DNA of 64,000 nucleotides from Cyanobacteria bacterium SIG29 (GTDB taxonomy: Bacteria > Cyanobacteriota > Vampirovibrionia > Gastranaerophilales > Gastranaerophilaceae): positions 62,001 to 126,000 of the forward strand of contig SUTV01000005.1 in the NCBI GenBank assembly GCA_015152515.1, given 5' to 3'. Positions 1 through 64,000 of this stretch are shown here, piece by piece. The notes beneath the pieces are model-generated. The model was not told the origin of the DNA. It saw nothing but the letters and a program-made list of their open reading frames with translations, and searched no databases. The translations under genes were made by a program, and so were the position numbers. Every line of letters starts with the position of its first letter. Position 1 is the first letter of the stretch.

Positions 1-1
1 C

Positions 2-241
2 GGCGGCGATGGTTCATTCGTAGATAAAGAAAGAGCTGAAAGACTTGAAAAAGGCGAAGCTGGTAAAGAACTTGATAAAGAAATCGAAGCTTATAAAGAA
101 AAACGTTATAATGAATTAGTTCAACAATACAAAGATGAACACGGCGAAGATCCAACAGATGCAGAAACAGCTGATATGCTTGTACAAGCAGATAAAGATG
201 CAAAACAAAAATTTGCTTCTGAGATTGCAAAATTAGGATAA
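2..241 (+). CDS. C-terminal fragment of an unknown charged, helical protein
   Basis: An open frame enters from the left edge and stops at TAA 239-241, leaving about 79 codons. The visible part is very rich in Lys, Glu, Asp and Ala and looks like one long helix or coiled coil, with heptad-like stretches and no Cys or recognisable motif. The start and any functional domain lie outside the window. Codon use (GAA, AAA, GAT) matches the neighbours, so it is probably a real gene. A strong hairpin follows 27 bases after the stop and could be its terminator. I do not recognise the family. Confidence 0.6.
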   Translation, partial: GGDGSFVDKERAERLEKGEAGKELDKEIEAYKEKRYNELVQQYKDEHGEDPTDAETADMLVQADKDAKQKFASEIAKLG

Positions 242-268
242 ATATAGAATTAAATTAAAAAATATGGT

Positions 269-295
269 AAAATTCCCCTAGATAAGGGGAATTTT
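269..295 (+). terminator. Perfect 11-bp hairpin: terminator and/or SD-masking element
   Basis: AAAATTCCCCT (269-279) pairs perfectly with AGGGGAATTTT (285-295) around a 5-base loop. It is followed by a short, weak T-rich tract and sits directly before the ATG at 299. The 3' arm contains the only Shine-Dalgarno-like sequence (AAGGGGA) of the next gene, so it could both end the upstream transcript and mask the ribosome site of the next. Confidence 0.55.
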
Positions 296-298
296 ATT

Positions 299-2104
299 AT
301 GAAAACATTATTGCTATTTCCACCACAATGGATGCCTATTAGCCCACACTTTGCATTACCTACATTACTTGGTCAGTTTGAAGGAACAACTTATGAAGCT
401 ACTGTAATGGATTTAAATGTTGATTTTTATAATAAAATTTTGACAAAATCTTATGTAGAAAATGCACTTAAAACTGCAAAAGAAATGTTGCCTGAATTAA
501 AACAAAATATAAAAAAATATTTTGATATAAATAAAAAATATGATGATTATACTTTTTCACAAAAAGTAGAAATTGCGAAAGCATCTTTAATTGGAAATAC
601 ATTAAAAAAACACGGTGATGCATTAACTAGAACAGCATTTTTAATTGATAAATCTGTTGAAGTATGTAAATCTAAAGAACATTTCTACAATCCATCCTTA
701 TATGTTTCATCAATAAATAATATTAAATTAGCACTTGAAATTTGTTCAATGCCATATTACCCAACAAGAATAGATTTTATTTCTTATTCAAATGAACTTT
801 TATCTTTAGATTATGAATCAATTAAATATTTTGTATTTGATGAAGGTAGTAACATATTTAAGCCATATTTTGAATCTGTTATTGATAAAATAAAAGCAGA
901 AAATGCTGAATATATTGGTATATCAATCAATTCTTCTAGCCAAATAGTTGCTGGTTTAACATTAGCAAATATGCTTAAAAAAGAGACAAATGCACATATA
1001 AACATAGGTGGTAATCATTTTGGTCGTGTAACAGACGCTTTAGAAAAATATCCTGAATTTTTCGAATTATTTTGCGATTCTGTTTTAGTTGAAGAAGGTG
1101 AAATACCTGTTATTGAACTTACTAAACACATTAATGGTGAAATTTGTATTGAAGAAGTGCCAAATTTAATGTATTTGAAAGACGGTAAAGTTCAATTTAA
1201 TGATAAGGTAGAACCTAAAAAGTTAAATGAATTAAAAACACCAAGTTTGGAAGGTTATGATTTATCTCAATATTTTACTCCTGAAATAGTTATGCCATTC
1301 CCTTCTTCAAGGGGCTGTTATTGGAGAAAATGTAGTTTCTGTGACCACGATTTTGGTATGTTTTATAATATAAAAAATATTGATAAACTTGTTGAAGAAA
1401 TAAAAACATTTAAAAATAAATACGGTATTACTAAATTTGAATTTATTGATGAAGCAATTAGCCCATCATATATGGAAGCAATGAGTAAACGATTTATTGA
1501 AGAAAAACTTGATGTTAATTTTTTCTGTGACGCTAGATTAGAAAATGGATTCACAAAAGAAGTTTGTGAACTTGCTCGTAGTGCTGGATTAAGAATGGTG
1601 TTATGGGGTTTTGAATCTGGTTCTAAAAAAATAATGAAATTAATTAATAAAGGCATTGATATTGATAACAGATTAAATATTTTAAGAACTGCTAGAGAAG
1701 CTGATATTTATAATTTTGCATTTATTTTCTTTGGGTTTCCTGCAGAAACAAGAGCTAGTGCTTTAAAAACAATTAAAGTTATTTGTGATAATACCGATAT
1801 AATAAACTCGTATGGTAAAAGTGTCTTTACTATGGGTAAACATACAAAATTGAGAGAAGCTCCTGAAAAGTATGGTGTAGTTGGAAAAACTCGACAAGTA
1901 TCTGAATTTTCACCAACATATGAATATAATGCAATTGGTATGACAAAGAAAGAACTTGATGATGTAATCAACTTATGTACAAAAAGAGCAAATAAAGCCT
2001 ATGGAAATGCCTTATCATTCCACTTATTAAGTAGAGAAATATTATTCTTATACTTATGTAGATACGGTGCAGACCAAGTTTGTAATTATAAATTTAAAGG
2101 ATAA
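299..2104 (+). CDS. B12-binding-type radical SAM protein
   Basis: This 601-residue protein has the layout of cobalamin-binding radical SAM enzymes. The N-terminal half ends in a Rossmann-like segment (about residues 200-260, with IGISINSSS and INIGGNHFGR). The radical SAM core begins at the iron-sulfur motif C340-x4-C345-x2-C348, inside SSRGCYWRKCSFCDH. The spacing is Cx4Cx2C rather than the common Cx3Cx2C, as seen in some B12-type subfamilies. Downstream FEFIDEAISP and GLRMVLWGFESGS fit the TIM-barrel strands that contact SAM. The B12 domain lacks an obvious DxHxxG histidine motif, so cobalamin may be bound base-off without a lower ligand, or not at all. Its Shine-Dalgarno sequence lies in the hairpin just upstream. 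A coiled-coil gene follows after 3 bases, so the two are probably co-transcribed. The substrate cannot be told from sequence. Confidence 0.8.
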   Translation: MKTLLLFPPQWMPISPHFALPTLLGQFEGTTYEATVMDLNVDFYNKILTKSYVENALKTAKEMLPELKQNIKKYFDINKKYDDYTFSQKVEIAKASLIGNTLKKHGDALTRTAFLIDKSVEVCKSKEHFYNPSLYVSSINNIKLALEICSMPYYPTRIDFISYSNELLSLDYESIKYFVFDEGSNIFKPYFESVIDKIKAENAEYIGISINSSSQIVAGLTLANMLKKETNAHINIGGNHFGRVTDALEKYPEFFELFCDSVLVEEGEIPVIELTKHINGEICIEEVPNLMYLKDGKVQFNDKVEPKKLNELKTPSLEGYDLSQYFTPEIVMPFPSSRGCYWRKCSFCDHDFGMFYNIKNIDKLVEEIKTFKNKYGITKFEFIDEAISPSYMEAMSKRFIEEKLDVNFFCDARLENGFTKEVCELARSAGLRMVLWGFESGSKKIMKLINKGIDIDNRLNILRTAREADIYNFAFIFFGFPAETRASALKTIKVICDNTDIINSYGKSVFTMGKHTKLREAPEKYGVVGKTRQVSEFSPTYEYNAIGMTKKELDDVINLCTKRANKAYGNALSFHLLSREILFLYLCRYGADQVCNYKFKG

Positions 2105-2107
2105 ATT

Positions 2108-2497
2108 ATGCAATTTAACAAGTTTATTGAAAAATATTTTGATCCAGATGATACTCAAAGCGGGTTCAACGAATTAGTTTTTGAAAGACAAGCTAGATTA
2201 AAAAAACTGAGAGAAAGATTAAAAAAATATTATTTAACTGAAGAAGAGTTAGATAAATTATTTGTAATTATTGAAAATGCAGAAATAGAAATTGAAAAAA
2301 TTAAAAGAGGCTTTAAGAAAAAAAATTATACTGCTGATGATTTAGATAAGTTTCAAGATAGAATAATTGCTGTTCAAGAAAAAATGAAGGTTGATTTTGA
2401 AAAAAAACTTACTAAAACATTAAAAGAAAAGTATGAAAAAGCAAAAAAAATAAAAGAAAAAATTGATAAATTAAAATTAGAAAATAATAATCAATAA
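2108..2497 (+). CDS. Small charged coiled-coil protein
   Basis: A 129-residue protein starting 3 bases after the stop of the radical SAM gene, so very likely the second gene of the same transcript. From about residue 25 to the end it is almost entirely Lys/Glu-rich heptad helix (KKLRERLKKYY, EKAKKIKEKIDKL), with no membrane segment, signal peptide or Cys. I do not recognise a family. Its placement suggests a scaffold or partner of the radical SAM protein, but that is inference only. A bidirectional terminator follows immediately. Confidence 0.7.
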   Translation: MQFNKFIEKYFDPDDTQSGFNELVFERQARLKKLRERLKKYYLTEEELDKLFVIIENAEIEIEKIKRGFKKKNYTADDLDKFQDRIIAVQEKMKVDFEKKLTKTLKEKYEKAKKIKEKIDKLKLENNNQ

Positions 2498-2500
2498 TAA

Positions 2501-2538
2501 AAAAAGATGGCATAAAATATATTTATTGCCATCTTTTT
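2501..2538. terminator. Bidirectional intrinsic terminator
   Basis: AAAAAGATGGCA (2501-2512) pairs with TGCCATCTTTTT (2527-2538). The A/T tracts at both ends let it serve both the coiled-coil gene (plus) and the convergent tmRNA (minus). Confidence 0.85.
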
Positions 2539-2554
2539 AGTAAATTCAAATATA

Positions 2555-2944
2555 TGGAGACGGAGAGATTCGAACTCTCGTCCGGAATGGGATACAAACC
2601 TGCGTCTACGAGTGTAGGTCTGTTAATCTTGATAAACTATGGCACGAACCTTTCCTTAGGTTTATCAAAAGCAGTTTATACTGATACGCAGTTTGAAGGT
2701 GAACTTGGCTTGACTACCTTCATCATCAAGTTGCATCTTGCATCGTTGCACTATATTAAACGGCAAGCTGGTCTAATACAGTGGCTGAACTGCGCTTACG
2801 CAGCTAGAGCAGCAGCTCTAGAAAAATCAGCTTTTACTACGTTGTTTGTAGCGTTTATTTTAATTTGCTCGTTGATAACTCAGAACAGCGCTGAGACCCG
2901 CGGCCTGATTATACCGATCCACCCGTCAAATCCAAAACGTCCCC
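2555..2944 (-). ncRNA. ssrA: Transfer-messenger RNA
   Basis: tmRNA rescues ribosomes stalled on broken messages and tags the product for proteolysis. Read on the minus strand, the 5' end GGGGACG pairs with the 3' CGTCTCC to form the acceptor stem, including the hallmark G3-U pair, followed by discriminator A. The T arm GAGAG-TTCGAAT-CTCTC lies next to it, and the 5' segment continues with the typical TTTTGGATTTGACGGGT. The tag frame gives ATNNVVKADFSRAAALAA and a stop. The genome reads TAT, not CCA, after the discriminator, so the CCA must be added after transcription. The gene is a single piece of about 390 nt. Confidence 0.97.
2796..2852 (-). other. tmRNA proteolysis-tag reading frame
   Basis: The resume codon GCT (2852-2850) opens an 18-codon frame encoding ATNNVVKADFSRAAALAA, ending at TAA 2798-2796. 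The ALAA end is the classic ClpXP/ClpAP degron. The ATNN start resembles cyanobacterial tags that begin ANN. Confidence 0.9.
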
Positions 2945-2971
2945 ATATGAAATTTTCAATGTGCTGTTTTA

Positions 2972-3934
2972 TTATAGTCCAAGCTTATACATCAAGTCAA
3001 TTTTATCATCAGCAGATTTAACGCCTAATGCACCATCAAAAGCTTTTGAATTGTATACTTTATCAAAATATGGTGAAGCAGTAAATTTATGATTTTTTCT
3101 AACCATTGCCTTCAAAAATTTAGAACAAATTTGTTTTGAATATGTGTATGCCTCTTGTTTTTCATCAACAGAAACCAAGTCTGAATTTTCAAAAGTTTGT
3201 ACAAAATTTGCATCTAAAAGCGCAAATAATACTTCGCCAAATTGTGTTTTATTTCCTTCTAATTTATCAGCAACATCAACAAAATTAATACTTTTGTTTT
3301 TAGTATCTAATAAATAATTATATGGATTATCACAGTCAAATTTATAACCTTGTTTTGTAATGTAATCTATATCGTCAATTAATTTGTCAAAAGATGCTTG
3401 AGGAAACTCTGATAATTTTTTTAATGATGAAATATGAGTTGATATTGTATCTTTACTAACAATATCTTTGCTTTGATATGATACACCATATGAAGTTCCT
3501 GTTTGTTTTTTTAATACATATGTATTTCTTGTAGCACTATGACCGTATGGCTTTCTTACAAGTGCAACAAACTGTCCAATATTCAAATCAGGAGTTACAT
3601 CTTTAATTTTAATTATTTCAGGTGATGGTGTAGTAACATTTGTAAATGTTGAGCGCTTATATTCTTTAATAACCCATTCTTCACAATCTGGAATAGAATA
3701 AGTTGTACCTTCAAAACCTGAACCAATTATATTTGCAGGATTTTCTGTAATTTCATCAATTCGGGAAATAAAATCAGTTTCTTTTGCCCAATGTTCAAAA
3801 GCTTCAGATGAATTATCACGGTTCATAGTGCGTGTTGTTCTAACAAATTCATCGCGTTTTAATTGTGGTAATTTATGACTATTTGATTTAAAATTAATAC
3901 CAAAATTTATATTTGATAATGCATTTATTTTCAT
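2972..3934 (-). CDS. Protein-kinase-fold-like protein with N-terminal NINF motif
   Basis: A 320-residue protein with features of a divergent kinase. There is a glycine-rich loop (G71-S-G-F-E-G76-TTY), a VxIK-type lysine (WVIK, K90), a catalytic-loop-like stretch around residues 199-210 (FDCDNPYNYLLD), and INFVDV (217-221) where DFG would sit. The first 15 residues, MKINALSNINFGINF, match the N-terminus of the RelA/SpoT-like protein at 28.6-30.2 kb. There is no classical signal peptide or membrane span. It lies just upstream of the tmRNA on the same strand, 27 bp apart, and nothing suggests a functional link. It could be an active Ser/Thr or small-molecule kinase, a pseudokinase, or a secreted effector; the fold call rests on motifs alone. 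Confidence 0.5.
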   Translation of the reverse strand: MKINALSNINFGINFKSNSHKLPQLKRDEFVRTTRTMNRDNSSEAFEHWAKETDFISRIDEITENPANIIGSGFEGTTYSIPDCEEWVIKEYKRSTFTNVTTPSPEIIKIKDVTPDLNIGQFVALVRKPYGHSATRNTYVLKKQTGTSYGVSYQSKDIVSKDTISTHISSLKKLSEFPQASFDKLIDDIDYITKQGYKFDCDNPYNYLLDTKNKSINFVDVADKLEGNKTQFGEVLFALLDANFVQTFENSDLVSVDEKQEAYTYSKQICSKFLKAMVRKNHKFTASPYFDKVYNSKAFDGALGVKSADDKIDLMYKLGL

Positions 3935-4041
3935 TTAATATCCTTTTTTTGTTAATAAAAACACTAAAAAAAATTTTTGTCATTATTTTTTAACTAAAAA
4001 AATAGTATATTTTATAAATTCATAACTTTTGTAAACAATAC

Positions 4042-4069
4042 TTGAGAATTAGTTCTCTAGGGTTATATT
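4042..4069 (+). promoter_or_regulatory. Candidate sigma70-type promoter of the branching enzyme
   Basis: TTGAGA (4042-4047), a 16-bp spacer and TATATT (4064-4069) lie about 55 bases before the start codon. A small inverted repeat GAGAA-TTAG-TTCTC (4044-4057) overlaps the -35 and spacer and could be an operator. Confidence 0.4.
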
Positions 4070-4123
4070 TTTTCGTTATTTATGTTATAAATTATATGAT
4101 ACATAAAATAAATGGAGGTTATT

Positions 4124-5845
4124 ATGACAATAGGATCATTCGTATTTATGTTACATTCTCACCTTCCATACTACAGAATGGCTGGTATGTGGCCTTTTGG
4201 TGAGGAAAATCTTTATGAATGTATGTCAGAAACATATGTACCACTTTTAAATGCAATTTCTGAATTGTATGAAGAAGAAGGTATTAAAGCTAAATTAACA
4301 GTTGGTATCACTCCAATTTTAGCTGAACAATTAAATGATTATCACTTACAAGAAGGATTTGTTGAATATTTAGATTCTAGAATTGAAGCTGTAGCAAAAG
4401 ATTTAGATAGATATCCAGACCCAAAAGTTGAACATTCTCAACACTTAAAATATTTAGCAAAATATTACTATGATTGGTTTAACCACATAAAAGATTGTTT
4501 CGTTAATAAATACAACAAAGACTTAATTTCAGCATTTAAAAAATACCAAGACTTAGGCTGTATTGAAATTACAACATCAGGTGCTACTCATGGTTTCTCT
4601 CCATTGTTAGCAACTGATTCTAACTTAAATGCTCAATTTAAAGTTGGTTCAGATACAACTAAAAGATTATTCGGTAAAAAAGCAAAAGGTGCTTGGTTAC
4701 CTGAATGTGCTTATAGACAAGGTTATGAATTTATCGGTAAAGATGGTCAAAAGAAATGGAGACCAGCAATTGAAGTTACTCTTCAAAACAATGATATCGA
4801 ATACTTCTTTACTGAATCACATGTAATTGAAGGCGGTAATTCTGTTGGACATAGAAGAGTTGTTGGTATTTATGGAAATATCGAATACATTCCACTACCT
4901 GAAAGAGAAGCAACTGGTTATGATACATATTCAGCATACTGGTTACCAGATGCACAAGTAGCTGTAATGGGAAGAAATGACAGAGCAGGTTTCCAAGTAT
5001 GGTCAGCAGCTGATGGTTATCCTGGTGATGGCGTTTATAGAGAATTCCATAAAAAAGATGATAAATCAGGTATGAATTATTGGAGAATTACTTCTTCTAC
5101 TACTGATTTAGGTGACAAAATGCTTTATGACCCAGTATTAGCAATGAATCAAGTAAATTCAAACTCTGACCACTATACAACATTGTTGTATGAATTATTA
5201 AATAACTATAAAAAAGCTAACAACAAAGAAGGCTTAATTATGGTTTCATTTGATACTGAATTATATGGACACTGGTGGTTTGAAGGTGTTGAATTTATTA
5301 AGCAAGTTGTTAGAAAATTACATAACTTCTTACCAGAAATTGAAAGATATACTGCTGGTGAATACTTAGAAAAACACCCACCTGTAGATACAATTCAAAT
5401 TCCTGAATCTTCTTGGGGACAAGGTGGACATTTCTATGTATGGTTAAATCATTTAACTGAATGGATGTGGCCAATTATCAATGGTTGTGAAAAAAGAATC
5501 AATGATATAGTTGCTAAATACGAAAAAATTCCTGAAGATAAATTATTACATAGAGCATTAAATCAATTAGCAAGAGAAAATCTACTTCTTCAAAGTTCAG
5601 ATTGGCCATTCTTAATTACAACATGGCAAGCAAAAGATTATGCAACTGAAAGATTTGAAGAACACGTTGCAAGATTTGAAAAGATTGCTGATATGATTGA
5701 AACTGGTAATATTAATGAAGCTGAATTAATTAAAATTGAGTCTATAGATAATTGCTTCCCAGTAATTGATTATAGAGTATACCTTCCAATTGAAGAAGGT
5801 GTTATACCTCAACAAGAAGCTAAATTAGCTCCATTATATGAATAA
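4124..5845 (+). CDS. GH57 1,4-alpha-glucan branching enzyme
   Basis: This enzyme introduces alpha-1,6 branches into glycogen. The 573-residue protein opens with the GH57 signature GSFVFMLHSHLPYYR. It carries the nucleophile region GAWLPECAYR (E194) and the acid/base region FDTELYGHWWFEG (D377), followed by the family's C-terminal helical domain. I place the start at 4124 rather than the in-frame ATG at 4112, because GGAGG at 4115-4119 lies at the right distance only for the later ATG. It stands alone between the kinase-like gene and the vWA genes. A glycogen synthase is encoded at 19.5-22 kb, so glycogen synthesis is split over two loci. Length and motifs fit the cyanobacterial and Thermus branching enzymes; an amylase-type GH57 is less likely. 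Confidence 0.9.
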   Translation: MTIGSFVFMLHSHLPYYRMAGMWPFGEENLYECMSETYVPLLNAISELYEEEGIKAKLTVGITPILAEQLNDYHLQEGFVEYLDSRIEAVAKDLDRYPDPKVEHSQHLKYLAKYYYDWFNHIKDCFVNKYNKDLISAFKKYQDLGCIEITTSGATHGFSPLLATDSNLNAQFKVGSDTTKRLFGKKAKGAWLPECAYRQGYEFIGKDGQKKWRPAIEVTLQNNDIEYFFTESHVIEGGNSVGHRRVVGIYGNIEYIPLPEREATGYDTYSAYWLPDAQVAVMGRNDRAGFQVWSAADGYPGDGVYREFHKKDDKSGMNYWRITSSTTDLGDKMLYDPVLAMNQVNSNSDHYTTLLYELLNNYKKANNKEGLIMVSFDTELYGHWWFEGVEFIKQVVRKLHNFLPEIERYTAGEYLEKHPPVDTIQIPESSWGQGGHFYVWLNHLTEWMWPIINGCEKRINDIVAKYEKIPEDKLLHRALNQLARENLLLQSSDWPFLITTWQAKDYATERFEEHVARFEKIADMIETGNINEAELIKIESIDNCFPVIDYRVYLPIEEGVIPQQEAKLAPLYE

Positions 5846-5865
5846 TTTTCATTTGTATTACAAAT

Positions 5866-5894
5866 AAAGAAGCGGGTAAAACCGCTTCTTTTTA
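5866..5894. terminator. Bidirectional intrinsic terminator
   Basis: AAGAAGCGG (5867-5875) pairs with CCGCTTCTT (5882-5890), followed by a T-run. It separates the convergent branching-enzyme and vWA genes and overlaps the vWA stop codon region. Confidence 0.8.
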
Positions 5895-6632
5895 TTTATT
5901 TATAATTTCAGCTTGAACTTCTTTTTGTAATCTTAAAGAGTCTTCTAAACTATTTTTTAAATCTGCAGCAGTATTTGCATTATAAAATTTTCCTGAAGTT
6001 ACAAGAGCAACACATTTTAATTGGTTGTTTGCATCTTGGTCTCCAACTGCTAAAGCAATAACATCAATATTTATATCATCTCTATATTGAAGTAAATCCA
6101 TAACAAAATCACAAGGGCTTTCATCACAATTTTCGCCACCGTCACTTATTAAAATAATTCTTTTTTTACCTGTAAAACCAGCAAAATCAGAAAAAATAGC
6201 TTGTTTTAAAGAATAAGTAATAGGAGTCCATCCAACAGCATTTGTTGACTTAAGCTCTTTATAAACATTAATTGCATTATTTGGTTGAATTGGTGCAACT
6301 AAAGTTGATGCACTGCAGCTTTGACGAGGAGTAAAGCCAGTTTTATGCCCATAAACTCTTAAACCAACATTAACATTTTGTGGAATTAATTGTAAAATCT
6401 GTTGCATTGTTGATAAAGCAACATCAAGCTTTGTTCTATGTCCCATTTTTTCATTCATACTATTTGAGAAATCAACTATAAAAAGAATTTTTTCTTGTGA
6501 AGAATCAATGGTTGTATTTTTATTGTAATCATAGTTTTTTGGTGTTGAATATGTATAATTTACTGCAGCTTCAACATTAGAACATAATAAATATAATGAA
6601 ATTAAAATCGTTGTAATAAAAAGTTTCTTCAT
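5892..6632 (-). CDS. Secreted von Willebrand factor A-domain protein
   Basis: A vWA protein of about 246 residues. The chosen start (MKKLFITTILISLYLL) gives a clean signal peptide and follows a GGGTGAAG ribosome site; an upstream in-frame ATG at 6665 would bury it. The metal-binding MIDAS motif is present as IVDFSNSMNEK (DxSxS form), followed by WTPITYSL and ILISDGGENCDESPC. It probably acts in the periplasm as a protein-binding or scaffold module. The neighbouring gene is a paralogue (shared ENCD-x-x-PC and the following helix), so the pair arose by duplication. The partner is unknown; no MoxR ATPase, the common partner of vWA proteins, lies nearby. Confidence 0.8.
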   Translation of the reverse strand: MKKLFITTILISLYLLCSNVEAAVNYTYSTPKNYDYNKNTTIDSSQEKILFIVDFSNSMNEKMGHRTKLDVALSTMQQILQLIPQNVNVGLRVYGHKTGFTPRQSCSASTLVAPIQPNNAINVYKELKSTNAVGWTPITYSLKQAIFSDFAGFTGKKRIILISDGGENCDESPCDFVMDLLQYRDDINIDVIALAVGDQDANNQLKCVALVTSGKFYNANTAADLKNSLEDSLRLQKEVQAEIINK

Positions 6633-6700
6633 TTCTTCACCCATAAAATACATAAATAATATCAAATATAGATAACGATGTCATTATCTAATAGTTCATA

Positions 6701-7534
6701 TTATTCATAAAATTCAAGTAAATAACTATTGTATAAAACTCTTTGTTGTTGTCTAGGAGTATTTGTTTGAACAGTAGGGTTATTATATTGTACATAATTT
6801 TTTGTATTGGCATTATTATTAAATGAATTAGTGTTATAATTTGCATTTGGATTATTCATACTAGCACTATTATAATTTGGTTGATTATATGATAATTTAT
6901 TAGATATAGGAGCTATGTCAGCGCTAGTATTAACATCTAAAAACTTACCATTTGTAGCAGTTGATAAACAAGAAAGAAGATTTTTTTCTTCATTTGAAAC
7001 GCCAATCGCTACTATGTCAATTTTTAAATCACTTCTACGCATCATTTCTCTACGAATATACATACAAGGGTCGCCATCACAATTTTCATAGCCATCTGTA
7101 ACCAGAATAATATGTTTTTTAGGAGTGCTTAAATTAAAATCATTTCTAATTGCAAGTTGAAGTGTATATTGCAAAGGTGAAGCACCACTTGGCATAATAT
7201 TAGTTAAACTACTAATAATATTTTGATGATTATTAGATTCAATTCTGTTTAATAAGGCTGTTGCTTCGCATAAAGCATTAGGATTTTTAAATATCATTTG
7301 TGACATTACAACAGGATGAACACCAACAGTCCTTAGTCCAACTCTCTCATCTTGTGGAATAGAGGTTAAAATAGTTTTTACAGCTCTTTTTGCATAATCA
7401 ATTTTAGATGATTCATTATACCTATCCAACATACTTGCAGATTGGTCTAAAATAATTAGAGTTTCTTTGTTTTGATCTGCAAATACAGGTGTGATTAATA
7501 ATAATAAAAGTAAAATAGATAATAATTTCTTCAT
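6701..7534 (-). CDS. Secreted von Willebrand factor A-domain protein with Asn-rich tail
   Basis: A 277-residue protein with a strong signal peptide (MKKLLSILLLLLLITPVFA) and a vWA domain at about residues 22-200. Its MIDAS is LDQSASM, followed by SPLQYTLQ and ILVTDGYENCDGDPC. The last 70 residues are low-complexity, rich in Asn, Tyr and Gln, and look like a disordered linker. It precedes its paralogue (stop 5892) on the same strand, with a 68-base gap to that gene's chosen start, so the two are probably one operon. The Cys residues in ENCDGDPC are shared by both paralogues and may form a disulfide, which fits an exported location. Confidence 0.8.
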   Translation of the reverse strand: MKKLLSILLLLLLITPVFADQNKETLIILDQSASMLDRYNESSKIDYAKRAVKTILTSIPQDERVGLRTVGVHPVVMSQMIFKNPNALCEATALLNRIESNNHQNIISSLTNIMPSGASPLQYTLQLAIRNDFNLSTPKKHIILVTDGYENCDGDPCMYIRREMMRRSDLKIDIVAIGVSNEEKNLLSCLSTATNGKFLDVNTSADIAPISNKLSYNQPNYNSASMNNPNANYNTNSFNNNANTKNYVQYNNPTVQTNTPRQQQRVLYNSYLLEFYE

Positions 7535-7558
7535 ACTAATTAGTATATACTATTATAC

Positions 7559-7590
7559 AAAAAAGAGGAATGTTTAATTCCTCTTTTTTT
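7559..7590 (-). terminator. Intrinsic terminator of the small gene at 7605-7769
   Basis: A/T-flanked stem GAGGAA (7565-7570) with TTCCTC (7578-7583), extended by A:T pairs to about 12 bp, with T-runs on both strands. It lies just after the stop of the minus-strand small gene. Confidence 0.75.
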
Positions 7591-7604
7591 GTATTTTTAT
7601 ATAT

Positions 7605-7769
7605 CTAACAACCTATGCCTAAAGCTTTTTTATACCAGCTAAATGTTTCTATATCGCATCCGTTAAATGTTGTTTTTAAAGATTGTTTTTTAAGATATTT
7701 TTCGAATTCTTCAGTAAATTTACAGGTAATTGAAGACGATGATTTAATTAATTCAGTTGAAGTTGACAT
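7605..7769 (-). CDS. 54-residue small protein of unknown function
   Basis: A short minus-strand gene with a near-ideal ribosome site (AAGGAGG, 7 bases before ATG at 7769) and its own terminator just downstream. The product starts MSTSTELIKSSSSITC and ends in YKKALGIGC. It has three Cys (near residues 16, 38 and 54), no membrane span and a helical, charged middle (FTEEFEKYLKK). No family recognised. The strong Shine-Dalgarno, sensible codon use and terminator argue for a real gene. The longer plus-strand frame over the same bases has no ribosome site. It could be a small regulator or a thiol- or metal-binding peptide. Confidence 0.7.
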   Translation of the reverse strand: MSTSTELIKSSSSITCKFTEEFEKYLKKQSLKTTFNGCDIETFSWYKKALGIGC

Positions 7770-7943
7770 AGGGAGCCTCCTTAATTTTCTAGTACATTAT
7801 GAAATGCTTTCGCGAATTATCATTATTATTATATCATTTTATTTTTTTGAAAATATTTGCCCGATTGAGCGATTTTACAAATACTATGTATTTAGTAGTT
7901 TTGGTCTATGTAAAATATTCTTAATGTGATTGTTTATTTAACT

Positions 7944-9083
7944 TTAAATATATTTAGGGTTTATAGATAACCATTGATATGGTTGAACTTCTATTTCATC
8001 TGGAATATCGATCAAGAAAGTACCACCAAATCGACCACGCCCAAATGTAATATAGCCTTGTGATGCAAGGTTATTTAGCGCTTTTCTAATTGTATTTGTA
8101 CTAACATCAAAAGTTTCAGATAATTCTTTCATTGAAGGTAGTTTATCACCAGCTTTGTATTTTTCTTTGATTAAACTAACAATAGAATTTTCAATTTTTT
8201 GATAAGAGTAAATTGATGCATCTTTAGCTTTTGCAAATATTGAACTTTCTTTTAAAGGCTCAAATGAGTTATTTAAAGGGTCTTTTGCTAAAATACTGCC
8301 ATATCTTCCTCTACGAGAAATAATAATACCTTCGTTTGAAAGTTGTTTTATACAATCGTGAATTGTTTTTACACTAACATTTAGATTTTGAGCTAATTGT
8401 TCATGAGAAGGGATTTTATCACCAATTTTATAATTTTTAGAAAGATATGACTTTAAGTCATTTGTTAGTTTTTGTACTAATGTATCTGCACTAATTTTTT
8501 CAATAGATTTAATTTCTTCATCAGAAATAGTTGGATGGTCTTTTAATATCCAACAAGAATCATTTCCTAATGATTTTTTTACTTCAATAATTCCAATTCT
8601 ATTTAAATATTCATAAGCTAATCTAATTGTATTTTGAGATATACCAATCATATCAGCCATTTTTCTAATAGATGGAACGCTCTTTCCAATTTTGTAGTTT
8701 TTGTTCATAAATATTTTTTGAACAGCAATTATTGATTTATCTCTTTTAGAAGTAGATTTATTTATTTTTATAGGGTTAGAAACGTTTGAAATCATAGTGC
8801 CAAGTCTTTGTTTAGAAGTTAAATATCCTTCATCTTCAACATAACGAATAGCATTTTGAACTGTTCCAACGCTAACACCCAAATAGTCAGATATTTCAGA
8901 TTTCTTAGGTAAAATATCATTCTCTTTAATCATTTTTTTATCAATAGCAGATAATATCCAGTTAATTATCCATTTTTTGATAATTGAATCTTTAGGTTCA
9001 AAAGATGATGTAAAATCTGGAATTTCTGTTGGTAGTTCATTAACAGAAATTTTTCTTTGAAATATAGTATTATTTTCTGACAT
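7944..9083 (-). CDS. Transcription regulator with four tandem GntR winged helices
   Basis: A 379-residue protein made of four consecutive GntR-type winged helix-turn-helix domains, at about residues 33-100, 113-182, 203-270 and 295-362. Each shows the pattern of LPS-like turn, recognition helix (VSVGTVQNAI, ISQNTIRLAY, VSVKTIHDCI, VSTNTIRKAL) and wing (RLGTMIS, RGRYGSIL, RGRFGGTFL). There is no FCD, UTRA or aminotransferase effector domain. Normal GntR proteins have one DNA-binding domain, so this one may bind an array of half-sites as a monomer. I prefer ATG 9083 over GTG 9089 because GGAG sits 5 bases before the ATG. An inverted pair AAGTTACA/TGTAACTT lies in its promoter region, suggesting autoregulation. 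Confidence 0.85.
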   Translation of the reverse strand: MSENNTIFQRKISVNELPTEIPDFTSSFEPKDSIIKKWIINWILSAIDKKMIKENDILPKKSEISDYLGVSVGTVQNAIRYVEDEGYLTSKQRLGTMISNVSNPIKINKSTSKRDKSIIAVQKIFMNKNYKIGKSVPSIRKMADMIGISQNTIRLAYEYLNRIGIIEVKKSLGNDSCWILKDHPTISDEEIKSIEKISADTLVQKLTNDLKSYLSKNYKIGDKIPSHEQLAQNLNVSVKTIHDCIKQLSNEGIIISRRGRYGSILAKDPLNNSFEPLKESSIFAKAKDASIYSYQKIENSIVSLIKEKYKAGDKLPSMKELSETFDVSTNTIRKALNNLASQGYITFGRGRFGGTFLIDIPDEIEVQPYQWLSINPKYI

Positions 9084-9105
9084 AATCACTCCGATTTTTT
9101 TATTT

Positions 9106-9168
9106 ATTATAAGTTACATTAAAATATATTTTGTTATTTTTTTCAAAATCTTTAATATATTGTAACTT
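9106..9168 (-). promoter_or_regulatory. Inverted half-sites at the GntR-like gene promoter
   Basis: AAGTTACA (9111-9118) and TGTAACTT (9161-9168) are perfect inverted copies, 50 bp centre to centre. A minus-strand TATAAT (9111-9106) touches the first copy. The layout fits an operator bridged by the multi-winged-helix protein encoded immediately downstream. Confidence 0.4.
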
Positions 9169-9182
9169 TAAATAAAAAATTG

Positions 9183-9848
9183 CTATACAATTCCTTCTTT
9201 TATTGCTTTAACTGCAGCTTGTGTTCTGTCATCAACTACTAATTTTTGAATAATACTACAAACATGCGCTTTGGCTGTATGTTCGCTTATACAAAGGATT
9301 TCAGCTATTTCACAATTAGATTTTCCATCAACAACAAGCTTTAAAACTTCATATTCTCTTTGAGTTAAATTTGCATGTGTATTTCTAAAACTAGCTCTGG
9401 AAATTTGTTGCTGAGGTATTAATTTTTGAGGAGTTTTTCGTAAAATTGGAATAATTTTAGGATCTAACCACATAGCACCATTAAAAACTGATTTAACTAT
9501 AAATAAAAGCATGTCTGTATTTATATCTTTAATTACATATGCATATGCTCCTAATGAAAAAGATTTATTGATTTCTTCTTCTGTATTATGTGAAGTTAAT
9601 ACAATTACTTTAGACTCACAACCCTCTTCCTGCAAGGCTTTTAGCACTTTTAAACCATTAATATCAGGCAATCCCAAATCAAGCAAAATAATGTCTGGGC
9701 GTGTATTTAAAGCCTTTTTAATAGCCTCTTTGCCCTCTTGTGCTTCAGTTATAACATTATAACCTTCTGCTTCATCAAATAGGGTCTTTATTCCAACTCG
9801 TATTAACTTATGGTCTTCAACAAGCATAATATTTATAGCATTTTGCAT
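9183..9848 (-). CDS. NarL/FixJ-family response regulator
   Basis: A two-domain response regulator of about 221 residues. The receiver domain (about 1-125) has the acidic pair in LVEDH, the phospho-acceptor Asp in ILLDLGLPDI, the Thr/Ser in VLTSHN and the Lys in YVIKD. The LuxR-type helix-turn-helix (about 155-215) reads LTQREYEVLKLVVDGKSNCEIAEILCISEHTAKAHV. The start at 9848 is set by GGAGGT 5 bases upstream; the ATG at 9866 would lie ahead of it. No histidine kinase is encoded in the window, so it is an orphan here. It precedes the GntR-like regulator in the same orientation but is separated from it by about 100 bases containing that gene's likely promoter. Confidence 0.92.
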   Translation of the reverse strand: MQNAINIMLVEDHKLIRVGIKTLFDEAEGYNVITEAQEGKEAIKKALNTRPDIILLDLGLPDINGLKVLKALQEEGCESKVIVLTSHNTEEEINKSFSLGAYAYVIKDINTDMLLFIVKSVFNGAMWLDPKIIPILRKTPQKLIPQQQISRASFRNTHANLTQREYEVLKLVVDGKSNCEIAEILCISEHTAKAHVCSIIQKLVVDDRTQAAVKAIKEGIV

Positions 9849-10160
9849 ATCTACCTCCATAAACATATTAGATTTAAGTATAAATAATTTTATCCCTCTA
9901 TATTTTTTATATAGAGCAATTAAAATGAAAAATAAAAAATTAATAAAATAAAATATAAAAAAATAATTTTGAAAAAATAAAAAAAATAAAATTTAAAAAT
10001 TTTAAATACTATATTTAATATCGAATAGATTTATAGCGATAATATTGCAAATCAAAAGTTTATAATATTATTTATATAATACTAATCGATATGTACCGAT
10101 AAAATTATAAATTAATATTAATTATAAAATAATTAAAAAATTCTAATATATAATGAATAA
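9849..10160. other. Very AT-rich intergenic region
   Basis: About 310 bases, almost wholly A/T, between divergent genes. It holds scattered short sites containing ATCG/CGAT (near 10020, 10038, 10085 and 10097) but no gene, RNA or clear hairpin. It must contain the promoters of the response regulator and mnmD, but only a -10 at 10149-10154 is convincing. The extreme AT content would suit a nucleoid-protein or bending region. Confidence 0.5.
10149..10154 (+). promoter_or_regulatory. Candidate -10 element placing the transcript start at the mnmD ATG
   Basis: TATAAT at 10149-10154 lies 6 bases before the ATG at 10161, where transcription would be expected to start. With no Shine-Dalgarno upstream, mnmD may be translated from a leaderless transcript. 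No good -35 is visible. Confidence 0.35.
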
Positions 10161-11183
10161 ATGAATAAATTTGATTTTATATTAACAGAAGATAACAGCG
10201 TTGGTCTATTCAATAATGAAGTTAAAGACATATATCATTCAAAATATGGTGCATTAACAGAAGCAAATCAAAAATTTATAGAACCATCATTTTGTTTTTT
10301 CGAGAAAGATGAATTAAATATTTTAGATATATGTTATGGAATTGGGTACAATACTAAGGCAGCAATTAATACAAATAAAAATCTAAAAATAGATGCACTT
10401 GAATTCGATGAAGATTTAATATTATTATCACCATTTATAAAAGATGGAATAAAAGATAACTATGCATGCATATCGATATTAAATAACATTTTAAAATTTA
10501 AAGAACCAGACTTTATTTATAATTTTATAATAGAACAAATTAGTAAAAGCTCAATAGAGTTTTTTGATGAAAATATGGTCGGTTTTATTAAATTTTTAAA
10601 AGAAAAGGGGTATATAAATAACCCCATGGATGGTAATAATTCGTTTTTACATAATATATATTATAATTATATATCGGTAAATAATAAATACGATTTAAAA
10701 TCCAATAATAACAACGATATAGCAATTAACTATTATATAGATGACGCTAGAATATCTCTAAAATCACTTAATAATACATATGATATTGTCTTTTTAGACG
10801 CATTTTCACCACAAAAGGATCCGACTCTATGGACAATTGATTTTTTATCTCTTATCAAACAACATATGAATACAAATTCTGTTTTAGTTTCATATTCAAA
10901 ATCTACTCCATTTAGAAATGCACTTCATAAATTAAATTTTAATGTTGGAAAAACTTTTATTGATGGAATTGATATGGGTACAATTGCTTCACTAGATAAA
11001 AATATAATTATTAATCCACTTAATGATTACGACCTTGAACTTTTAAATACTAGAAGTGGAATAACATATAAAGATTTTAATCTTTCATTATCAGGTGATG
11101 AAATTTTAAAAAATAGAGAAATTGAACAAAATAATTCAAATTTGATATCTCATACACAATTTCTTAAAAAATATAAAAAATAA
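10161..11183 (+). CDS. mnmD: MnmD-type tRNA U34 methyltransferase
   Basis: This family methylates the aminomethyl group on wobble uridine 34 of tRNA, making mnm5(s2)U. The 340-residue protein starts with the family-typical hallmark of a substrate-facing N-terminus (TEDNSVGLFNNEVKDIYHSKYGALTE is split across residues 9-34). It has the SAM-binding motif ILDICYGIGYNTKAA and the DUF752 core DIVFLDAFSPQKDPTLWT followed by VLVSYSKSTPFRNAL. E. coli has this domain fused to a FAD oxidase as MnmC; here it stands alone, with a FAD oxidoreductase gene next. It is unusually rich in ATA, AAT and TAT codons. No ribosome site is visible and a -10 lies just upstream, so the message may be leaderless. Confidence 0.85.
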   Translation: MNKFDFILTEDNSVGLFNNEVKDIYHSKYGALTEANQKFIEPSFCFFEKDELNILDICYGIGYNTKAAINTNKNLKIDALEFDEDLILLSPFIKDGIKDNYACISILNNILKFKEPDFIYNFIIEQISKSSIEFFDENMVGFIKFLKEKGYINNPMDGNNSFLHNIYYNYISVNNKYDLKSNNNNDIAINYYIDDARISLKSLNNTYDIVFLDAFSPQKDPTLWTIDFLSLIKQHMNTNSVLVSYSKSTPFRNALHKLNFNVGKTFIDGIDMGTIASLDKNIIINPLNDYDLELLNTRSGITYKDFNLSLSGDEILKNREIEQNNSNLISHTQFLKKYKK

Positions 11184-11323
11184 TTTTATTGCTATATATC
11201 TTTTCGGTTTATATAAGTACATTCGCAAGTTAATTTTATGGTTATATATCGAATAAATATATTATTATAAAAATTATTCCAAATTTTTTTATTTTTTTTA
11301 AAAAATTTATTTCAATTAATTTT

Positions 11324-11352
11324 TTGCTACATAAAATTGAAAATGATATAAT
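11324..11352 (+). promoter_or_regulatory. Promoter of the FAD oxidoreductase gene
   Basis: TTGCTA (11324-11329), a 17-bp spacer and TATAAT (11347-11352). The ribosome site AGGAG and ATG 11378 follow within a normal distance. Confidence 0.7.
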
Positions 11353-11377
11353 TACACTGATTTAGGAGCGTTTAATA

Positions 11378-12646
11378 ATGATAAAATATGATTTGGTTAT
11401 TGTTGGTGGTGGTACAGCAGGGGTTGCTAGTGCATATATAGCATCCAAATTGGGTCTAAACACGCTTCTAGTTGAAAAAAATGATGTACTAGGTGGTGCT
11501 ATTACTCAAGGGCTTGTAATACCAGCTATGAAGCTAACTGATAACGAAATTAACACTGAATTTTATAATGATTTAGTTAAATTTGCAAAAGAAGATAATG
11601 CCCAAATTACTTATGGGGACAGCAATTCAGGGTGGTTTAACCCAGAATTACTAAAATATACTCTAGATAGAATGCTCAAAAATGTTAATTGCGAGATTCT
11701 TTTTTCAACTCAACCATTAAAATGTACCTTTGATGAAGAAAATAAGCTTTTTTCATTAGTCTTAAAACACAAATTATTATCGCTACATATCGATACGAAT
11801 TATATTATAGACGCGACATCAAATGGAGAAATTTTTAGAATTTTAAATTATGATTTTCAAATTGAAAATGAATTTAAACAAGCATCTTCAATGAGATTTA
11901 CAATGAGTGGCGTTAATATACAAGCATTTTCTGACTGGATTACGCAATTAGATAATAATAAAGATATTACAACTTCATACAATATAGATGGTCAAATTAT
12001 GCTTTCTACTGCCTCAACATCAGATGAGAGTAAGAATTGGGCATTATTGCCTATATTTAAAGAAGCGATTAAAAACAATGACCTAGAACCCAATGATAGT
12101 GCGTATTTTCAGCTTTTTACAGTGCCAAATATGAATACATCTATCACTTTTAATGCACCTAGAATAATATTAAATGATTATGAGGATATACTTGACCCGT
12201 TTGTATATTCAAGAGCCTTAATTCAAGGCAGAGAAAGAGTTATAAGGCTTTCAAATTTTTGCAAAAAATATCTTAAAGGTTTTGAAAACGCGTATATATC
12301 ACACATTTCAGATATTCTTGGTGTTAGAGAATCATATAGAATCAAAGGGGAATATACATTTACTAAAGATGATATTATAAACCCTAAAACATTTGATAAT
12401 ATTGCGTTTTCATGTGATTATCCAATTGATATACACTCAAATTCTAATAATGATAAATTAGAATTTTCAAAACATGTTTATAACATTCCAATTGAATGTT
12501 TAATTTCTGCAAATAATAAGAATTTGTATGGCGTTGGAAGAATTATAAGTGCTGATTTTGAAGCACAAGCAGCATTAAGAACTCAAAAAAGCTGCTTTTC
12601 TATGGGAGAAGCAGCTTCTAAAGACATATTTAAAAAGCTAAATTAA
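11378..12646 (+). CDS. FAD-dependent oxidoreductase (FAD_oxidored family)
   Basis: A 422-residue flavoprotein. The N-terminal dinucleotide-binding fold is clear (YDLVIVGGGTAGVASAYIASKLG, then LLVEKNDVLGGAITQG). The C-terminal end has the typical second FAD-contact segment (LYGVGRIISADFEAQAALRTQKSCFSMGEAA). This matches the PF12831-type family, whose members act on varied substrates, so the reaction is unknown. It has its own promoter and an AGGAG ribosome site. It follows mnmD after 194 bases, which recalls the MnmC fusion of a methyltransferase with a FAD enzyme. However, it is not of the DAO type found in MnmC, so the link is speculative. Its stop overlaps that of the convergent gene. Confidence 0.8.
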   Translation: MIKYDLVIVGGGTAGVASAYIASKLGLNTLLVEKNDVLGGAITQGLVIPAMKLTDNEINTEFYNDLVKFAKEDNAQITYGDSNSGWFNPELLKYTLDRMLKNVNCEILFSTQPLKCTFDEENKLFSLVLKHKLLSLHIDTNYIIDATSNGEIFRILNYDFQIENEFKQASSMRFTMSGVNIQAFSDWITQLDNNKDITTSYNIDGQIMLSTASTSDESKNWALLPIFKEAIKNNDLEPNDSAYFQLFTVPNMNTSITFNAPRIILNDYEDILDPFVYSRALIQGRERVIRLSNFCKKYLKGFENAYISHISDILGVRESYRIKGEYTFTKDDIINPKTFDNIAFSCDYPIDIHSNSNNDKLEFSKHVYNIPIECLISANNKNLYGVGRIISADFEAQAALRTQKSCFSMGEAASKDIFKKLN

Positions 12647-13203
12647 TCTAGATAAAATGCTGTAACAACTTTGTGTGAATCTTCAGCATGTTGTATAGCT
12701 TTATGTAATGTGTTTGATGTGTGTGATAAGAAACAAATTAATTGTTGACATTCATCAATAATTTCTCTGTTACAAATACGGCTTGCATCAGCAAGAGTCA
12801 TCATTGAACGATCAGGGTGCTCGATAATATTAGGAACACCAATTAATTGATCTTGTACATCAGACGGTTGCTGACCAATTGTTTGAGGTAAAATTACTCT
12901 TAATTTATCAGGATTAGCTTTCATTGCACCTCTGATTGTCGCTGCATTAGAACCGCTTGAACCACCACTTGTAATTACTGTATTACCTTGAATTACTAAA
13001 GCATAAGATAAAACTTCAATAATTTGTTGATGTGTAATAGGAAGGTTTCTACTTCCAATTATTGCAACTTTTTTAGCAGATTGTTGAATAGTTGCTAGTT
13101 CCATAGCTAATGCATCAAGTGTGTTGCCATCTGTTGATTCCACTTTATCTAAATCATCAAGTGGTACCATAATTCGCTGTTCGTTTTTGTTCTCGTCTGA
13201 CAT
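12643..13203 (-). CDS. DprA-like Rossmann-fold protein (cyanobacterial type)
   Basis: A 186-residue protein resembling the short DNA recombination-mediator A-like proteins of cyanobacteria. A Rossmann/SLOG-like core is visible: VAIIGSRNLPITHQQIIEVLSYALVIQG, then TVITSGGSSGSNAATIRGAM, LRVILPQTIGQQP and ICFLSHTSNTLHKAIQHA. The GSR and SGG(S)xG motifs are those used by DprA/LOG folds to bind nucleotide. It lacks the full-length DprA size and C-terminal domain. It may bind a nucleotide-like ligand rather than ssDNA. It is divergent from pcrA, with an 80-base shared promoter region. Confidence 0.75.
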   Translation of the reverse strand: MSDENKNEQRIMVPLDDLDKVESTDGNTLDALAMELATIQQSAKKVAIIGSRNLPITHQQIIEVLSYALVIQGNTVITSGGSSGSNAATIRGAMKANPDKLRVILPQTIGQQPSDVQDQLIGVPNIIEHPDRSMMTLADASRICNREIIDECQQLICFLSHTSNTLHKAIQHAEDSHKVVTAFYLD

Positions 13204-13282
13204 ATTTTTTCCTAATTGTCTAAATAAATTTTCTATTTATAATATAATAATAATACCATAATTTAAAAAAAATAAAAGATAC

Positions 13283-15748
13283 ATGTCAAATATACTAGAG
13301 GGATTAAATAGGGAGCAAAAAGAAGCAGTACTTCATGATAGAGGTACTATCTTAGTGCTTGCTGGTGCAGGATGCGGAAAAACAAAAGTTTTAACTACTA
13401 GAATAGCCAATTTGGTTAATTCTGGGGTGTCTCCATATGAAATTTTAGCTGTAACATTTACTAATAAAGCTGCAAAAGAAATGGTTGAAAGACTTTCTAA
13501 GATGGTTGGAGAAGAAAAAGCTAAAAAGATGTGGATAGGCACATTTCACTCTATTTCTGGCAGAATATTAAGAACCGATATTCATGAATATACAGATGAA
13601 AATGGAAAATCTTATGATAATAAATTTGTAATTTATGATGATACTGATTCTAATTCAATATTAAAAACAGCATTGAAAAATTGTAATTTAGATGAAAAAA
13701 TATATCAGCCAAAACTTTTAAAAACAATTATTTCTAACGCTAAAAATAAAATGCAAGATGCATATACTTTCGCAACTCACGCAAGAGATTATAGAACAGA
13801 AAAATATGCTCAAATTTATATGGAGTATCAAAAACAACTTCAAGCAAATAATGCTCTAGACTTTGATGATATGCTAGTTTTAGCTGTTAAATTACTTGAA
13901 AAATCACAAGTTGTAAGAGAAAAATATTTTAGAAGATTTAAACATATTTTAGTTGATGAATTTCAAGACACCAACCTTTGCCAATATAAAATGATTAAAT
14001 CAATTTATACAAATGATAAAGAAGAAGATGAAATTCCATCTGACAAAAGTTTATGTGTTGTTGGTGATGTAGACCAATCTATTTATAGTTGGCGTGGTGC
14101 TGATTATAGGATTATTCTCAACCTACAATCAACATTCAAAAACACTCATTTAATTAAATTAGAGCAAAATTATCGTTCTGCTGAAACTATTCTAGAAGCT
14201 GCAAATGCCGTAATAGAAAATAATAAACAAAGAATCAGAAAAAATCTTTACTCTAATCTCGGCAGAGGCAGTAAATTAAGTTTATACCATGCTAATGATG
14301 AAGCAGATGAAGCATTAAACCTTGTTAGAGAAGTTAAAAGACTTTCTTTAACAAAATCTTTATCTGATATGGCGGTTTTATACAGAACAAATTCTCAATC
14401 TCGTGCAATAGAAGAAGCATGTATGGCAAATAATGTTCCATATAAGGTTGTTGGTGGGCTTAAATTCTACGATAGAAAAGAAATTAAAGATATAATTGCA
14501 TATTTAAAATTAATTTATAATCCTAGTGATTCACAAAGTTTAAAAAGGATAATAAATGTTCCAAAACGTTCTATTGGTCCATCAAAAGTTGATAAATTAT
14601 TAGAAATATCTAATAAATCAAATTTAAAATTTATGGAAGTTTTGGAAGAATTAAATCAATATGATGAATTTTCATCTGGTGTTAAAACTAAATTATCAGC
14701 ATTTTATGAAATGATAATAGACTTCCAAAATGCTTTTAATAAAATGGATTTACCTGCATTTATAGGCTATGTTTTAGATAAAACAGGCTATATTCAAGAC
14801 ATTAAAGAAAACGAAGATGAAACTACTGCTGAAGGAAGAATCGATAACTTACAAGAATTTATCAGTGTAGCAAAAGAATTTACTCCACAAGATAATGATG
14901 TTTTAGGCGAATTTTTATCACAAGTTTCTTTAGTAAGTGATATTGACTCATATGTTGATGAAACACAAGCTTTAACTTTAATGACTCTTCATAGTGCTAA
15001 AGGTCTTGAATTTGATACTGTATTTTTAGCTGGACTAGAAGAAGGTATATTCCCTCATAATCGTTCTCTTGATAATCTAGCGGAAATGGAAGAAGAACGC
15101 AGATTGATGTATGTAGGAATTACTAGAGCAAAGAAATTCTTATATTTAAGTCATGCAAAACGCAGAAAGATGTGGGGCGAATATAAATACTACAATCCAA
15201 GCAGATTTTTATCAGAAATTCCAGAAGAATTATTAGATTTTAATGAATCATCTCAATCAATTAATTCTCAACCGAATTACACATTTAAAAAAGCTGTAGA
15301 TACTATAAAGACAAGGAATTTATCTGAAAATTCAGATGGCAGTATTAAAGCCGTAACTTCCTTTGGAAAAGGCTTTGTAGCTCCTCAAAAAAGAGTTCAA
15401 CATAATACTTCATTTGTTATAAAAAGTAAAAATCATCAACAAAATGCTGAAGAACGCAAAAAAGCTGATGATGAAAAAATAAAAGAATTACTTGAAAATA
15501 ACCCAATGAAAAAATTATTACTTGAAAGAAGAAGAAAAGAAGCTGAACTTACAAGCAAATTAGCTTCAACTACTTCATCTTTTAATCAAAATTTTGAGAT
15601 TGGTGATAGAGTTTTCCATACAAAATATGGCGTTGGAAAAATTTCTCAAATACAAGATATATCTGGTTCTACGACTTATATAGTTGATTTTGGAACACAA
15701 GGAACAAAGGCACTAGATTCAGCATTTGCCCAACTAAAAAAATTCTAA
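13283..15748 (+). CDS. pcrA: UvrD/PcrA-type superfamily 1 DNA helicase
   Basis: An ATP-dependent 3'-5' helicase for repair and replication restart. The 821-residue protein carries Walker A (LAGAGCGKTKVL), motif Ia (VTFTNKAAKEMVER), Walker B (ILVDEFQDTN), motif III (VVGDVDQSIYSWRGAD), motif IV (LEQNYRS), motif V (LMTLHSAKGLEFDTVF) and motif VI (RRLMYVGITRAKKFLYL). The C-terminus (GDRVFHTKYGVGKI...FGTQGTKAL) is the Tudor-like domain that contacts RNA polymerase in PcrA. Full length for the family. Divergent from the DprA-like gene. A strong terminator follows. Confidence 0.95.
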   Translation: MSNILEGLNREQKEAVLHDRGTILVLAGAGCGKTKVLTTRIANLVNSGVSPYEILAVTFTNKAAKEMVERLSKMVGEEKAKKMWIGTFHSISGRILRTDIHEYTDENGKSYDNKFVIYDDTDSNSILKTALKNCNLDEKIYQPKLLKTIISNAKNKMQDAYTFATHARDYRTEKYAQIYMEYQKQLQANNALDFDDMLVLAVKLLEKSQVVREKYFRRFKHILVDEFQDTNLCQYKMIKSIYTNDKEEDEIPSDKSLCVVGDVDQSIYSWRGADYRIILNLQSTFKNTHLIKLEQNYRSAETILEAANAVIENNKQRIRKNLYSNLGRGSKLSLYHANDEADEALNLVREVKRLSLTKSLSDMAVLYRTNSQSRAIEEACMANNVPYKVVGGLKFYDRKEIKDIIAYLKLIYNPSDSQSLKRIINVPKRSIGPSKVDKLLEISNKSNLKFMEVLEELNQYDEFSSGVKTKLSAFYEMIIDFQNAFNKMDLPAFIGYVLDKTGYIQDIKENEDETTAEGRIDNLQEFISVAKEFTPQDNDVLGEFLSQVSLVSDIDSYVDETQALTLMTLHSAKGLEFDTVFLAGLEEGIFPHNRSLDNLAEMEEERRLMYVGITRAKKFLYLSHAKRRKMWGEYKYYNPSRFLSEIPEELLDFNESSQSINSQPNYTFKKAVDTIKTRNLSENSDGSIKAVTSFGKGFVAPQKRVQHNTSFVIKSKNHQQNAEERKKADDEKIKELLENNPMKKLLLERRRKEAELTSKLASTTSSFNQNFEIGDRVFHTKYGVGKISQIQDISGSTTYIVDFGTQGTKALDSAFAQLKKF

Positions 15749-15772
15749 ACAAAATATATTAAGATATATTAC

Positions 15773-15812
15773 AAAAGTGATAAAAAATATATACTTTTTA
15801 TGCACTTTTTTT
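15773..15812 (+). terminator. Intrinsic terminator of pcrA
   Basis: AAAAGTG/CACTTTT extended inward by ATAAAAA/TTTTTAT with one bulged G, followed by a run of T. Confidence 0.8.
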
Positions 15813-15868
15813 CATTTTGTTGTTTTTATATATATACAGAGAACATAATAAAATGAAAGAGGAATATA

Positions 15869-16057
15869 ATGGCTAGAGTTTTGATTTCAATGCCTGAAGA
15901 ATTTTTAACACGCATAGATGAAGTTGCAGAAGGCGAAAATCGTACAAGAAGTGAATTAATTCGTGAAGCATTAAGAACTTATATTCACAAACAAAGAGTT
16001 AAAGAAAACGCATTAGCGATGAAAAATGCAAGCATTTTAGAATCATTGCTAGATTAA
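15869..16057 (+). CDS. Ribbon-helix-helix (CopG-type) DNA-binding protein
   Basis: A 62-residue protein with the complete RHH fold: beta strand MARVLISMPEEF, helix TRIDEVAEGEN, then RTRSELIREALRTYI. A GAGG ribosome site lies 7 bases before the ATG. Many such proteins are antitoxins, but no toxin-like partner adjoins: pcrA lies upstream behind a terminator and the convergent rlmD lies downstream. A stand-alone regulator is more likely. The tail (KENALAMKNASILESLLD) is short and helical. Confidence 0.85.
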   Translation: MARVLISMPEEFLTRIDEVAEGENRTRSELIREALRTYIHKQRVKENALAMKNASILESLLD

Positions 16058-16097
16058 TGGCAGACTACAGACTTAGGGAAAATGGGAAAAAGGATTT

Positions 16098-16124
16098 AAA
16101 GAGAAGCTTAAAGCTTCTCTTTTC
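16098..16124. terminator. Bidirectional intrinsic terminator
   Basis: AAAGAGAAG pairs with CTTCTCTTT around CTTAAAG. It ends both the RHH gene and the minus-strand rlmD operon and overlaps the rlmD stop. Confidence 0.8.
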
Positions 16125-17487
16125 GTTTGAAAAACGCAATAGTTTCAATATGATATGTATTTGGAAACATATCTGCAGGTTGAATATATATTGGATAATA
16201 ACCATATTCTGAAAGTAAATTCATATCTCGTGCTAAAGTTGAAACATTACAACTTACATATGCAATGTAATCCTTTGATAATTTAACTAAATTTTTTATT
16301 GATTCAGGCGTACAACCTTTTCTAGGTGGATCAACCAATGAAACATCAAATTTTACACCTTTATTAATTAATTTTTCAAATTCAATTGAAGCATCACCAT
16401 TAATAATTTCAACATTATCAAGATTATTAATTTTTACATTTTCTTGGGCATCATTAGATGCACTTATAACTTCTTCAATACATACAACTTTTTGTGCAAT
16501 ATCGCTCATCCATATACCAAAACTAGATACGCCAGAATATGCGTCTAAAATCATAGGATTTTGAATATGCTCATTAATCAAGCTTTTAACAGTATCAAAA
16601 ATTTTTTCAGCACAATATGGATTAACTTGAAAGAAACTATTTGCACTTATTTTGTATTTTTTATTAGATAATTCATCAAAATAAAAATCATTACCAATAA
16701 TACAATTTGTTTTTTCGCCTAAAATTACATTATTTTTTTTTGTATTAAAATTAGCACAAACACCTGTTATTATTGGGAATTTTTTTATAACAATTTCTGA
16801 TAATGCTTTTAATTCTTTTGAAATTGACAATGAATTAACAACAAATATTAATAAAATAGATTTTTCGTCACTAGATTGACGCAAAATAATATGTCTAAAC
16901 AAACCTATATATTTTTTCTCATCATATGCAGTTATATTAAGCTTTTGAGCCTCATCTTTAATAAATTCTACAATTTCATTAATTATAGGCTTATTCATTG
17001 GACAATATTTTATATTAATAAGTTCATGAGAATTCTTTTTAAAATAACCAGTTAATATTCTTTTTGAAACTTTTGTTTGAGAAACAGGATACTGCACTTT
17101 ACATCTATACTCTTTGTCGTATGGTGACGGGATTATAGGCATAATCTCGTAATCAATTCCAGTAATATTTTTTATTGTTTCTTTAACTATATTTTGTTTT
17201 TGAATCAATTGCTGATTATATGAAATATGTTGCCAGTTACAACTGCCACAAACATTATGCATAGCACAAATTGGTTTTTGTCTATGTTTAGAAGGCTCAA
17301 TAATCTCAACAATTTTCGCTTGAGCATATGATTTATTTAATTTAGTAATTTTTACTTTTAGTTTATCTTCTGGGCAAGAATCTTCAACAAATATAGAAAA
17401 ACCATCAATTTTAGCAAGCCCAGCACCGCCAAAAAGCAATTTTTCGACTTTTACAATATATTCATTATTTAAAATTATTGAGCTCAT
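16108..17487 (-). CDS. rlmD: 23S rRNA (uracil-C5)-methyltransferase, RlmD/RumA family
   Basis: Forms 5-methyluridine in 23S rRNA, or by family kinship in tRNA. The 459-residue protein has an N-terminal TRAM domain (about 5-65). A four-Cys iron-sulfur site follows (CAMHNVCGSCNW plus a later Cys in IKYCPM). The SAM-dependent core has SFFQVNPYCAE, ILDAYSGVSSFGIW, SLVDPPRKGC and the catalytic CNVSTLARD. The start overlaps the end of the TPR-glycosyltransferase gene by 23 bases, so translation is probably coupled. The exact target uridine cannot be told from sequence (RlmD, RlmCD and TrmA-like members are similar). Confidence 0.88.
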   Translation of the reverse strand: MSSIILNNEYIVKVEKLLFGGAGLAKIDGFSIFVEDSCPEDKLKVKITKLNKSYAQAKIVEIIEPSKHRQKPICAMHNVCGSCNWQHISYNQQLIQKQNIVKETIKNITGIDYEIMPIIPSPYDKEYRCKVQYPVSQTKVSKRILTGYFKKNSHELINIKYCPMNKPIINEIVEFIKDEAQKLNITAYDEKKYIGLFRHIILRQSSDEKSILLIFVVNSLSISKELKALSEIVIKKFPIITGVCANFNTKKNNVILGEKTNCIIGNDFYFDELSNKKYKISANSFFQVNPYCAEKIFDTVKSLINEHIQNPMILDAYSGVSSFGIWMSDIAQKVVCIEEVISASNDAQENVKINNLDNVEIINGDASIEFEKLINKGVKFDVSLVDPPRKGCTPESIKNLVKLSKDYIAYVSCNVSTLARDMNLLSEYGYYPIYIQPADMFPNTYHIETIAFFKRKEKL

Positions 17488-19441
17488 TTTTAACTTTTTC
17501 TATAACATCATTCCAAGATAAATTAGATGTTTGTTTAAATATTCTAACACTATCATACCAAGGAGTTGAAAAATCATCATTAAACCAACGCCATTCTGCA
17601 ATATATGGCAATAACAAAAATGTTTTCACTCCTAAAGCACCAGCCATATGAGCAATTGATGAATCAATTGTAATTAATACATCAAGAGATTTTAAAAATT
17701 TTGCAGTATCAGAATAATCATTAATTTTATCTTTTAAATTAATAATATCTGAGCCTTCATCTTGAAAATCAGACAATTGAAAAGAAAATAATTCTACATT
17801 GTCATTTGTCAATTTTATAATCTCAGAATAAGGAATTGAGCGATTTTTAAACACTCGTTTATTACCTTGATAGAAAATACCAACTTTAAGCTTATCAGAT
17901 TTAAGTTCTTTAATATCAGACTTTAAATATGAAGATGGAAATGGAATATTATCAAAATCAATATCCAAAGCATAAGCCAAATTCATAATTGGGATTACAA
18001 TATCATATTCATCAATTTTACTTGTTTTAGAAACAACTTCAATATTAGGGAAATTATCTTTCAATATTTTTACAAGTTCTTTATCTGTCTGTAAAATCAC
18101 TTTATTTGCAACTTTTTCCAATAAGGGCAAATACCTTGCAAACATAATAGTATCGCCTAAACCACAATCGGTATAAACTAAAACAATTTTATTATTCAAA
18201 GAACAATCTTTTGTCCAAATTTTTGAATTAAAAAGACTCTTAAATTTAGAATCTTCACTTCTTTGAATATAAAGTTCCATACCTTTATAAAAGTCTTTTT
18301 CTTGAAGATATAACATTCCCAATGTAGTTGTAGTTTGGATAGATTTATCTTTGATTGATGATAAAATTCTTTTAGCATTTTTCATATCACCCAAATATTT
18401 ATATGCAACTGCAAGACCGTGCAAATAATTAGGATTTTGATTATCCATGTCACAAGCTTTTTGATAATAATCAAGCGCTTCATTATATCTTTGCAAATCC
18501 ATTAAATTTATAGCCATTAAAAAGTTACTTTCTGGACTATTTAATTTTGATAATATTTGCATACTTTTTTCATTACAATATAAATCTTTATATTCTTGAG
18601 CAAGAGCTAAACAAACATTTTCTTCTTGAGAATCAAGTGAAAAGGCTTTTTCTAAATATTTTAAAGCTTCATCTTTATTATCATTTTTATACAAATTAGC
18701 AATATTAACCAAAGTTTCAATATGATTTGGATTTATAACTAAAACATTTTTATAACATTCAATAGCTTTCTCATTTTCACCAATTTTTGAATATAAAACA
18801 CCTTGATTATACGCATATAAATATTGTTGTGGATTTAAAGAAAAAGCTTTTTGCAATTGTCTAATCGATTTTTTATAATCATTATCAGCTTCATACAAAC
18901 CAGACAATAATGAATGAATATCTTCATCATTTGGATTTATAAATTCAGCTTTTTCAGCAATTTTAATTGCCTTTTTTAATTGGTCTGTATCCCTGTATAA
19001 AATAGTCAAATTATACAATACATTATAATTATTAGGATTAATTTTTAGAGCACGTTTATAAGAATCAATTGCCTTATTATATTTTTTTAAATACTTATAT
19101 GATATTCCCATTGAATAAAGAATATCTTCAGATGGCTCTAATTCAAAAGCTTTTTGATAAAAAATAACAGATTTATCTGGTTCACCATTCATATAATAAG
19201 CTTTAGCTAAATTTGTATATAAAAGCGCACTTCCATTTAAAATAACAGCTTTTGATAACAAATCAACTGCTTTTGAAGCATTTCCATTTCCCATACAAAG
19301 CAAAGCATACAAATTAAGGACATTAACATCATCAGGATTAATTTCTAATAATCCTTCATAAATTGTTTGTGCTTCTTTAATATGATTATTTTTATGAAAG
19401 TTATATGCTCTATTAAATAATTGGTTATAGTTATATGTCAT
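17465..19441 (-). CDS. TPR-repeat glycosyltransferase-like protein
   Basis: A 658-residue protein. Residues about 1-400 form some ten tetratricopeptide repeats (patterns such as LNLYALLCMGNGNASKAVDLLSKA). The last 250 residues resemble the heptosyltransferase (GT9) or SPINDLY-like GT-B fold: LVYTDCGLGDTIMFARYLPLL, a VGIFYQGN strand, and the donor-site LDVLITIDSSIAHMAGALGVKTFLLLP followed by WRWFNDD and WY. Such proteins often glycosylate proteins or envelope polymers. It lies between glgA (17 bases) and rlmD (overlapping), on the same strand. No signal peptide, so probably cytoplasmic. Confidence 0.8.
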   Translation of the reverse strand: MTYNYNQLFNRAYNFHKNNHIKEAQTIYEGLLEINPDDVNVLNLYALLCMGNGNASKAVDLLSKAVILNGSALLYTNLAKAYYMNGEPDKSVIFYQKAFELEPSEDILYSMGISYKYLKKYNKAIDSYKRALKINPNNYNVLYNLTILYRDTDQLKKAIKIAEKAEFINPNDEDIHSLLSGLYEADNDYKKSIRQLQKAFSLNPQQYLYAYNQGVLYSKIGENEKAIECYKNVLVINPNHIETLVNIANLYKNDNKDEALKYLEKAFSLDSQEENVCLALAQEYKDLYCNEKSMQILSKLNSPESNFLMAINLMDLQRYNEALDYYQKACDMDNQNPNYLHGLAVAYKYLGDMKNAKRILSSIKDKSIQTTTTLGMLYLQEKDFYKGMELYIQRSEDSKFKSLFNSKIWTKDCSLNNKIVLVYTDCGLGDTIMFARYLPLLEKVANKVILQTDKELVKILKDNFPNIEVVSKTSKIDEYDIVIPIMNLAYALDIDFDNIPFPSSYLKSDIKELKSDKLKVGIFYQGNKRVFKNRSIPYSEIIKLTNDNVELFSFQLSDFQDEGSDIINLKDKINDYSDTAKFLKSLDVLITIDSSIAHMAGALGVKTFLLLPYIAEWRWFNDDFSTPWYDSVRIFKQTSNLSWNDVIEKVKNELNNFK

Positions 19442-19458
19442 ATAACTATGATAAATGA

Positions 19459-22047
19459 TTATTGAACGTCAGGCAATGTTTTTCTATCAATACCTATTTT
19501 ATCAAGATAATCATAAACAGGACCTTGTTTACCTTTTTGAATCCAACTAAAATCTTCAGCTAATGAATCACTTACCATTTTTTTGTATTGTTCTGGGTTA
19601 TTAAAGTAAACTTGTAAGCCTTTTTTCATAGCTTGGTAAAAACCATCTGCATCAAGTGGTTTATTTTTATCAGTTAAAATACCATTTGTTTTACCATCAC
19701 GATTTACAGTATCAACAATACCACCAACTGCACTTCCGATTACAGGAGTTGCAACTGCGAATGCTTCACCTTGAGTTAAACCACAAGGTTCAAAAATACT
19801 TGGTAATAAGAAGAAATCTGATGCAGCTGTTATTGCTGTCATTGGTGCAAAACCATTCGCAAATACAACTCTGTTTGAATCTTCTTTTGATAAATCATCA
19901 GATTTTAATTTCTTTAATCTAGCAGCATGAACGCCACCTTCACCATCAGAACCTGCAATATAGAATATTGGTTTATTTTTACCAGGGAAATCTTGTTCCC
20001 AGTTATCCATTAACATTTTAATTGCATCTGACATTATGCCAATACCTTTTTGAGAAACTAAACGACCTACAGATGCGATTACAGGTGTTTGCGCTAAATT
20101 AGCATAGTCTAATTTTTCTAATTTTGTTTCGCCTTCTGATACAAGTCCATTTCTACCTTTATTTTCTGTAAAAGGAACCATAAATTCGTTATAGAATTTA
20201 ACTTTATTTTGTGTTCTTGCTTCCATTATAGAATTAATATCAGATTGTTTGTTATATGTTTCAAAATCAAGACCAGTTTGATTTTTAATTGTATCTTTCT
20301 TTGCTTCAATAGATAAATTGTTGAAGTCATTACCATTTATGATACCAACTACGCTACCAGCATTAGTTTTTTGAGTTAACGCCCATCTTAATTCACCAGC
20401 TAGTTCTGGGTGTGAATCTGAAATTATTTCTTTTGCATAATTTTGAGATACAGGATGGAAATAATCACTTAAGCATATACCCATATTTAATAAATTTGTA
20501 TGATTTTCATATGAATTTTGAGAATTTAAAATTAAAACATTGTCTAAATTTGCTAAACCTGAATCAGCTATATTTGTTTGAGATGCGTTAGTTCTAGCAT
20601 TAGATACAATGTCGTATGTATAACTGTCAAATAATGTATTTAAAATATTTGATGTAGCTTGTGTTCTTTGAGCGTTATCATTGTTATTTTGTGTTGAACC
20701 TTGATACATTGCATTATGACCAATTGTAATAATATTCATTTCTGATAATTTTTTAGAAGCTTCGTCAGATAATTGACCGTGAGCATTTTCCATTGGAGCT
20801 TTATATCTTGCTAAAGCAGCAATAGGAGAAGCTTGCCAATCATTTAAAACAAATGCATCAGGAGCTTTTACAGAATCAAATGTTTCTCTGTTTTCAATTT
20901 TTAAGCCTTTAACACTGTTTTCATCAACTTTTGCTTTAGCAAACTCATAAACTGCTTTAGAGAAGAAAGCAAATTTTTCAGGTTCTTCAGTTTTATTTGT
21001 TGTTTGATAGATTGTTCCATCGAAATAAGTATCATTTTTAATAAATACTAATTTTTTGCCACCAGCATTAGAAACAAAAACTTCAACATCTTCTGTTTGA
21101 GGTTTTGAACCTTGGAAGCTATCAACTTTAAATGAAGCAGCTTTTTCTAATTCAAACTTTTTACCTTTGTAAGTATAAGTGTACTTACCATTTTCTTGTT
21201 TTAATACTGCACTTCCTTCTCTTTGATACATTGGAATAAATGTAGGGATATCAATACCTAATTTAGACACATTGTTTTGAATTTCAACAGGAACTGAACC
21301 TAAACCACCCTCTTTAATAGGTGCAAATTCTGAAGTTACTGACCACAATGTTGGGTTTTCGCTTGTAATAGGTTTTGCTTTTGGTGCATTATATAAGTAA
21401 TTAGGGGCAGCAGTTTGAATTTGTTTAATAGCTGCTTCATATTTAACAGAATTTCTATTCATAGCATCATTATTTTGTAATAATTGTATGCCATTTAAAT
21501 TTTTTAAATATTTTCTAGATAATGAATTTTGTGATGTAGATAACGCTTGTTCTGATTTATAAACAGCTTCATTAGAACGAGCTTCAACATTTGATACTCT
21601 ATCACCAACTTTTGCTGTAACTTCTTTTTTGTCTGCAGCAGATAATTTACCAGCTTTATAAGTGCCAGTCAAACCACCAATTGCAAGAATTGCAGACCAT
21701 ATTTGAGCATTATCTTTTCTTGATTTGTCAGCTTGTTTTTTTACTGTATCAGCAATTTTTGCTGTTTCAGGAATAACTTCTTTTAATTTTGCAAGATCAT
21801 CACCCAAATTTGAAATTTGTTGTTTTAAGGCTTTGGTATTTTTATTTGCGATTTTATATGTAACAGCTGCAGTTATTGGAATTGTAATAGCGCAAACAGC
21901 AATTGGAGCAACAGTTTTAACAACTTCCATTCTTTTTGCTTTTTTAATTGCTTTATCATCTTGAACTGTAGTTTTAGAATTATTTACAGGAACTACAGGA
22001 GATCCACTTGTTACAGGTGACGAAAAATTTGTAAAAATATTTGTCAT
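19459..22047 (-). CDS. glgA: Glycogen synthase with membrane-anchor-like N-terminal extension
   Basis: A GT5 glycogen/starch synthase that transfers glucose from ADP-glucose. The catalytic part, after about residue 235, shows the KxGGL donor motif (SEFAPIKEGGLGSVPVEI), FVLNDWQASP, PVIASVGRLVSQKG and the C-terminal FLLPSIFEPCGLTQGEAFAVATPVIGS. It is much longer than usual (862 against about 480). It has a 230-residue N-terminal extension with a membrane-like helix at about 43-66 (VKTVAPIAVCAITIPITA), a second hydrophobic patch near 116-131, and Lys/Ala coiled helix. ATG 22047 is chosen because GGGG precedes it at 7 bases. The branching enzyme lies at 4-6 kb. It may attach glycogen synthesis to the membrane. 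Confidence 0.9.
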   Translation of the reverse strand: MTNIFTNFSSPVTSGSPVVPVNNSKTTVQDDKAIKKAKRMEVVKTVAPIAVCAITIPITAAVTYKIANKNTKALKQQISNLGDDLAKLKEVIPETAKIADTVKKQADKSRKDNAQIWSAILAIGGLTGTYKAGKLSAADKKEVTAKVGDRVSNVEARSNEAVYKSEQALSTSQNSLSRKYLKNLNGIQLLQNNDAMNRNSVKYEAAIKQIQTAAPNYLYNAPKAKPITSENPTLWSVTSEFAPIKEGGLGSVPVEIQNNVSKLGIDIPTFIPMYQREGSAVLKQENGKYTYTYKGKKFELEKAASFKVDSFQGSKPQTEDVEVFVSNAGGKKLVFIKNDTYFDGTIYQTTNKTEEPEKFAFFSKAVYEFAKAKVDENSVKGLKIENRETFDSVKAPDAFVLNDWQASPIAALARYKAPMENAHGQLSDEASKKLSEMNIITIGHNAMYQGSTQNNNDNAQRTQATSNILNTLFDSYTYDIVSNARTNASQTNIADSGLANLDNVLILNSQNSYENHTNLLNMGICLSDYFHPVSQNYAKEIISDSHPELAGELRWALTQKTNAGSVVGIINGNDFNNLSIEAKKDTIKNQTGLDFETYNKQSDINSIMEARTQNKVKFYNEFMVPFTENKGRNGLVSEGETKLEKLDYANLAQTPVIASVGRLVSQKGIGIMSDAIKMLMDNWEQDFPGKNKPIFYIAGSDGEGGVHAARLKKLKSDDLSKEDSNRVVFANGFAPMTAITAASDFFLLPSIFEPCGLTQGEAFAVATPVIGSAVGGIVDTVNRDGKTNGILTDKNKPLDADGFYQAMKKGLQVYFNNPEQYKKMVSDSLAEDFSWIQKGKQGPVYDYLDKIGIDRKTLPDVQ

Positions 22048-22073
22048 ACCAAACCCCTTATTAGAACACACTT

Positions 22074-22109
22074 AAAAAAAGAGGCTAAATATTCATAAAT
22101 GCTCTTTTT
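22074..22109 (-). terminator. Probable terminator between the radical SAM gene and glgA
   Basis: On the minus strand AAAAAGAGC pairs with GCCTCTTTTT (one bulge), and a T-run follows. It would make glgA a separate transcription unit. Confidence 0.5.
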
Positions 22110-22141
22110 AGGGGGATTATTACAAAATTGTTACATTGTTT

Positions 22142-23158
22142 TTAATAAATAAATTCAATATCTATTTGACTATCTTTATACTTTAAATTAAATCTTTTTA
22201 TTAAATCTTCAATATGAGCACTTACATAGAATTCTAATTTTATAAGTTTGCAAATAAAAATATAAAATCTAGTCAAATTTATCACTTTTAACATTGTTTT
22301 TTTATCATTTTCATTTTCGCAAATCCAATGCATATCAACATTTAAAATTGTACTTTTAATTTTATATTGTTTTGATTTTAATAAAAATTTTAAAATTTGA
22401 ATTTTAGAATCATTAACAGATGGAACAATAATAAATTTCAATTTTAAAGCAGATAAATTTTCTTGATTTAAAACACTTTGATACTTTTTAATATTAGCCC
22501 AGAGTTGAGTCCATAAATCTTTCTGTTTGATTTTTTTAAATGTTTTTCTATCACCTGAATCAATTGAAGTAATTAAGGTAATATAACCATTTTTTAAACC
22601 ATTCAATATACCATTAGAAAAAATTGTACAGTTTGAATTTATATTTATATTTGAAATATTAGCATCAATAAACAAATTTAAAATTTCATTAAAATGTTTA
22701 TCTAAAGTTGATTCACCACCTGCAAAATCAATTTTAGTATCTTTATCAATTAAATTTTTATCAAGCATATCTTTAAAAACAGGAAGCAAATCATATTCTT
22801 TTGTATTGTCTAAAATATAATTATTATTATGATTTTTACAATAAATACATTGTAGATTGCATTTTACCCAAGTATTTAAAAGAATATAATTAAATCTTTT
22901 TTTAAAATTTTTCCAATTATCTTCTCTAATCCATGTACAATTTTTACAAGCTTCAAGAGAACCACCTTGCTTCATTAATTGAATATGTTCCTCTTTTTTA
23001 CTAAAGAATAAATCCCAATCAATTAATTCACCATTATAATTTTCATACAAAAGTGGTTGACCGCCATCTGGAGTGACCATTGAACAATAAGAAATTTTAT
23101 TTAAATGATTAAAAAATAATTCACCTTCTATAGAGTGACAACTTCTGTATCTACACAT
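22142..23158 (-). CDS. Radical SAM protein with N-terminal Cys-rich module
   Basis: A 338-residue member of the family repeated three times at 55.9-58.9 kb. The N-terminus shows the shared RSCHSIEG...SYCSM, then GG-x-x-L-x-YENY-x-G-x-LIDW and a CKNC pair, four or five Cys in the first 80 residues. These could hold an auxiliary iron-sulfur cluster. The core site is CNLQCIYC (Cx3Cx2C), followed by DFAGGEST (SAM-contact strand), ITSIDSG and IVPSVNDSK. There is no C-terminal SPASM domain. It is divergent from msbA, with 93 bases between. The substrate is unknown. It is more divergent from the three tandem copies than they are among themselves. Confidence 0.85.
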   Translation of the reverse strand: MCRYRSCHSIEGELFFNHLNKISYCSMVTPDGGQPLLYENYNGELIDWDLFFSKKEEHIQLMKQGGSLEACKNCTWIREDNWKNFKKRFNYILLNTWVKCNLQCIYCKNHNNNYILDNTKEYDLLPVFKDMLDKNLIDKDTKIDFAGGESTLDKHFNEILNLFIDANISNININSNCTIFSNGILNGLKNGYITLITSIDSGDRKTFKKIKQKDLWTQLWANIKKYQSVLNQENLSALKLKFIIVPSVNDSKIQILKFLLKSKQYKIKSTILNVDMHWICENENDKKTMLKVINLTRFYIFICKLIKLEFYVSAHIEDLIKRFNLKYKDSQIDIEFIY

Positions 23159-23251
23159 ATTTTCTCTATTAACTTATGTATCAAAACAAGACTATAATTC
23201 AATTTCATTATACAATATAACTATAAATATAGATAGTTATAGTAGGTATAT

Positions 23252-25054
23252 ATGAAATTAAAAGACTCACAAGCATTAACCTCGTTTGATTATGGATGGT
23301 TATTAAAACGCATTTTTCCTTATATAAAGCCATTTTTAGGCAGAGTAATTTTAGGTTTTTTAGTAGCAATACCCGTAGGTTTATTAGATGGTGTTGTTTC
23401 TTTTTCACTTAAACCATACATGGACTATGTAGTAGGAAAACAAAATCTTGTATTATTCGGTTTTGAAATACCATATATGTTATTAGCATATTGTATGCCT
23501 TTTGCAATTGTGGCTTTTGCAGGGCTACAAGGGGTTTTAAGATACTTAAACACTTACTTGACTGATTGGACAAGTATGAAGATTACAAACGCTGTTAAAA
23601 TTGATTTATTTAAACGACTTGTTTATATGGATACATCATTCTTTGATGAAAATTCATCTGGAATTATATTAAATAGATATTTATCTGATCCAGATACTGC
23701 GTCAAGAGGTATTGTAGATAATATTACAACATTAATTATTAGTATATTTGGTGCAGTATCCCTTGTAATTGTTATGTTATATAGTTCTTGGAAATTAGCT
23801 TTAGTTGGTGTTATAGTGCTTGCTGGAGCTTTTGTGCCAGTATTATTTATAAGAAAAAAAATAAAATCAGTTTCAAACAAAAATATCGTTATTAACGGCG
23901 ATATTATGACAACAATGAATGAAACATATTCAGGAAATAAAGTTGTAACTGCATATAACTTACAAGAAAGACAAAATAGCCATTTCCAAAAAGGCATATT
24001 TAAAAGCTTTGATGTTTCAATTTCATTAACAAAACGTGTTGGTTGGATGTCACCAATTATGTATATAATTGCATCTTGCGGGATTGCATTTGTTTTATTC
24101 TATGGAACAAAATTAATTTATGATGGTCAAATGACAGCTGGTGGTTTTGCATCATTTGTTACATCACTTTTATTATTGTATAAGCCAGTAAAAACTCTTG
24201 GTAGAACTTTATCTCATATCCAAACAATATTTGTATCATTAGGAAGAGTTTTTGAATTATTTGATTATGTTCCAATTATTAATGACAAAAAAGAAACAAC
24301 TTCTATTCAAGAACTTCAACAAGGAATTCAATTTGAAAATGTTAATTTTGAATATGTAAAAGATACTCCAGTATTAAAAAATATCAATCTAACAGTTAAA
24401 AAAGGTGAAACTCTTGCTTTAGTTGGAAATTCAGGTGGTGGCAAGTCAACAATAGTTAATTTAATACCAAGATTTTATGATGTAATTTCAGGTACAATTA
24501 AATTTGACAATATTGATATACGAAATTTCAAACTAAATGAACTAAGAAATTCAATTTCATTCGTTTTCCAAGATAATTTCTTATTTTCTGGCACAATTAG
24601 AGAAAATATATTACTTGGAAAACCTAATGCAACAGAAGAAGAGCTTGCAAAAGCTGTAACATCATCACATTTAGATGATGTAATAGCTTCATTACCTGAT
24701 GGTTTAGATACTATTTTAGGAGAAAGAGGATTAACATTATCTGGTGGTCAAAGACAACGCGTTGCAATAGCAAGAGCAATGATTAAAAACTCACCAATTA
24801 TCATTTTAGATGAAGCAACATCAGCTTTAGATAATGAATCTGAAGCAATAGTTCAACAAGCATTAGATAACCTAATTAAAAACAAAACAGTATTTGTTAT
24901 AGCACATAGACTTTCAACAATCAAAAATGCTGATAGAATTGCTGTAATGAATAATGGAGAATTGGTTGAACTTGGAACTCACGACGAACTAATTAAAATA
25001 AATGATGGACAATATAAACACTTATACGAAATGCAATTTAAAGGAAAAGAATAA
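23252..25054 (+). CDS. msbA: MsbA-like lipid flippase ABC transporter
   Basis: A 600-residue half-transporter fusing a six-helix ABC membrane domain (about 20-330) to an ATPase. Walker A is GNSGGGKST, the Q-loop region is [11 protein letters not shown], the signature is [14 protein letters not shown], Walker B is [12 protein letters not shown] and the switch is AHRLS. This organisation fits MsbA/LpxO-type export of lipid A or other lipid-linked glycans across the inner membrane. It is followed directly (1 base) by the UDP-xylose synthase gene and then an outer-membrane barrel, so it heads an envelope operon. A drug-exporter role is possible but the context favours lipid or glycan transport. 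Confidence 0.85.
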
Positions 25055-25055
25055 A

Positions 25056-25991
25056 ATGAAACGTATTTTAATTACAGGTGGAGCTGGTTTTATTGGTTCA
25101 CATCTATCAGAAAGATTATTAAATGATGGAAATGATGTTATTTGTTTAGATAACTTCTTTACAGGGTCTAAAAATAACATACGACATTTAATAGGTAATA
25201 ATCGTTTTGAATTAGTAAGACACGACATTATTTTAGAATATTTAGCAGAAGTTGACCAAATTTATAATTTAGCTTGTCCAGCTTCTCCAATACATTATCA
25301 ATATAACCCAATTAAAACTATGAAAACATCTGTAATGGGCATAATAAATATGTTAGGTTTGGCAAAAAGATGTAAAGCTAGGATATTACAAGCAAGTACA
25401 AGTGAAGTTTATGGAGACCCTCATATTCATCCACAAGTTGAAAGCTATTGGGGTAATGTAAACCCTATTGGAATAAGAAGTTGCTACGATGAAGGTAAAA
25501 GAGCAGCAGAAACTCTTATGATGGACTACCATAGACAAAATAATGTTGATATAAGAATAGCTAGAATATTTAATACATACGGCCCTAGAATGGCCATAAA
25601 TGACGGAAGAGTTGTTTCTAATTTTATTATACAAGCACTTAAAAATGAACCAATAACAGTATATGGCGAAGGTTCTCAAACAAGAGCTTTTTGCTATGTT
25701 TCTGACTTAGTAGAAGCATTAATTCGATTTATGAATAATGAAGAAAACTTTATAGGACCAGTTAATTTAGGAAACCCTCACGAATTTACAATATTAGAAT
25801 TTGCAAAATTAATTATAAAATTAACAAATTCAAATTCTGAAATTATATTTAAAGAGCTTCCAAAAGATGACCCTATTCAAAGAGAACCTGATATATCTCT
25901 TGCTAAAGAAAAGCTTAATTGGACTCCATCAATTTCAGTTGAAGAAGGCTTAATGAAAACAATTGAATATTTTGAAAAAGTACTTAATTAA
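25056..25991 (+). CDS. uxs: UDP-glucuronate decarboxylase (UDP-xylose synthase)
   Basis: Converts UDP-glucuronate to UDP-xylose through a NAD-bound 4-keto intermediate. The 311-residue protein is an extended SDR. NAD motif [10 protein letters not shown] and the Asp of ICLDNFFTG (selecting NAD) are present, as are [11 protein letters not shown] and [13 protein letters not shown] with the catalytic Tyr and Lys (YxxxK). The family tail [20 protein letters not shown] follows. The start at 25056, one base after the msbA stop, matches the family N-terminus MKRILITGG. The product probably feeds surface glycan synthesis. The gene overlaps the porin gene start by one base. Confidence 0.92.
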
Positions 25992-27100
25992 TGAAAAAAA
26001 TTTTAACTTTAATTTTAATAATTTTATTTAGTTTAAATTATTCTTATGCAGTTGAAGAAATACACCTAGAAAAAGAAAAGAATACTTTTGACTTTATTGC
26101 TGATGTATATTATGGAAAAGTTGAAAATATAAATCCAGCAATCAAATTATTTACTCGAAAAGGACTTCAATTTGAAAATTCATATATTAATTCAGTAAAA
26201 GCGACATTTTTCTATGATGGACAATTAAATTTTTTAATACCTGAAAATGGAAGCATTAGCACAAAACACGATTTTTCTGTAATAGAACCTATGATTAATA
26301 CAAAATTCAATGAAAATAAGTCAGAATTTGAATTTAGCTATAACATTGTACGCGAAGTTGATGGTCATCCAAATGGATTTACTAGAAGAATATCTAATTT
26401 ATATTTCTTACACAAATTAAATGAAAATCAATCTATATTACTAGGTCAAGGCGACAGAGTACCAACGAACTACAACGGAAGCATTTCAACATGGAGACAA
26501 GAATTTGTTTTAAGATCTATGTTAGGTAGAACATTCGGAGATGCAAGATCAGTTGGTATTAGAAATCTAGCAAATTATAAATATGTTGAATATGATATTG
26601 GCTTATATGATAGTACAAGATATATGAAAGATTTTGGTAGAGGTTTAGACTTTACTGGTTATGTTATGTTCAAACCACTTGCAAACTTTGAGGATAAAAT
26701 AGGAACACTCAAATTAGGTTCAAGCTATAATTATGGCGAATATAATACATCATATTCTCAATATTCCTTCTTTTTAGGATATGACTACAATAAAGTGCAT
26801 TTTAAATCTGAATACGCAAATGCAGATGGATATAACACAAAAGTTACCTTTAATGATAAAGCAGATGGCTTTTATACTACATTAGGCTACGATATAACTC
26901 CAAAATTAACGATTATTGGAAGATATGATTATATGAATCCTAACAAAAAAATATATAATGATAATCAGCAAGAATTTACTGCTGGAATTATATATAAAAT
27001 GTTTAAGAATATGAAATTTTTTATTAACTATGTACACAGAGATTTTGAAAATAAACCAGACTCTAATATGATTTTATTTGCTACTAGGTTCATTATTTAG
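25991..27100 (+). CDS. Outer-membrane porin-like beta-barrel protein
   Basis: A 369-residue exported protein with signal peptide [20 protein letters not shown]. The mature part is dominated by alternating hydrophobic/polar strands with aromatic girdles (FFLGYDYNKVHFKSEYANADGY, GFYTTLGYDITPKLTIIGRYDYM) and ends in ILFATRFII, a terminal strand suited to BAM recognition though closing with Ile rather than Phe. This fits a phosphate-selective or general porin-like barrel of about 16 strands. It starts at the last base of uxs and precedes a TPR gene, so it belongs to the envelope operon. Ligand unknown. Confidence 0.7.
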   Translation: MKKILTLILIILFSLNYSYAVEEIHLEKEKNTFDFIADVYYGKVENINPAIKLFTRKGLQFENSYINSVKATFFYDGQLNFLIPENGSISTKHDFSVIEPMINTKFNENKSEFEFSYNIVREVDGHPNGFTRRISNLYFLHKLNENQSILLGQGDRVPTNYNGSISTWRQEFVLRSMLGRTFGDARSVGIRNLANYKYVEYDIGLYDSTRYMKDFGRGLDFTGYVMFKPLANFEDKIGTLKLGSSYNYGEYNTSYSQYSFFLGYDYNKVHFKSEYANADGYNTKVTFNDKADGFYTTLGYDITPKLTIIGRYDYMNPNKKIYNDNQQEFTAGIIYKMFKNMKFFINYVHRDFENKPDSNMILFATRFII

Positions 27101-27112
27101 TATAATTAAACC

Positions 27113-28183
27113 ATGCAGAAAGATAATAAAAAACAAGTTGTAGAAGATTTAATAAAGAAAATTGTTGAAAATCCAAACATTTCAGATAACTATTTGAAAC
27201 TTGCTTCAATTTATATGTCTGACAATGAGTATGATTTAGCAATAAGTGTTTATGAAAGCTTAATAAATATAGAAAAATCAAATTTCCTTGCATTAATGAA
27301 TTTAGGGAATATTTATTTCTATAAAAATGAATTTCAAAAAGCTGTAAATTATTATTCAAGAACTATAACGCTTGGAATTGAAAATAACACAATTTACTAT
27401 AATTTAGGCAATGCATTAGCTGAACTTGGTGAGTTTAAACAAGCAATGTCTAATTACATTAAAGCATTAAATTTAGAACCCAATAATGACAAAATTTACG
27501 CTGCAATCGGATTATTATACCAAGACCAACTTAACTATGAAGAAGCGATTAAATACTATATAAAAGCACTAGACTTAAATAATTCTGATGAAAGTAATTA
27601 TATCAATTTGTCATTAGCTTTAATGCAAACTGGAGAAAACAGTAAAGCAATTGAATACTTTAATCAGGCTTTAAAAATGTCTCCTGATAATGTAAAATAT
27701 CTATTATTTATTGCAAACGCGTATTCTGCAAATAAAGAATATAATAATGCTAACAAAACTTTTGAAAAGATACTTGAATTAGAACCAAATTATTATCAGG
27801 CATACTTATGCTATGCAATTTCAAAATTTGAGCAAACTTTAATTCAAGATTCAATAGAACTATACAATAAAGCAATAAATTTATTTCCTGAAATAACAAA
27901 TGCTTATGTATTATTAGCAAATTTATATTTTTCAGAAAAGAAATATGAAAATGCCTGTGAACTATACATAAAAGCTATTCAATTAGAACCATCTGAACCA
28001 AGCATTTACACACTTTTAGGAAATACTTATGTAATGATGAAAGATTTAAGGTCTGCAATTTCTATCTATAAACAAGCGTTAGATATTGATACTAACAATG
28101 ATGAATTAAAGCTGATTTATATAGAAATAGTGCAAGAATTTATTAAAAACAAAAAAGAACAAGAGAATACAAATGTCGCATAA
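27113..28183 (+). CDS. Tetratricopeptide-repeat protein
   Basis: A 356-residue protein made almost entirely of TPR units, about nine or ten, with classic W/Y-x-x-LG-x-x-x-A positions (IYYNLGNALAELGEFKQAMSNYIKAL, split at residues 84-109). No signal peptide or membrane span, so a cytoplasmic scaffold. It starts 12 bases after the porin gene and its end overlaps the next gene by 11 bases, so it is operonic with the membrane protein that follows. A third TPR protein of similar style lies at 60-61 kb. Partner unknown. Confidence 0.85.
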   Translation: MQKDNKKQVVEDLIKKIVENPNISDNYLKLASIYMSDNEYDLAISVYESLINIEKSNFLALMNLGNIYFYKNEFQKAVNYYSRTITLGIENNTIYYNLGNALAELGEFKQAMSNYIKALNLEPNNDKIYAAIGLLYQDQLNYEEAIKYYIKALDLNNSDESNYINLSLALMQTGENSKAIEYFNQALKMSPDNVKYLLFIANAYSANKEYNNANKTFEKILELEPNYYQAYLCYAISKFEQTLIQDSIELYNKAINLFPEITNAYVLLANLYFSEKKYENACELYIKAIQLEPSEPSIYTLLGNTYVMMKDLRSAISIYKQALDIDTNNDELKLIYIEIVQEFIKNKKEQENTNVA

Positions 28184-28610
28184 CACATATAGAATACAAC
28201 CAATTGAAAAAATAATATCTATTTTATCATATTTAACAATGGGAATTGTTGGTTTAATTTGGATAATAATTGCACACATAAATAAAAGAAATTTAAAATA
28301 TTTTCTTATGTATAATATTTCTCAATCTATGATTATTGCTGTAATTCTAGCAATTTTTAAAACTCTTATAGATTTATTAGTGCCAATTTTATGGATAATT
28401 CCAGTTATTAGCTATGTTGCAAGTGCTATTAATTTCATAGTATCTGTAAAAATTATTAGATTATATTTTATTGGTATTTCATTCTCAATTTTTGAATTAG
28501 CAGTATTTTTATTACTTGCATATATTATACTTGGTGTAATAAATGGTAGAATTTCAAAAGTACCACTTTTAACAAATATAATGAATAAAGCAATGAAAAA
28601 CTATAATTAA
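28173..28610 (+). CDS. Small four-helix membrane protein, possibly Tic20-like
   Basis: A 145-residue integral membrane protein with four hydrophobic helices (about 12-32, 45-65, 70-95, 105-128). The second segment, LKYFLMYNISQSMIIAVILAI, resembles the RFNxMQAxLLDI motif of Tic20 family proteins found in cyanobacteria and plastids. The helix count also fits. The identity is low and other DUF4870-like families share the shape. It overlaps the TPR gene upstream by 11 bases and the convergent RelA-like gene by 4 at the stop. If Tic20-like, it would be a lineage marker rather than a protein importer. Confidence 0.55.
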   Translation: MSHNTYRIQPIEKIISILSYLTMGIVGLIWIIIAHINKRNLKYFLMYNISQSMIIAVILAIFKTLIDLLVPILWIIPVISYVASAINFIVSVKIIRLYFIGISFSIFELAVFLLLAYIILGVINGRISKVPLLTNIMNKAMKNYN

Positions 28611-30175
28611 TCTTGATTTAATTTATTATCTATTAATTTTTTAACAGTTTTTATATTACCAGAAGAAATAATATTTTTTTCTGGAGAAGCAGATGAAGTA
28701 GCTTGTTGTTTTTGGTCTGCAAGTTTTTTCTGATTTTTACAATGATTATATAAATCTCTCAAACAATTGAAATCAAGATGACGAGGAACTTTACCTGCAT
28801 AACCCAACTCTTTAATAGTAGGAAATGAAGTTGATCTTTTTTTGCTTGAAACTAATCTTTGAGTTAAATACAAATCATAAGTATAATCATCAAATGCTTC
28901 CATTGTATCTTCGTTATAATATTTTAAGAAATAGTCTTTAAATGGTTTAAATGCAACATTAATTGCATTTTTCTTATCTTTTAATTTATAACAAACATCT
29001 TCAATTTGTTTTAATTGTTCAACATTTGTACCAATAATTTGAATTTCACCAGAATATCCATTATAAACTCCACCATAATTTTTAAAGATAGGGTCAGATA
29101 AATCAACATCAATGTGAATTGACATATAACCAGTTTTTGATTCATTTATATTTAATGTTGTATTAACAGGTGGTATATCAGGTTGTTCAACACGAGGTCT
29201 AGCATTAACTAAATTTACTAAATCTTTTTTATCTGCATAAGAATAATCATTAACAGTTTTGCCTTGAGGAATTTTTAATGAACTAGGTACATTATTTTCC
29301 ACCGCTTTAATTCTTAATACACCATCTTCAACTGCTTTTTGTAACGCAGCAAGAATTTTTGCAGTATTTTCATGAGAACCTTCTTTTAATACAATCCTTG
29401 CTCCAACAATATCATTTGCATAATATTTAATACCTGGAAGAGTTTTTGGATCAATATATCTGCCCTCAGGTGATAAAAGCGCTGATTCGTTCTTTTGAAT
29501 TTTACTTACAATATTTTGACTTATTGAATTAATTTTTTCTTGTGAATAACCAGAAAAATCTAAATAATCAAATGTTTTTAAATCTTCAATAATTCTAGGA
29601 ACTAATGTTGCAGCCTCTCTTATTGCAGAAGTTTTTTGCGGAGAACCTGAATGTTTAGAAACTTGTTTAATTATATCAGTTATATTTTTTTCACTAACAC
29701 CAGATTTTATAGGGAAATAACTTGAAAGATTTTCTAGCACTTGATTTGCAAAATTATCATGTTCAGTTTTATATAGTCTTGCGTGTTTTGAAACAACTTT
29801 TTCTCTAATACTTGTAGCAGACTTAATACGAATTTCATATGTCGCTATTTTTTTAGATGATGGAATTGATTTTTTATTGCTTGGTCTTACATTTAAAATT
29901 TCTTTAGTCACCTGATTTTCTTTTAAATCAGCCAAATCAGAAATATATTTATCTAAAACAGAAAATAAATAATAGCAAGCACAAGCTGCATTTTCTTCAA
30001 CACCTTTACATTGATTAGCTTGAGGAGCATCTACCATGCTTTCTGCTAACAATTCAGAACGACCTGAAAAAGTTACTGTATCTTGTCTTAAAGGCATTAA
30101 ATTAGGGTAATGGTGTTTAGGCATTACCGCAAAATTATTTTTAAAATTTAAATTATTAACAGCAAAAATTTTCAT
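28607..30175 (-). CDS. Lone RelA/SpoT-type nucleotide synthetase domain protein with N-terminal NLNF motif
   Basis: A 522-residue protein with a full set of RelA/SpoT synthetase motifs. YEIRIKSATSIREK (113-126) matches the GTP/ATP-site helix pattern RxKxxxSxxxK. NDIVGARIVL (254-263) holds the metal Asp. TGYMSIHI (348-355) has the Tyr that stacks on the acceptor, and GEIQI (376-380) the catalytic Glu. There is no HD hydrolase, TGS or ACT domain. The N-terminus, MKIFAVNNLNFKNNF, matches the kinase-like protein at 2.9-3.9 kb, and VTFSG follows near residue 34. It might make (p)ppGpp, or act on tRNA as toxic small synthetases do. It is last in a minus-strand run after the SIS gene. No antitoxin-like partner is visible. 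Confidence 0.75.
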   Translation of the reverse strand: MKIFAVNNLNFKNNFAVMPKHHYPNLMPLRQDTVTFSGRSELLAESMVDAPQANQCKGVEENAACACYYLFSVLDKYISDLADLKENQVTKEILNVRPSNKKSIPSSKKIATYEIRIKSATSIREKVVSKHARLYKTEHDNFANQVLENLSSYFPIKSGVSEKNITDIIKQVSKHSGSPQKTSAIREAATLVPRIIEDLKTFDYLDFSGYSQEKINSISQNIVSKIQKNESALLSPEGRYIDPKTLPGIKYYANDIVGARIVLKEGSHENTAKILAALQKAVEDGVLRIKAVENNVPSSLKIPQGKTVNDYSYADKKDLVNLVNARPRVEQPDIPPVNTTLNINESKTGYMSIHIDVDLSDPIFKNYGGVYNGYSGEIQIIGTNVEQLKQIEDVCYKLKDKKNAINVAFKPFKDYFLKYYNEDTMEAFDDYTYDLYLTQRLVSSKKRSTSFPTIKELGYAGKVPRHLDFNCLRDLYNHCKNQKKLADQKQQATSSASPEKNIISSGNIKTVKKLIDNKLNQD

Positions 30176-30226
30176 GTCTATTTATGATTAAAAATAAACA
30201 TAAATATTTTTGCTATTAATATAAAA

Positions 30227-31306
30227 TTATTTTACAACTTTAGTTAATCCTGTTGGAGAATCGATATCGCGTCCAAGAGCTGTAGCAGTTTCAAATGCTA
30301 ATAATTGGAATACAACTAAAGAAGCAAATAAGAACTCAATATCTTTATTAATATCAAGATTAACAACTACTTCTGAATTAACAGCGTCAATCGGAAGAGC
30401 TGAAACAATTAATTCATCAGGTTTATATGAAGCTCTAATTTTATCTAAAACAATCTTAGAAAAATCAACATTAATATTATTAACTATAGCAAGAACAGCA
30501 CATTTTTTATTTAATATTGCAATATGTCCATGTAAAAATTCACCGGTTGGATAAGATGTTGTATTTACATAAGATGTTTCTTTTACTTTAAGTGCAGCTT
30601 CTTTTGCTAAAGCATTAAACATTCCAGTACCAATAACAGCTGCATTATCATATGTAGATAATTTTTGTGCGAAATTTTTAATAATTTCACGATTAGCAAA
30701 TGCTTTTTCAATTGAATTTGGAACATTACTTAATTCATCAATAAAGTTTTGTACAGAAATTTGTTTTTGTTGCATTAGTTTTAAAGCAAGTAAATATAAA
30801 CAGAAAATTTGTGCACTTAAAGCTTTTGTTGATGCAATAGCTTTTTCTTCACCAGCCATAACTAAAATTTTATATTTAGTATTGTTGTATAAAGAAGAAT
30901 TTTTGCAATTAGTTATTGAAAGTGTATTTTCTGTTTTAGATCTTACTAAATCAAGTGCCTTATTTGTGTCAGAAGTTTCACCTGATTGTGAAATAAACAC
31001 ATATAAAGTTTCATTATCTACATTAACCTTTTGAAGTAATGAAAATTCACTAGCATAAAATGCTTGAGCAAAACAATCTGAATTTTCTCTTATAAAAGAA
31101 GCTGCAACATCAGCACTATGGAATGAAGAACCACTTGCAATTAATGTAATTCTTTTGATATTATTTGGCAATTCAATATTAATATCACCAGTTTTATCAA
31201 CATATTTTTTCAATAAATTTTTTATAATAGCAGGTTGTTCAAATATTTCTTTTTCCATATTTGTTTGCTTTTCACCAGAAAAAAAGCGTTTTAAATTTTC
31301 AATCAT
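30227..31306 (-). CDS. GlmS-like SIS-domain sugar isomerase without glutaminase domain
   Basis: A 359-residue protein made of two SIS domains. It matches the isomerase half of glucosamine-6-phosphate synthase: MEKEIFEQPAII, LIASGSSFHSADVA, FISQSGETSDT, ASTKALSAQ, EFLHGHIAIL and a C-terminal SPTGLTKVVK in place of the usual PRNLAKSVTVE. The N-terminal glutamine amidotransferase domain is absent, as in AgaS and FrlB-type deaminases/isomerases. So it should act on an amino-sugar or fructosamine phosphate, not make glucosamine-6-P from glutamine. AGGGG lies 8 bases before the ATG, overlapping the tolC-like stop. It is in a group with glycosyltransferases and a RelA-like gene. Confidence 0.8.
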   Translation of the reverse strand: MIENLKRFFSGEKQTNMEKEIFEQPAIIKNLLKKYVDKTGDINIELPNNIKRITLIASGSSFHSADVAASFIRENSDCFAQAFYASEFSLLQKVNVDNETLYVFISQSGETSDTNKALDLVRSKTENTLSITNCKNSSLYNNTKYKILVMAGEEKAIASTKALSAQIFCLYLLALKLMQQKQISVQNFIDELSNVPNSIEKAFANREIIKNFAQKLSTYDNAAVIGTGMFNALAKEAALKVKETSYVNTTSYPTGEFLHGHIAILNKKCAVLAIVNNINVDFSKIVLDKIRASYKPDELIVSALPIDAVNSEVVVNLDINKDIEFLFASLVVFQLLAFETATALGRDIDSPTGLTKVVK

Positions 31307-31316
31307 AATAATCCCC

Positions 31317-32795
31317 TTAATAAAATTTTTGTCTATAACCTTTTATTACACTATCGGGCGATATAAGTCCAATTTCGAATAATAATTTTGTTTGTGATTT
31401 GTTGTATTCTATCATGTTTTTTATCAGATTTATATTAGCATGAACTTTCAAATTTTGTGAAGATATTACATCAATAAATGTTGCTTCACCTGCTTTCATA
31501 TTTGCAAGCGATAAATCTAAACTAACATCAGCTGCTTCAGTTTCTACTTTTGCTGCTTCAATTTTCTTTAATGCATTTAATGAATCGTAATAATAATTCA
31601 ATATATTTTCTTTTACTTGTCTTTTTAAATCTATTAATTCATTTTTTTTTGCTTTAACAACTGCATTATCTGCTTTTACTTTAGTTATAGTGCCCATTAA
31701 TAAATTTTTTCCTAAATGAGCGCGAATATCAAAAGTTAAACTATTGTGAGCACTTAGACCTTGTCTTGCTGTCCCAACATAACCATTTTGATACGCTAAA
31801 GTAATTTCTGGAATAATATCAGTATAATTTGAACTTCTTAGAGCTTTATAAGCTTCAATTTCTGAAATTTTAGATTTTATATCTTCTCTTGATTCAAGAG
31901 CTTGCTCATATAAGTCTTCAATACTCAATTTTGAATCAACTAATTCTCTAATATCTACTGTAATTTCAAATGGATATATAGCATCTAAAACATCAATACC
32001 AAGTACATTTGCTAATGAAGCTTGACGCAATCTTAAAGAATTTATTGTAGTTGTATAATCTTGCTGAGCACCTGCTAATTCAGCTTGAGCACGCTTTACA
32101 TCATAAAATGTACCAATACCAATATCAAAACGAGCTTTTGTATATTTTAACTGTTCTAATCTATCATATAAATTTACTTTTTGAACTTCCATTTCAAGCT
32201 TTTTTTCTAAAACATCATAATATTCTAGAACAACATCTCTTATTATTTTTTCTTTTTCAAATTCTAAATTTGCAACAGAAGATTTAAACATATTTTTTGT
32301 TTGAGCTAATAAGAAAAAATATTTTCCTTGATTTATTGTTGACCATTCTAATACAGTTAAACTTTGGATTGGAACTTCATGAGTTGTTGTAGTTACAATA
32401 CCGCCGACTAAATATCTACCCTCTAGATTTTTTATATCAAAATTATAATAAATATCAGGTAATAATTGAAATTGAGCATTTTTATGTAGCCAATAAGCCT
32501 CTTTTTTATATTGATTGTAAATTTTAATATTATAGTTTTTTTCTAAAGCAATTTTTATACAATTTGACAAATCAGTAAAAATAAATGGCGAATTTAATTC
32601 ATCTGATATTTCTTGGTCAATAATAACCTGCTTTTCAATATCAGATATTGATGCTTCACCTTTAATCACACTAGTAAAAGATTTATAAGATTGGTTTTTA
32701 CTGCATTCTTCAATTGAATTAATATAATCAGAAATACTAGCAAAAACAACAGAATTTAGAGCAAATATACAATAAATTAAAATAATAATTCTCAT
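31317..32795 (-). CDS. TolC-family outer-membrane efflux protein
   Basis: A 492-residue exported protein with signal peptide MRIIILIYCIFALNSVVFA. It has two long helical-hairpin repeats typical of OEP proteins: LTDLSNCIKIALEKNYNIKI, then long coiled stretches (KLEMEVQKVNLYDRLEQLKYTKARFDIGIGTFYDVKRAQAEL is spread over about residues 200-245) and a second copy ending KAGEATFIDVISSQNLKVH. GIGTFYDVKRAQAEL and GEATFIDVISSQ are the family-diagnostic repeats. It should form the exit duct of a tripartite export machine. The inner-membrane partner is not adjacent. It lies between a GT2 gene and the SIS gene. Confidence 0.85.
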   Translation of the reverse strand: MRIIILIYCIFALNSVVFASISDYINSIEECSKNQSYKSFTSVIKGEASISDIEKQVIIDQEISDELNSPFIFTDLSNCIKIALEKNYNIKIYNQYKKEAYWLHKNAQFQLLPDIYYNFDIKNLEGRYLVGGIVTTTTHEVPIQSLTVLEWSTINQGKYFFLLAQTKNMFKSSVANLEFEKEKIIRDVVLEYYDVLEKKLEMEVQKVNLYDRLEQLKYTKARFDIGIGTFYDVKRAQAELAGAQQDYTTTINSLRLRQASLANVLGIDVLDAIYPFEITVDIRELVDSKLSIEDLYEQALESREDIKSKISEIEAYKALRSSNYTDIIPEITLAYQNGYVGTARQGLSAHNSLTFDIRAHLGKNLLMGTITKVKADNAVVKAKKNELIDLKRQVKENILNYYYDSLNALKKIEAAKVETEAADVSLDLSLANMKAGEATFIDVISSQNLKVHANINLIKNMIEYNKSQTKLLFEIGLISPDSVIKGYRQKFY

Positions 32796-32856
32796 ATCAA
32801 AAATTATTATTTAAAGATTGATTTTAATACTTACCCAATCAAGCAATAAAAGATAA

Positions 32857-33795
32857 CTATTTATTTTCTAATTTTTTAGTTCTAACCTGAACATCTTCTA
32901 ATAATTTTCTGTTTATAGCTAATAAATCAGCTAAAATGCCAAATATAGAAGTTTGGAAACCAATGATAATCAATATAGATGAAATAATCAAAGATTGGAT
33001 ATGACCATCACCAGAAATCATAAAATAGTAATATAAAAATCTGCCTAATAAAATCAAACCTGCAAATGCAATTGCACCACCAATCAGAGCAAAAAATCTA
33101 AATGGTCTATAAATAATAAACATTCTTATAATTGTAAAAGAATTTTTTTGAATATAAGTAAAAATATTTTTAACTAATCTAGATTTTCTAAAAGTAGGGT
33201 TTACTCTAATTGGAACAGAAATTATATGAAAACCTTTAGTTTTTGATTGAATTACAGTTTCAATAGTATAGGTATAATTATCAAAAACATTCATAGCTAA
33301 AGCAGCTTCACGAGAAAAAGCCCTAAAACCACTTGGAGCATCTTCAGTCGCAGTAGAACTTAATAATCTAACAACTTTAGAACCCATAAATTGAAGAAAT
33401 TTTTTAAATTTAGAGAATTCTTTTATTTCTTTTATCGGTCTAGCTCCAATAACAATATCAGCTTTTTTATCAAGAATAGGACGAACTAACTTTTCAATAT
33501 CATCAGCACAATATTGATTGTCTGCATCTGTATTAACAATAATATCGGCACCTTCTGCAATAGCTTTATGTAAACCTGCCAAAAAAGTTTTTGCTAAGCC
33601 TTTATGATGTGTTGAATAAACAATATGATTAACTCCATACGATTTTGCAATCTCTATTGTTCTATCAGTACTACCATCATCAGAAATTAAAACTTCAATC
33701 TCATCAATGCCTTCAATTTTAGTAGGCAATTGAGATAAAGTTACCGGCAAAGCAATTTCTTCATTATAACAAGGTATCTGAATTATTAATTTCAT
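32857..33795 (-). CDS. GT2-family polyprenyl-phosphate glycosyltransferase
   Basis: A glycosyltransferase of about 312 residues, starting KLIIQIPCYNEEIALPVTLSQLP. The nucleotide-sugar pocket shows LISDDGSTDRT and the DxD-like NTDADNQYC, with RPIKE and SGFRAFSRE after it. This is the DPM1/GtrB type: two C-terminal membrane helices (about 232-255 and 268-295, FALIGGAIAFAGLILLG) fix it in the inner membrane. It should charge undecaprenyl phosphate with a sugar for transfer by a GT-C enzyme. The divergent neighbour is a GT39-like protein, which would use such a lipid-linked sugar. The start at 33795 fits the family; 33855 would add an unrelated hydrophobic stretch. Confidence 0.87.
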   Translation of the reverse strand: MKLIIQIPCYNEEIALPVTLSQLPTKIEGIDEIEVLISDDGSTDRTIEIAKSYGVNHIVYSTHHKGLAKTFLAGLHKAIAEGADIIVNTDADNQYCADDIEKLVRPILDKKADIVIGARPIKEIKEFSKFKKFLQFMGSKVVRLLSSTATEDAPSGFRAFSREAALAMNVFDNYTYTIETVIQSKTKGFHIISVPIRVNPTFRKSRLVKNIFTYIQKNSFTIIRMFIIYRPFRFFALIGGAIAFAGLILLGRFLYYYFMISGDGHIQSLIISSILIIIGFQTSIFGILADLLAINRKLLEDVQVRTKKLENK

Positions 33796-33839
33796 ACTAA
33801 CAAGTCCTAAATATGATAAAATAATTATATATAATAAAA

Positions 33840-35516
33840 ATGAAACAAACAACAATCATGAAAAATAATACATTTTTTAAAGTATTTATTATAGTTATAA
33901 TTGGCTTTTTATTTAGAATTTACCTGCTAGATAAACCTGAAGGCTTTTGGAATGACGAATATGTTGGATGGTTTATAGCTTCAGAGCAAAATTGGAAAAT
34001 ATTATTAGAAAAAATAATAACAAATTGCCATACACCACTTTATTATTTGTATATTAAATTATGGATGTTTTTATTTGGCGATTCAGATACAACATTGCGT
34101 TGGTCATCTGTTTTACCATCCACTTTATCAATAATCTCAATGTATTTTGTAGGTAAAGAATTAAAAGATAAAAATCTAGCGATATTATGCTCTTTATTAA
34201 CAGCCATAAGCTCTTTTTTAATTTATTTTGCACAAGAGTTTAGATTATATAGTCTAATATTTTTAATTTCATCATTAATTTGCTTATATTTTATTAAAGT
34301 AGTCAAAGATTCAAAACCAAGAGATTTACTTATATTTTTTATATTAAATGCAGTTTTATGTGCAACACATTCACTTGGAATTATTTTTTCATTTTTCATT
34401 ACTATAATGCTATTAATACAATTTAATTTAGAAAAGAAAAAAATAAATTTATATTATTTAATTCCTTTAATACTTACTATAATTGCATTATCGCCAATTT
34501 TGTACACTTTTGCCTTCTCAAAAAATTTATCACAATTTTGGTCTGATTTTTCAATAAATAAAATAGCTTACAACTTAATTGATTATTATTCACCAATAAT
34601 AACAAATACTCAAAACACATATTCTAGCTTTATTTCAAATATATTTAATGGAATAAAACTAAATTATAGTTTTATAATTTTTGGTTTAACTCCAACAATT
34701 ATTGGAATATTATGCTTAATTAAAGCGATATTAAATAAAAACAAATCACTAAACTTTCTACTAATTGCATCAGGATTATTTTATTTAACACTAATAGTTT
34801 TAAGCATATTAGGAAAATTAATTTTAGTAACAAAATATAGTATAGAATTATATCCAATACTAATAGTAGCTACTGCTTTTGGACTTTCAACAATTAAAAA
34901 TATTAAAACAAAAAATATAACAATTTCATTTTTGATTTTAATTAACTTATTATATCTTTGTTACTCACCATCTTCTGTTATGAAAATAAAAAGAACAGAA
35001 GGTCATAAAATCGCCATAGATTTAATCAATAATTCTAAATTAAAAGCAAATGATTATATTTTGCTTACATATTATGATATAGATAGATTTGATAGATATT
35101 TTAATAATCAAAAAAACTTAAACATCTATAGCATTAGCAAATTTAATTTTAATTATTTTATGTTTGATGAACCAAACTATCATAAGTTATTAAAAACAGG
35201 TAAAATTGACTATAAAAATGAATTAATATCAAAAGAAAATGTAATTTTAAATAATTACATTGATACGCAAATATTATCAAAACTGAAAAAAAATCAAAGA
35301 ATAGGTTATTTATTTTTAAATACAGTATCTTTTATTGACGAAGAAAAGCTTAGCGAAATCTCAACTAACGATAAAGAGTATAACAATACGCATTTAATTT
35401 ATTTAATATTTTCTTCACTAAAAAATAACATAATTAATTTATCAAATAAAAAACTTATATTAGAAGAAATTAACTCAGACGGCGATTGGACATTAGTTGT
35501 ATATAGAAAAGATTAA
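33840..35516 (+). CDS. GT39/ArnT-like membrane glycosyltransferase
   Basis: A 558-residue protein with about ten transmembrane helices in the first 380 residues and a soluble C-terminal part. It shows the GT-C signature GFWNDEYVGWFIA (acidic pair in the first loop) and HTPLYYLYIKLWMFLFGDSDTTLRWSSVLP (split over residues 60-90), with YFAQEFRLYSLIFL after it. Such enzymes take a sugar from polyprenyl phosphate and attach it to lipid A or protein outside the inner membrane. It is divergent, at 45 bases, from the GT2 enzyme that would make that donor. The ATG at 33840 has no ribosome site and a TATAAT at 33830-33835; an in-frame ATG lies at 33858. Confidence 0.75.
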   Translation: MKQTTIMKNNTFFKVFIIVIIGFLFRIYLLDKPEGFWNDEYVGWFIASEQNWKILLEKIITNCHTPLYYLYIKLWMFLFGDSDTTLRWSSVLPSTLSIISMYFVGKELKDKNLAILCSLLTAISSFLIYFAQEFRLYSLIFLISSLICLYFIKVVKDSKPRDLLIFFILNAVLCATHSLGIIFSFFITIMLLIQFNLEKKKINLYYLIPLILTIIALSPILYTFAFSKNLSQFWSDFSINKIAYNLIDYYSPIITNTQNTYSSFISNIFNGIKLNYSFIIFGLTPTIIGILCLIKAILNKNKSLNFLLIASGLFYLTLIVLSILGKLILVTKYSIELYPILIVATAFGLSTIKNIKTKNITISFLILINLLYLCYSPSSVMKIKRTEGHKIAIDLINNSKLKANDYILLTYYDIDRFDRYFNNQKNLNIYSISKFNFNYFMFDEPNYHKLLKTGKIDYKNELISKENVILNNYIDTQILSKLKKNQRIGYLFLNTVSFIDEEKLSEISTNDKEYNNTHLIYLIFSSLKNNIINLSNKKLILEEINSDGDWTLVVYRKD

Positions 35517-37918
35517 TCCGGTGATACGAAACCATCTATAAAACTTATTTGAGAATCAATGTATTTCTTTAATTCAGGAGAAAATTCATCATTATTTGTT
35601 GAAAGAATAAATTCTTTTACTTCATTTCTAGCTGTTTCTAATATATGCAAATCTTTAGTTAAATCAGCAAGATGAAGTTCAACAATACCACTTTGACGCA
35701 CGCCTAAAAATTCACCTGGACCTCTAATTTCAAGGTCTTTTTCTGCAATAATAAAACCATCATTTGTTTGTACAAGAACTTCAAGTCTTTTTTGAGTGTC
35801 TTCATTTTTAGTAGAAGATACTAATACACAGTATGATTGCATATCATTTCTACCAACACGACCTCTTAATTGGTGAAGTTGTGACAAACCAAATCTTTCA
35901 GCATTTTCTATAACAATAACTGTAGCATTAGGAACATCTACCCCAACTTCAACAACAGTCGTAGAAACTAAAACATCATAAACTTTATTCTTAAAGTCAG
36001 ACATTACTTTATCTTTTTCATCAGTTTTCATTTTACCGTGTAAAAGTCCAACTTTTAAATCATTAAAATAACCACTTTGAAGTTCTTCAGCTTCTTTTGT
36101 TGCAGCTTTAGCAGATAATGTTTCAGATTCTTCAATTAAAGGAAAAACAATATATGCCTGATGACCTTTTTGAACTTCACTTTTAATTAAATTTAAAGCC
36201 TCTTTGCGTTTTGATAAAGGAATTAACGCAGTTTTAATTGGTTTTCTACCTTTTGGAAGTTCATCAATAACAGTTAAATCTAAATCACCGTGAACAGTTA
36301 AAGCTAATGTTCTAGGAATTGGTGTTGCAGTCATAGTAAGCATTTGAGGAATAACCGCTTTACTTTTAAGCATATTTCTTTGATTAACACCAAATCTATG
36401 TTGTTCATCAATAACAATTGCCCCTAAATTATTAAATTCAATATTATCTTGAATTAGAGAATGAGTACCAACAGCAATATTAATTTGACCATTTCTCAAA
36501 TCTTTTTCTAATTTAGTTCGTTGTTTTTTAGTATTAGAAGATGTAAACAAGGCTACAGAAATGCTTAAAGGAGACAACCAATTTACAAAATTATTGAAAT
36601 GTTGTTGTGCCAAAATTTCTGTTGGTGCCATAATTGCAGTTTGAAAACCATTCTCAATTGCAGCAAGCAACATTATACAAGCAACAACAGTTTTACCACT
36701 ACCAACATCACCTTGTAATAATCTTTGCATTGGTTTTTCACTATTTACATCATTTAAAATTTCATTAATAGCTCTAAGTTGTGCATCTGTTAATTTAAAA
36801 GGTAAATTTTTTATAAAAGTTTTAACAAGTCCATCTTCTTTAATCTGCAGTGCGACAGTTTTAACGCCAGAAGACATTTTTTGTTTAAGAAGGAGTAATT
36901 TTAACTGAAGCAAGAAAAACTCTTCAAAAACAAGCGTATAACGAGCTCTTTCAAGTTCTTCATTAGAAGATGGAAAATGAATAATTCTAATAGCATCCTT
37001 TTTATCAAGCAAATCATATTTTTTGAGCAAATAATTTGGTAATAGATTTGAAATAGAAGGCAGATAATCTGTAATTGCAGTATTAATAACTTTTCTAAGA
37101 GCTTTAATATTTAAATTTTCTACTAAAGGATAAACAGGAACAATTCTGCCAATATTTAAATTATCATTTCCAACATTATCAACTGAAACAATTTGATGTT
37201 GAGGTTTATCAATTGTTAAAGTGCCATTATACAAATCTCTTTTTACACAACCAGAAACAATTACACTAGCATTTAATGGAAATTGAGCTTTATATCGTTC
37301 AATAGAAAATTTATTAATTTTTGAATAAAAATAATTTAATTCTATAACGCCAGACTCATCTCTAATTAATACTTTAAAAATAGTTAATGATTTCTTTGTA
37401 GTAAATGTTTTAAAAGAAATAATTTGACCATAAATAGTTACATTTTCGCCTTCTTTAAGATTTCTAATTAAACATCTTGAAGAATAATCAATATATTTTT
37501 TGGGATAATATGTGATTAAATCAAACACAGTTAATATATCAAGTTTATGTAATAAACTTCCAAATTTTGGACCTACACCTTTCAACATTGATACATCAGC
37601 ACTGTAAATATCGTCTTTAATTTTTAAATCATTTTCTTCAATATGCTTTTTTTCTGCTTTTAGTAATTTAATTAATGAATTTATAGATTTTTTTCTTGCT
37701 AATAAATCATCAGTAGGATAAAACTCAAATGATTTTATGACAGGTAGCCATTTTACATTTTTACCAGAAACTTTATATATTTTATGTAATTGTTTCAACA
37801 TAAAATCAGAAAAAACACTCTTTTTTCCAACAATATTAATATACTTATATTTTTCTTCTACCTCGATAGCTCTTAATATCTGAAAAATATCAGAACTAGA
37901 TAAATAATTATTTTCCAT
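35513..37918 (-). CDS. recG: ATP-dependent DNA helicase RecG
   Basis: Remodels stalled replication forks and Holliday junctions. The 801-residue protein has the wedge/OB domain (SMLKGVGPKFGSLLHKLDILTVFDLI and YYPKKYIDYS, then IYGQIISF). The helicase core is present: RLLQGDVGSGKTVVA (Walker A), MAPTEILAQQH, IVIDEQHRFGVNQR (DExH), LTMTATPIPRTLA, STTVVEVGVDVPNATVIVIENAERFGLSQLHQLRGRVGR. It is somewhat longer than the usual 690 because of an N-terminal extension of about 110 residues. It overlaps the adenylate cyclase gene by 11 bases and its stop meets the GT39-like stop. No regulatory site seen. Confidence 0.95.
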   Translation of the reverse strand: MENNYLSSSDIFQILRAIEVEEKYKYINIVGKKSVFSDFMLKQLHKIYKVSGKNVKWLPVIKSFEFYPTDDLLARKKSINSLIKLLKAEKKHIEENDLKIKDDIYSADVSMLKGVGPKFGSLLHKLDILTVFDLITYYPKKYIDYSSRCLIRNLKEGENVTIYGQIISFKTFTTKKSLTIFKVLIRDESGVIELNYFYSKINKFSIERYKAQFPLNASVIVSGCVKRDLYNGTLTIDKPQHQIVSVDNVGNDNLNIGRIVPVYPLVENLNIKALRKVINTAITDYLPSISNLLPNYLLKKYDLLDKKDAIRIIHFPSSNEELERARYTLVFEEFFLLQLKLLLLKQKMSSGVKTVALQIKEDGLVKTFIKNLPFKLTDAQLRAINEILNDVNSEKPMQRLLQGDVGSGKTVVACIMLLAAIENGFQTAIMAPTEILAQQHFNNFVNWLSPLSISVALFTSSNTKKQRTKLEKDLRNGQINIAVGTHSLIQDNIEFNNLGAIVIDEQHRFGVNQRNMLKSKAVIPQMLTMTATPIPRTLALTVHGDLDLTVIDELPKGRKPIKTALIPLSKRKEALNLIKSEVQKGHQAYIVFPLIEESETLSAKAATKEAEELQSGYFNDLKVGLLHGKMKTDEKDKVMSDFKNKVYDVLVSTTVVEVGVDVPNATVIVIENAERFGLSQLHQLRGRVGRNDMQSYCVLVSSTKNEDTQKRLEVLVQTNDGFIIAEKDLEIRGPGEFLGVRQSGIVELHLADLTKDLHILETARNEVKEFILSTNNDEFSPELKKYIDSQISFIDGFVSPD

Positions 37919-39881
37919 CTTTTATTTTTAAAATTTCATAAATATCAATTGGTTTTGATTTACCTTTAATTTCAACAGAACTTAATTTAACTACTTCAAC
38001 ATAATCTTTAACGTACTCATAAGTATATTGGCTTATCAAGAAATTAGTTTTTAAAAGTTGATTGTAAGATTCAATTCTATACGCCAAATTAACATTATCG
38101 CCAATTACTGTATATTCAAGGCGTTCTTCAGTACCGATATTACCAGCAAATACTTCACCTGTATTAACACCAATACCAATTTCGATTTTAGGTTTACCCT
38201 CTTTTAAAAGTTTTTCTCTTAAAAAGGCAACTTTTTCTCTAATTTCAATACCACATTTAATAGCATTTAAAGTATGATTTTCATCTTTAATTGGTTCACC
38301 AAAAACAGCTAAAACACCATCACCCATATATTTATTTATTATGCCATTATATTTTGCAATTATAGGTTCTATTAAAGAAAAATACTCATTTAAAATTGAA
38401 GTTACATCTTGAGGAGATAAATTTTCTGATATTTGAGTAAAATTTCTAATATCAACAAATAAAATAGTAACTACAGCTCTAGCTCCGCCAAGTTTAAGCT
38501 TATCTAAATCAGACAAAACTTTTTTCATAACATCTTTTGAAATATATTTTCCCATTGCTCTTTTAACTAATTCAAAAGATTTATCTGTTGTAATCATTAA
38601 ATAAATTGATTTTAGTAAACAAACAACAATGATTGTCAAAATAGGCGTAATAGGTGGAATTAAAATATTATTATAAAACTGAATTACATAATATGAAAAA
38701 TAAATTAGTGAAAGTAGAATTGCAAAAATTAAATTACTTTTTAATCTTCTAAAACCAAAAATAACAAACAATGAAAAAATTGATGTTATCAATAAAGTAG
38801 CATCTTCTCTATTAAAATTAATAAATGAATTCGATAACATATTATCAATAACAGTAGCGTGAACATCAATATCTGCTTGTTTTTTTAATATTGGCGTTTC
38901 ACTTAGCTGTTCCCATACATTTTTATCAGCATTAAGTCCAATAATAACAATTTTATCTTTAAATTCAGATGGACTAATAATGGGTTCAAGCCCTTGTTTA
39001 ATATTTTTATAAGATTTTAAAATATCAATAGCAGAATATTTTTTATGAAGATAATAAGTTTGTTTAGGTGAATACCACTTAATTTTAGTAAATAAGCCTT
39101 GAACAGTATTACCAATGACATCCTTATTGATTTGCATATCAATAGGCATTTTTAATGTTTTACAATTATCAAGAGTGCATAAATAATTATCATATAAGAC
39201 AAAATCGTTTATACCGGTATATAGAGAATAAGCACTTAACGCAATAGAAGGATAAAACTCATTTTGCATTTGAACAACAGGCATGTAATGTCTTAAAATT
39301 TCATCTTTATCCTCAATTAATATAGATGAAGCTAGATTATTAACACTAAATAAAAAATCTTTTGGAAGATTAATAACTGCTTTATAAGGTGAATTGATAT
39401 TATAAGAACGTTTATCAATAATATTTACCTTATTTTTTTGTTTAAATACATCTAAATATTCTGGTCTTAATACATCACCAGCAACACTAGAGTTCATAAA
39501 AATAAATGAATTAATTAGTCTTTTATTATGCGAAATTTCTCTATAAAATTCAGTATCACTTTTAGGATTATAAGAATTAGGGAAAACAACTAAATTTTGA
39601 AAAACAATAACTTTAGCATGAGCATAATCATCTAAAAATTTAAAAATATCTGAGAATAAATTTCTATCCCAAGGCCAATCAATTTTATCAATAGACACAT
39701 CATCTACTGCAACAAGAACAACATTATCAGCATGGTGTTTTGGATTTATTTTATAAAAAATTTTTGTAAAAAAATCATTTGATTTATCATCAAAATTTTC
39801 ACTAGAAAATGAAAAAACAAATGATAAAATCAAAAATAAAACAATTATTATAATACATTTTGAATTGATAACTTTATTCAT
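37908..39881 (-). CDS. CHASE2-domain adenylate cyclase
   Basis: A membrane-bound class III nucleotide cyclase of 657 residues. An N-terminal anchor (IIIIVLFLILSFVFSF) is followed by an extracytoplasmic CHASE2 sensor (about 50-340: VVLVAVDDVSIDKIDWPWDRNLF and IIGLNA). Three transmembrane helices lie at about 355-420. The cyclase domain (about 460-640) has the metal Asp residues in LFVDIRNFTQISE and the YMGDGVLAVFG loop. The adenine-site Lys is in INKYMGDG, and VIGDNVNLAYRIES follows. These residues favour cAMP over cGMP. Common in cyanobacterial relatives. It overlaps recG (downstream) by 11 bases. The start sits after a plain AT-rich stretch, divergent from pheT. Confidence 0.92.
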   Translation of the reverse strand: MNKVINSKCIIIIVLFLILSFVFSFSSENFDDKSNDFFTKIFYKINPKHHADNVVLVAVDDVSIDKIDWPWDRNLFSDIFKFLDDYAHAKVIVFQNLVVFPNSYNPKSDTEFYREISHNKRLINSFIFMNSSVAGDVLRPEYLDVFKQKNKVNIIDKRSYNINSPYKAVINLPKDFLFSVNNLASSILIEDKDEILRHYMPVVQMQNEFYPSIALSAYSLYTGINDFVLYDNYLCTLDNCKTLKMPIDMQINKDVIGNTVQGLFTKIKWYSPKQTYYLHKKYSAIDILKSYKNIKQGLEPIISPSEFKDKIVIIGLNADKNVWEQLSETPILKKQADIDVHATVIDNMLSNSFINFNREDATLLITSIFSLFVIFGFRRLKSNLIFAILLSLIYFSYYVIQFYNNILIPPITPILTIIVVCLLKSIYLMITTDKSFELVKRAMGKYISKDVMKKVLSDLDKLKLGGARAVVTILFVDIRNFTQISENLSPQDVTSILNEYFSLIEPIIAKYNGIINKYMGDGVLAVFGEPIKDENHTLNAIKCGIEIREKVAFLREKLLKEGKPKIEIGIGVNTGEVFAGNIGTEERLEYTVIGDNVNLAYRIESYNQLLKTNFLISQYTYEYVKDYVEVVKLSSVEIKGKSKPIDIYEILKIKDGK

Positions 39882-39957
39882 AATAATATATTACCCACCC
39901 TTATGATTTTTGTAAAAATGTAAATAAATAGTAATGAAAAAAATGAGAGTGACATGA

Positions 39958-39994
39958 AAACTTCTTTATACTAAAATCAAGATAAAAGAAGTTT
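39958..39994 (+). promoter_or_regulatory. Hairpin in the pheT leader
   Basis: AAACTTCTTT (39958-39967) pairs perfectly with AAAGAAGTTT (39985-39994). The ribosome site AGAGGA follows at 39996. No T-run and no T-box motifs, so a translational or mRNA-stability element rather than a terminator. Confidence 0.45.
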
Positions 39995-40008
39995 AAGAGG
40001 ATAGTAAA

Positions 40009-42462
40009 ATGAAGATATCATTAGAGTGGTTAAATGAATTTGTTGATATTAGCGATTTAACAGTAGAACAAATTGTTCACGAATTAACAATGAGCGGTTT
40101 AGAAGTTGAAGAAATTGAAAAAACTGGTCCTAAATTTACAAATATAATAACAGCAAAAATTAAAGAAATAAGACAACACCCTAATGCAGATAAACTTCAT
40201 TTAGTTGATGTTGATTTAGGTTCAACAATTAAAACAGTTGTTTGTGGTGCACAAAATATTGCAGAAGGTCAAATAATTCCATACGCATCAGTAGGTTCAA
40301 AAGTACTAAATAGAAAAACTGGTGAACAATTTGAATTAACACCAGCTGTTATAAGAGGTGTTGAATCACAAGGTATGCTATGTTCTCAAGATGAACTAGG
40401 TCTTGAAGGAATGCAAAATGAAGATGGCATCTTAATTTTAAATAGAATATATGACAATATTCAACTAGGAACTCCATTAGAAAAATTATTAAATATTCAA
40501 GAAGATACAATTATAGATGTTGCACCAACTGCAAATAGAGGTGATGAAATGTCTGTTCTTGGTGTAGCTAGAGAAATTTGTTCATTATTTAATAAAGAAC
40601 TAAAATTTTCTAAAATAGAATCAACAAAAGATCTTCATACAAACGAATTTGAAGTTGAAATCATAGCAAAAGATGCTTGTACATATTATAGTGCAGGTAT
40701 TTTAAAAGATGTTGAAATAAAACCCTCACCAGATTGGATGAAACGCAGATTAGAAGCATCTGGCATTCGTGCAATCAATAACGTAGTAGATATTACAAAC
40801 TATGTTTTATTAGAATATGGACAACCTCTACACTCATTTGATATGGATAAATTAAATGGTTATATCTGTGTAAGAAGAGCAAATGAAGGTGAAACAATTG
40901 TTACTCTTGATGGAGTTGAACGAAAACTTACTAACGATTCTATTCTTTGTGCAACAAAAGAAAAAGGCGTTTGCGTAGCAGGTGTATTTGGTTCAGATAA
41001 TTCTGAAGTTGATGACAATACAAAAAATATTGTTTTAGAGTCAGCATACTTTACTCCTCCAACTAATAGAAAAAATGCAAGAAGCATTGGATATAGAAGT
41101 GAAGCTTGTGCAAGATTTGAAAGAGGCGTTGACATTGAATCAACAAAACCAGCATTATTAAGAGCTATGCAGTTATTAACAGAACATGCAAACGCTAAAG
41201 TAGCTGGCATAGTTGAAACAGGTTCTAATAAAGCAGAAAACATTGAAATTACATTAAGATTTGCACAAATAAAAAGAATTTTAGGTACAGAAATTCCATC
41301 AGAAAAATGTGTTGAAATTTTACAAAATCTTGGATTTGAATTACTTGGTCAAAATATTGCAGCAGCAAAATTTAGAACACCAAGCTTCAGAGTTAATGAT
41401 GTTAAACAAGAAGTTGATTTAATTGAAGAAATCGCAAGAATTTATGGCTATGATAAAATTGCACCAACACTTCCAAGCAAAACTCAATCACCTGAAATTT
41501 CTATCGAAAATAAACTGCTAAAAGATATAAACAATTTATTCTTAGGCTATGGCTTTAACGAAGCAGTTACATCATCATTAATTGGTGAACCATTATTGAA
41601 CCAATTTGGTTTGTCTTATGAAAAGGACAAAGCAGTATTCGTTCAAAATCCTCAATCAGAAGACCACACAATGTTGAGACAAACAACTATTGCAAACATG
41701 CTATCAACATTAAAACTAAACTTTGATAATGGTCAAAAGAATATATGGATGTATGAACTTGGTAAAACATACTTTATTAAAGATGCTGCAACAGAAAAAG
41801 ATAGTGGTGTTGAAGAAAACCAAATCATATCAGGAATTATGACAGGTGATACAAACAATAACCTATGGAAAAAATTACCAAAAACAGATTTTTATACATT
41901 AAAAGGCGTTATGGAAAGTTTATTTGAAAAACTTGGTTTATCAAATAGAGTAAAACTTTCAACTGGTGAAGACTGTGAATATTTACATCCAGGAAGAAGC
42001 GCAAAAGTTGTTTTACTTGGTAAAACACCAGAAACTATTGGTTATTTTGGTGAAATTTACCCAATCATTAAAGACAATTTAAAAATAAACCAAGATGTTT
42101 ACTTATTTGAAATTAATATTGGTAAATTAATTAAAGCTGCAGTTACTAATACAGCAAAATATAAACCATTACCTCAATTCCAAGAAGTTCAAAGAGATAT
42201 TTCATTTGCTATCGAAAAAAATATTTCTAATGAACAAATTTTATTAGCAATTAGGAAAAGTGCTGATTCAAAATTATTTAAAGGTGCTAACTTATTTGAT
42301 ATTTATGAAGGTGAACATATTCAAGAAGGTTATAAGAGCCTTGCATACCGCATAACTATCCAAGATGAAGAAGCAACACTTACAGATGAAGTAATTGAAA
42401 AACAAATTCAAGGAATTAAATCTGGGTTAATTAAAAAATTCCCAACTGTAAACTTCAGATAA
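40009..42462 (+). CDS. pheT: Phenylalanyl-tRNA synthetase beta subunit
   Basis: Beta chain of the alpha2-beta2 PheRS, which charges tRNA-Phe. The 817-residue protein has the tRNA-binding OB domain (about 40-150: IRQHPNADKLHLVDVDLG, VVCGAQNI, GVESQGMLCSQDELG). The B3/B4 editing domain follows (IRAINNVVDITNYVLLEYGQPLHSFDMDKL), then B5 (FRVNDVKQEVDLIEEIARIYGYDKI) and the C-terminal anticodon-binding FDX-ACB domain (KPLPQFQEVQRDISFAI to the end). Full length for the family. pheS is not adjacent; the next genes are unrelated. A hairpin and AGAGGA ribosome site precede the ATG. Confidence 0.97.
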   Translation: MKISLEWLNEFVDISDLTVEQIVHELTMSGLEVEEIEKTGPKFTNIITAKIKEIRQHPNADKLHLVDVDLGSTIKTVVCGAQNIAEGQIIPYASVGSKVLNRKTGEQFELTPAVIRGVESQGMLCSQDELGLEGMQNEDGILILNRIYDNIQLGTPLEKLLNIQEDTIIDVAPTANRGDEMSVLGVAREICSLFNKELKFSKIESTKDLHTNEFEVEIIAKDACTYYSAGILKDVEIKPSPDWMKRRLEASGIRAINNVVDITNYVLLEYGQPLHSFDMDKLNGYICVRRANEGETIVTLDGVERKLTNDSILCATKEKGVCVAGVFGSDNSEVDDNTKNIVLESAYFTPPTNRKNARSIGYRSEACARFERGVDIESTKPALLRAMQLLTEHANAKVAGIVETGSNKAENIEITLRFAQIKRILGTEIPSEKCVEILQNLGFELLGQNIAAAKFRTPSFRVNDVKQEVDLIEEIARIYGYDKIAPTLPSKTQSPEISIENKLLKDINNLFLGYGFNEAVTSSLIGEPLLNQFGLSYEKDKAVFVQNPQSEDHTMLRQTTIANMLSTLKLNFDNGQKNIWMYELGKTYFIKDAATEKDSGVEENQIISGIMTGDTNNNLWKKLPKTDFYTLKGVMESLFEKLGLSNRVKLSTGEDCEYLHPGRSAKVVLLGKTPETIGYFGEIYPIIKDNLKINQDVYLFEINIGKLIKAAVTNTAKYKPLPQFQEVQRDISFAIEKNISNEQILLAIRKSADSKLFKGANLFDIYEGEHIQEGYKSLAYRITIQDEEATLTDEVIEKQIQGIKSGLIKKFPTVNFR

Positions 42463-42482
42463 TTTATTAACAAGAATAAAAG

Positions 42483-42508
42483 AAGCAGTGATTAATTTCA
42501 CTGCTTTT
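42483..42508 (+). terminator. Intrinsic terminator of pheT
   Basis: AAGCAGTGA pairs with TCACTGCTT, followed by T-rich sequence, just after the pheT stop. Confidence 0.8.
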
Positions 42509-42588
42509 ATTTATGCAACAATTTGTTTACTACACAATAAATTATATTAACAATTTTGTATCATAACGTAATAATTGAATAAAATTTC

Positions 42589-42616
42589 TTGAAATACTCA
42601 TGTAAACAGATATAAT
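42589..42616 (+). promoter_or_regulatory. Promoter of the Cys-rich small-protein unit
   Basis: TTGAAA (42589-42594), a 16-bp spacer and TATAAT (42611-42616), about 84 bases before the main start. Confidence 0.65.
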
Positions 42617-42640
42617 AATAATATGGATTAGGGAATGTAC

Positions 42641-42700
42641 ATGCTAAATAAAAATACATTACTTAAAATTTTGGGGATATATTCAAGGAGGAATTTCTAG
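42641..42700 (+). CDS. 19-residue upstream ORF coupled to the Cys-rich gene
   Basis: An ATG at 42641, preceded by AGGGA at 6 bases, opens a frame encoding MLNKNTLLKILGIYSRRNF. Its stop TAG (42698-42700) overlaps the GTG start of the next gene by one base, and that gene's Shine-Dalgarno (AAGGAGG) lies inside it. The layout suggests translational coupling or a leader peptide. The product itself need not be functional. Confidence 0.45.
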   Translation: MLNKNTLLKILGIYSRRNF

Positions 42701-42918
42701 TGCTTAGAAGCAGAGATATGGGTAGATCCATCGCAGTAAGAAGATGGACAAATACAGCCTTAGAATGCTACAAAAGAGGTTGTGTTTGTGAGGGTTGCTT
42801 TTATACAGACTTTTTTAATGGCACTTCTCAAAGATGTCAAATGAAAGCATCTGTATTAGAGCTAGTGAGAGTTTTGGGCAAACCAAATGTTGAAATTCAA
42901 CAAGTTTTGGTAGATTAA
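42700..42918 (+). CDS. 72-residue Cys-rich conserved-type small protein
   Basis: Starts at GTG 42700 with a strong Shine-Dalgarno (AAGGAGG, 42685-42691); the alternative in-frame ATG at 42718 is too far from it. The protein has a basic N-terminus (RSIAVRRWTNTALE), then the Cys cluster CYKRGCVCEGC (Cx4CxCx2C) and a fifth Cys in SQRCQM, ending in a helix (VLELVRVLGKPN). The Cys pattern suggests a small zinc or iron-sulfur site. I do not recognise a named family. It is bracketed by its own promoter and terminator, so it forms a separate unit with its upstream ORF. Nucleic-acid binding is possible from the basic helix. Confidence 0.75.
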   Translation: MLRSRDMGRSIAVRRWTNTALECYKRGCVCEGCFYTDFFNGTSQRCQMKASVLELVRVLGKPNVEIQQVLVD

Positions 42919-42937
42919 TTAAAATAATATGTATTAA

Positions 42938-42963
42938 AAAAGCTCCCGATTGGGAGCTTTTCT
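42938..42963. terminator. Bidirectional intrinsic terminator
   Basis: AAAGCTCCC (42939-42947) pairs with GGGAGCTTT (42952-42960) around a 4-base loop, T-run after. Serves the Cys-rich gene and the convergent symporter. Confidence 0.85.
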
Positions 42964-42979
42964 TTTGCTTATTTTCTTA

Positions 42980-44311
42980 TTAAATAATTTCTTTATATTG
43001 TTCAGGATTATTTAATAAATCATAATTGATTTCATTTTCATTATCTGCAATTATTGCCGCAACAACAGCATCACTAGCTACGTTAGCCATTGTTCTAATC
43101 ATATCTAATAATCTTTCAATAGCAAATAAGAACGCGAAACCTTCCACTAATTGTTGTGGTGATAAGCCTAAACCATTCAATACTAATGCAATTGTAATCA
43201 AACCAGCACCAGGAATACCAGCAGATGTACAAGAAGCAACAATTGCTAATAACATAACTTGAATTATTTGAATTGGTTCAAGAGTAATACCATAAGCCTG
43301 TGTTAAGAATAATACAGCAATTGTTTGGAATAAAGCTGTACCGTCCATATTAAGTGTTGCACCTAGTGGTAAAACAAAGCTACAAACTTTATGAGAAATA
43401 CCACGTTTTTCACAACAAGCCATTGTCAATGGTAAAGTAGCAGAACTACTAGCAGTACCAAATGCAACTAATAAAGCTTCGATAATTGCTGTATATAATG
43501 TTGTAACAGGAACTTTTGAAAAACATTTTAATAATAATGGATAAACAACACAGAACTGAATTAAACAGCCCATAAACAATACAGCAAAGAATTTAGAAAT
43601 TGTTGAGAAAATATCTAAACCGAAAGTAGCAACTGCAACTGTTGTTAAAGCAAATACACCAGGAGCAGCTAAAATCATAATCCAATCTGTAACTTTCATT
43701 GTTGCAGCAAATACTGATTCAAAGAAAGATACAATCGGTCTATTAATTTCACCAATTTTAGATAATGCTAAAGAGAATACTAAAACGAAGAAAATAATAG
43801 GAATCATATCACCTTTAGCCAATGATTCAATAGGATTTTGTGGAATCATTTCTAATAAAATATTACCCAATTGACCATGTTGCGCAGCTAAATAATTGCT
43901 TACTTGAGCTTGAATTTCAGTTGCTGATGATTGAGTAATAAATTCTTGAATACCAACACCTGGTTTTACAAGTAATACTAAAGCTGCACCGATTGAAACA
44001 GCAGCAAGCGAAATTATAGTATAAAGTAATAACATTTTCTTACCAAATTTACCAATTTGTTTGCTATCACCAATACTAGAAATACCAACAACGATTGCAC
44101 TACATACTAAAGGAATAACAACCATTTGAATTATTCTAATAAACGCTTGACCTACAATGTCAAGAACAGGAATTAACCCACTAATTTTTTCAGGATGAGC
44201 ATTAATATAATTCCCCAAAATAACACCAAGTACAATAGCTAAAAATATATGACCATTTCTTTTAAAGCCAAGACCTAGTGCAACTAATACTGTTTGTAAA
44301 TGAAATTTCAT
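42980..44311 (-). CDS. Dicarboxylate/amino acid:cation symporter (DAACS family)
   Basis: A 443-residue secondary transporter of the GltP/DctA type, importing glutamate, aspartate or C4-dicarboxylates with Na+ or H+. It has the family motifs: the serine-rich re-entrant loop AFGTASSSATLPLTMACCEKRG, then LPLGATLNMDGTALFQT and the second re-entrant segment VASCTSAGIPGAGLITIALVLNGLGL. About eight membrane helices plus two hairpins fit the fold. Full length. It runs opposite to murC, with 128 bases of divergent promoter region between. The substrate among the family options cannot be fixed by eye. Confidence 0.92.
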   Translation of the reverse strand: MKFHLQTVLVALGLGFKRNGHIFLAIVLGVILGNYINAHPEKISGLIPVLDIVGQAFIRIIQMVVIPLVCSAIVVGISSIGDSKQIGKFGKKMLLLYTIISLAAVSIGAALVLLVKPGVGIQEFITQSSATEIQAQVSNYLAAQHGQLGNILLEMIPQNPIESLAKGDMIPIIFFVLVFSLALSKIGEINRPIVSFFESVFAATMKVTDWIMILAAPGVFALTTVAVATFGLDIFSTISKFFAVLFMGCLIQFCVVYPLLLKCFSKVPVTTLYTAIIEALLVAFGTASSSATLPLTMACCEKRGISHKVCSFVLPLGATLNMDGTALFQTIAVLFLTQAYGITLEPIQIIQVMLLAIVASCTSAGIPGAGLITIALVLNGLGLSPQQLVEGFAFLFAIERLLDMIRTMANVASDAVVAAIIADNENEINYDLLNNPEQYKEII

Positions 44312-44439
44312 AAATACCTCTTATTCATACCAAATAAAGATAATTTTACAATTATTTATGGAATAATTCAACCATTTAAAAAATTGAAATATTTCACTTA
44401 TTTGTAATAAAATAAAAAAAGTTAGTTAGGGATAATTAC

Positions 44440-45822
44440 ATGGAAACATTAAATAGAAAATTTCATTTTATAGCAATTGGTGGAGTTGGAATGAGCGCAC
44501 TGGCTAAATATTTAGTAGAACGCGGTGCAAAAGTGTCTGGTAGTGATATACAAGATAATAAATACACTCATTTATTAGAAGAAAAAGGTGTAAAAATTTC
44601 TATTGGACATGATGCAAATCTAATAGAAAAAGACGCAATTATAGTAGCTAGTACAGCGATAAAATCTTCAAATCCTGAAATTATTAGAGCTAAAGAATTA
44701 GGATTAAAAATATACCATCGCTCTGATATATTAAAAATGATTTCTGATGAATTTTCACAAAATCAAAATTCAACTTTTTTTGGATTTTCTGGCACTCATG
44801 GTAAAACAACAACAAGCGGACTATGTGCATATGTTTTAGAAAAAGGCGAATTAAACCCATCATATGTAGTTGGCGGTATTATTCCAGAAATAAATACTAA
44901 CGGCAAATATAATGAAAATAAATTTTTTAGCGCAGAACTTGATGAATCAGATGGAACGATAAAAAAATATTCAACAGATATTGCGATTATAAATAATATG
45001 GAAGAAGACCATTTAGATTTTTATAAAAATGGATTTTCAGATATTTTAAAAACATTTAATGAATACTTATCAAATAAACCGAACCAAAAAGTAATTATAA
45101 ATAATGACAACTCAGGAAACTGTGAATTTATGTCAAATTATCCAAATTACAACTATATTACTTTTGGATTGAACAATGCAGATTATATGGCAAAAAACAT
45201 AGAATATAATGGATTAGAATCAAATTTTGACATTTATTATAAAGAAGAAAAAATCGACTCTATAAAATTATCTATTTTAGGTGAACACAATGTATATAAT
45301 GCTTTAGCTGTATATTCAGCATTACATCAAGCCGACATAAATACAAAAGAAATAAGCAAACATTTTTATAGTTTTACAGGAATGGGAAGACGTTTTCAAA
45401 AAGTTTGTGAGTTTAATGATATTAAAATATATGATGACTATGCACATCATCCAAGCGAAATCAAAACAACGCTAGATAGCGTTAAAAATGCACTAAAAGA
45501 TAATGCAAGAGTAGTGGCTATTTTCCAACCTCACAGATATTCTAGATTACAAGGATTATGGAATGAATTTAAAACTTGTTTTGATAGCGCTGATAAATTA
45601 TTAGTAATTGATGTATATTCCGCTGGTGAAGATAAAATTGAAGGAATTTCATCAGAAAAGTTTGCCAATGAAATCAATCATAAAGATTGCAATTATATTT
45701 CTGGGGGTATTGTACAAAACGCTAATAAAATATATCCGCTTCTGCAAAAAAATGATATAGTTATAACACTAGGGGCAGGAACGGTAACAAAAATAGGTTC
45801 ATTAATAGAAAAATGCAAATAA
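44440..45822 (+). CDS. murC: UDP-N-acetylmuramate--L-alanine ligase
   Basis: Adds L-Ala to UDP-MurNAc, the first peptide step of peptidoglycan synthesis. The 460-residue protein has the N-terminal UDP-binding domain (HFIAIGGVGMSALAKYLVERG), the P-loop FSGTHGKTTTSG, the central Mur ligase part (AELDESDGTI, NNMEEDHLDFY, LGEHNVYNALA) and the C-terminal domain (IYDDYAHHPSEIKTTL, FQPHRYSR). AGGGA lies 9 bases before the ATG. It heads murC-murB-ddl-ftsQ and overlaps murB by 10 bases, so translation is coupled. Confidence 0.97.
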   Translation: METLNRKFHFIAIGGVGMSALAKYLVERGAKVSGSDIQDNKYTHLLEEKGVKISIGHDANLIEKDAIIVASTAIKSSNPEIIRAKELGLKIYHRSDILKMISDEFSQNQNSTFFGFSGTHGKTTTSGLCAYVLEKGELNPSYVVGGIIPEINTNGKYNENKFFSAELDESDGTIKKYSTDIAIINNMEEDHLDFYKNGFSDILKTFNEYLSNKPNQKVIINNDNSGNCEFMSNYPNYNYITFGLNNADYMAKNIEYNGLESNFDIYYKEEKIDSIKLSILGEHNVYNALAVYSALHQADINTKEISKHFYSFTGMGRRFQKVCEFNDIKIYDDYAHHPSEIKTTLDSVKNALKDNARVVAIFQPHRYSRLQGLWNEFKTCFDSADKLLVIDVYSAGEDKIEGISSEKFANEINHKDCNYISGGIVQNANKIYPLLQKNDIVITLGAGTVTKIGSLIEKCK

Positions 45823-46721
45823 TTGAAAATTATCAAATTAAAAATGATACCACTTTTAGAATAGGCGGAACTGTAAGTAAAGTTGCACTTCCAGAAACTT
45901 GCGATGAACTTATTGAACTTTTAAAATCAAAAGAATACGAATTAATTTTTGGAAATTGCTCTAACACATTATTTTCATCTGAAAAAATCAATAAGAACAT
46001 AATTTTAACTAAAAATTTAAATGAATTTTCTTTCAATGGAACAACCCTAAAAGTTTCTTGTGGAACAAAAGGTCCTATTATTGCAAAAGAATGCCAAGCA
46101 AGAGGATTAACTGGATTGGAATTTTTAATCGGATTTCCTGGAAGTTTTGGCGGAATGATTCATATGAATTCATCAGCACATAATCAATCAATATCTGATA
46201 CTTTCGTTTCTGCAAGAATATTTGATTTAGAAACAAATGAAATTAAAACATATTATAAAAAAGATATGAATTTTGAATATAGAAATTCAATTTTAAATAA
46301 TGAAAATTTAATATTAATTGATGCAATTTTTGAGTTAAAAGAAGGAATTCAAGAAGAAATCAACAGTACTATAGAACACAATTTAGAATTCAGAAAACAA
46401 CACCAACCTTCATTAAAATACGGAAATGGAGGAAGTACTTTTAAAAATCCAAAGAATGACTCAGCTGGTAGACTGCTTGATGAATGTGGAATGAAAGGAC
46501 AAACGCAAGGTGGCGCGAAAGTATTTGAAGGTCACGCAAATTTTGTATTAAATTTTTATAATGCTACTTCATTGGATATAATTACACTTATATACAGAAT
46601 GCAAATAGCAGTAAAAGAAAAATTTGAAATTAAATTAATGCCAGAAATTAAATATATTGGGGATAAAGGAACAAAAGAGTATAGATTATGGGAAATGATA
46701 ACAAAAGAAAATACGCATTAG
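45813..46721 (+). CDS. murB: UDP-N-acetylenolpyruvoylglucosamine reductase
   Basis: Reduces the enolpyruvyl group to form UDP-MurNAc, using FAD and NADPH. The 302-residue protein is of the shorter MurB type. It has NDTTFRIGG, LEFLIGFPGSFGGMIHMNSSA (FAD site), EYRNSILN with the conserved Arg, and the substrate-site GNGGSTFKNPKNDSAGRLLDECGMKG. The C-terminal GGAKVFEGHANFVLN supplies the catalytic Glu region. The gene starts inside the end of murC and overlaps ddl by 34 bases. Confidence 0.95.
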   Translation: MQIIENYQIKNDTTFRIGGTVSKVALPETCDELIELLKSKEYELIFGNCSNTLFSSEKINKNIILTKNLNEFSFNGTTLKVSCGTKGPIIAKECQARGLTGLEFLIGFPGSFGGMIHMNSSAHNQSISDTFVSARIFDLETNEIKTYYKKDMNFEYRNSILNNENLILIDAIFELKEGIQEEINSTIEHNLEFRKQHQPSLKYGNGGSTFKNPKNDSAGRLLDECGMKGQTQGGAKVFEGHANFVLNFYNATSLDIITLIYRMQIAVKEKFEIKLMPEIKYIGDKGTKEYRLWEMITKENTH

Positions 46722-47638
46722 ATACTAAAATTGCAGTTTTATGTGGTGGATTATCAAGCGAAAGAGAAGTATCACTTCGTTCAGGTAAAAATGTATTTAA
46801 CGCACTAAATAGATTAGGATATACAAACGTTGAATTAATCGATGTAGATAAAAATGTTGCAAAAACATTGATAGAAAAAAATATAAAAGTTGCATACAAT
46901 GCACTTCACGGCAAATATGGTGAAGATGGTTGTATTCAAGGCACACTTGAACTTTTAGGCATTGAATATACAGGATGCGGTGTATTTTCAAGTGCAACTT
47001 GTATAAATAAAGAATATACAAAAACAGTATTAAAAAAATACGGACTACCTTTGATAAAATCTGTTTTTGTTAAACAAGGCGAAGATGTTGTTAAAGCTGT
47101 TGAAGGTTTAAAATATCCACTTATGCTAAAACCAGTTTGCGAAGGTTCAAGCATAGGTATGTATAAAGTTGAAAAAAGTGAAGATTTAGTTGAATTGTAT
47201 AATAAATCATCTGAATGCAAACAAGACATTTTAATTGAAGAATTTATTGTTGGTATTTGTGCAACTGTTGGAGTTTTAGACAACAACAATGAAACATTTG
47301 CAACAGAAATTTTAGAACTCAGACCTAAAAATGAATGGTATGACTATGAAGCAAAATATACAAAAGGAATGACTGAATTTATTTTACCTGCTGAACTTTC
47401 AGAAGAAATGACTAAATCAGTTAAAGATAAAGCAATTCAAGCATATAAAGCTTGTGAATGCAAAGGTGTAAGCAGAGTAGACTTCTTAATTTCTGATGGA
47501 ATACCATATATATTAGAGATAAATACATCTCCAGGAATGACAGATACAAGTGATTTACCAGCTCAATGTGAAGTAATGGGAATATCATACGACCAGTTAG
47601 TTGAAATAATATTAAATAATGCAGGTTTAAATAGATAA
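46688..47638 (+). CDS. ddl: D-alanine--D-alanine ligase
   Basis: Joins two D-Ala for the pentapeptide tip. The 316-residue ATP-grasp enzyme shows IAVLCGGLSSEREVSLRSG, ALHGKYGEDGCIQG, GCGVFSSATCINKEYTK, LKPVCEGSSIGMYKV and the metal-site EINTSPGMTDTSDLP. Full length. Its start lies 34 bases inside murB and its stop overlaps ftsQ (TAATG). This makes a tight murC-murB-ddl-ftsQ cluster of the dcw type. Confidence 0.96.
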   Translation: MGNDNKRKYALDTKIAVLCGGLSSEREVSLRSGKNVFNALNRLGYTNVELIDVDKNVAKTLIEKNIKVAYNALHGKYGEDGCIQGTLELLGIEYTGCGVFSSATCINKEYTKTVLKKYGLPLIKSVFVKQGEDVVKAVEGLKYPLMLKPVCEGSSIGMYKVEKSEDLVELYNKSSECKQDILIEEFIVGICATVGVLDNNNETFATEILELRPKNEWYDYEAKYTKGMTEFILPAELSEEMTKSVKDKAIQAYKACECKGVSRVDFLISDGIPYILEINTSPGMTDTSDLPAQCEVMGISYDQLVEIILNNAGLNR

Positions 47639-48474
47639 TGCAAAACGAACAAGCAGTACAAAGAAGATTAAGACACCATAAACTTCTCAGAAAAGCACGA
47701 CGCGGCGAAATTTTAATGAGAAGAGTATATAAGATTTGTCGATTTTTATTTGTATTGTTTATTTTTTATTGCACTTATAGATTATCTGCAACAAATTTAT
47801 GGTATTTACCTGCAGATATATATAGTGGAAAATCAACTCAACTTGAAATTTTAGGAAATCAAATTGTTTCAAAAAATAAAATTCTAAATGAAATAAAAAA
47901 AATTCCATTAGAAAAAGAACCACTATATAAAATAAATCCAAGAGAAACAGTTGAATTAATAGAAAAACTGCCACCAATTAAAAGTGCTTATATAAGAAGA
48001 TACTGGTTGCCTGCAAGATTAGTAATAATGATAGAAGAAGTAACACCGGCAATAACAATAGCACCATCAGAAGAAGCACCTGATGTTGTTGCGTTTGCTA
48101 TAACAGGGGAATTAATCCCAAGAGAATATTTGCCATTAAATATTAAAAAACCAGTTACAAAAATATTAACCTACGGAACAAAAGGTGACGATTACGAAAA
48201 TTGGGATGTTGAAAAAATTACAACATTATATAATCTAGCAAAAAGCATAGAAGAATATTCTGGTGAAGAAGTAGAATATATTGATATAAGAAATAAACAT
48301 AATGCCTTTGCAAAAATTTCAAGTACAAAATTAAAATTAGGCGAATTAGACGAAAACCTAAACGAAAGAATTAAATCAATACACGATATTTTGCCTCAAA
48401 TCAGGCCTATTTTAGATAAAGTAAAATATGTAGATTTATCTTGGAAAGATTCTAAATATCTAAAAATGGAATAG
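47638..48474 (+). CDS. ftsQ: FtsQ/DivIB-type cell-division protein
   Basis: A 278-residue bitopic membrane protein: basic cytoplasmic start (RRLRHHKLLRKARRG), one transmembrane helix (about 35-55, FLFVLFIFYCTYRL), then a POTRA domain (LEILGNQIVSKNKILNEIKK with PRETVELIEKLPPIKSAYIRRYWLP) and the FtsQ beta domain (LVIMIEEVTPA and later VEYIDIR). FtsQ recruits FtsB/FtsL to the divisome. The position after ddl in the dcw cluster supports the call. The start overlaps the ddl stop. A 156-base spacer with promoter-like sequence separates it from the ribosomal genes. Confidence 0.88.
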   Translation: MQNEQAVQRRLRHHKLLRKARRGEILMRRVYKICRFLFVLFIFYCTYRLSATNLWYLPADIYSGKSTQLEILGNQIVSKNKILNEIKKIPLEKEPLYKINPRETVELIEKLPPIKSAYIRRYWLPARLVIMIEEVTPAITIAPSEEAPDVVAFAITGELIPREYLPLNIKKPVTKILTYGTKGDDYENWDVEKITTLYNLAKSIEEYSGEEVEYIDIRNKHNAFAKISSTKLKLGELDENLNERIKSIHDILPQIRPILDKVKYVDLSWKDSKYLKME

Positions 48475-48630
48475 GGCTTGCATTTAAATCTTGATGTAAT
48501 ATTATAATCTTGTCAGAAAAAATAAAATCCAACCCATAACATGCAAAACTTCTTACATATCAAGTAAAAGGTTATAGTCATGTTTTTATTTTTTTAGGAT
48601 TTAAATATTACAAATTGAAAGGCAATTAAA
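48475..48630 (+). promoter_or_regulatory. Leader/promoter region of rpsE-rpmD-rplO-secY
   Basis: Between ftsQ and rpsE. TATAAT is visible at about 48504 with TTGCAT 19 bases before it (a long spacer). A T-run near 48590 follows weak hairpins, which could be an attenuator. No clear known ribosomal-protein leader motif. Confidence 0.35.
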
Positions 48631-49170
48631 GTGGAAGAAACTAAAAAACAATCTAAAAAAAGAAAAATTGAAACTACTGCTGAACCAGTACAATCTGAAT
48701 GGAAAGAACAAGTTATCCAAATCAGAAGAGTTACAAAAGTAGTTAAAGGTGGTAAAAAACTTAGCTTTAGAGCTATCGTTGTAGTTGGTAACAAAAATGG
48801 ACAAGTAGGTGTTGGTTGTGCAAAAGCTGCAGAAGTAATTATTGCTATCCAAAAAGCTGTAGCAGAAGGCAGAAAAAACCTAATCAATGTACCTATTTTC
48901 AAAACAACAATTCCTCACCCAATCACAGGTAGATCAGGTGCTGGTAGCGTAATGTTAAAACCTGCTTCACAAGGTACTGGTGTTATCGCAGGTGGTGCAG
49001 TTCGTGCAGTATTAGAACTTGCTGGTATTGAAAACATTTTAAGTAAATCATTAGGTTCTAAATCTCCATTAAACGCTGCAAATGCTACATTAGAAGCTTT
49101 ACAATCATTAAAACCATTTGATGTAGTTGCAAAAAGACGTGGTTTATCATTAAAAGATATGCTTAATTAA
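48631..49170 (+). CDS. rpsE: 30S ribosomal protein S5
   Basis: A 179-residue S5, with the double-stranded RNA-binding N-terminal domain ([42 protein letters not shown]) and the C-terminal part ([42 protein letters not shown]). A GTG start at 48631 follows AAAGG. It has a short charged N-terminal extension. The usual upstream neighbour rplR is absent; the gene follows ftsQ instead. It is followed by rpmD after 14 bases. Confidence 0.97.
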
Positions 49171-49184
49171 GAGGAAATAGGACA

Positions 49185-49367
49185 ATGGCAAATAAAAAAA
49201 TTAAAATTACATTAGTAAAAAGCTTAATCGGTTCTACAGAAAAACAAAGAAGAATAGCTAAAGCTCTAGGCTTCACTAAAAAAGACCAAACAGTAGAACA
49301 TGAAAACTCAGCAGTTATTATGGGTATGGTAAACGCTATTCCTCATTTATTAAAAGTAGCTGAGTAA
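49185..49367 (+). CDS. rpmD: 50S ribosomal protein L30
   Basis: A 60-residue protein with the L30 pattern: KKIKITLVKSLIGSTEKQRRIAKALGFTKKDQ and a C-terminal MGMVNAIPHLLKV. It lies between rpsE and rplO as in most bacterial spc operons. GAGGAAATAGGAC upstream supplies the ribosome site. Confidence 0.93.
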   Translation: MANKKIKITLVKSLIGSTEKQRRIAKALGFTKKDQTVEHENSAVIMGMVNAIPHLLKVAE

Positions 49368-49386
49368 TTGGAAAGGTAATATTAAA

Positions 49387-49836
49387 ATGGAAAGAATAAG
49401 ATTAGAAGACTTAAGACCTGCAGAAGGTTCAACAGGTAAAATCAAAAGAGTTGGCCGTGGTCGTTCATCAGGTATGGGTAAAACATCTTGCCGTGGTAAT
49501 AATGGTGAAGGACAAAGAGCTGGTAGAAGCTCAAAAAGAGGCTTCGAAGGTGGTCAAATGCCTGGTTACAGACAAATGCCTAAATTAAAAGGCTTCAAAA
49601 ACTTTAACGCTATTTGTTACGCTGAAATCAATGTTAGCGACTTGGCTAATGTTAAAGCTACAGAAATTACTTTAGAATCATTAAAAGCTGAAGGCAAAGT
49701 ATGTTCTCAAGCTGAAGGTTTAAGAGTATTAGGTGGCGGCGAATTAACAAAAGCTGTTACAGTAAGCGCTAGATACTTTACAGAATCAGCAAAAGAAAAA
49801 ATCGAAAAAGCAGGTGGAAAGGCTCAGTTAGTATAA
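49387..49836 (+). CDS. rplO: 50S ribosomal protein L15
   Basis: A 149-residue L15. It has the basic, glycine-rich N-terminus (LRPAEGSTGKIKRVGRGRSSGMGKTSCRGNNGEGQRAG is split across residues 8-45), GFEGGQMPGYRQMPKLKGF and the C-terminal globular domain (LRVLGGGELTKAVTVSARYF). It overlaps secY by one base. Confidence 0.96.
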   Translation: MERIRLEDLRPAEGSTGKIKRVGRGRSSGMGKTSCRGNNGEGQRAGRSSKRGFEGGQMPGYRQMPKLKGFKNFNAICYAEINVSDLANVKATEITLESLKAEGKVCSQAEGLRVLGGGELTKAVTVSARYFTESAKEKIEKAGGKAQLV

Positions 49837-51179
49837 TGCAACAATATACGCCAAATCAACAAAATTTACAGGCAATGCTATCTAACTTAAATATAGCTGG
49901 TTTGAAAAATAAAATTATTTTCACACTTGCAATGATATTTGTATTTAGATTATGTGCACAATTACCGTTATTTGGCATTGACGCTCAAAATTTTGCTAAT
50001 TTAGCTGCAACTAACAATTTGATAGGATTTTTAGATATGTTCTCAGGTGGAGCACTTGGGAACGTATCTATTATTGCTCTTGGGATAGGACCTTATATTA
50101 CTGCATCAATTATTATGCAATTATTAGCTGTTGTTATCCCTCATCTTGAACAGTTGCAGAAAGAAGAAGGTGAAGCTGGCAGAAGAAAGATTTCACAATA
50201 TACGCGTGTATTTACAATTGTTATTGCTGCAATTCAAGCTTTAGTATTTATAATTTATTTATTAAAAACAGCACGCGGTGCAATTATGCCAGATGTTAAT
50301 TTATTTGCATTTGCAATAGGTTCAATCGTTATATTAACAGCTGGTTCTGCATTTACAATGTGGATGGCAGAATTAATGACAGAAAGAGGTATTGGAAACG
50401 GTGCTTCTATGTTAATTTTCTGCGGTATTATTTCAAAAATTCCATTCTATGTTGGACAAACATCAACATTAGTTTCTGGTAATTCTGCACTTCAATTACC
50501 TTTATTAGTTTTATTGGTAATTTTTATTGCAACAATGGTATTTATTGTTATTCAACACGAAGCTGCAAGAAAAGTTATTATTGTTAATCCAAGAAGACAA
50601 GTTGGAAATAAAGTTTATGGTGGTACAAACACATTTATTCCATTTAAACTTAATCCAGGTGGCGTAATGCCAATTATCTTTGCAATCGCTATCTTGTTAT
50701 TCCCAACAACAATACTTGGCTTAGTAGGTCAAGCAAATATTCCAAACGAAGCTTTAAGAAACATCATTATCAATGTATCAAATTTCTTAAGCCCATCAGG
50801 ATTTGCTTATAATGCAATTTATTTCTTATTAATTGTAGGTTTAACTTTCTTTTACGCTTCAATCATACCTAATTTGCAACCTAAAGAAATTGCAAACAAT
50901 TTGAAGAAATATGGCTCATCAATTCCTGGTATAAAACCTGGAAAACCAACAGCAGAAGCTCTTGATAAAATTTTAAGCAAAACAACATTTATCGGTGCGT
51001 TCAGCTTGGGTATTATCGCATTAATTCCTTCTTTAGCTTGTGATTTTACCGGTATAACAACACTTCAAGGTATTGGAGCTACTTCACTAATCATTATGGT
51101 TGGGGTTGCACTAGACTTTATTAATCAAGTTAGAACAAACCTACTTCCAAAAAATTATGAAAGTTTCTTAAAACAATAA
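49836..51179 (+). CDS. secY: Preprotein translocase subunit SecY
   Basis: The channel of the Sec translocon: 447 residues and ten membrane helices. It shows the plug/first-loop hallmark FLDMFSGGALGNVSIIALGIGPYITASIIMQLL (spread over residues 65-98), the conserved LTAGSAFTMWMAELMTERGIGNGASMLIFCGI and the loop region GGTNTFIPFKLNPGGVMPIIFA. FTGITTLQGIGATSLIIMVGVALDFINQV closes the fold. The start at the last base of rplO indicates coupling. A terminator follows. Confidence 0.98.
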   Translation: MQQYTPNQQNLQAMLSNLNIAGLKNKIIFTLAMIFVFRLCAQLPLFGIDAQNFANLAATNNLIGFLDMFSGGALGNVSIIALGIGPYITASIIMQLLAVVIPHLEQLQKEEGEAGRRKISQYTRVFTIVIAAIQALVFIIYLLKTARGAIMPDVNLFAFAIGSIVILTAGSAFTMWMAELMTERGIGNGASMLIFCGIISKIPFYVGQTSTLVSGNSALQLPLLVLLVIFIATMVFIVIQHEAARKVIIVNPRRQVGNKVYGGTNTFIPFKLNPGGVMPIIFAIAILLFPTTILGLVGQANIPNEALRNIIINVSNFLSPSGFAYNAIYFLLIVGLTFFYASIIPNLQPKEIANNLKKYGSSIPGIKPGKPTAEALDKILSKTTFIGAFSLGIIALIPSLACDFTGITTLQGIGATSLIIMVGVALDFINQVRTNLLPKNYESFLKQ

Positions 51180-51194
51180 AAAGAAAAAAATATA

Positions 51195-51225
51195 AAAAGA
51201 GCTTCGAAAGAGGCTCTTTTTTTTT
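51195..51225 (+). terminator. Intrinsic terminator of the rpsE-secY unit
   Basis: AAAAGAGC (51195-51202) pairs with GCTCTTTT (51213-51220) and a T-run follows. Confidence 0.8.
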
Positions 51226-51229
51226 GATG

Positions 51230-51238
51230 TGATATAAT
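51230..51238 (+). promoter_or_regulatory. Extended -10 promoter of adk-map-DUF151
   Basis: TGATATAAT (TGnTATAAT) at 51230-51238 lies just after the terminator and 44 bases before the adk start. No -35 is clear. Confidence 0.5.
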
Positions 51239-51281
51239 AAACTTGTATGAATAAAAAACTAGTGAAACAGGTAAGAACATT

Positions 51282-51938
51282 ATGAAACAAGAATTTATTT
51301 TTATCGGACCACCAGGAAGTGGAAAAGGTACACAAACAAAAATGTTAGCTAAAGATTTTAATTTACCACACATTGATACAGGCTCTCTTTTAAGAGCAAC
51401 CATTGCATCTGGCAGTGACGAAGGTAAATTAGCGGCAAGCTTTATGGATAATGGTCAATTAGTACCAATCGAACTTGTTTCTAAAATAATTAAAAATAGA
51501 CTTATTCAAGACGACTGTGCAAAAGGCTTCATACTAGATGGATATCCAAGAAGTATTGAACAAGCTGAAGCACTTGATACAATTTTATCCGAAATTGATA
51601 AAGATACAGATGTTAAACCAACAGTATTTTATTTTGAAGTAGACCAAGAACTTCTTATTGATAGACTTGTAAATAGACGTTCTTGCTCAAAATGTGGTTC
51701 AATTTTTAATTTAAAAACAATGTCATTAGAGTATAAAACTATATGCAAAAAATGTGGCGGAGAATTAATAAGAAGAGATGATGACACTGAAGAGGTTGCT
51801 AAAAAAAGATTTGAAACTTATTTTAGACAAACAGCACCATTAATTGAAATGTACGAAAAAAGAGGATGGTTAAAGAAATTAGATGCTAGCTTAGGCATTG
51901 AAGAAATTTATAAAAACTTAGTAGGAGCAATTAAATAA
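51282..51938 (+). CDS. adk: Adenylate kinase
   Basis: Interconverts ATP + AMP and 2 ADP. The 218-residue protein has the P-loop FIGPPGSGKGTQTK, the AMP site HIDTGSLLRATI and DGYPRSIEQAE, and the zinc-type LID with four Cys (CSKCGSIFNLK and ICKKCGGEL) after RLVNRRS. The zinc LID is common in Gram-positive and some other bacteria. A second unit after the secY terminator, with map following at once (0-base gap). Confidence 0.97.
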   Translation: MKQEFIFIGPPGSGKGTQTKMLAKDFNLPHIDTGSLLRATIASGSDEGKLAASFMDNGQLVPIELVSKIIKNRLIQDDCAKGFILDGYPRSIEQAEALDTILSEIDKDTDVKPTVFYFEVDQELLIDRLVNRRSCSKCGSIFNLKTMSLEYKTICKKCGGELIRRDDDTEEVAKKRFETYFRQTAPLIEMYEKRGWLKKLDASLGIEEIYKNLVGAIK

Positions 51939-52691
51939 ATGGCAATTCAAAGAAAGTCAAAATTTGAAATTAACCTTATGAAACAAGCTGGAAACATTGT
52001 TGCACTTGTGCATGCTGCAATGAAAGAAGCTGTAAAAGAAGGAGTAACAACAAAAGAACTTGATGAACTAGCATTTAAAATAATCAAAGAAAATAAAGCT
52101 GATCCAACTTTTTTAGGTTATCACGGATTTCCTGCAACAATTTGTGCTTCACTAAACGAACAAGTAGTACACGGTTTTCCATCAAATGAATGTATATTAA
52201 AAAATGGCGACATTATTAGCATTGATGTAGGTGCAACATATAAAGGATTTGTTGGAGATAGTGCTTGGACATATGCTGTTGGCGAAGTTTCAGAAGAAAA
52301 ACAAATGTTATTAAAAGCAACAGAAGAATCATTGTTTGCAGGTTTAGAACATATGAAAAGCAATGATAGATTAGAAAATGTAGCTGGCGCAATTGAAGAT
52401 GTTGCAAAAAAATACAATTTGGGAATTGTAAGACAGTATGGTGGACACGGTGTTGGAAGGCAAATGCACGAAGATCCGTTTGTATTTAACTATAGAACAA
52501 ATAATACTTTAATTTTACAAAAAGGAATGACAATTGCAATTGAACCAATGCTAAACTTAGGCTGTGATGATGTATCAGTATTAGAAGATGGCTGGACTGT
52601 TGTAACAAAAGATAATAAGCCATCAGCACACTTCGAACATACTGTTCATGTTACAGATAATGGACCTGAAATATTAACAAAATTACTATAA
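51939..52691 (+). CDS. map: Methionine aminopeptidase, type I
   Basis: Removes initiator Met from new proteins. The 250-residue protein has the pita-bread fold and five metal ligands: the Asp pair in IISIDVGATYKGFVGDSAWTY, the His in GGHGVGRQMHEDPFV, the Glu in TIAIEPML and the last Glu in HFEHTVHVTDNGPEIL. It starts right after the adk stop and precedes the DUF151 gene by 10 bases. Confidence 0.96.
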   Translation: MAIQRKSKFEINLMKQAGNIVALVHAAMKEAVKEGVTTKELDELAFKIIKENKADPTFLGYHGFPATICASLNEQVVHGFPSNECILKNGDIISIDVGATYKGFVGDSAWTYAVGEVSEEKQMLLKATEESLFAGLEHMKSNDRLENVAGAIEDVAKKYNLGIVRQYGGHGVGRQMHEDPFVFNYRTNNTLILQKGMTIAIEPMLNLGCDDVSVLEDGWTVVTKDNKPSAHFEHTVHVTDNGPEILTKLL

Positions 52692-52701
52692 GGATATAAA
52701 A

Positions 52702-53211
52702 ATGATTGAAATGAAAGTTATGGGTATCGCAATAGATACAGCAAGCGGCTCACCAATAATTGTACTAAATGATAAAGATAATAGAAAAGCGCTTCCAATT
52801 TGGATTGGTAGTGCAGAAGCTAGTGCTATTATCAGAAAAATTGAAAATATTAAAGTAATTAGACCAATGACTCATGACTTAATCATTGATGTTGTTAATA
52901 AAACTGGCTACCGTGTTTCTAGAATTGAAATTAATGATGTAGAAAAAGACACATATTTTGCAACAATATTTTTAACAAATGATGAAGAAAATGAAGTTAC
53001 AATTGATGCAAGACCATCTGACGCAATTGCTGTTGCAATAAGAGTTGATGCTCCAATTTATGTTTCAGCAAAAGTTTTAGCTGATGGAAGTGTTTCTTGT
53101 GACAACGAAAAAGATGAAGCAGAATCACAAGAATTTAAAAATTTCATTCAAAGCATTAAACCATCTGATTTTGAAAAACTGCTTAAAGATGACAAGCAAT
53201 CGGATCAGTAA
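52702..53211 (+). CDS. Bifunctional nuclease-domain (DUF151) protein
   Basis: A 169-residue protein of the BFN/DUF151 family: VMGIAIDTASGSPIIVLNDKDNRKALPIWIGSAEASAI (spread over residues 5-42), RPMTHDLIIDVV and VTIDARPSDAIAVAIRVDAPIYVS. Family members have been linked to nuclease activity in plants, but the bacterial role is unclear. The last 35 residues are acidic and unlike the core. It closes the adk-map unit, with a terminator after it. Confidence 0.87.
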   Translation: MIEMKVMGIAIDTASGSPIIVLNDKDNRKALPIWIGSAEASAIIRKIENIKVIRPMTHDLIIDVVNKTGYRVSRIEINDVEKDTYFATIFLTNDEENEVTIDARPSDAIAVAIRVDAPIYVSAKVLADGSVSCDNEKDEAESQEFKNFIQSIKPSDFEKLLKDDKQSDQ

Positions 53212-53241
53212 AATTATATTTTATATTTGAAGATTTTTTTG

Positions 53242-53266
53242 AAAACAGGCTTGATTGCCTGTTTTT
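53242..53266 (+). terminator. Intrinsic terminator of adk-map-DUF151
   Basis: AAAACAGGC (53242-53250) pairs with GCCTGTTTT around TTGATT, T-run after. Confidence 0.85.
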
Positions 53267-53358
53267 GTATATTCTCTTATAACGAATATCTTGAAATTGA
53301 GATAAACCAATAATTGTATCTTTACAAAATATATCAATGAAATATTTAAGCATATACA

Positions 53359-53416
53359 CCTTTCCTAATCTTGATGTATAATTTTTAATGATAATAAAAT
53401 AAAAATCAAGGAAAGG
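53359..53416 (+). promoter_or_regulatory. Inverted repeat around promoter and ribosome site of the DUF1858 gene
   Basis: CCTTTCC (53359-53365) and GGAAAGG (53410-53416), with inner TTGAT/ATCAA (53371-53375/53405-53409), enclose a TATAAT at 53377-53382. GGAAAGG is the Shine-Dalgarno of the next gene. Confidence 0.4.
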
Positions 53417-53426
53417 ATTCTTAATA

Positions 53427-53627
53427 ATGGGAAAAATTACAAAAGAAATGGGTTTATTAGAAATCGTACAAAGCTATCCAGAAACTTTAGAAGTATTCCA
53501 AAGATATGGCTTAGGTTGTATTGGTTGTGCCGCTGCAAGATTTGAAAACCTAGAAGCAGGTGCAAAAGTTCATGGCATCGACCCAGATAAAATGGTAGAA
53601 GACCTAAACGCTGTAATTGGTGGTTAA
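53427..53627 (+). CDS. DUF1858-domain small protein
   Basis: A 66-residue protein of the DUF1858 type: a helical start (KEMGLLEIVQSYPETLEVFQRYGLGC) and the Cys motif GLGCIGCAAARFENLEAGAKVHGID (CxxC split across residues 29-53), seen in hybrid-cluster-associated disulfide proteins. The CxxC pair suggests a redox or metal role in low-oxygen life. It has GGAAAG at 11 bases and its own promoter. It lies between the DUF151 and rplI genes without overlap. Confidence 0.88.
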   Translation: MGKITKEMGLLEIVQSYPETLEVFQRYGLGCIGCAAARFENLEAGAKVHGIDPDKMVEDLNAVIGG

Positions 53628-53681
53628 TAAGTAATTAATAAAGCCATAAATCTTGCTACGGTTAAATATTTTAATATAAGC

Positions 53682-53710
53682 GTGACAATTTATTATGTTT
53701 TTATTATGAT
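53682..53710 (+). promoter_or_regulatory. Promoter of rplI
   Basis: GTGACA (53682-53687), 17-bp spacer, TATGAT (53705-53710). Ribosome site AAGGAGAT and ATG 53752 follow. Confidence 0.6.
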
Positions 53711-53751
53711 TTTAATACTTATTAAACATAATACAGTTAAGGAGATATAAA

Positions 53752-54246
53752 ATGGAAGTAATTCTAAAAAAAGACGTACAAAATATTGGTGAAGCAGGTG
53801 ATATCGTATCTGTTAAAGATGGTTACGCTAGAAACTTTTTATTCCCACAAAATCTTGCAGAATTAGCAACAAAAGGTGCTAAAGAAAACAGAGAAAAAAA
53901 TATTGCAAGAATTAAAGCAAAACAAGAAAAATTACATGCTGAAGCATTAGAAATGGCTAAGAAAATTGAAGATTTAGCTACTATTGAATTTTCTGCAAAA
54001 GCTGGTGAAAGCGGCAAATTATTCGGCGCTATCACAACTAAAAAATTAGCAGAAGAAATTAAAGCTAAATTAGGCGTTGAAGTTGATAGAAAAAATATTT
54101 CTCTTGATGCTCCAATCAATAAATTAGGTAATTTCACAATGCAAATTAAATTAACTTCAAAAGTTAAAGTTTCTTTAAATGTTGTTGTAACAGCATCAGA
54201 AGTGCTTAAAGAAGAAGTTGAAGAAACAGAAGAAGCAGCAGAATAG
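53752..54246 (+). CDS. rplI: 50S ribosomal protein L9
   Basis: A 164-residue L9. The N-terminal domain reads [36 protein letters not shown] (split over residues 1-36), then the long connecting helix ([29 protein letters not shown]) and the C-terminal domain [16 protein letters not shown] with a Glu-rich tail. AAGGAG lies 6 bases before the ATG. The small ORF and attenuator-like element start 55 bases after its stop. Confidence 0.96.
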
Positions 54247-54301
54247 CAAAAAATATATCTTTCATGTTTTTAATATGATATGATAGTTAAAAGGACGAAA
54301 A

Positions 54302-54355
54302 ATGAAATACACACAAAATCGACGTAACTTAATAAAAGAGGGCTTTACGATATAA
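54302..54355 (+). CDS. 17-residue leader peptide
   Basis: An ATG at 54302 with AAAGGACG 5 bases upstream opens the frame MKYTQNRRNLIKEGFTI, stop TAA 54353-54355. It carries two consecutive Arg codons, CGA-CGT, although AGA is the usual Arg codon in the neighbouring genes. It lies inside an attenuator-like structure, so it probably acts by ribosome position rather than as a product. Confidence 0.55.
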   Translation: MKYTQNRRNLIKEGFTI

Positions 54356-54421
54356 TCGTATCGATTTTGGTGTACAAAATAATTTAAAGCCTTCTGATTA
54401 AAAATTCAGAAGGTTTTTTTT
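54308..54421 (+). promoter_or_regulatory. Ribosome-mediated attenuator candidate
   Basis: Three pairings are visible. Stem A: TACACACAAAATCGA (54308-54322) with TCGATTTTGGTGTA (54361-54374). Antiterminator: AGAGGGCTTTA (54337-54347) with TAAAGCCTTCT (54385-54395), one G-U. Terminator: CCTTCTGA (54390-54397) with TCAGAAGG (54406-54413) and eight T. The last two share bases, so only one can form. The leader peptide reads over stem A and the antiterminator strand. Confidence 0.6.
54390..54421 (+). terminator. Intrinsic terminator of the leader
   Basis: 8-bp stem CCTTCTGA/TCAGAAGG with an 8-base loop and an 8-T tail. Its 5' arm also belongs to the antiterminator. Confidence 0.85.
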
Positions 54422-54440
54422 AAAATAAAAAGGAAATAAA

Positions 54441-54524
54441 ATGAGAAATTTACGACGTAGCAACATAAACAAAAAGACAAATGCCCCATTTGTCAAACTT
54501 AGAAATCTTATTTGGGGCTTGTAA
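54441..54524 (+). CDS. 27-residue second leader peptide or small protein
   Basis: ATG 54441, preceded by AAAAGGAAA at 6 bases, opens a 27-residue basic frame beginning MRNLRRSNINKKTNAPF and ending LRNLIWGL, stop at 54522-54524. It repeats the CGA-CGT Arg pair of the first leader. A GCCCCA/TGGGGC hairpin (about 54483-54517) lies in its second half without a T-run. The next gene starts 22 bases later. Confidence 0.5.
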   Translation: MRNLRRSNINKKTNAPFVKLRNLIWGL

Positions 54525-54546
54525 TACGGAGTAAAAGGAAAGTAAA

Positions 54547-55890
54547 ATGTCTATACAAGCAATAACAACAAAATTAATATCTACATTAGGTAATAAAGAA
54601 TCATTAATACCAATTATGATAAAAGACGGCGTGGATAGCGCAAGTCTTACATATAAATCATTTAAAGAAGGCGGACTAGTTGAAGGAACAGACAGATTCA
54701 TTGATGAGTTTGGTACTCAAGCAATATGGATAGGTGGAATTCCATTTTATAAAAAATTAATTGACTGGAGCGCATATAAATTAGCAAAAATTAACCCTGC
54801 AATCGACCCAAGAATAATTGCAGATAAAGAATATGCAACTTGGGCTAGTGAAAATGCCAAAGGGCTTATGAGCAATTCAAAAACACAAACAGTTAAATCA
54901 GCATTAACTGATTCACTTAAAGATGGCGGGAAATTAGCAAAAAATTTATACAAAGGTAAAATAGCTGTTGCAACAGCTCTTACTCTTGCTACATTCTTTG
55001 CACTTCAAAAAACAAAACACAAAAAGACTAAAGACACAGTAATTAATGAAATAAAAGAAAAAAATAGCAAACAACCACAATACACAACTTTTAAATCTGG
55101 TGATAGCAAAGTTTTTGCAGATATGAATAATTACACAAGCAATCAACCATCATTTAAGGGTGTTGCACAAAAAGTTATTGATGGAATCATGTTCAATCCA
55201 GTACATAACATGAAAATTATTGACGCTGGAATTACAACAGAAAGATTAGCATGTTCAAGAAATGCAACAGAATTTTGCGAACACGCAATTAAAGAAGGTG
55301 GATTTTTATTCTTTATCTATGGTTTTGGAAACCTAATAGAAAAAGGAATCAATAATATATCAGCTAAAGTATTTAAAAAACCAATAGAGCTTGGTATTGA
55401 TGTTTTAATGGATGAAAAATTTGCTAAAGCATTATCTAATGGCACAATACTATCAGATATTGCTAAAATGCCTGCTAAAGACAAATCATTAACAGAAAAA
55501 TTAAACTTTATTATTCAAAATCCTGATAATATAGTTGTTCAAGCAGCTAAAAAATCAAAATTAGTTTCAACAGTTAAAGATGCAACCGGAAAACAATTTG
55601 TTGATACATCTAAATACATTGATACAAAAGCAATTGAAGCATTAGCAGAAAACTTAAAAGATATCGATAGTAAATTCAAAGGTTCTGGAGAAACTATTAA
55701 AAAATTCTTAGGAAAATCAAAAGGATTAAAAGTAACTTCTGTAGTTGCCAATATAGGTATTTCTTGCTTATTCTTAGGATATTTAATACCAAAAACAATA
55801 TATGCATTCAGAGAAAAGAAAACAGGTTCAACTAAATTTCACGTTGCAGAAGATATTAAAAAGAATAACAATAAAAAAGACCTTGCATAA
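54547..55890 (+). CDS. Membrane protein with internal FKG motif, unknown function
   Basis: A 447-residue protein with three hydrophobic segments: about 140-157 (IAVATALTLATFFAL), 253-270 (FLFFIYGFGNLIEKG) and 398-418 (VTSVVANIGISCLFLGYLIP). The motif QPSFKGVAQKVIDG lies at about residue 198-211, the same FKG/FSG type as VTFSG in the RelA-like protein. No known domain recognised. It lies behind the attenuator-like leader, so its expression may depend on translation of the leader peptides. It ends at the hairpin of a terminator, so it is transcribed apart from the radical SAM genes. Confidence 0.75.
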   Translation: MSIQAITTKLISTLGNKESLIPIMIKDGVDSASLTYKSFKEGGLVEGTDRFIDEFGTQAIWIGGIPFYKKLIDWSAYKLAKINPAIDPRIIADKEYATWASENAKGLMSNSKTQTVKSALTDSLKDGGKLAKNLYKGKIAVATALTLATFFALQKTKHKKTKDTVINEIKEKNSKQPQYTTFKSGDSKVFADMNNYTSNQPSFKGVAQKVIDGIMFNPVHNMKIIDAGITTERLACSRNATEFCEHAIKEGGFLFFIYGFGNLIEKGINNISAKVFKKPIELGIDVLMDEKFAKALSNGTILSDIAKMPAKDKSLTEKLNFIIQNPDNIVVQAAKKSKLVSTVKDATGKQFVDTSKYIDTKAIEALAENLKDIDSKFKGSGETIKKFLGKSKGLKVTSVVANIGISCLFLGYLIPKTIYAFREKKTGSTKFHVAEDIKKNNNKKDLA

Positions 55891-55898
55891 GGTCTTTT
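55875..55898 (+). terminator. Intrinsic terminator overlapping the stop of the FKG membrane-protein gene
   Basis: AAAAGACCTT (55875-55884) pairs with AAGGTCTTTT (55889-55898) around GCAT. Confidence 0.8.
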
Positions 55899-55947
55899 AC
55901 TTTTATTACTCATTATGTTAAAATTTAAGCATAAAAGGGGATAAATA

Positions 55948-56925
55948 TTGCGTTATAAAAGTTGCTACTGGATAGAAACAGGTATAAATTTTGACATAGA
56001 TGCATATAAAGTTTGCTGTTTATATAGCGCAAAAGGTGGCGGAAACACAATCATTGAAGAAAATTACAAAGGCAAACCAATAGATTGGAATAAAGTTTTT
56101 GAATTTAAAAAAATGATGAAAGATATGCACAAGCGCGGAGAAATTTATCCAAAATGCGAGGAGTGTATTTATCTTGAAGAACGAGATTGGCCAGATGATC
56201 ATACAAAGATTAGTATGATTAATTTGGACTATTGGACAAAATGCAACTCTAAATGTTCATACTGCCATACAATGCTTGATAAAAAGGCTGCTAATAGCTT
56301 TAAAAACTATAATTTTTTACCAATCTTAAAAGATATGATTAAACGCGACATTTTACGCTCAAATGGACACGTTAGCTTTGGTGGTGGAGAAGTTACTTTG
56401 TTAAGAGAATTTGATACTCTTTTAAATATTTTTATGAAAAAAGGCTTCCCTTTAACAAGAATTCATTCATCTTGCATTAAATATTCAAGAGCTATTGAAA
56501 AAGGACTTAAAAATGGTTGTGTTGATTTAATAGTATCTGTTGATGCTGGTTCTAAAGAAATGCATGAAAAAGTTAAACAAGTTAAATCATACGATAAAGT
56601 TTGGAAAAACTTAAAAAGATACGCATCACACCAAAAAGATCCATATGCAGTTAAAGCTAAATATATTGTCATTCCAGATTTAAACGACTCACTTGATGAA
56701 ATAAAATTATGGCTTCAAAAAGCAAAAGAAAATGGCGTAAACTGCGTTTATCATGAAATTGAATCAAAATGGTTCTATGCTCGTAGAGATAATGTTCCAA
56801 AAGAAATGATAGATTTATTTAATCAAACTAAAGAAATTGCTGAAAAAATGGGACTTAAATATGTTTTATATGAAAGAGCTGAACATATGATGACATACAA
56901 CACAAATAAAGAGGTATCTGAATAA
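55948..56925 (+). CDS. Radical SAM protein, tandem paralogue 1
   Basis: A 325-residue protein. TTG 55948 is the likely start, with AAAAGGGG about 7 bases upstream; it also places the shared SC motif at residue 5-6 as in its paralogues. N-terminal Cys are C6, C23-C24, C70 and C73 (CEEC), a possible auxiliary cluster. The core is CNSKCSYC (C99-x3-C103-x2-C106), then SFGGGEVT and VSVDAGSKEMHEKVKQVKSYD and VIPDLNDS. No C-terminal SPASM domain. The next paralogue's ATG overlaps its TAA. Its DNA near 56575-56625 is nearly the same as copy 3, suggesting recent duplication or conversion. Substrate unknown. Confidence 0.87.
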   Translation: MRYKSCYWIETGINFDIDAYKVCCLYSAKGGGNTIIEENYKGKPIDWNKVFEFKKMMKDMHKRGEIYPKCEECIYLEERDWPDDHTKISMINLDYWTKCNSKCSYCHTMLDKKAANSFKNYNFLPILKDMIKRDILRSNGHVSFGGGEVTLLREFDTLLNIFMKKGFPLTRIHSSCIKYSRAIEKGLKNGCVDLIVSVDAGSKEMHEKVKQVKSYDKVWKNLKRYASHQKDPYAVKAKYIVIPDLNDSLDEIKLWLQKAKENGVNCVYHEIESKWFYARRDNVPKEMIDLFNQTKEIAEKMGLKYVLYERAEHMMTYNTNKEVSE

Positions 56926-57911
56926 TGGGAAGATACACAAGTTGCCATTGGATTCAACACGGCTTAAGTTTTGAGAATGATCATATAGAAATGTGCTGTC
57001 TATGTTGTCACAAAGGCGGTGGAAGACTTTATATGAAAGAAAACTACACAGGAAAAGGTCTAAAGTGGGATGACATATTTAATCTAAAAGAAAAATTCAT
57101 AAATGAAAATAAACAAGGAATAATCGACCCAAGATGCGAAGGATGTTTTAATCTTGCAGAAAAAGAATGGGACGATAATGAAAAATACATAAACTATTTA
57201 CATTTCAATCATTGGACTCATTGCAACAGCGACTGCATTTACTGCTATACTTCTTGGGATAAAAAGAATTATCAAAAAAAGCCACATTACAAAGTAATGC
57301 CAATGCTTAAAGAATTATTTAAGAAAAAACTTTTCCACCCTAATGGAGAAGTAACATTTGCTGGCGGAGAACCAACAATATTAAATGAATTTGATGATAT
57401 TATAAATTGCTTATTAAAAAATAAAGTAAACAGAATAACAGTACACTCATCTGGCATAAAATTTTCAAAAGCAATAGAAAAAGGAATTAAAGAAGGAACA
57501 TTAAGTGTATGTTTATCAGCTGATTCTGGAACAAGTGAAACCTTTAATAAAGTTAAAAGAGTTAATAAATTTGATAAATTCTGGCAAAATGCTGAAAAAT
57601 ATGCAAAAGCACAACCAGAAGATAAAAAATATTTAGTAGAAACCAAATTTATCTTAATTCCTGAAGTTAATACAACTAAAGATGAAATTGATAAATGGTT
57701 AGAACTAAATATAAAACACGGTATCAAATCAATTGTTATAGATATTGAAAATGATTATTGTAAAGAATTAAGAGCTAATAATACTCAAAGACCTGCTTAT
57801 TTAATAGATTTATGCAAATATATTATAGAAAGAGCAGAAAAGCTTAATTTAAAGCTTGTTGATTACAATAATTTTAGATATTTAGTAGAAGAATGTATTA
57901 CTAACGATTAA
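56925..57911 (+). CDS. Radical SAM protein, tandem paralogue 2
   Basis: A 328-residue paralogue starting at an ATG that overlaps the previous stop (TAATG). It has the family start GRYTSCHWIQHGLSF and Cys-rich segment EMCCLCCHKGGG (one extra CC pair) and CEGC, then CNSDCIYC, TFAGGEPT and LSADSGTSETFNKVKRV. It is the most divergent of the three tandem genes. The 10-base gap to the third gene indicates one transcript. It should carry the same fold but may act on a different substrate. Confidence 0.87.
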   Translation: MGRYTSCHWIQHGLSFENDHIEMCCLCCHKGGGRLYMKENYTGKGLKWDDIFNLKEKFINENKQGIIDPRCEGCFNLAEKEWDDNEKYINYLHFNHWTHCNSDCIYCYTSWDKKNYQKKPHYKVMPMLKELFKKKLFHPNGEVTFAGGEPTILNEFDDIINCLLKNKVNRITVHSSGIKFSKAIEKGIKEGTLSVCLSADSGTSETFNKVKRVNKFDKFWQNAEKYAKAQPEDKKYLVETKFILIPEVNTTKDEIDKWLELNIKHGIKSIVIDIENDYCKELRANNTQRPAYLIDLCKYIIERAEKLNLKLVDYNNFRYLVEECITND

Positions 57912-57921
57912 GGGGTAAATT

Positions 57922-58914
57922 TTGGAATTTGAAAGTTGCAGTTACATAGAACACGGTATGGTCTTAGACCATTGTAATCGCATACGCTTTTGTAATAATT
58001 TTAACCCTAGATATGGCGGAAGACCAATAATATATGAAAATTACTGTGGAGAAAAAATTGATTGGAAAGATTTTTTTCGCATTAAAAGAGAATTAAGGGA
58101 TAAATATAGAAATAATTCTTGCCCAGAACTATGTACAAATTGTGTTAATACAGAACATAAAGCTTGGGATGATGAAGACTATATAGACTATTTGTTATTA
58201 ACACCTTGGGTACCTTGTAATTCTAATTGTATATATTGCGAAGCACCTAGAGACAAAGATGTTTTAGACAATACAAAAATTTATAAAGTTCACCCACTTA
58301 TAAAAGATATGATAAAAAACAATATCTTAAAAAAAGATGGCACAATTGACTTTGCAGGTGGTGAACCAACAATATACTGCGAATTTGAAAAACTATTAAA
58401 TGAATTTATTAAAAATGACTTTAAAAAAATCATTGTTCATACAAATGCTATCAAAAAAAGTAATGCCATTATCAAAGGTATAAAAAAAGGTGTCGTAAAA
58501 GTACTTGTTTCAATTGATGCAGGCTCAAAAGAAGTACATCAAAAAGTGAAACAAGTAAAATCATACGATAGTGTTTGGAAAAACTTAAAAGAATATGCTA
58601 AACACCAAAAGAAAGGTGAAGCAAACATAAAAGCAAAATATATTATTGTTCCAGGTTTAAATGATACAGAACAAGAAATAGATTTATGGTTGAATAAATG
58701 CAAAGAAATTAATATCACACATGTTGTACTAAATCTAGACTTTAATTGGATTATGAAAAATGTTAATGAAGATTTAATGCCAATATATAATTTAATGCAA
58801 TATACACTTAATAGGTCATATGAACTTGGTATGAATTGCGAGCTATATGGACAAATTTTCCAAGTAAAATGCGAAGTTGAACAAAAAAGAGAAAAAAATA
58901 TAGCAGGATTTTAA
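57922..58914 (+). CDS. Radical SAM protein, tandem paralogue 3
   Basis: A 330-residue paralogue. The TTG at 57922 is the likely start (AGGGG upstream, 7-8 bases). Family landmarks are ESCSYIEHG, RFCNN, GGRPIIYENYCGEKIDW, CTNC, CNSNCIYCEAPRDK, DFAGGEPT and VSIDAGSKEVHQKVKQVKSYD. IIVPGLNDTEQEI follows. Only one Cys stands where copies 1 and 2 have CC. A terminator follows 6 bases after the stop. The close match to copy 1 over residues about 195-240 suggests gene conversion. Confidence 0.87.
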   Translation: MEFESCSYIEHGMVLDHCNRIRFCNNFNPRYGGRPIIYENYCGEKIDWKDFFRIKRELRDKYRNNSCPELCTNCVNTEHKAWDDEDYIDYLLLTPWVPCNSNCIYCEAPRDKDVLDNTKIYKVHPLIKDMIKNNILKKDGTIDFAGGEPTIYCEFEKLLNEFIKNDFKKIIVHTNAIKKSNAIIKGIKKGVVKVLVSIDAGSKEVHQKVKQVKSYDSVWKNLKEYAKHQKKGEANIKAKYIIVPGLNDTEQEIDLWLNKCKEINITHVVLNLDFNWIMKNVNEDLMPIYNLMQYTLNRSYELGMNCELYGQIFQVKCEVEQKREKNIAGF

Positions 58915-58920
58915 ACAAAA

Positions 58921-58946
58921 AAAAGAGCCATGAAAATGGCTCTTTT
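58921..58946. terminator. Bidirectional terminator
   Basis: AAAAGAGCCAT (58921-58931) pairs with ATGGCTCTTTT (58936-58946) around GAAA. Serves the radical SAM cluster and the convergent BI-1-like gene. Confidence 0.85.
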
Positions 58947-58952
58947 TATTTT

Positions 58953-59687
58953 TTATCTTTCTCTTAATCTAGCTAATAATCTTAAAATTTCAATATATAA
59001 CCAAACGATTGTTGCTAATAACCCAACAGCACAATACCATTCAAAGTATGCTGGCAATGGAGTTTTAACACCTCTATCAATATTATCAAAATCAATAATT
59101 AAGTTTAATGCCGCAATAACAGCAATAACAACATTTATAAAAATTGATAAATTAGAATTAGATGAAAAATAAGGAACATTAACACCAAAAAATGAGATTA
59201 CAAAAGAAATTAAGTAAAAAATCATAATCGCAAATGTAGCTGTAAAAATAATAGCTCTAAATTTTTCAGTCGCTTGTATTAATTGCATTTTAAACAATAG
59301 TCCCATAGCAAGAACGCTAAATAATGTCATAGAAACAGCTTGAATTACTATTCCAGGATAAGAAGCTTCAAAGAAGCAAGATAAACCAGATAACATAGCA
59401 CCTTGAGAAAATGCATAAATTGGAGCAACATAAGGTGTAATATTTTGTTTAAAAGCCATAACAAGTGCAGAAATCAAACCTACAATAACGCCTGAAATCA
59501 TAAAAATTTGAACTAAATCATAGCGTTGTAAAGAAAATTGATAAATTACAGCACCAGCAGCAATAAACATAATAAGAGTTAATAATAATAACTTGTTTAC
59601 AGTACCACCAACAGTCATTGGCATTTCAACAATTGTAGTATTATTTTGGAAAACACTATCTCTAAATAATGGATTTGAACTTTTCAT
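58953..59687 (-). CDS. Bax inhibitor-1/YccA-like membrane protein
   Basis: A protein of about 244 residues with seven membrane helices from residue 33 on. The pattern fits the BI-1/YccA-like group: a polar N-terminus (SSNPLFRDSVFQNNTTIVEMPMTVGGTVNK, across residues 2-32), helices with few charges, an aspartate-bearing helix LNLIIDFDNIDRG and the end WYCAVGLLATIVWLYIEILRLLARLRER. Family members are Ca2+-leak or FtsH-associated proteins. Start 59687 is set by GGAGGT 5 bases upstream rather than ATG 59711. An 11-bp inverted repeat lies in its promoter region, shared with the SRP RNA. Confidence 0.85.
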   Translation of the reverse strand: MKSSNPLFRDSVFQNNTTIVEMPMTVGGTVNKLLLLTLIMFIAAGAVIYQFSLQRYDLVQIFMISGVIVGLISALVMAFKQNITPYVAPIYAFSQGAMLSGLSCFFEASYPGIVIQAVSMTLFSVLAMGLLFKMQLIQATEKFRAIIFTATFAIMIFYLISFVISFFGVNVPYFSSNSNLSIFINVVIAVIAALNLIIDFDNIDRGVKTPLPAYFEWYCAVGLLATIVWLYIEILRLLARLRER

Positions 59688-59728
59688 TTTACCTCCCTTA
59701 AATATATACATAAATTATAACACATAAT

Positions 59729-59757
59729 CAATCTATTCTAATAATCAGAATAGATTG
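59729..59757. promoter_or_regulatory. Perfect 11-bp inverted repeat between divergent promoters
   Basis: CAATCTATTCT (59729-59739) and AGAATAGATTG (59747-59757) around a 7-base spacer. The right arm reaches into the -35 of the SRP RNA promoter. Possible operator. Confidence 0.5.
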
Positions 59758-59783
59758 CAAGAAGAGTATTTTTATTTTAAAAT
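59755..59783 (+). promoter_or_regulatory. Promoter of the SRP RNA gene
   Basis: TTGCAA (59755-59760), a 17-bp spacer and TAAAAT (59778-59783), 7 bases before the RNA's expected 5' end. Confidence 0.75.
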
Positions 59784-59789
59784 GAAATA

Positions 59790-60046
59790 GCCGTGCTCCA
59801 CGGGGAAGTTGCGAATCTCTCGACCCGAACGCATAGCGGGGTGCAGAGCCTACTGTGAGGCTCTTATGAATACGGTGGATTTTAACAAAATCGTTGATAA
59901 CAATGGTACTTATGGCAATAGCCATCGAACCGTGTCAGGACGGGAACGTAGCAGCACTAAGGTGTAACTATTGGGTATTTGTATCATTGAAGTAGAAATT
60001 GTTAAATGAAACTTTATTTATATTTGTCGATAGGTAGTGGCACGGT
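59790..60046 (+). ncRNA. ffs: Signal recognition particle RNA, long Alu-type
   Basis: The RNA part of SRP. The Ffh-binding hairpin is clear (GTGTCAGGACGGGAACGTAGC, then AGCACTAAGG), with the conserved CAGG and AGCAG loop sides near 59934-59961. The 5' end GCCGTGC (59790-59796) pairs with GCACGGT (60040-60046). The 5' part, CCACGGGGAAGTTGCG, resembles the Alu domain of the long Bacillus-type scRNA. About 257 nt, so not the short 4.5S form. Promoter and terminator both fit. End points are accurate to a few bases. Confidence 0.93.
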
Positions 60047-60047
60047 T

Positions 60048-60082
60048 AAAAAGAGGTTTCTTAGAAGAAATCTCTTTTTTTA
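60048..60082 (+). terminator. Intrinsic terminator of the SRP RNA
   Basis: AAAGAGGTTTCTT with AAGAAATCTCTTT (one G-U), loop AG, T-run after. It overlaps the stop of the convergent TPR gene. Confidence 0.85.
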
Positions 60083-61000
60083 TTTACCTTCAGCTTCACT
60101 TATTTCTTGAAGTAACAATTCTAAATTACCAGTAAAAGTTGCAGATTTTTTCTCGGTAAATTTTAAATATTTTAAATAAGCAACATTATTATTTGTTGCT
60201 TTATAAACTTGAGCAAATAAATAAAAAATATCAGCTTCTAAAGGAAGAGCTAAAGTCGCTTTTTTCAAAATAGTTTCAGCTTGTGAATATTTTTTTTGTT
60301 TAGACAAAATTTTAACTAAAAGCTTTATCGCTGAAATGTCAGAAGGATTAGATTTAATAGTCTTTTCCAAGTAAGAAATAGCAAGCTCTTCATTTCCCAA
60401 ATTAACATAAATAGAAGCTAAATTATAACTAGCCCAACTATAATCAGGATTAGCTTCTAAAATTTCATTATACAATTTAATAGCGACATCATTATTTTCA
60501 ATACAACTATATTCATAAGCAAGATAAAACTTAGAAATTAAATCTGTAGAATCAAGCTCTAAAACTTTTGTAAGCATTTCAATAGCTTTATCGTGTTTTT
60601 TACATCTAGAATATATTTCGCCTAAATGGAAATAAACATTATAATCTTCATTATCGATTTTTAAAATTTTAAGTAATAGTTCTTCTGCTTCATCATATTT
60701 TTTAATTTTAATATATGAATTAGCAAGATTAAACATAATATCGATAGATTCTGAATCCAAAGAATAAGCCTTTTCGTAAGCATTAATAGATTCATCAAAA
60801 TATTTTAATTTTTCAAGAATAATACCAATATTGTAATAAACAACAGGGTTTTCAGGCATCATTTTTTTTAAATAAATAAAATTTTTAAGAGCTTCTTCAT
60901 TTTCACCAATATCAGACAAACAGATAGCATACTCTTCAATAAGCTTTAAGTCATCAGGATTATTTTTTAATTTTTCTTGAATTTCTTTAATTTTATCCAT
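60080..61000 (-). CDS. Tetratricopeptide-repeat protein
   Basis: A 306-residue cytoplasmic-type protein made of about eight TPR units from residue 15 to 285 (VYYNIGIILEKLKYFDESINAYEKAY is an example, split at residues 54-79). No signal peptide, enzyme motif or membrane span. It is the last gene of a minus-strand run that begins with the Gfo/Idh oxidoreductase. It starts 5 bases after nnrD, so it is co-transcribed. Partner unknown. Confidence 0.85.
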   Translation of the reverse strand: MDKIKEIQEKLKNNPDDLKLIEEYAICLSDIGENEEALKNFIYLKKMMPENPVVYYNIGIILEKLKYFDESINAYEKAYSLDSESIDIMFNLANSYIKIKKYDEAEELLLKILKIDNEDYNVYFHLGEIYSRCKKHDKAIEMLTKVLELDSTDLISKFYLAYEYSCIENNDVAIKLYNEILEANPDYSWASYNLASIYVNLGNEELAISYLEKTIKSNPSDISAIKLLVKILSKQKKYSQAETILKKATLALPLEADIFYLFAQVYKATNNNVAYLKYLKFTEKKSATFTGNLELLLQEISEAEGK

Positions 61001-61005
61001 TAATT

Positions 61006-61878
61006 TTACTCTTGTTCAATTAACTCACTAATAGCAATAGGCAAATATTCAATTAAATCAGAAGCTAAAACACTATATTTTGTATAATCTTCTGAAGCAA
61101 TATCACCAGCAAAACCATGTAAAAACACACCTAAGAATGCAGCTTTTAAAGGTTCAACTTTTTGAGACAACAAACCAGCAATAATACCAGTTAAAACATC
61201 ACCAGTTCCAGCTTTTGCTAAAGCAGAATTGCCAGTTGTATTCGTATAAATTTTATCACCATCTGTAACAATGGTATTATGACCCTTTAATATAGTAATA
61301 CATTCATATGTTTGAGAGGTTATTCTAGCATATTTTTCACGATTATCTTCTATTTCAGCAAGGCTAACATTTAATAACCTAGAAAGTTCTTTAGGATGTG
61401 GAGTAATAATAGAATTTTTTAATGATAATTCATTTCTATGAAGCGCTAAAATATTGATTGCATCTGCATCAATAACAACCTTTTGAGACTCTGACAAATT
61501 CTTCATTAAATTTATAACAAAATTTTGAGTATCTTCATTAGTTGTTAAACCACAACCAACTGATAAAACACTATACGACTTAAAATTTTCAATTACATTA
61601 TCAGAAGATATTGAACCAAAATCATTTGATTTTAATGGAATAAAAGTAACTTCAGGAAGAGCTGGCGCAATTCTAGATATAATTTCATTAGGACAAGCCA
61701 AACAAACATAACCAGCGCCAACACGCAATGCAGATTTTGAAGATAAAAAAGCAGCACCAGAATATAAAGAAGACCCAGCAACATTTAATATCTTTAGAAA
61801 ACTACCTTTATTTGCGTTATCAGGTCTTTCTGGGAAAAAAGATGATACCAATTTAAAATCAATTAAATTTTTAGCCAT
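61006..61878 (-). CDS. nnrD: ADP/ATP-dependent NAD(P)HX dehydratase
   Basis: Repairs hydrated NAD(P)H. The protein (about 290 residues) has the YjeF-C/ribokinase-like fold: GSFLKILNVAGSSLYSGAAFLSSKSALRVGAGYV (split over residues 26-59), VIDADAINIL, ITPHPKELSRLL and the GTGDVLTGIIAGLLS anion-hole motif. The N-terminal epimerase (YjeF-N/NnrE) is absent; in many bacteria it is fused. The start at 61878 gives MAKNLID; an ATG at 61896 is also possible. It overlaps trmL by 8 bases. Confidence 0.9.
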   Translation of the reverse strand: MAKNLIDFKLVSSFFPERPDNANKGSFLKILNVAGSSLYSGAAFLSSKSALRVGAGYVCLACPNEIISRIAPALPEVTFIPLKSNDFGSISSDNVIENFKSYSVLSVGCGLTTNEDTQNFVINLMKNLSESQKVVIDADAINILALHRNELSLKNSIITPHPKELSRLLNVSLAEIEDNREKYARITSQTYECITILKGHNTIVTDGDKIYTNTTGNSALAKAGTGDVLTGIIAGLLSQKVEPLKAAFLGVFLHGFAGDIASEDYTKYSVLASDLIEYLPIAISELIEQE

Positions 61879-62332
61879 TTTGCCTAATTGCCTCATAAAT
61901 TACAATTGCAACAGAATTAGAAAGATTTAAACTTCTTTGACCTTCCATCATTGGTATTGTAATAGCAGTATTTGAATTTTGTTTTAATAAATTTTCATCC
62001 AAACCGCGTGTTTCAGGACCAAATACAAAGAAATCGCCTGACTTAAATTCTTTATTTGTATATAAATTTTTAGATTTAGTTGTTAAATAATAAAAGTTTG
62101 ATTGTGGAAAATCATTTTGTAAATCTTCCAATGTGTTGTATTTTTGAATATTTACATTTTCCCAATAATCTAAACCTGCGCGTTTTAAATACTTATCAGA
62201 AAGAGAAAAACCCAATTTGCCAACTAAATATAAGTTAGAGCCTGTACACGCGCACAATCTAACTATATTACCAGTATTTTGCGGTATCTCAGGCTCAAAC
62301 AAAACAATATTAAATGAATTATTTTTCATCAT
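61871..62332 (-). CDS. trmL: tRNA (cytidine/uridine-34-2'-O)-methyltransferase
   Basis: A SPOUT-class (trefoil-knot) methyltransferase that modifies the wobble base ribose. The 153-residue protein is full length, with NIVLFEPEIPQNTGNIVRLCA, FYYLTTKSKN, FVFGPETRGL and IPMMEGQRSLNLSNSVAIVIYEA (motifs 1-3). The start (MMKNN) overlaps the pgsA end by 14 bases and its end overlaps nnrD by 8, so translation is probably coupled. Confidence 0.94.
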   Translation of the reverse strand: MMKNNSFNIVLFEPEIPQNTGNIVRLCACTGSNLYLVGKLGFSLSDKYLKRAGLDYWENVNIQKYNTLEDLQNDFPQSNFYYLTTKSKNLYTNKEFKSGDFFVFGPETRGLDENLLKQNSNTAITIPMMEGQRSLNLSNSVAIVIYEAIRQNG

Positions 62333-62957
62333 TTATAAATCTTTTACTTTCAAATAAAACAGGAATGCCTCTAACTACACACATACCAACAGTTACATAT
62401 ACTAAAACATCTGCAATAGTAATAAGTATTTTTTGATTAGATGCAAACCAAGCGAATTGATTAATATCCATTACATTAAAGTATTCAAGATTTGGAATGT
62501 AAGCAATAATAAGCATAAGGAATACTAAAGTTTTTGCTACACCATAAATCGCACGAGAAAATCTTGATGCTGTTAAGAAATGACAAAATTTATTTTTCAT
62601 CATAGTATCAGAACCAAACGCAGTATAACCTTGTGATAAAGCAATACTTCTTAAACCATCAGTCAAGATACCTCTTGTAACAACAACCATAGGCACCCAA
62701 GGTGCAACCCAACCAATGATAGCGAATGCAATCCAATATAAATTTTCAACTACTCTATCACCTAAAATATCAAAAACAGAACCAAATTTAGATTGTTCGT
62801 TTAAAGCTCTTGCAACAATACCATCTAAACCATCTAATACAATAACAAATAATGTTAAAAATACAGATGTTACACATAAAGAAGGATCTCCTGTAAATAA
62901 AAACTCAATTGCTAATACAGCAAGAATCATTCTTAAAATTGTTAATAAATTAGCCAT
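62319..62957 (-). CDS. pgsA: CDP-alcohol phosphatidyltransferase (PgsA-like)
   Basis: An integral membrane enzyme of phospholipid synthesis, probably making phosphatidylglycerol phosphate. The 212-residue protein has the catalytic motif DGLDGIVARALNEQSKFGSVFDILGDR (across residues 42-68), that is D-G-x2-A-R-x8-G-x3-D-x3-D. It is surrounded by five or six membrane helices. The PgsA assignment over other family members is from size and general similarity. It starts 16 bases after the oxidoreductase gene and overlaps trmL. Confidence 0.85.
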   Translation of the reverse strand: MANLLTILRMILAVLAIEFLFTGDPSLCVTSVFLTLFVIVLDGLDGIVARALNEQSKFGSVFDILGDRVVENLYWIAFAIIGWVAPWVPMVVVTRGILTDGLRSIALSQGYTAFGSDTMMKNKFCHFLTASRFSRAIYGVAKTLVFLMLIIAYIPNLEYFNVMDINQFAWFASNQKILITIADVLVYVTVGMCVVRGIPVLFESKRFINDEK

Positions 62958-62973
62958 CTCTTACCTCTATAAC

Positions 62974-63972
62974 CTATTTTTTACTTCTTGATAATGCAAA
63001 ATTAACACTATCCAATGCTTTAACTTTTTCGCCAAGCATAATTTTTTCAGCTTCTTCTAAAACTTTAACAACATTAAAGCCGTTATGTCCGTCACTTCTA
63101 GCTTGTTTGCCTTGTTCAATACAATTTAAGAAGTGTTGACACTCAAGTTTTAATGGTTCAATTTCAATATAATCTAATGATTCATTTTTAGAAACTTTAG
63201 GAGAAGAACTTTCAAAAATTTGAAGTTTATTTTCCATCAAAGTATCATCAAAAATAGCACTAGCTTTAGTACCACGAACAAGTAGGTTTACACGCTTTTG
63301 AGGATGAATCCAACTATCTGAAATATGTGCAATAGTACCACCTTCATATTCAATAGTAACATGAGTGATATCCATAATATCATTATTATCAGATGAAGCA
63401 CCAACAGCACTAATAACTCTAACTGGTTCTTTTCCTAAGATATAACTTGTCATAGAAACATCGTGTGGAGCCAAATCCCACATAACACTTCTATCATTTT
63501 TAAAATGATTAATATTTAATCTATCACTTTGTACATATCTAATTTCACCAAGAGCACCTTCTTGAACTAACATTTTTAATCTATTAACAGCTGGGTGATA
63601 CATTAATAAGTGACCAACCATTAACACCATATTATTTTTTACAGCAAGTTCAGTTAAATCTTTAGCTTCACTAGATACTGTTGAAATTGGTTTTTCAACA
63701 TAAACATGTTTACCAGATTCAATTGCTTTTTTTACAATTTTATAATGTGTATGACTTGGTGTAACAACTGCTACCGCATCAATTTCAGGATTAGCTAAAA
63801 CTTCATCAGAATTATCAGTAAAATAAACATCAGGGTATAATTCTTTTAAATTTTTTCTATTCTCTTCATCTAAATCACAAACAGTATGAAGTGCATTAAG
63901 GTTATAAAAATTTCTAACAACATTTTTACCCCATATACCACAACCTATAACTGCGACATTATGTGCTCTCAT
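62974..63972 (-). CDS. Gfo/Idh/MocA-family sugar-nucleotide oxidoreductase
   Basis: A 332-residue NAD(P)-dependent dehydrogenase. The N-terminal Rossmann part shows VAVIGCGIWGKNVVRNF and AVVTPSHTHYKIVKKAIESGKHVYVEKPIS, where EKP holds the catalytic Lys. The C-terminal part has RYVQSDRLN, WDLAPHDVSMTSYILG and GTKASAIFDD. This resembles UDP-GlcNAc(A) 3-dehydrogenases of surface glycan pathways (WlbA type). It is the first gene of the minus-strand run. GGAG lies 7 bases before the ATG and a TATAAT stands at 63999-63994. Confidence 0.87.
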   Translation of the reverse strand: MRAHNVAVIGCGIWGKNVVRNFYNLNALHTVCDLDEENRKNLKELYPDVYFTDNSDEVLANPEIDAVAVVTPSHTHYKIVKKAIESGKHVYVEKPISTVSSEAKDLTELAVKNNMVLMVGHLLMYHPAVNRLKMLVQEGALGEIRYVQSDRLNINHFKNDRSVMWDLAPHDVSMTSYILGKEPVRVISAVGASSDNNDIMDITHVTIEYEGGTIAHISDSWIHPQKRVNLLVRGTKASAIFDDTLMENKLQIFESSSPKVSKNESLDYIEIEPLKLECQHFLNCIEQGKQARSDGHNGFNVVKVLEEAEKIMLGEKVKALDSVNFALSRSKK

Positions 63973-63993
63973 TTTTTCACTCCAAAATATCCT

Positions 63994-63999
63994 ATTATA
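63994..63999 (-). promoter_or_regulatory. -10 element of the Gfo/Idh operon
   Basis: TATAAT on the minus strand, 22 bases before the ATG. The -35 would lie beyond the window edge. Confidence 0.4.
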
Positions 64000-64000
64000 T

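Follow-up and report, generated by a model that had tools for sequence, protein, structure and literature searches.

A two-part N-terminal head on unrelated proteins of Gastranaerophilales is very probably a targeting signal, possibly read by a second flagellum-type export apparatus

The window analysed here is a stretch of 64,000 nt from Cyanobacteria bacterium SIG29 (GCA_015152515.1, SUTV01000005.1, forward strand 62,001-126,000). Two of its genes, both on the minus strand, encode proteins whose N-termini exist as the original prediction quoted them: MKINALSNINFGINF for a kinase-like protein (3934->2972) and MKIFAVNNLNFKNNF for a RelA/SpoT-like protein (30175->28607). The features discussed below are as follows.

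2972..3934, minus strand: kinase-like protein, 320 aa, of a head-bearing family (ORF; motifs of the 30-member family read by eye)
3911..3934, minus strand: part 1 of the kinase-like head, MKINALSN (M[KN]I[NS]-type start)
3839..3853, minus strand: part 2 of the kinase-like head, D28-E-F30-V-R (D and F conserved in family alignment A2)
28607..30175, minus strand: RelA/SpoT-like protein, 522 aa, head-bearing (Pfam in homologues, AF2 model, Foldseek)
30152..30175, minus strand: part 1 of the RelA-like head, MKIFAVNN (I3 in 76% and N7 in 62% of 58 aligned sequences)
30062..30109, minus strand: part 2 of the RelA-like head, YPNLMPLRQDTVTFSG, residues 23-38 (D32 and F36 in 58/58 of the selected alignment)
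30063-30082: match of the part-2 DNA pattern (G000:C6:92063-92082)
54547..55890, plus strand: 447-aa protein with TM-like stretches (the 54.5-kb protein), named in the original prediction

A 15-residue block common to the two N-termini had been proposed as the signal. We scanned its pattern, N[ILV].F.{0,3}[NG]F, in the first 40 aa of 762 ORFs, drawn from roughly one half of the Candidatus Gastranaerophilales genome (GC about 29%). It matched 3 ORFs, the kinase-like, the RelA-like and one further ORF, against a mean of 0.7 and a maximum of 5 in shuffles. The literal motif was therefore rejected, since there is no enrichment past its two examples and one more ORF. Nor is the block a conserved element: at positions 7-15 of the RelA-like protein, the commonest residue reaches 19-64% in the 58 aligned sequences. 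The accompanying remark on FSG/FKG motifs holds for DTVTFSG of the RelA-like protein (residues 32-38), which is part of the real signal, but fails for SFKG of the 54.5-kb protein; this lies at residues 202-205 (55150-55161) and was discarded as an N-terminal signal. An internal duplication in the 54.5-kb protein was likewise unsupported (best E 0.068).

Across the genome, a different, bipartite signature emerges. Part 1, M-[KN]-I-[SN]-x-[IV]-[NS], stands at the very start of the protein, and part 2, [D-T-]V-[ST]-F-[KGST]-[GA], directly ahead of the folded domain; between them runs a variable, Asn/Ser-rich, acid-poor linker. Both parts occur in 26/762 ORFs, compared with 4.9+-2.1 in 1000 shuffles (maximum 13). 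Starts of the form M[KNRQ]I[NS]x[IV] were found in 19/762 ORFs vs 0.7 in shuffles (maximum 4), and the same string follows an internal Met in 4/4618 cases. Among genes of 150 aa or more in the window's genome, 22/56 proteins starting with M[KNRQ][IV] carry the part-2 motif vs 44/579 others (OR 7.9, p 1.2e-9), while residues 77-147, used as a control region, gave 4/56 vs 23/579 (p 0.21). The association recurs in G025, of the same genus (4/16 vs 8/178, p 0.01). In the DNA of 48 family genomes, the motif pattern has 88 matches vs 13 for the codon-reversed and 2 for the backward control. Unsupervised k-mer enrichment returned mostly hydrophobic or low-complexity words, not the head; ISF, for example, occurs 32 times N-terminally and 55 times elsewhere.

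These counts rest on three distinct sets. Set (a) comprises the 26 ORFs selected by the strict two-part regex and includes at least 3 probable false positives: the ORF at window position 31317, which has a signal peptide, the membrane protein C3:18090 and C13c:15080, which has a dehydrogenase-like start. Set (b) comprises 29 heads in 28 body clusters, selected by a broader rule, and set (c), used for column and linker statistics, retains 26/29 of them after C1:130291 (a long ORF), C3:18090 and C4:2727 (an antisense-looking ORF) were dropped. The RelA-like protein is in set (a) and not in (b) or (c); the kinase-like protein is in no set. The 26 cleaned heads of set (c) fall on 25 unrelated body clusters. 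Position 3 is I/V in 26/26, a column used for selection; among the columns that played no part in selection, position 6 is I/V in 20/26, position 7 is N/S in 19/26 and position -2 is V/I in 16/26. Spacing from M to F varies from 7 to 57 and is below 25 in 11/26. The linker contains 18% N vs 6% and 5% D+E vs 15%, and its Leu content is 3.8% vs 8.0%.

One might suppose that the head is a by-product, AT-rich start codons favouring Lys-Ile-Ser/Asn and Asn-rich linkers and chance supplying the rest. The GC content of about 29% and the lack of enrichment of the literal 15-mer would suit this idea, but the shuffle and internal-window controls go against it, as does the retention of D and F in 58/58 aligned RelA-like sequences, a selected alignment; we regard it as very improbable.

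The RelA-like protein provides the closest view of part 2. We predict it to be an alarmone-synthetase-like enzyme from weak fold matches: 21 of the top 23 Foldseek PDB rows for its model are alarmone synthetases, GTP pyrophosphokinases or CapRel, the other two being an unnamed S. mutans protein, with a best E of 8.6e-3, TMt of 0.40 and none at E <= 0.001. The Pfam profile RelA_SpoT (PF04607) was detected in 5/30 homologues (best E 4.7e-7) and gave no match in the window's own copy. Its likeness to small alarmone synthetases and CapRel/toxSAS thus consists of these best, weak fold matches and the profile in 5/30 homologues; it differs from them in its larger size, its additional helical parts and its N-terminal head. 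The AF2 model has a mean pLDDT of 89.3, falls below 50 at residues 32-41 and shows no structure ahead of residue 44. Within this segment, the D and F of DTVSF (D32, F36) are invariant in 58/58 aligned sequences. This is a figure for a selected alignment, in which the window copy was joined by 57 of the 78 RelA-like ORFs, because the 21 ORFs left out include all 3 without D-x-[VIL]-x-F (L201, L216 and L209). Counted over all ORFs, D-x-[VIL]-x-F is present in 75/78, and the strict motif in 68/78 vs 0/426 background windows. Seven of the 10 ORFs without the strict motif keep D and F around another middle (DLVTF, DLVSF, DTVDF, DTVIF, DTINF, DTLTF, DCVSF); in L201 and L216 no more than a TFGSG or SFTG form is left, and in L209 not even that.

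A related element marks the kinase-like family, which shows G-x-G-x-x, K, D..N and D motifs by eye in its 30 members. Its resemblance to kinase structures consists of weak profile matches (best E 0.0062), the Pfam kinase profile does not match the family, and a single-sequence AF2 model (pLDDT 39) was unusable. Alignment A2 holds 30 of 31 kinase-like ORFs, L038, which is without its N-terminus, being left out. In it, 90% or more of the sequences retain the D and F of D-x-F; since A2 is numbered without the first Met, its D27 and F29 are D28 and F30 of the window copy. The loose form [DN]-x-[FYV]-[VIKEQ] is found in 30/30 homologues and [ST]F[KGSL] in 21/30. The family form of part 2 is D-x-F-V-K-x-x-SF[KS]G, of which the window copy is without the SF part; its part 1 has L, not I/V, at position 6.

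Other headed proteins include a phosphoglucomutase (PGM), a glycogen-synthase-like protein, phosphoesterases, an acetyltransferase and a Hel308-like helicase, in addition to the alarmone-synthetase-like and kinase-like proteins. PGM allows a comparison of paralogues: the extra PGM bears the head in 9/9 loci read, the housekeeping-type PGM in 0/19 copies. Here 29 of 30 loci were read (L292 was left out) and 28 gave an ORF (L277 gave none), and the count is without the second PGM of genomes that have a headed copy. At one PGM locus, L269, the head starts at the second Met. In some carriers, a TM-like or lipobox-like stretch was seen by eye downstream of the head.

The enrichment, the unrelated carriers, the conservation of D and F without predicted structure and the bias towards extra paralogues are all computational results. 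A head kept in evolution, apparently outside the folded enzyme, is probably an address label; D and F conserved in a segment without predicted structure, taken together with the paralogue contrast, argue for a conserved linear targeting motif. Judged from sequence, the head is very probably a conserved bipartite N-terminal linear targeting signal of Gastranaerophilales. The original prediction, that different catalytic domains share a head which acts in sorting, secretion or anchoring as a signal outside the standard list, is thereby partly supported: the enrichment, the 25 unrelated bodies, the invariance and the paralogue contrast bear it out in kind, but not in its definition of the motif. 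Alternatively, the head could serve in processing or stability, as a propeptide or degron for a protease or chaperone, with F as the recognition or cleavage site. The RelA-like head, conserved, without predicted structure and immediately before the folded domain, would fit; part 1, however, has a consensus of its own at the very start, with a variable linker between, and we think this reading distinctly unlikely.

What might read such a targeting signal is suggested by gene context. Among 35 sampled members of the window's genus, FlhA is present in 35 and FlhB in 32, while flagellin was found in 2 and not detected in 33; in the assembly that holds the window, which is 82.5% complete, FlhB was not detected. 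The apparatus genes form a cluster of their own (FliI-FlhA-FliH-x-FliF-FliE-SLT-rod genes). By eye, a gene for a stand-alone FlhA C-domain (FlhA-C) adjoins head-like genes in 6/8 loci, with no head-like gene adjoining it in G025 and G045. We propose that a second, filament-less flagellum-type III export apparatus may read the head: part 2 would dock on the export gate, at the FlhB C-domain, the FlhA C-domain or the stand-alone FlhA-C protein, part 1 would open the gate, and the headed enzymes would leave the cytoplasm. That head-bearing proteins are exported through this apparatus is, from gene context, a reading we hold at slightly under an even chance. The chain as a whole, from the bipartite targeting signal to its reading by this apparatus, seems to us evenly poised. 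Its fullest form, in which the apparatus, with FlhA-C as receptor, exports or injects dozens of unrelated enzymes under one two-part N-terminal code, is more tentative, and we lean against it.

The distribution of the head bears on export in both directions. In G057, which is a relative at class level and is without FHIPEP, 0/152 ORFs have the two-part head. Where the apparatus is present outside the genus, the head is found in 2/372 ORFs in other genera of the family (expected 1.8), 0/196 in families f2-f6 and 4/306 in family f7 (expected 1.5), and in none of these three groups is the association of parts 1 and 2 significant; family f9 has FlhA and the head in 0/144. The two-part head is thus not in excess outside the genus despite the apparatus, which counts against the export reading. 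Since both the machine and DTVSF heads extend through the whole order, their co-occurrence amounts to one phylogenetic contrast. Cytoplasmic-looking carriers, the Hel308-like helicase and PGM, also count against export.

The same carriers suit another explanation, that the head sends proteins to an intracellular site (shell, membrane patch or scaffold complex), part 2 binding a resident scaffold protein. Several carriers are metabolic enzymes (PGM, glycogen-synthase-like) or a helicase, short linear motifs on extra paralogues would also serve cargo loading, and some carriers show, by eye, TM-like stretches after the head. The gene context, however, points to FlhA-C instead, and no encapsulin shell was matched in any of the 58 relatives; we consider an intracellular site unlikely, if the strongest of the alternatives. 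Its particular version as an encapsulin cargo peptide was rejected, as the shell gene (PF04454) was found in 0/58 genomes. Another secretion route, such as an ABC exporter or a T2SS-like system, would have identical sorting logic. The linker of the head, though, is without Sec-type composition (L 3.8% vs 8.0%, N 18%), and VirB4 occurs in 1/58 relatives, making such a route improbable. The comparison with Sec/Tat concerns composition only, the linker being N/S-rich and Leu-poor. Type IV secretion was rejected on the VirB4 count.

The proposed export by a flagellum-type apparatus recalls known signals in part. Unrelated injected effectors carry conserved N-terminal translocation heads, likewise one sequence-readable signal on non-homologous proteins; the head described here has a different consensus, it belongs to a gut order whose apparatus is of flagellum type, not injectisome type, and delivery is putative. 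The gate recognition motif of flagellar export has the general form FxxxPhi. PMC8983047 gives the FlgD example of it, and describes for early flagellar subunits a dual export signal, an N-terminal hydrophobic signal plus the gate recognition motif, with at least 19 residues required between the two in FlgD. Like that signal, our head has two separated elements, with small hydrophobic residues at the extreme N-terminus (I/V at positions 3 and 6), a linker and a putative docking motif. It differs in its V-S-F-[KG]-[GA] consensus and often too-short spacing, F lying at position 7-22 in 11/26 heads, below the 19-residue minimum. A classic FxxxPhi motif was rejected, a hydrophobic residue standing at +4 in 27% of heads vs 32% of background. 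Flagellar dual-signal cargo consists of rod/hook subunits, whereas the cargo here looks like enzymes.

As a rule, the export signals of type III systems are not easily recognised in a sequence. In the present case, cargo seems to be marked by a compact, conserved code, so that the genomes of an uncultured gut group could yield lists of candidate exported proteins; if the proposal is true, the exported proteome of gut non-photosynthetic cyanobacterial relatives would be readable directly from their genomes. Searches of the open-licence PMC literature brought up no paper with an apparent description of the head or of a Gastranaerophilales type III system. The incomplete flagellum of gut Melainabacteria MEL.A1 was read in PMC3787301 as possible ongoing genome reduction. 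By comparison with that account, FlhA (35/35) and FlhB (32/35) are kept in the genus, and a flagellated relative carries a second, syntenic copy of the apparatus cluster. If true, our proposal would give filament-less flagella, read as decay in that account, a function, which would bear on how flagella become secretion systems. In the flagellated relative, G045, the second cluster has the same gene order by eye, and a DTVSFG gene lies about 2 kb from it.

Two genes of the window share the N-terminal feature considered here:

2972..3934 (-), kinase-like protein
28607..30175 (-), RelA-like protein

The 15-residue starts quoted for these proteins in the original prediction are present as given. 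They had been read as a shared sorting, secretion or anchoring head; our results uphold a conserved N-terminal linear signal, but not that 15-residue definition of it. The proposed pattern, N[ILV].F.{0,3}[NG]F within the first 40 residues, matched 3 of 762 ORFs, drawn from 55% of the genome, vs 0.7 in shuffles (maximum 5), and the positions of the block drift across 58 aligned RelA-like sequences. Because the pattern stays within the range of the shuffles and the positions drift, the resemblance of the two heads at residues 7-15 is mostly coincidence within an Asn-rich linker. The accompanying remark on VTFSG had picked out true signal: in the listed N-termini of RelA-like homologues, a free linker is followed by a kept D-T-V-S-F-S-G. 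Kinase-like homologues also have a free linker, and most then show a D-x-F-V-K-x-x-S-F-K-G-like stretch.

We consider it very probable that the head is a real, conserved N-terminal linear signal made of two parts, M-[KN]-I-[SN]-x-[IV]-[NS] and, after an Asn/Ser-rich linker, V-[ST]-F-[KGST]-[GA]. The genome assembly that includes the window at C6:62001-126000 (1.54 Mb, 13 contigs, 82.5% complete, GC about 29%) encodes, in the 55% scanned, many unrelated proteins that begin with the first part and have [ST]-F-[KGSTRQA]-[GASKN] within 75 residues. In the 635 ORFs that are at least 150 residues long, the second-part motif occurs in 22 of 56 M[KNRQ][IV] starters vs 44 of 579 others (odds ratio 7.9, p 1.2e-9); in residues 77-147, taken as a control region, no association was found (4/56 vs 23/579, p 0.21). 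Under a strict rule both parts occur together in 26 of 762 ORFs, at least 3 of them probable false positives, vs 4.9±2.1 in 1000 shuffles (maximum 13). A wider rule gave 29 heads in 28 body clusters, and removal of 3 doubtful heads left 26 in 25 clusters, the sole pair being two phosphoesterases. Starts of the form M[KNRQ]I[NS]x[IV] were seen in 19 of 762 ORFs vs 0.7 in shuffles; of 4618 internal methionines, only 4 are followed by the pattern. In a MAFFT alignment of the 26 whole headed proteins, the M1 and F columns are invariant and I3 is at least 90% conserved, which shows only that these residues align, since they belonged to the selection rule; among unselected columns, consensus appears at position 6 (I/V, 20/26), position 7 (N/S, 19/26) and two residues before the F (V/I, 16/26). 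The linkers contain 18% N, 12% S and 5% D+E, vs 6%, 6.5% and 15% in the bodies. A Shine-Dalgarno-like word precedes 19 of the 26 strict heads vs 394 of 736 other ORFs; none was found upstream of the RelA-like gene.

In the RelA-like family, the head is under constraint yet seems to lie outside the predicted fold. A profile search of named genomes gave at least 79 loci; of the 79 listed, 63 go under the titles Gastranaerophilales, Melainabacteria, Avigastranaerophilus or Galligastranaerophilus; for the remaining 16 the title gives only uncultured or unnamed bacteria (13), Cyanobacteria (2) or Clostridia (1). D32 and F36 are invariant in the 58 aligned sequences, which are 26-47% identical to the window copy and omit 21 of 78 ORFs; equally invariant are D255, R260, Y350, H354, E377 and Q379, the presumed catalytic residues. 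Across all 78 ORFs the strict motif is found in 68 (0/426 in background windows) and D-x-[VIL]-x-F in 75, and two of the remaining 3 retain an [ST]F-G form. The AlphaFold2 model built from the 58 sequences has a high overall confidence, at a mean pLDDT of 89.3, but values below 50 at residues 1-12, 14-18 and 32-41, block averages of 40-58 through residue 40 and no secondary structure assigned before residue 44. Its best PDB matches are alarmone synthetases/CapRel in 21 of the top 23 rows, although these are weak: the lowest E is 8.6e-3, and no match reaches 0.001. Two further proteins of the genome carry the longer RelA-like head form, YQNLSPLKYDTVSFGA at C5:128868 and KLSPLTKDIVSFGA at C13b:57509. 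The best blastp alignment of the former with the RelA-like protein is the 23-residue YQNLSPLKYDTVSFGA stretch itself (E 0.007), and neither body clusters with any other headed protein.

The signal is strongest in the window's genus. In ORF samples, the two-part head was found in 5 of 235 ORFs of a congeneric genome, G025 (1.4 expected; association p 0.01), with no excess in the family's remaining genera (2/372, 1.8 expected), and in none of 196 from families f2-f6 (0.5 expected), 152 from f8, 144 from f9 or 35 from one Cyanobacterium; family f7 gave 4/306 (1.5 expected) and two genomes of another class 1/73 (0.1 expected). By inspection, DTVSF-form headed genes also occur in the order beyond the genus. 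The DNA pattern D-T-[VI/M]-[ST]-F-x-[GA], a loose one admitting a few further codons, gave 88 matches in 48 family genomes, N-terminal position being checked for three (both own matches and G161:C1:56270), with at least one in 45 of the 48; codon-reversed and backward controls gave 13 and 2. Elsewhere in the phylum, 69 genomes of mostly larger size gave 59 matches vs 39 and 32 for the two controls.

Few of the 26 carriers are named by Pfam and NCBIfam, most being unnamed, and the mixture does not point to a single pathway:

two calcineurin-like phosphoesterases
phosphoglucomutase
glycogen-synthase-like protein
Hel308-like helicase
acetyltransferase
cupin-like and DnaJ-like proteins (sub-cutoff matches)

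An extra phosphoglucomutase has the head, as D[TSV]V[ST]F, at all nine loci read (own and 8 relatives), whereas all 19 housekeeping-type copies read, from other genomes of the same genus and order, start directly at the enzyme (as MTEIKFGTDGW). A glycogen-synthase-like protein in the window, at 19459-22071 (-), has an unusual N-terminal extension with a TM-like stretch; by eye, it has no head.

A candidate export route is a flagellum-type apparatus. FlhA scores above its family cut-off in 35 of 35 sampled genomes of the window's genus and FlhB is found in 32, not in the window's own 82.5%-complete assembly; flagellin matches occur in two of the 35, one a 77-residue fragment. In 22 sister-family genomes FlhA is found in 22 and flagellin in 21, and the same searches found FlhA, FlhB and flagellin all absent from a class relative, G057. 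One such cluster was seen in the window's genome, at C13:170-180 kb (Pfam, the last entry by eye):

FliI-type ATPase
FlhA
FliH
unnamed protein
FliF
FliE
transglycosylase
two rod-protein matches
two FlgF/G-like proteins

A flagellated relative, G045, repeats this gene order on C1 (29-40 kb), with one additional copy of the unnamed protein, and has a separate FliP/FliR/FlhB/FlhA cluster on C3 (213-244 kb), the genes of both clusters (loci L222-L225) being named by eye; the C1 cluster matches the only one seen in the window's genome. Judging from two separate clusters, one syntenic with that of the window's genome, two systems of flagellum type seem to exist in the order, and the window's genus seems to have kept only the second. 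PMC3787301 interprets missing filament genes in MEL.A1 as possible ongoing reduction, and PMC5877343 also mentions partial flagellar gene sets.

A stand-alone gene for the FlhA C-domain (about 490 residues, a second FHIPEP match; own copy L221:11488-12951) is present, by the matches listed, in 33 of the 35 sampled genomes of the genus. Its neighbours include genes that begin like the head, both in the window's genome and in five genomes of other genera, as judged by eye with loose forms such as SFxRRP counted; the latter five loci are one conserved neighbourhood and therefore not independent. No head-like gene lies beside it in G025 or in G045, where it adjoins hook and FliK-like genes; in the latter genome a gene with DTVSFG is located about 2 kb away from the C1 cluster. 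The two-element logic of early flagellar subunits (PMC8983047) is similar to that of the head. Since the heads do not show their FxxxPhi pattern above background and often fall short of their minimum spacing, we suggest only that the head may act in the manner of a type III export signal, and claim no membership of the known class. We tentatively regard export of headed proteins through the leftover flagellar apparatus as the best single mechanism.

The window also contains the following, the last three read by eye:

2555-2944 (-), tmRNA gene immediately 3' of the kinase-like gene on the same strand, tag peptide ATNNVVKADFSRAAALAA
5892-7534 (-), two von-Willebrand-A-like proteins side by side
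7944-9089 (-), 381-residue regulator, apparently four tandem GntR-type winged-helix units in a single chain
22142-23158 (-) and 55948-58914 (+), four related CxxxC-type cysteine-cluster proteins, radical-SAM-like, three in tandem
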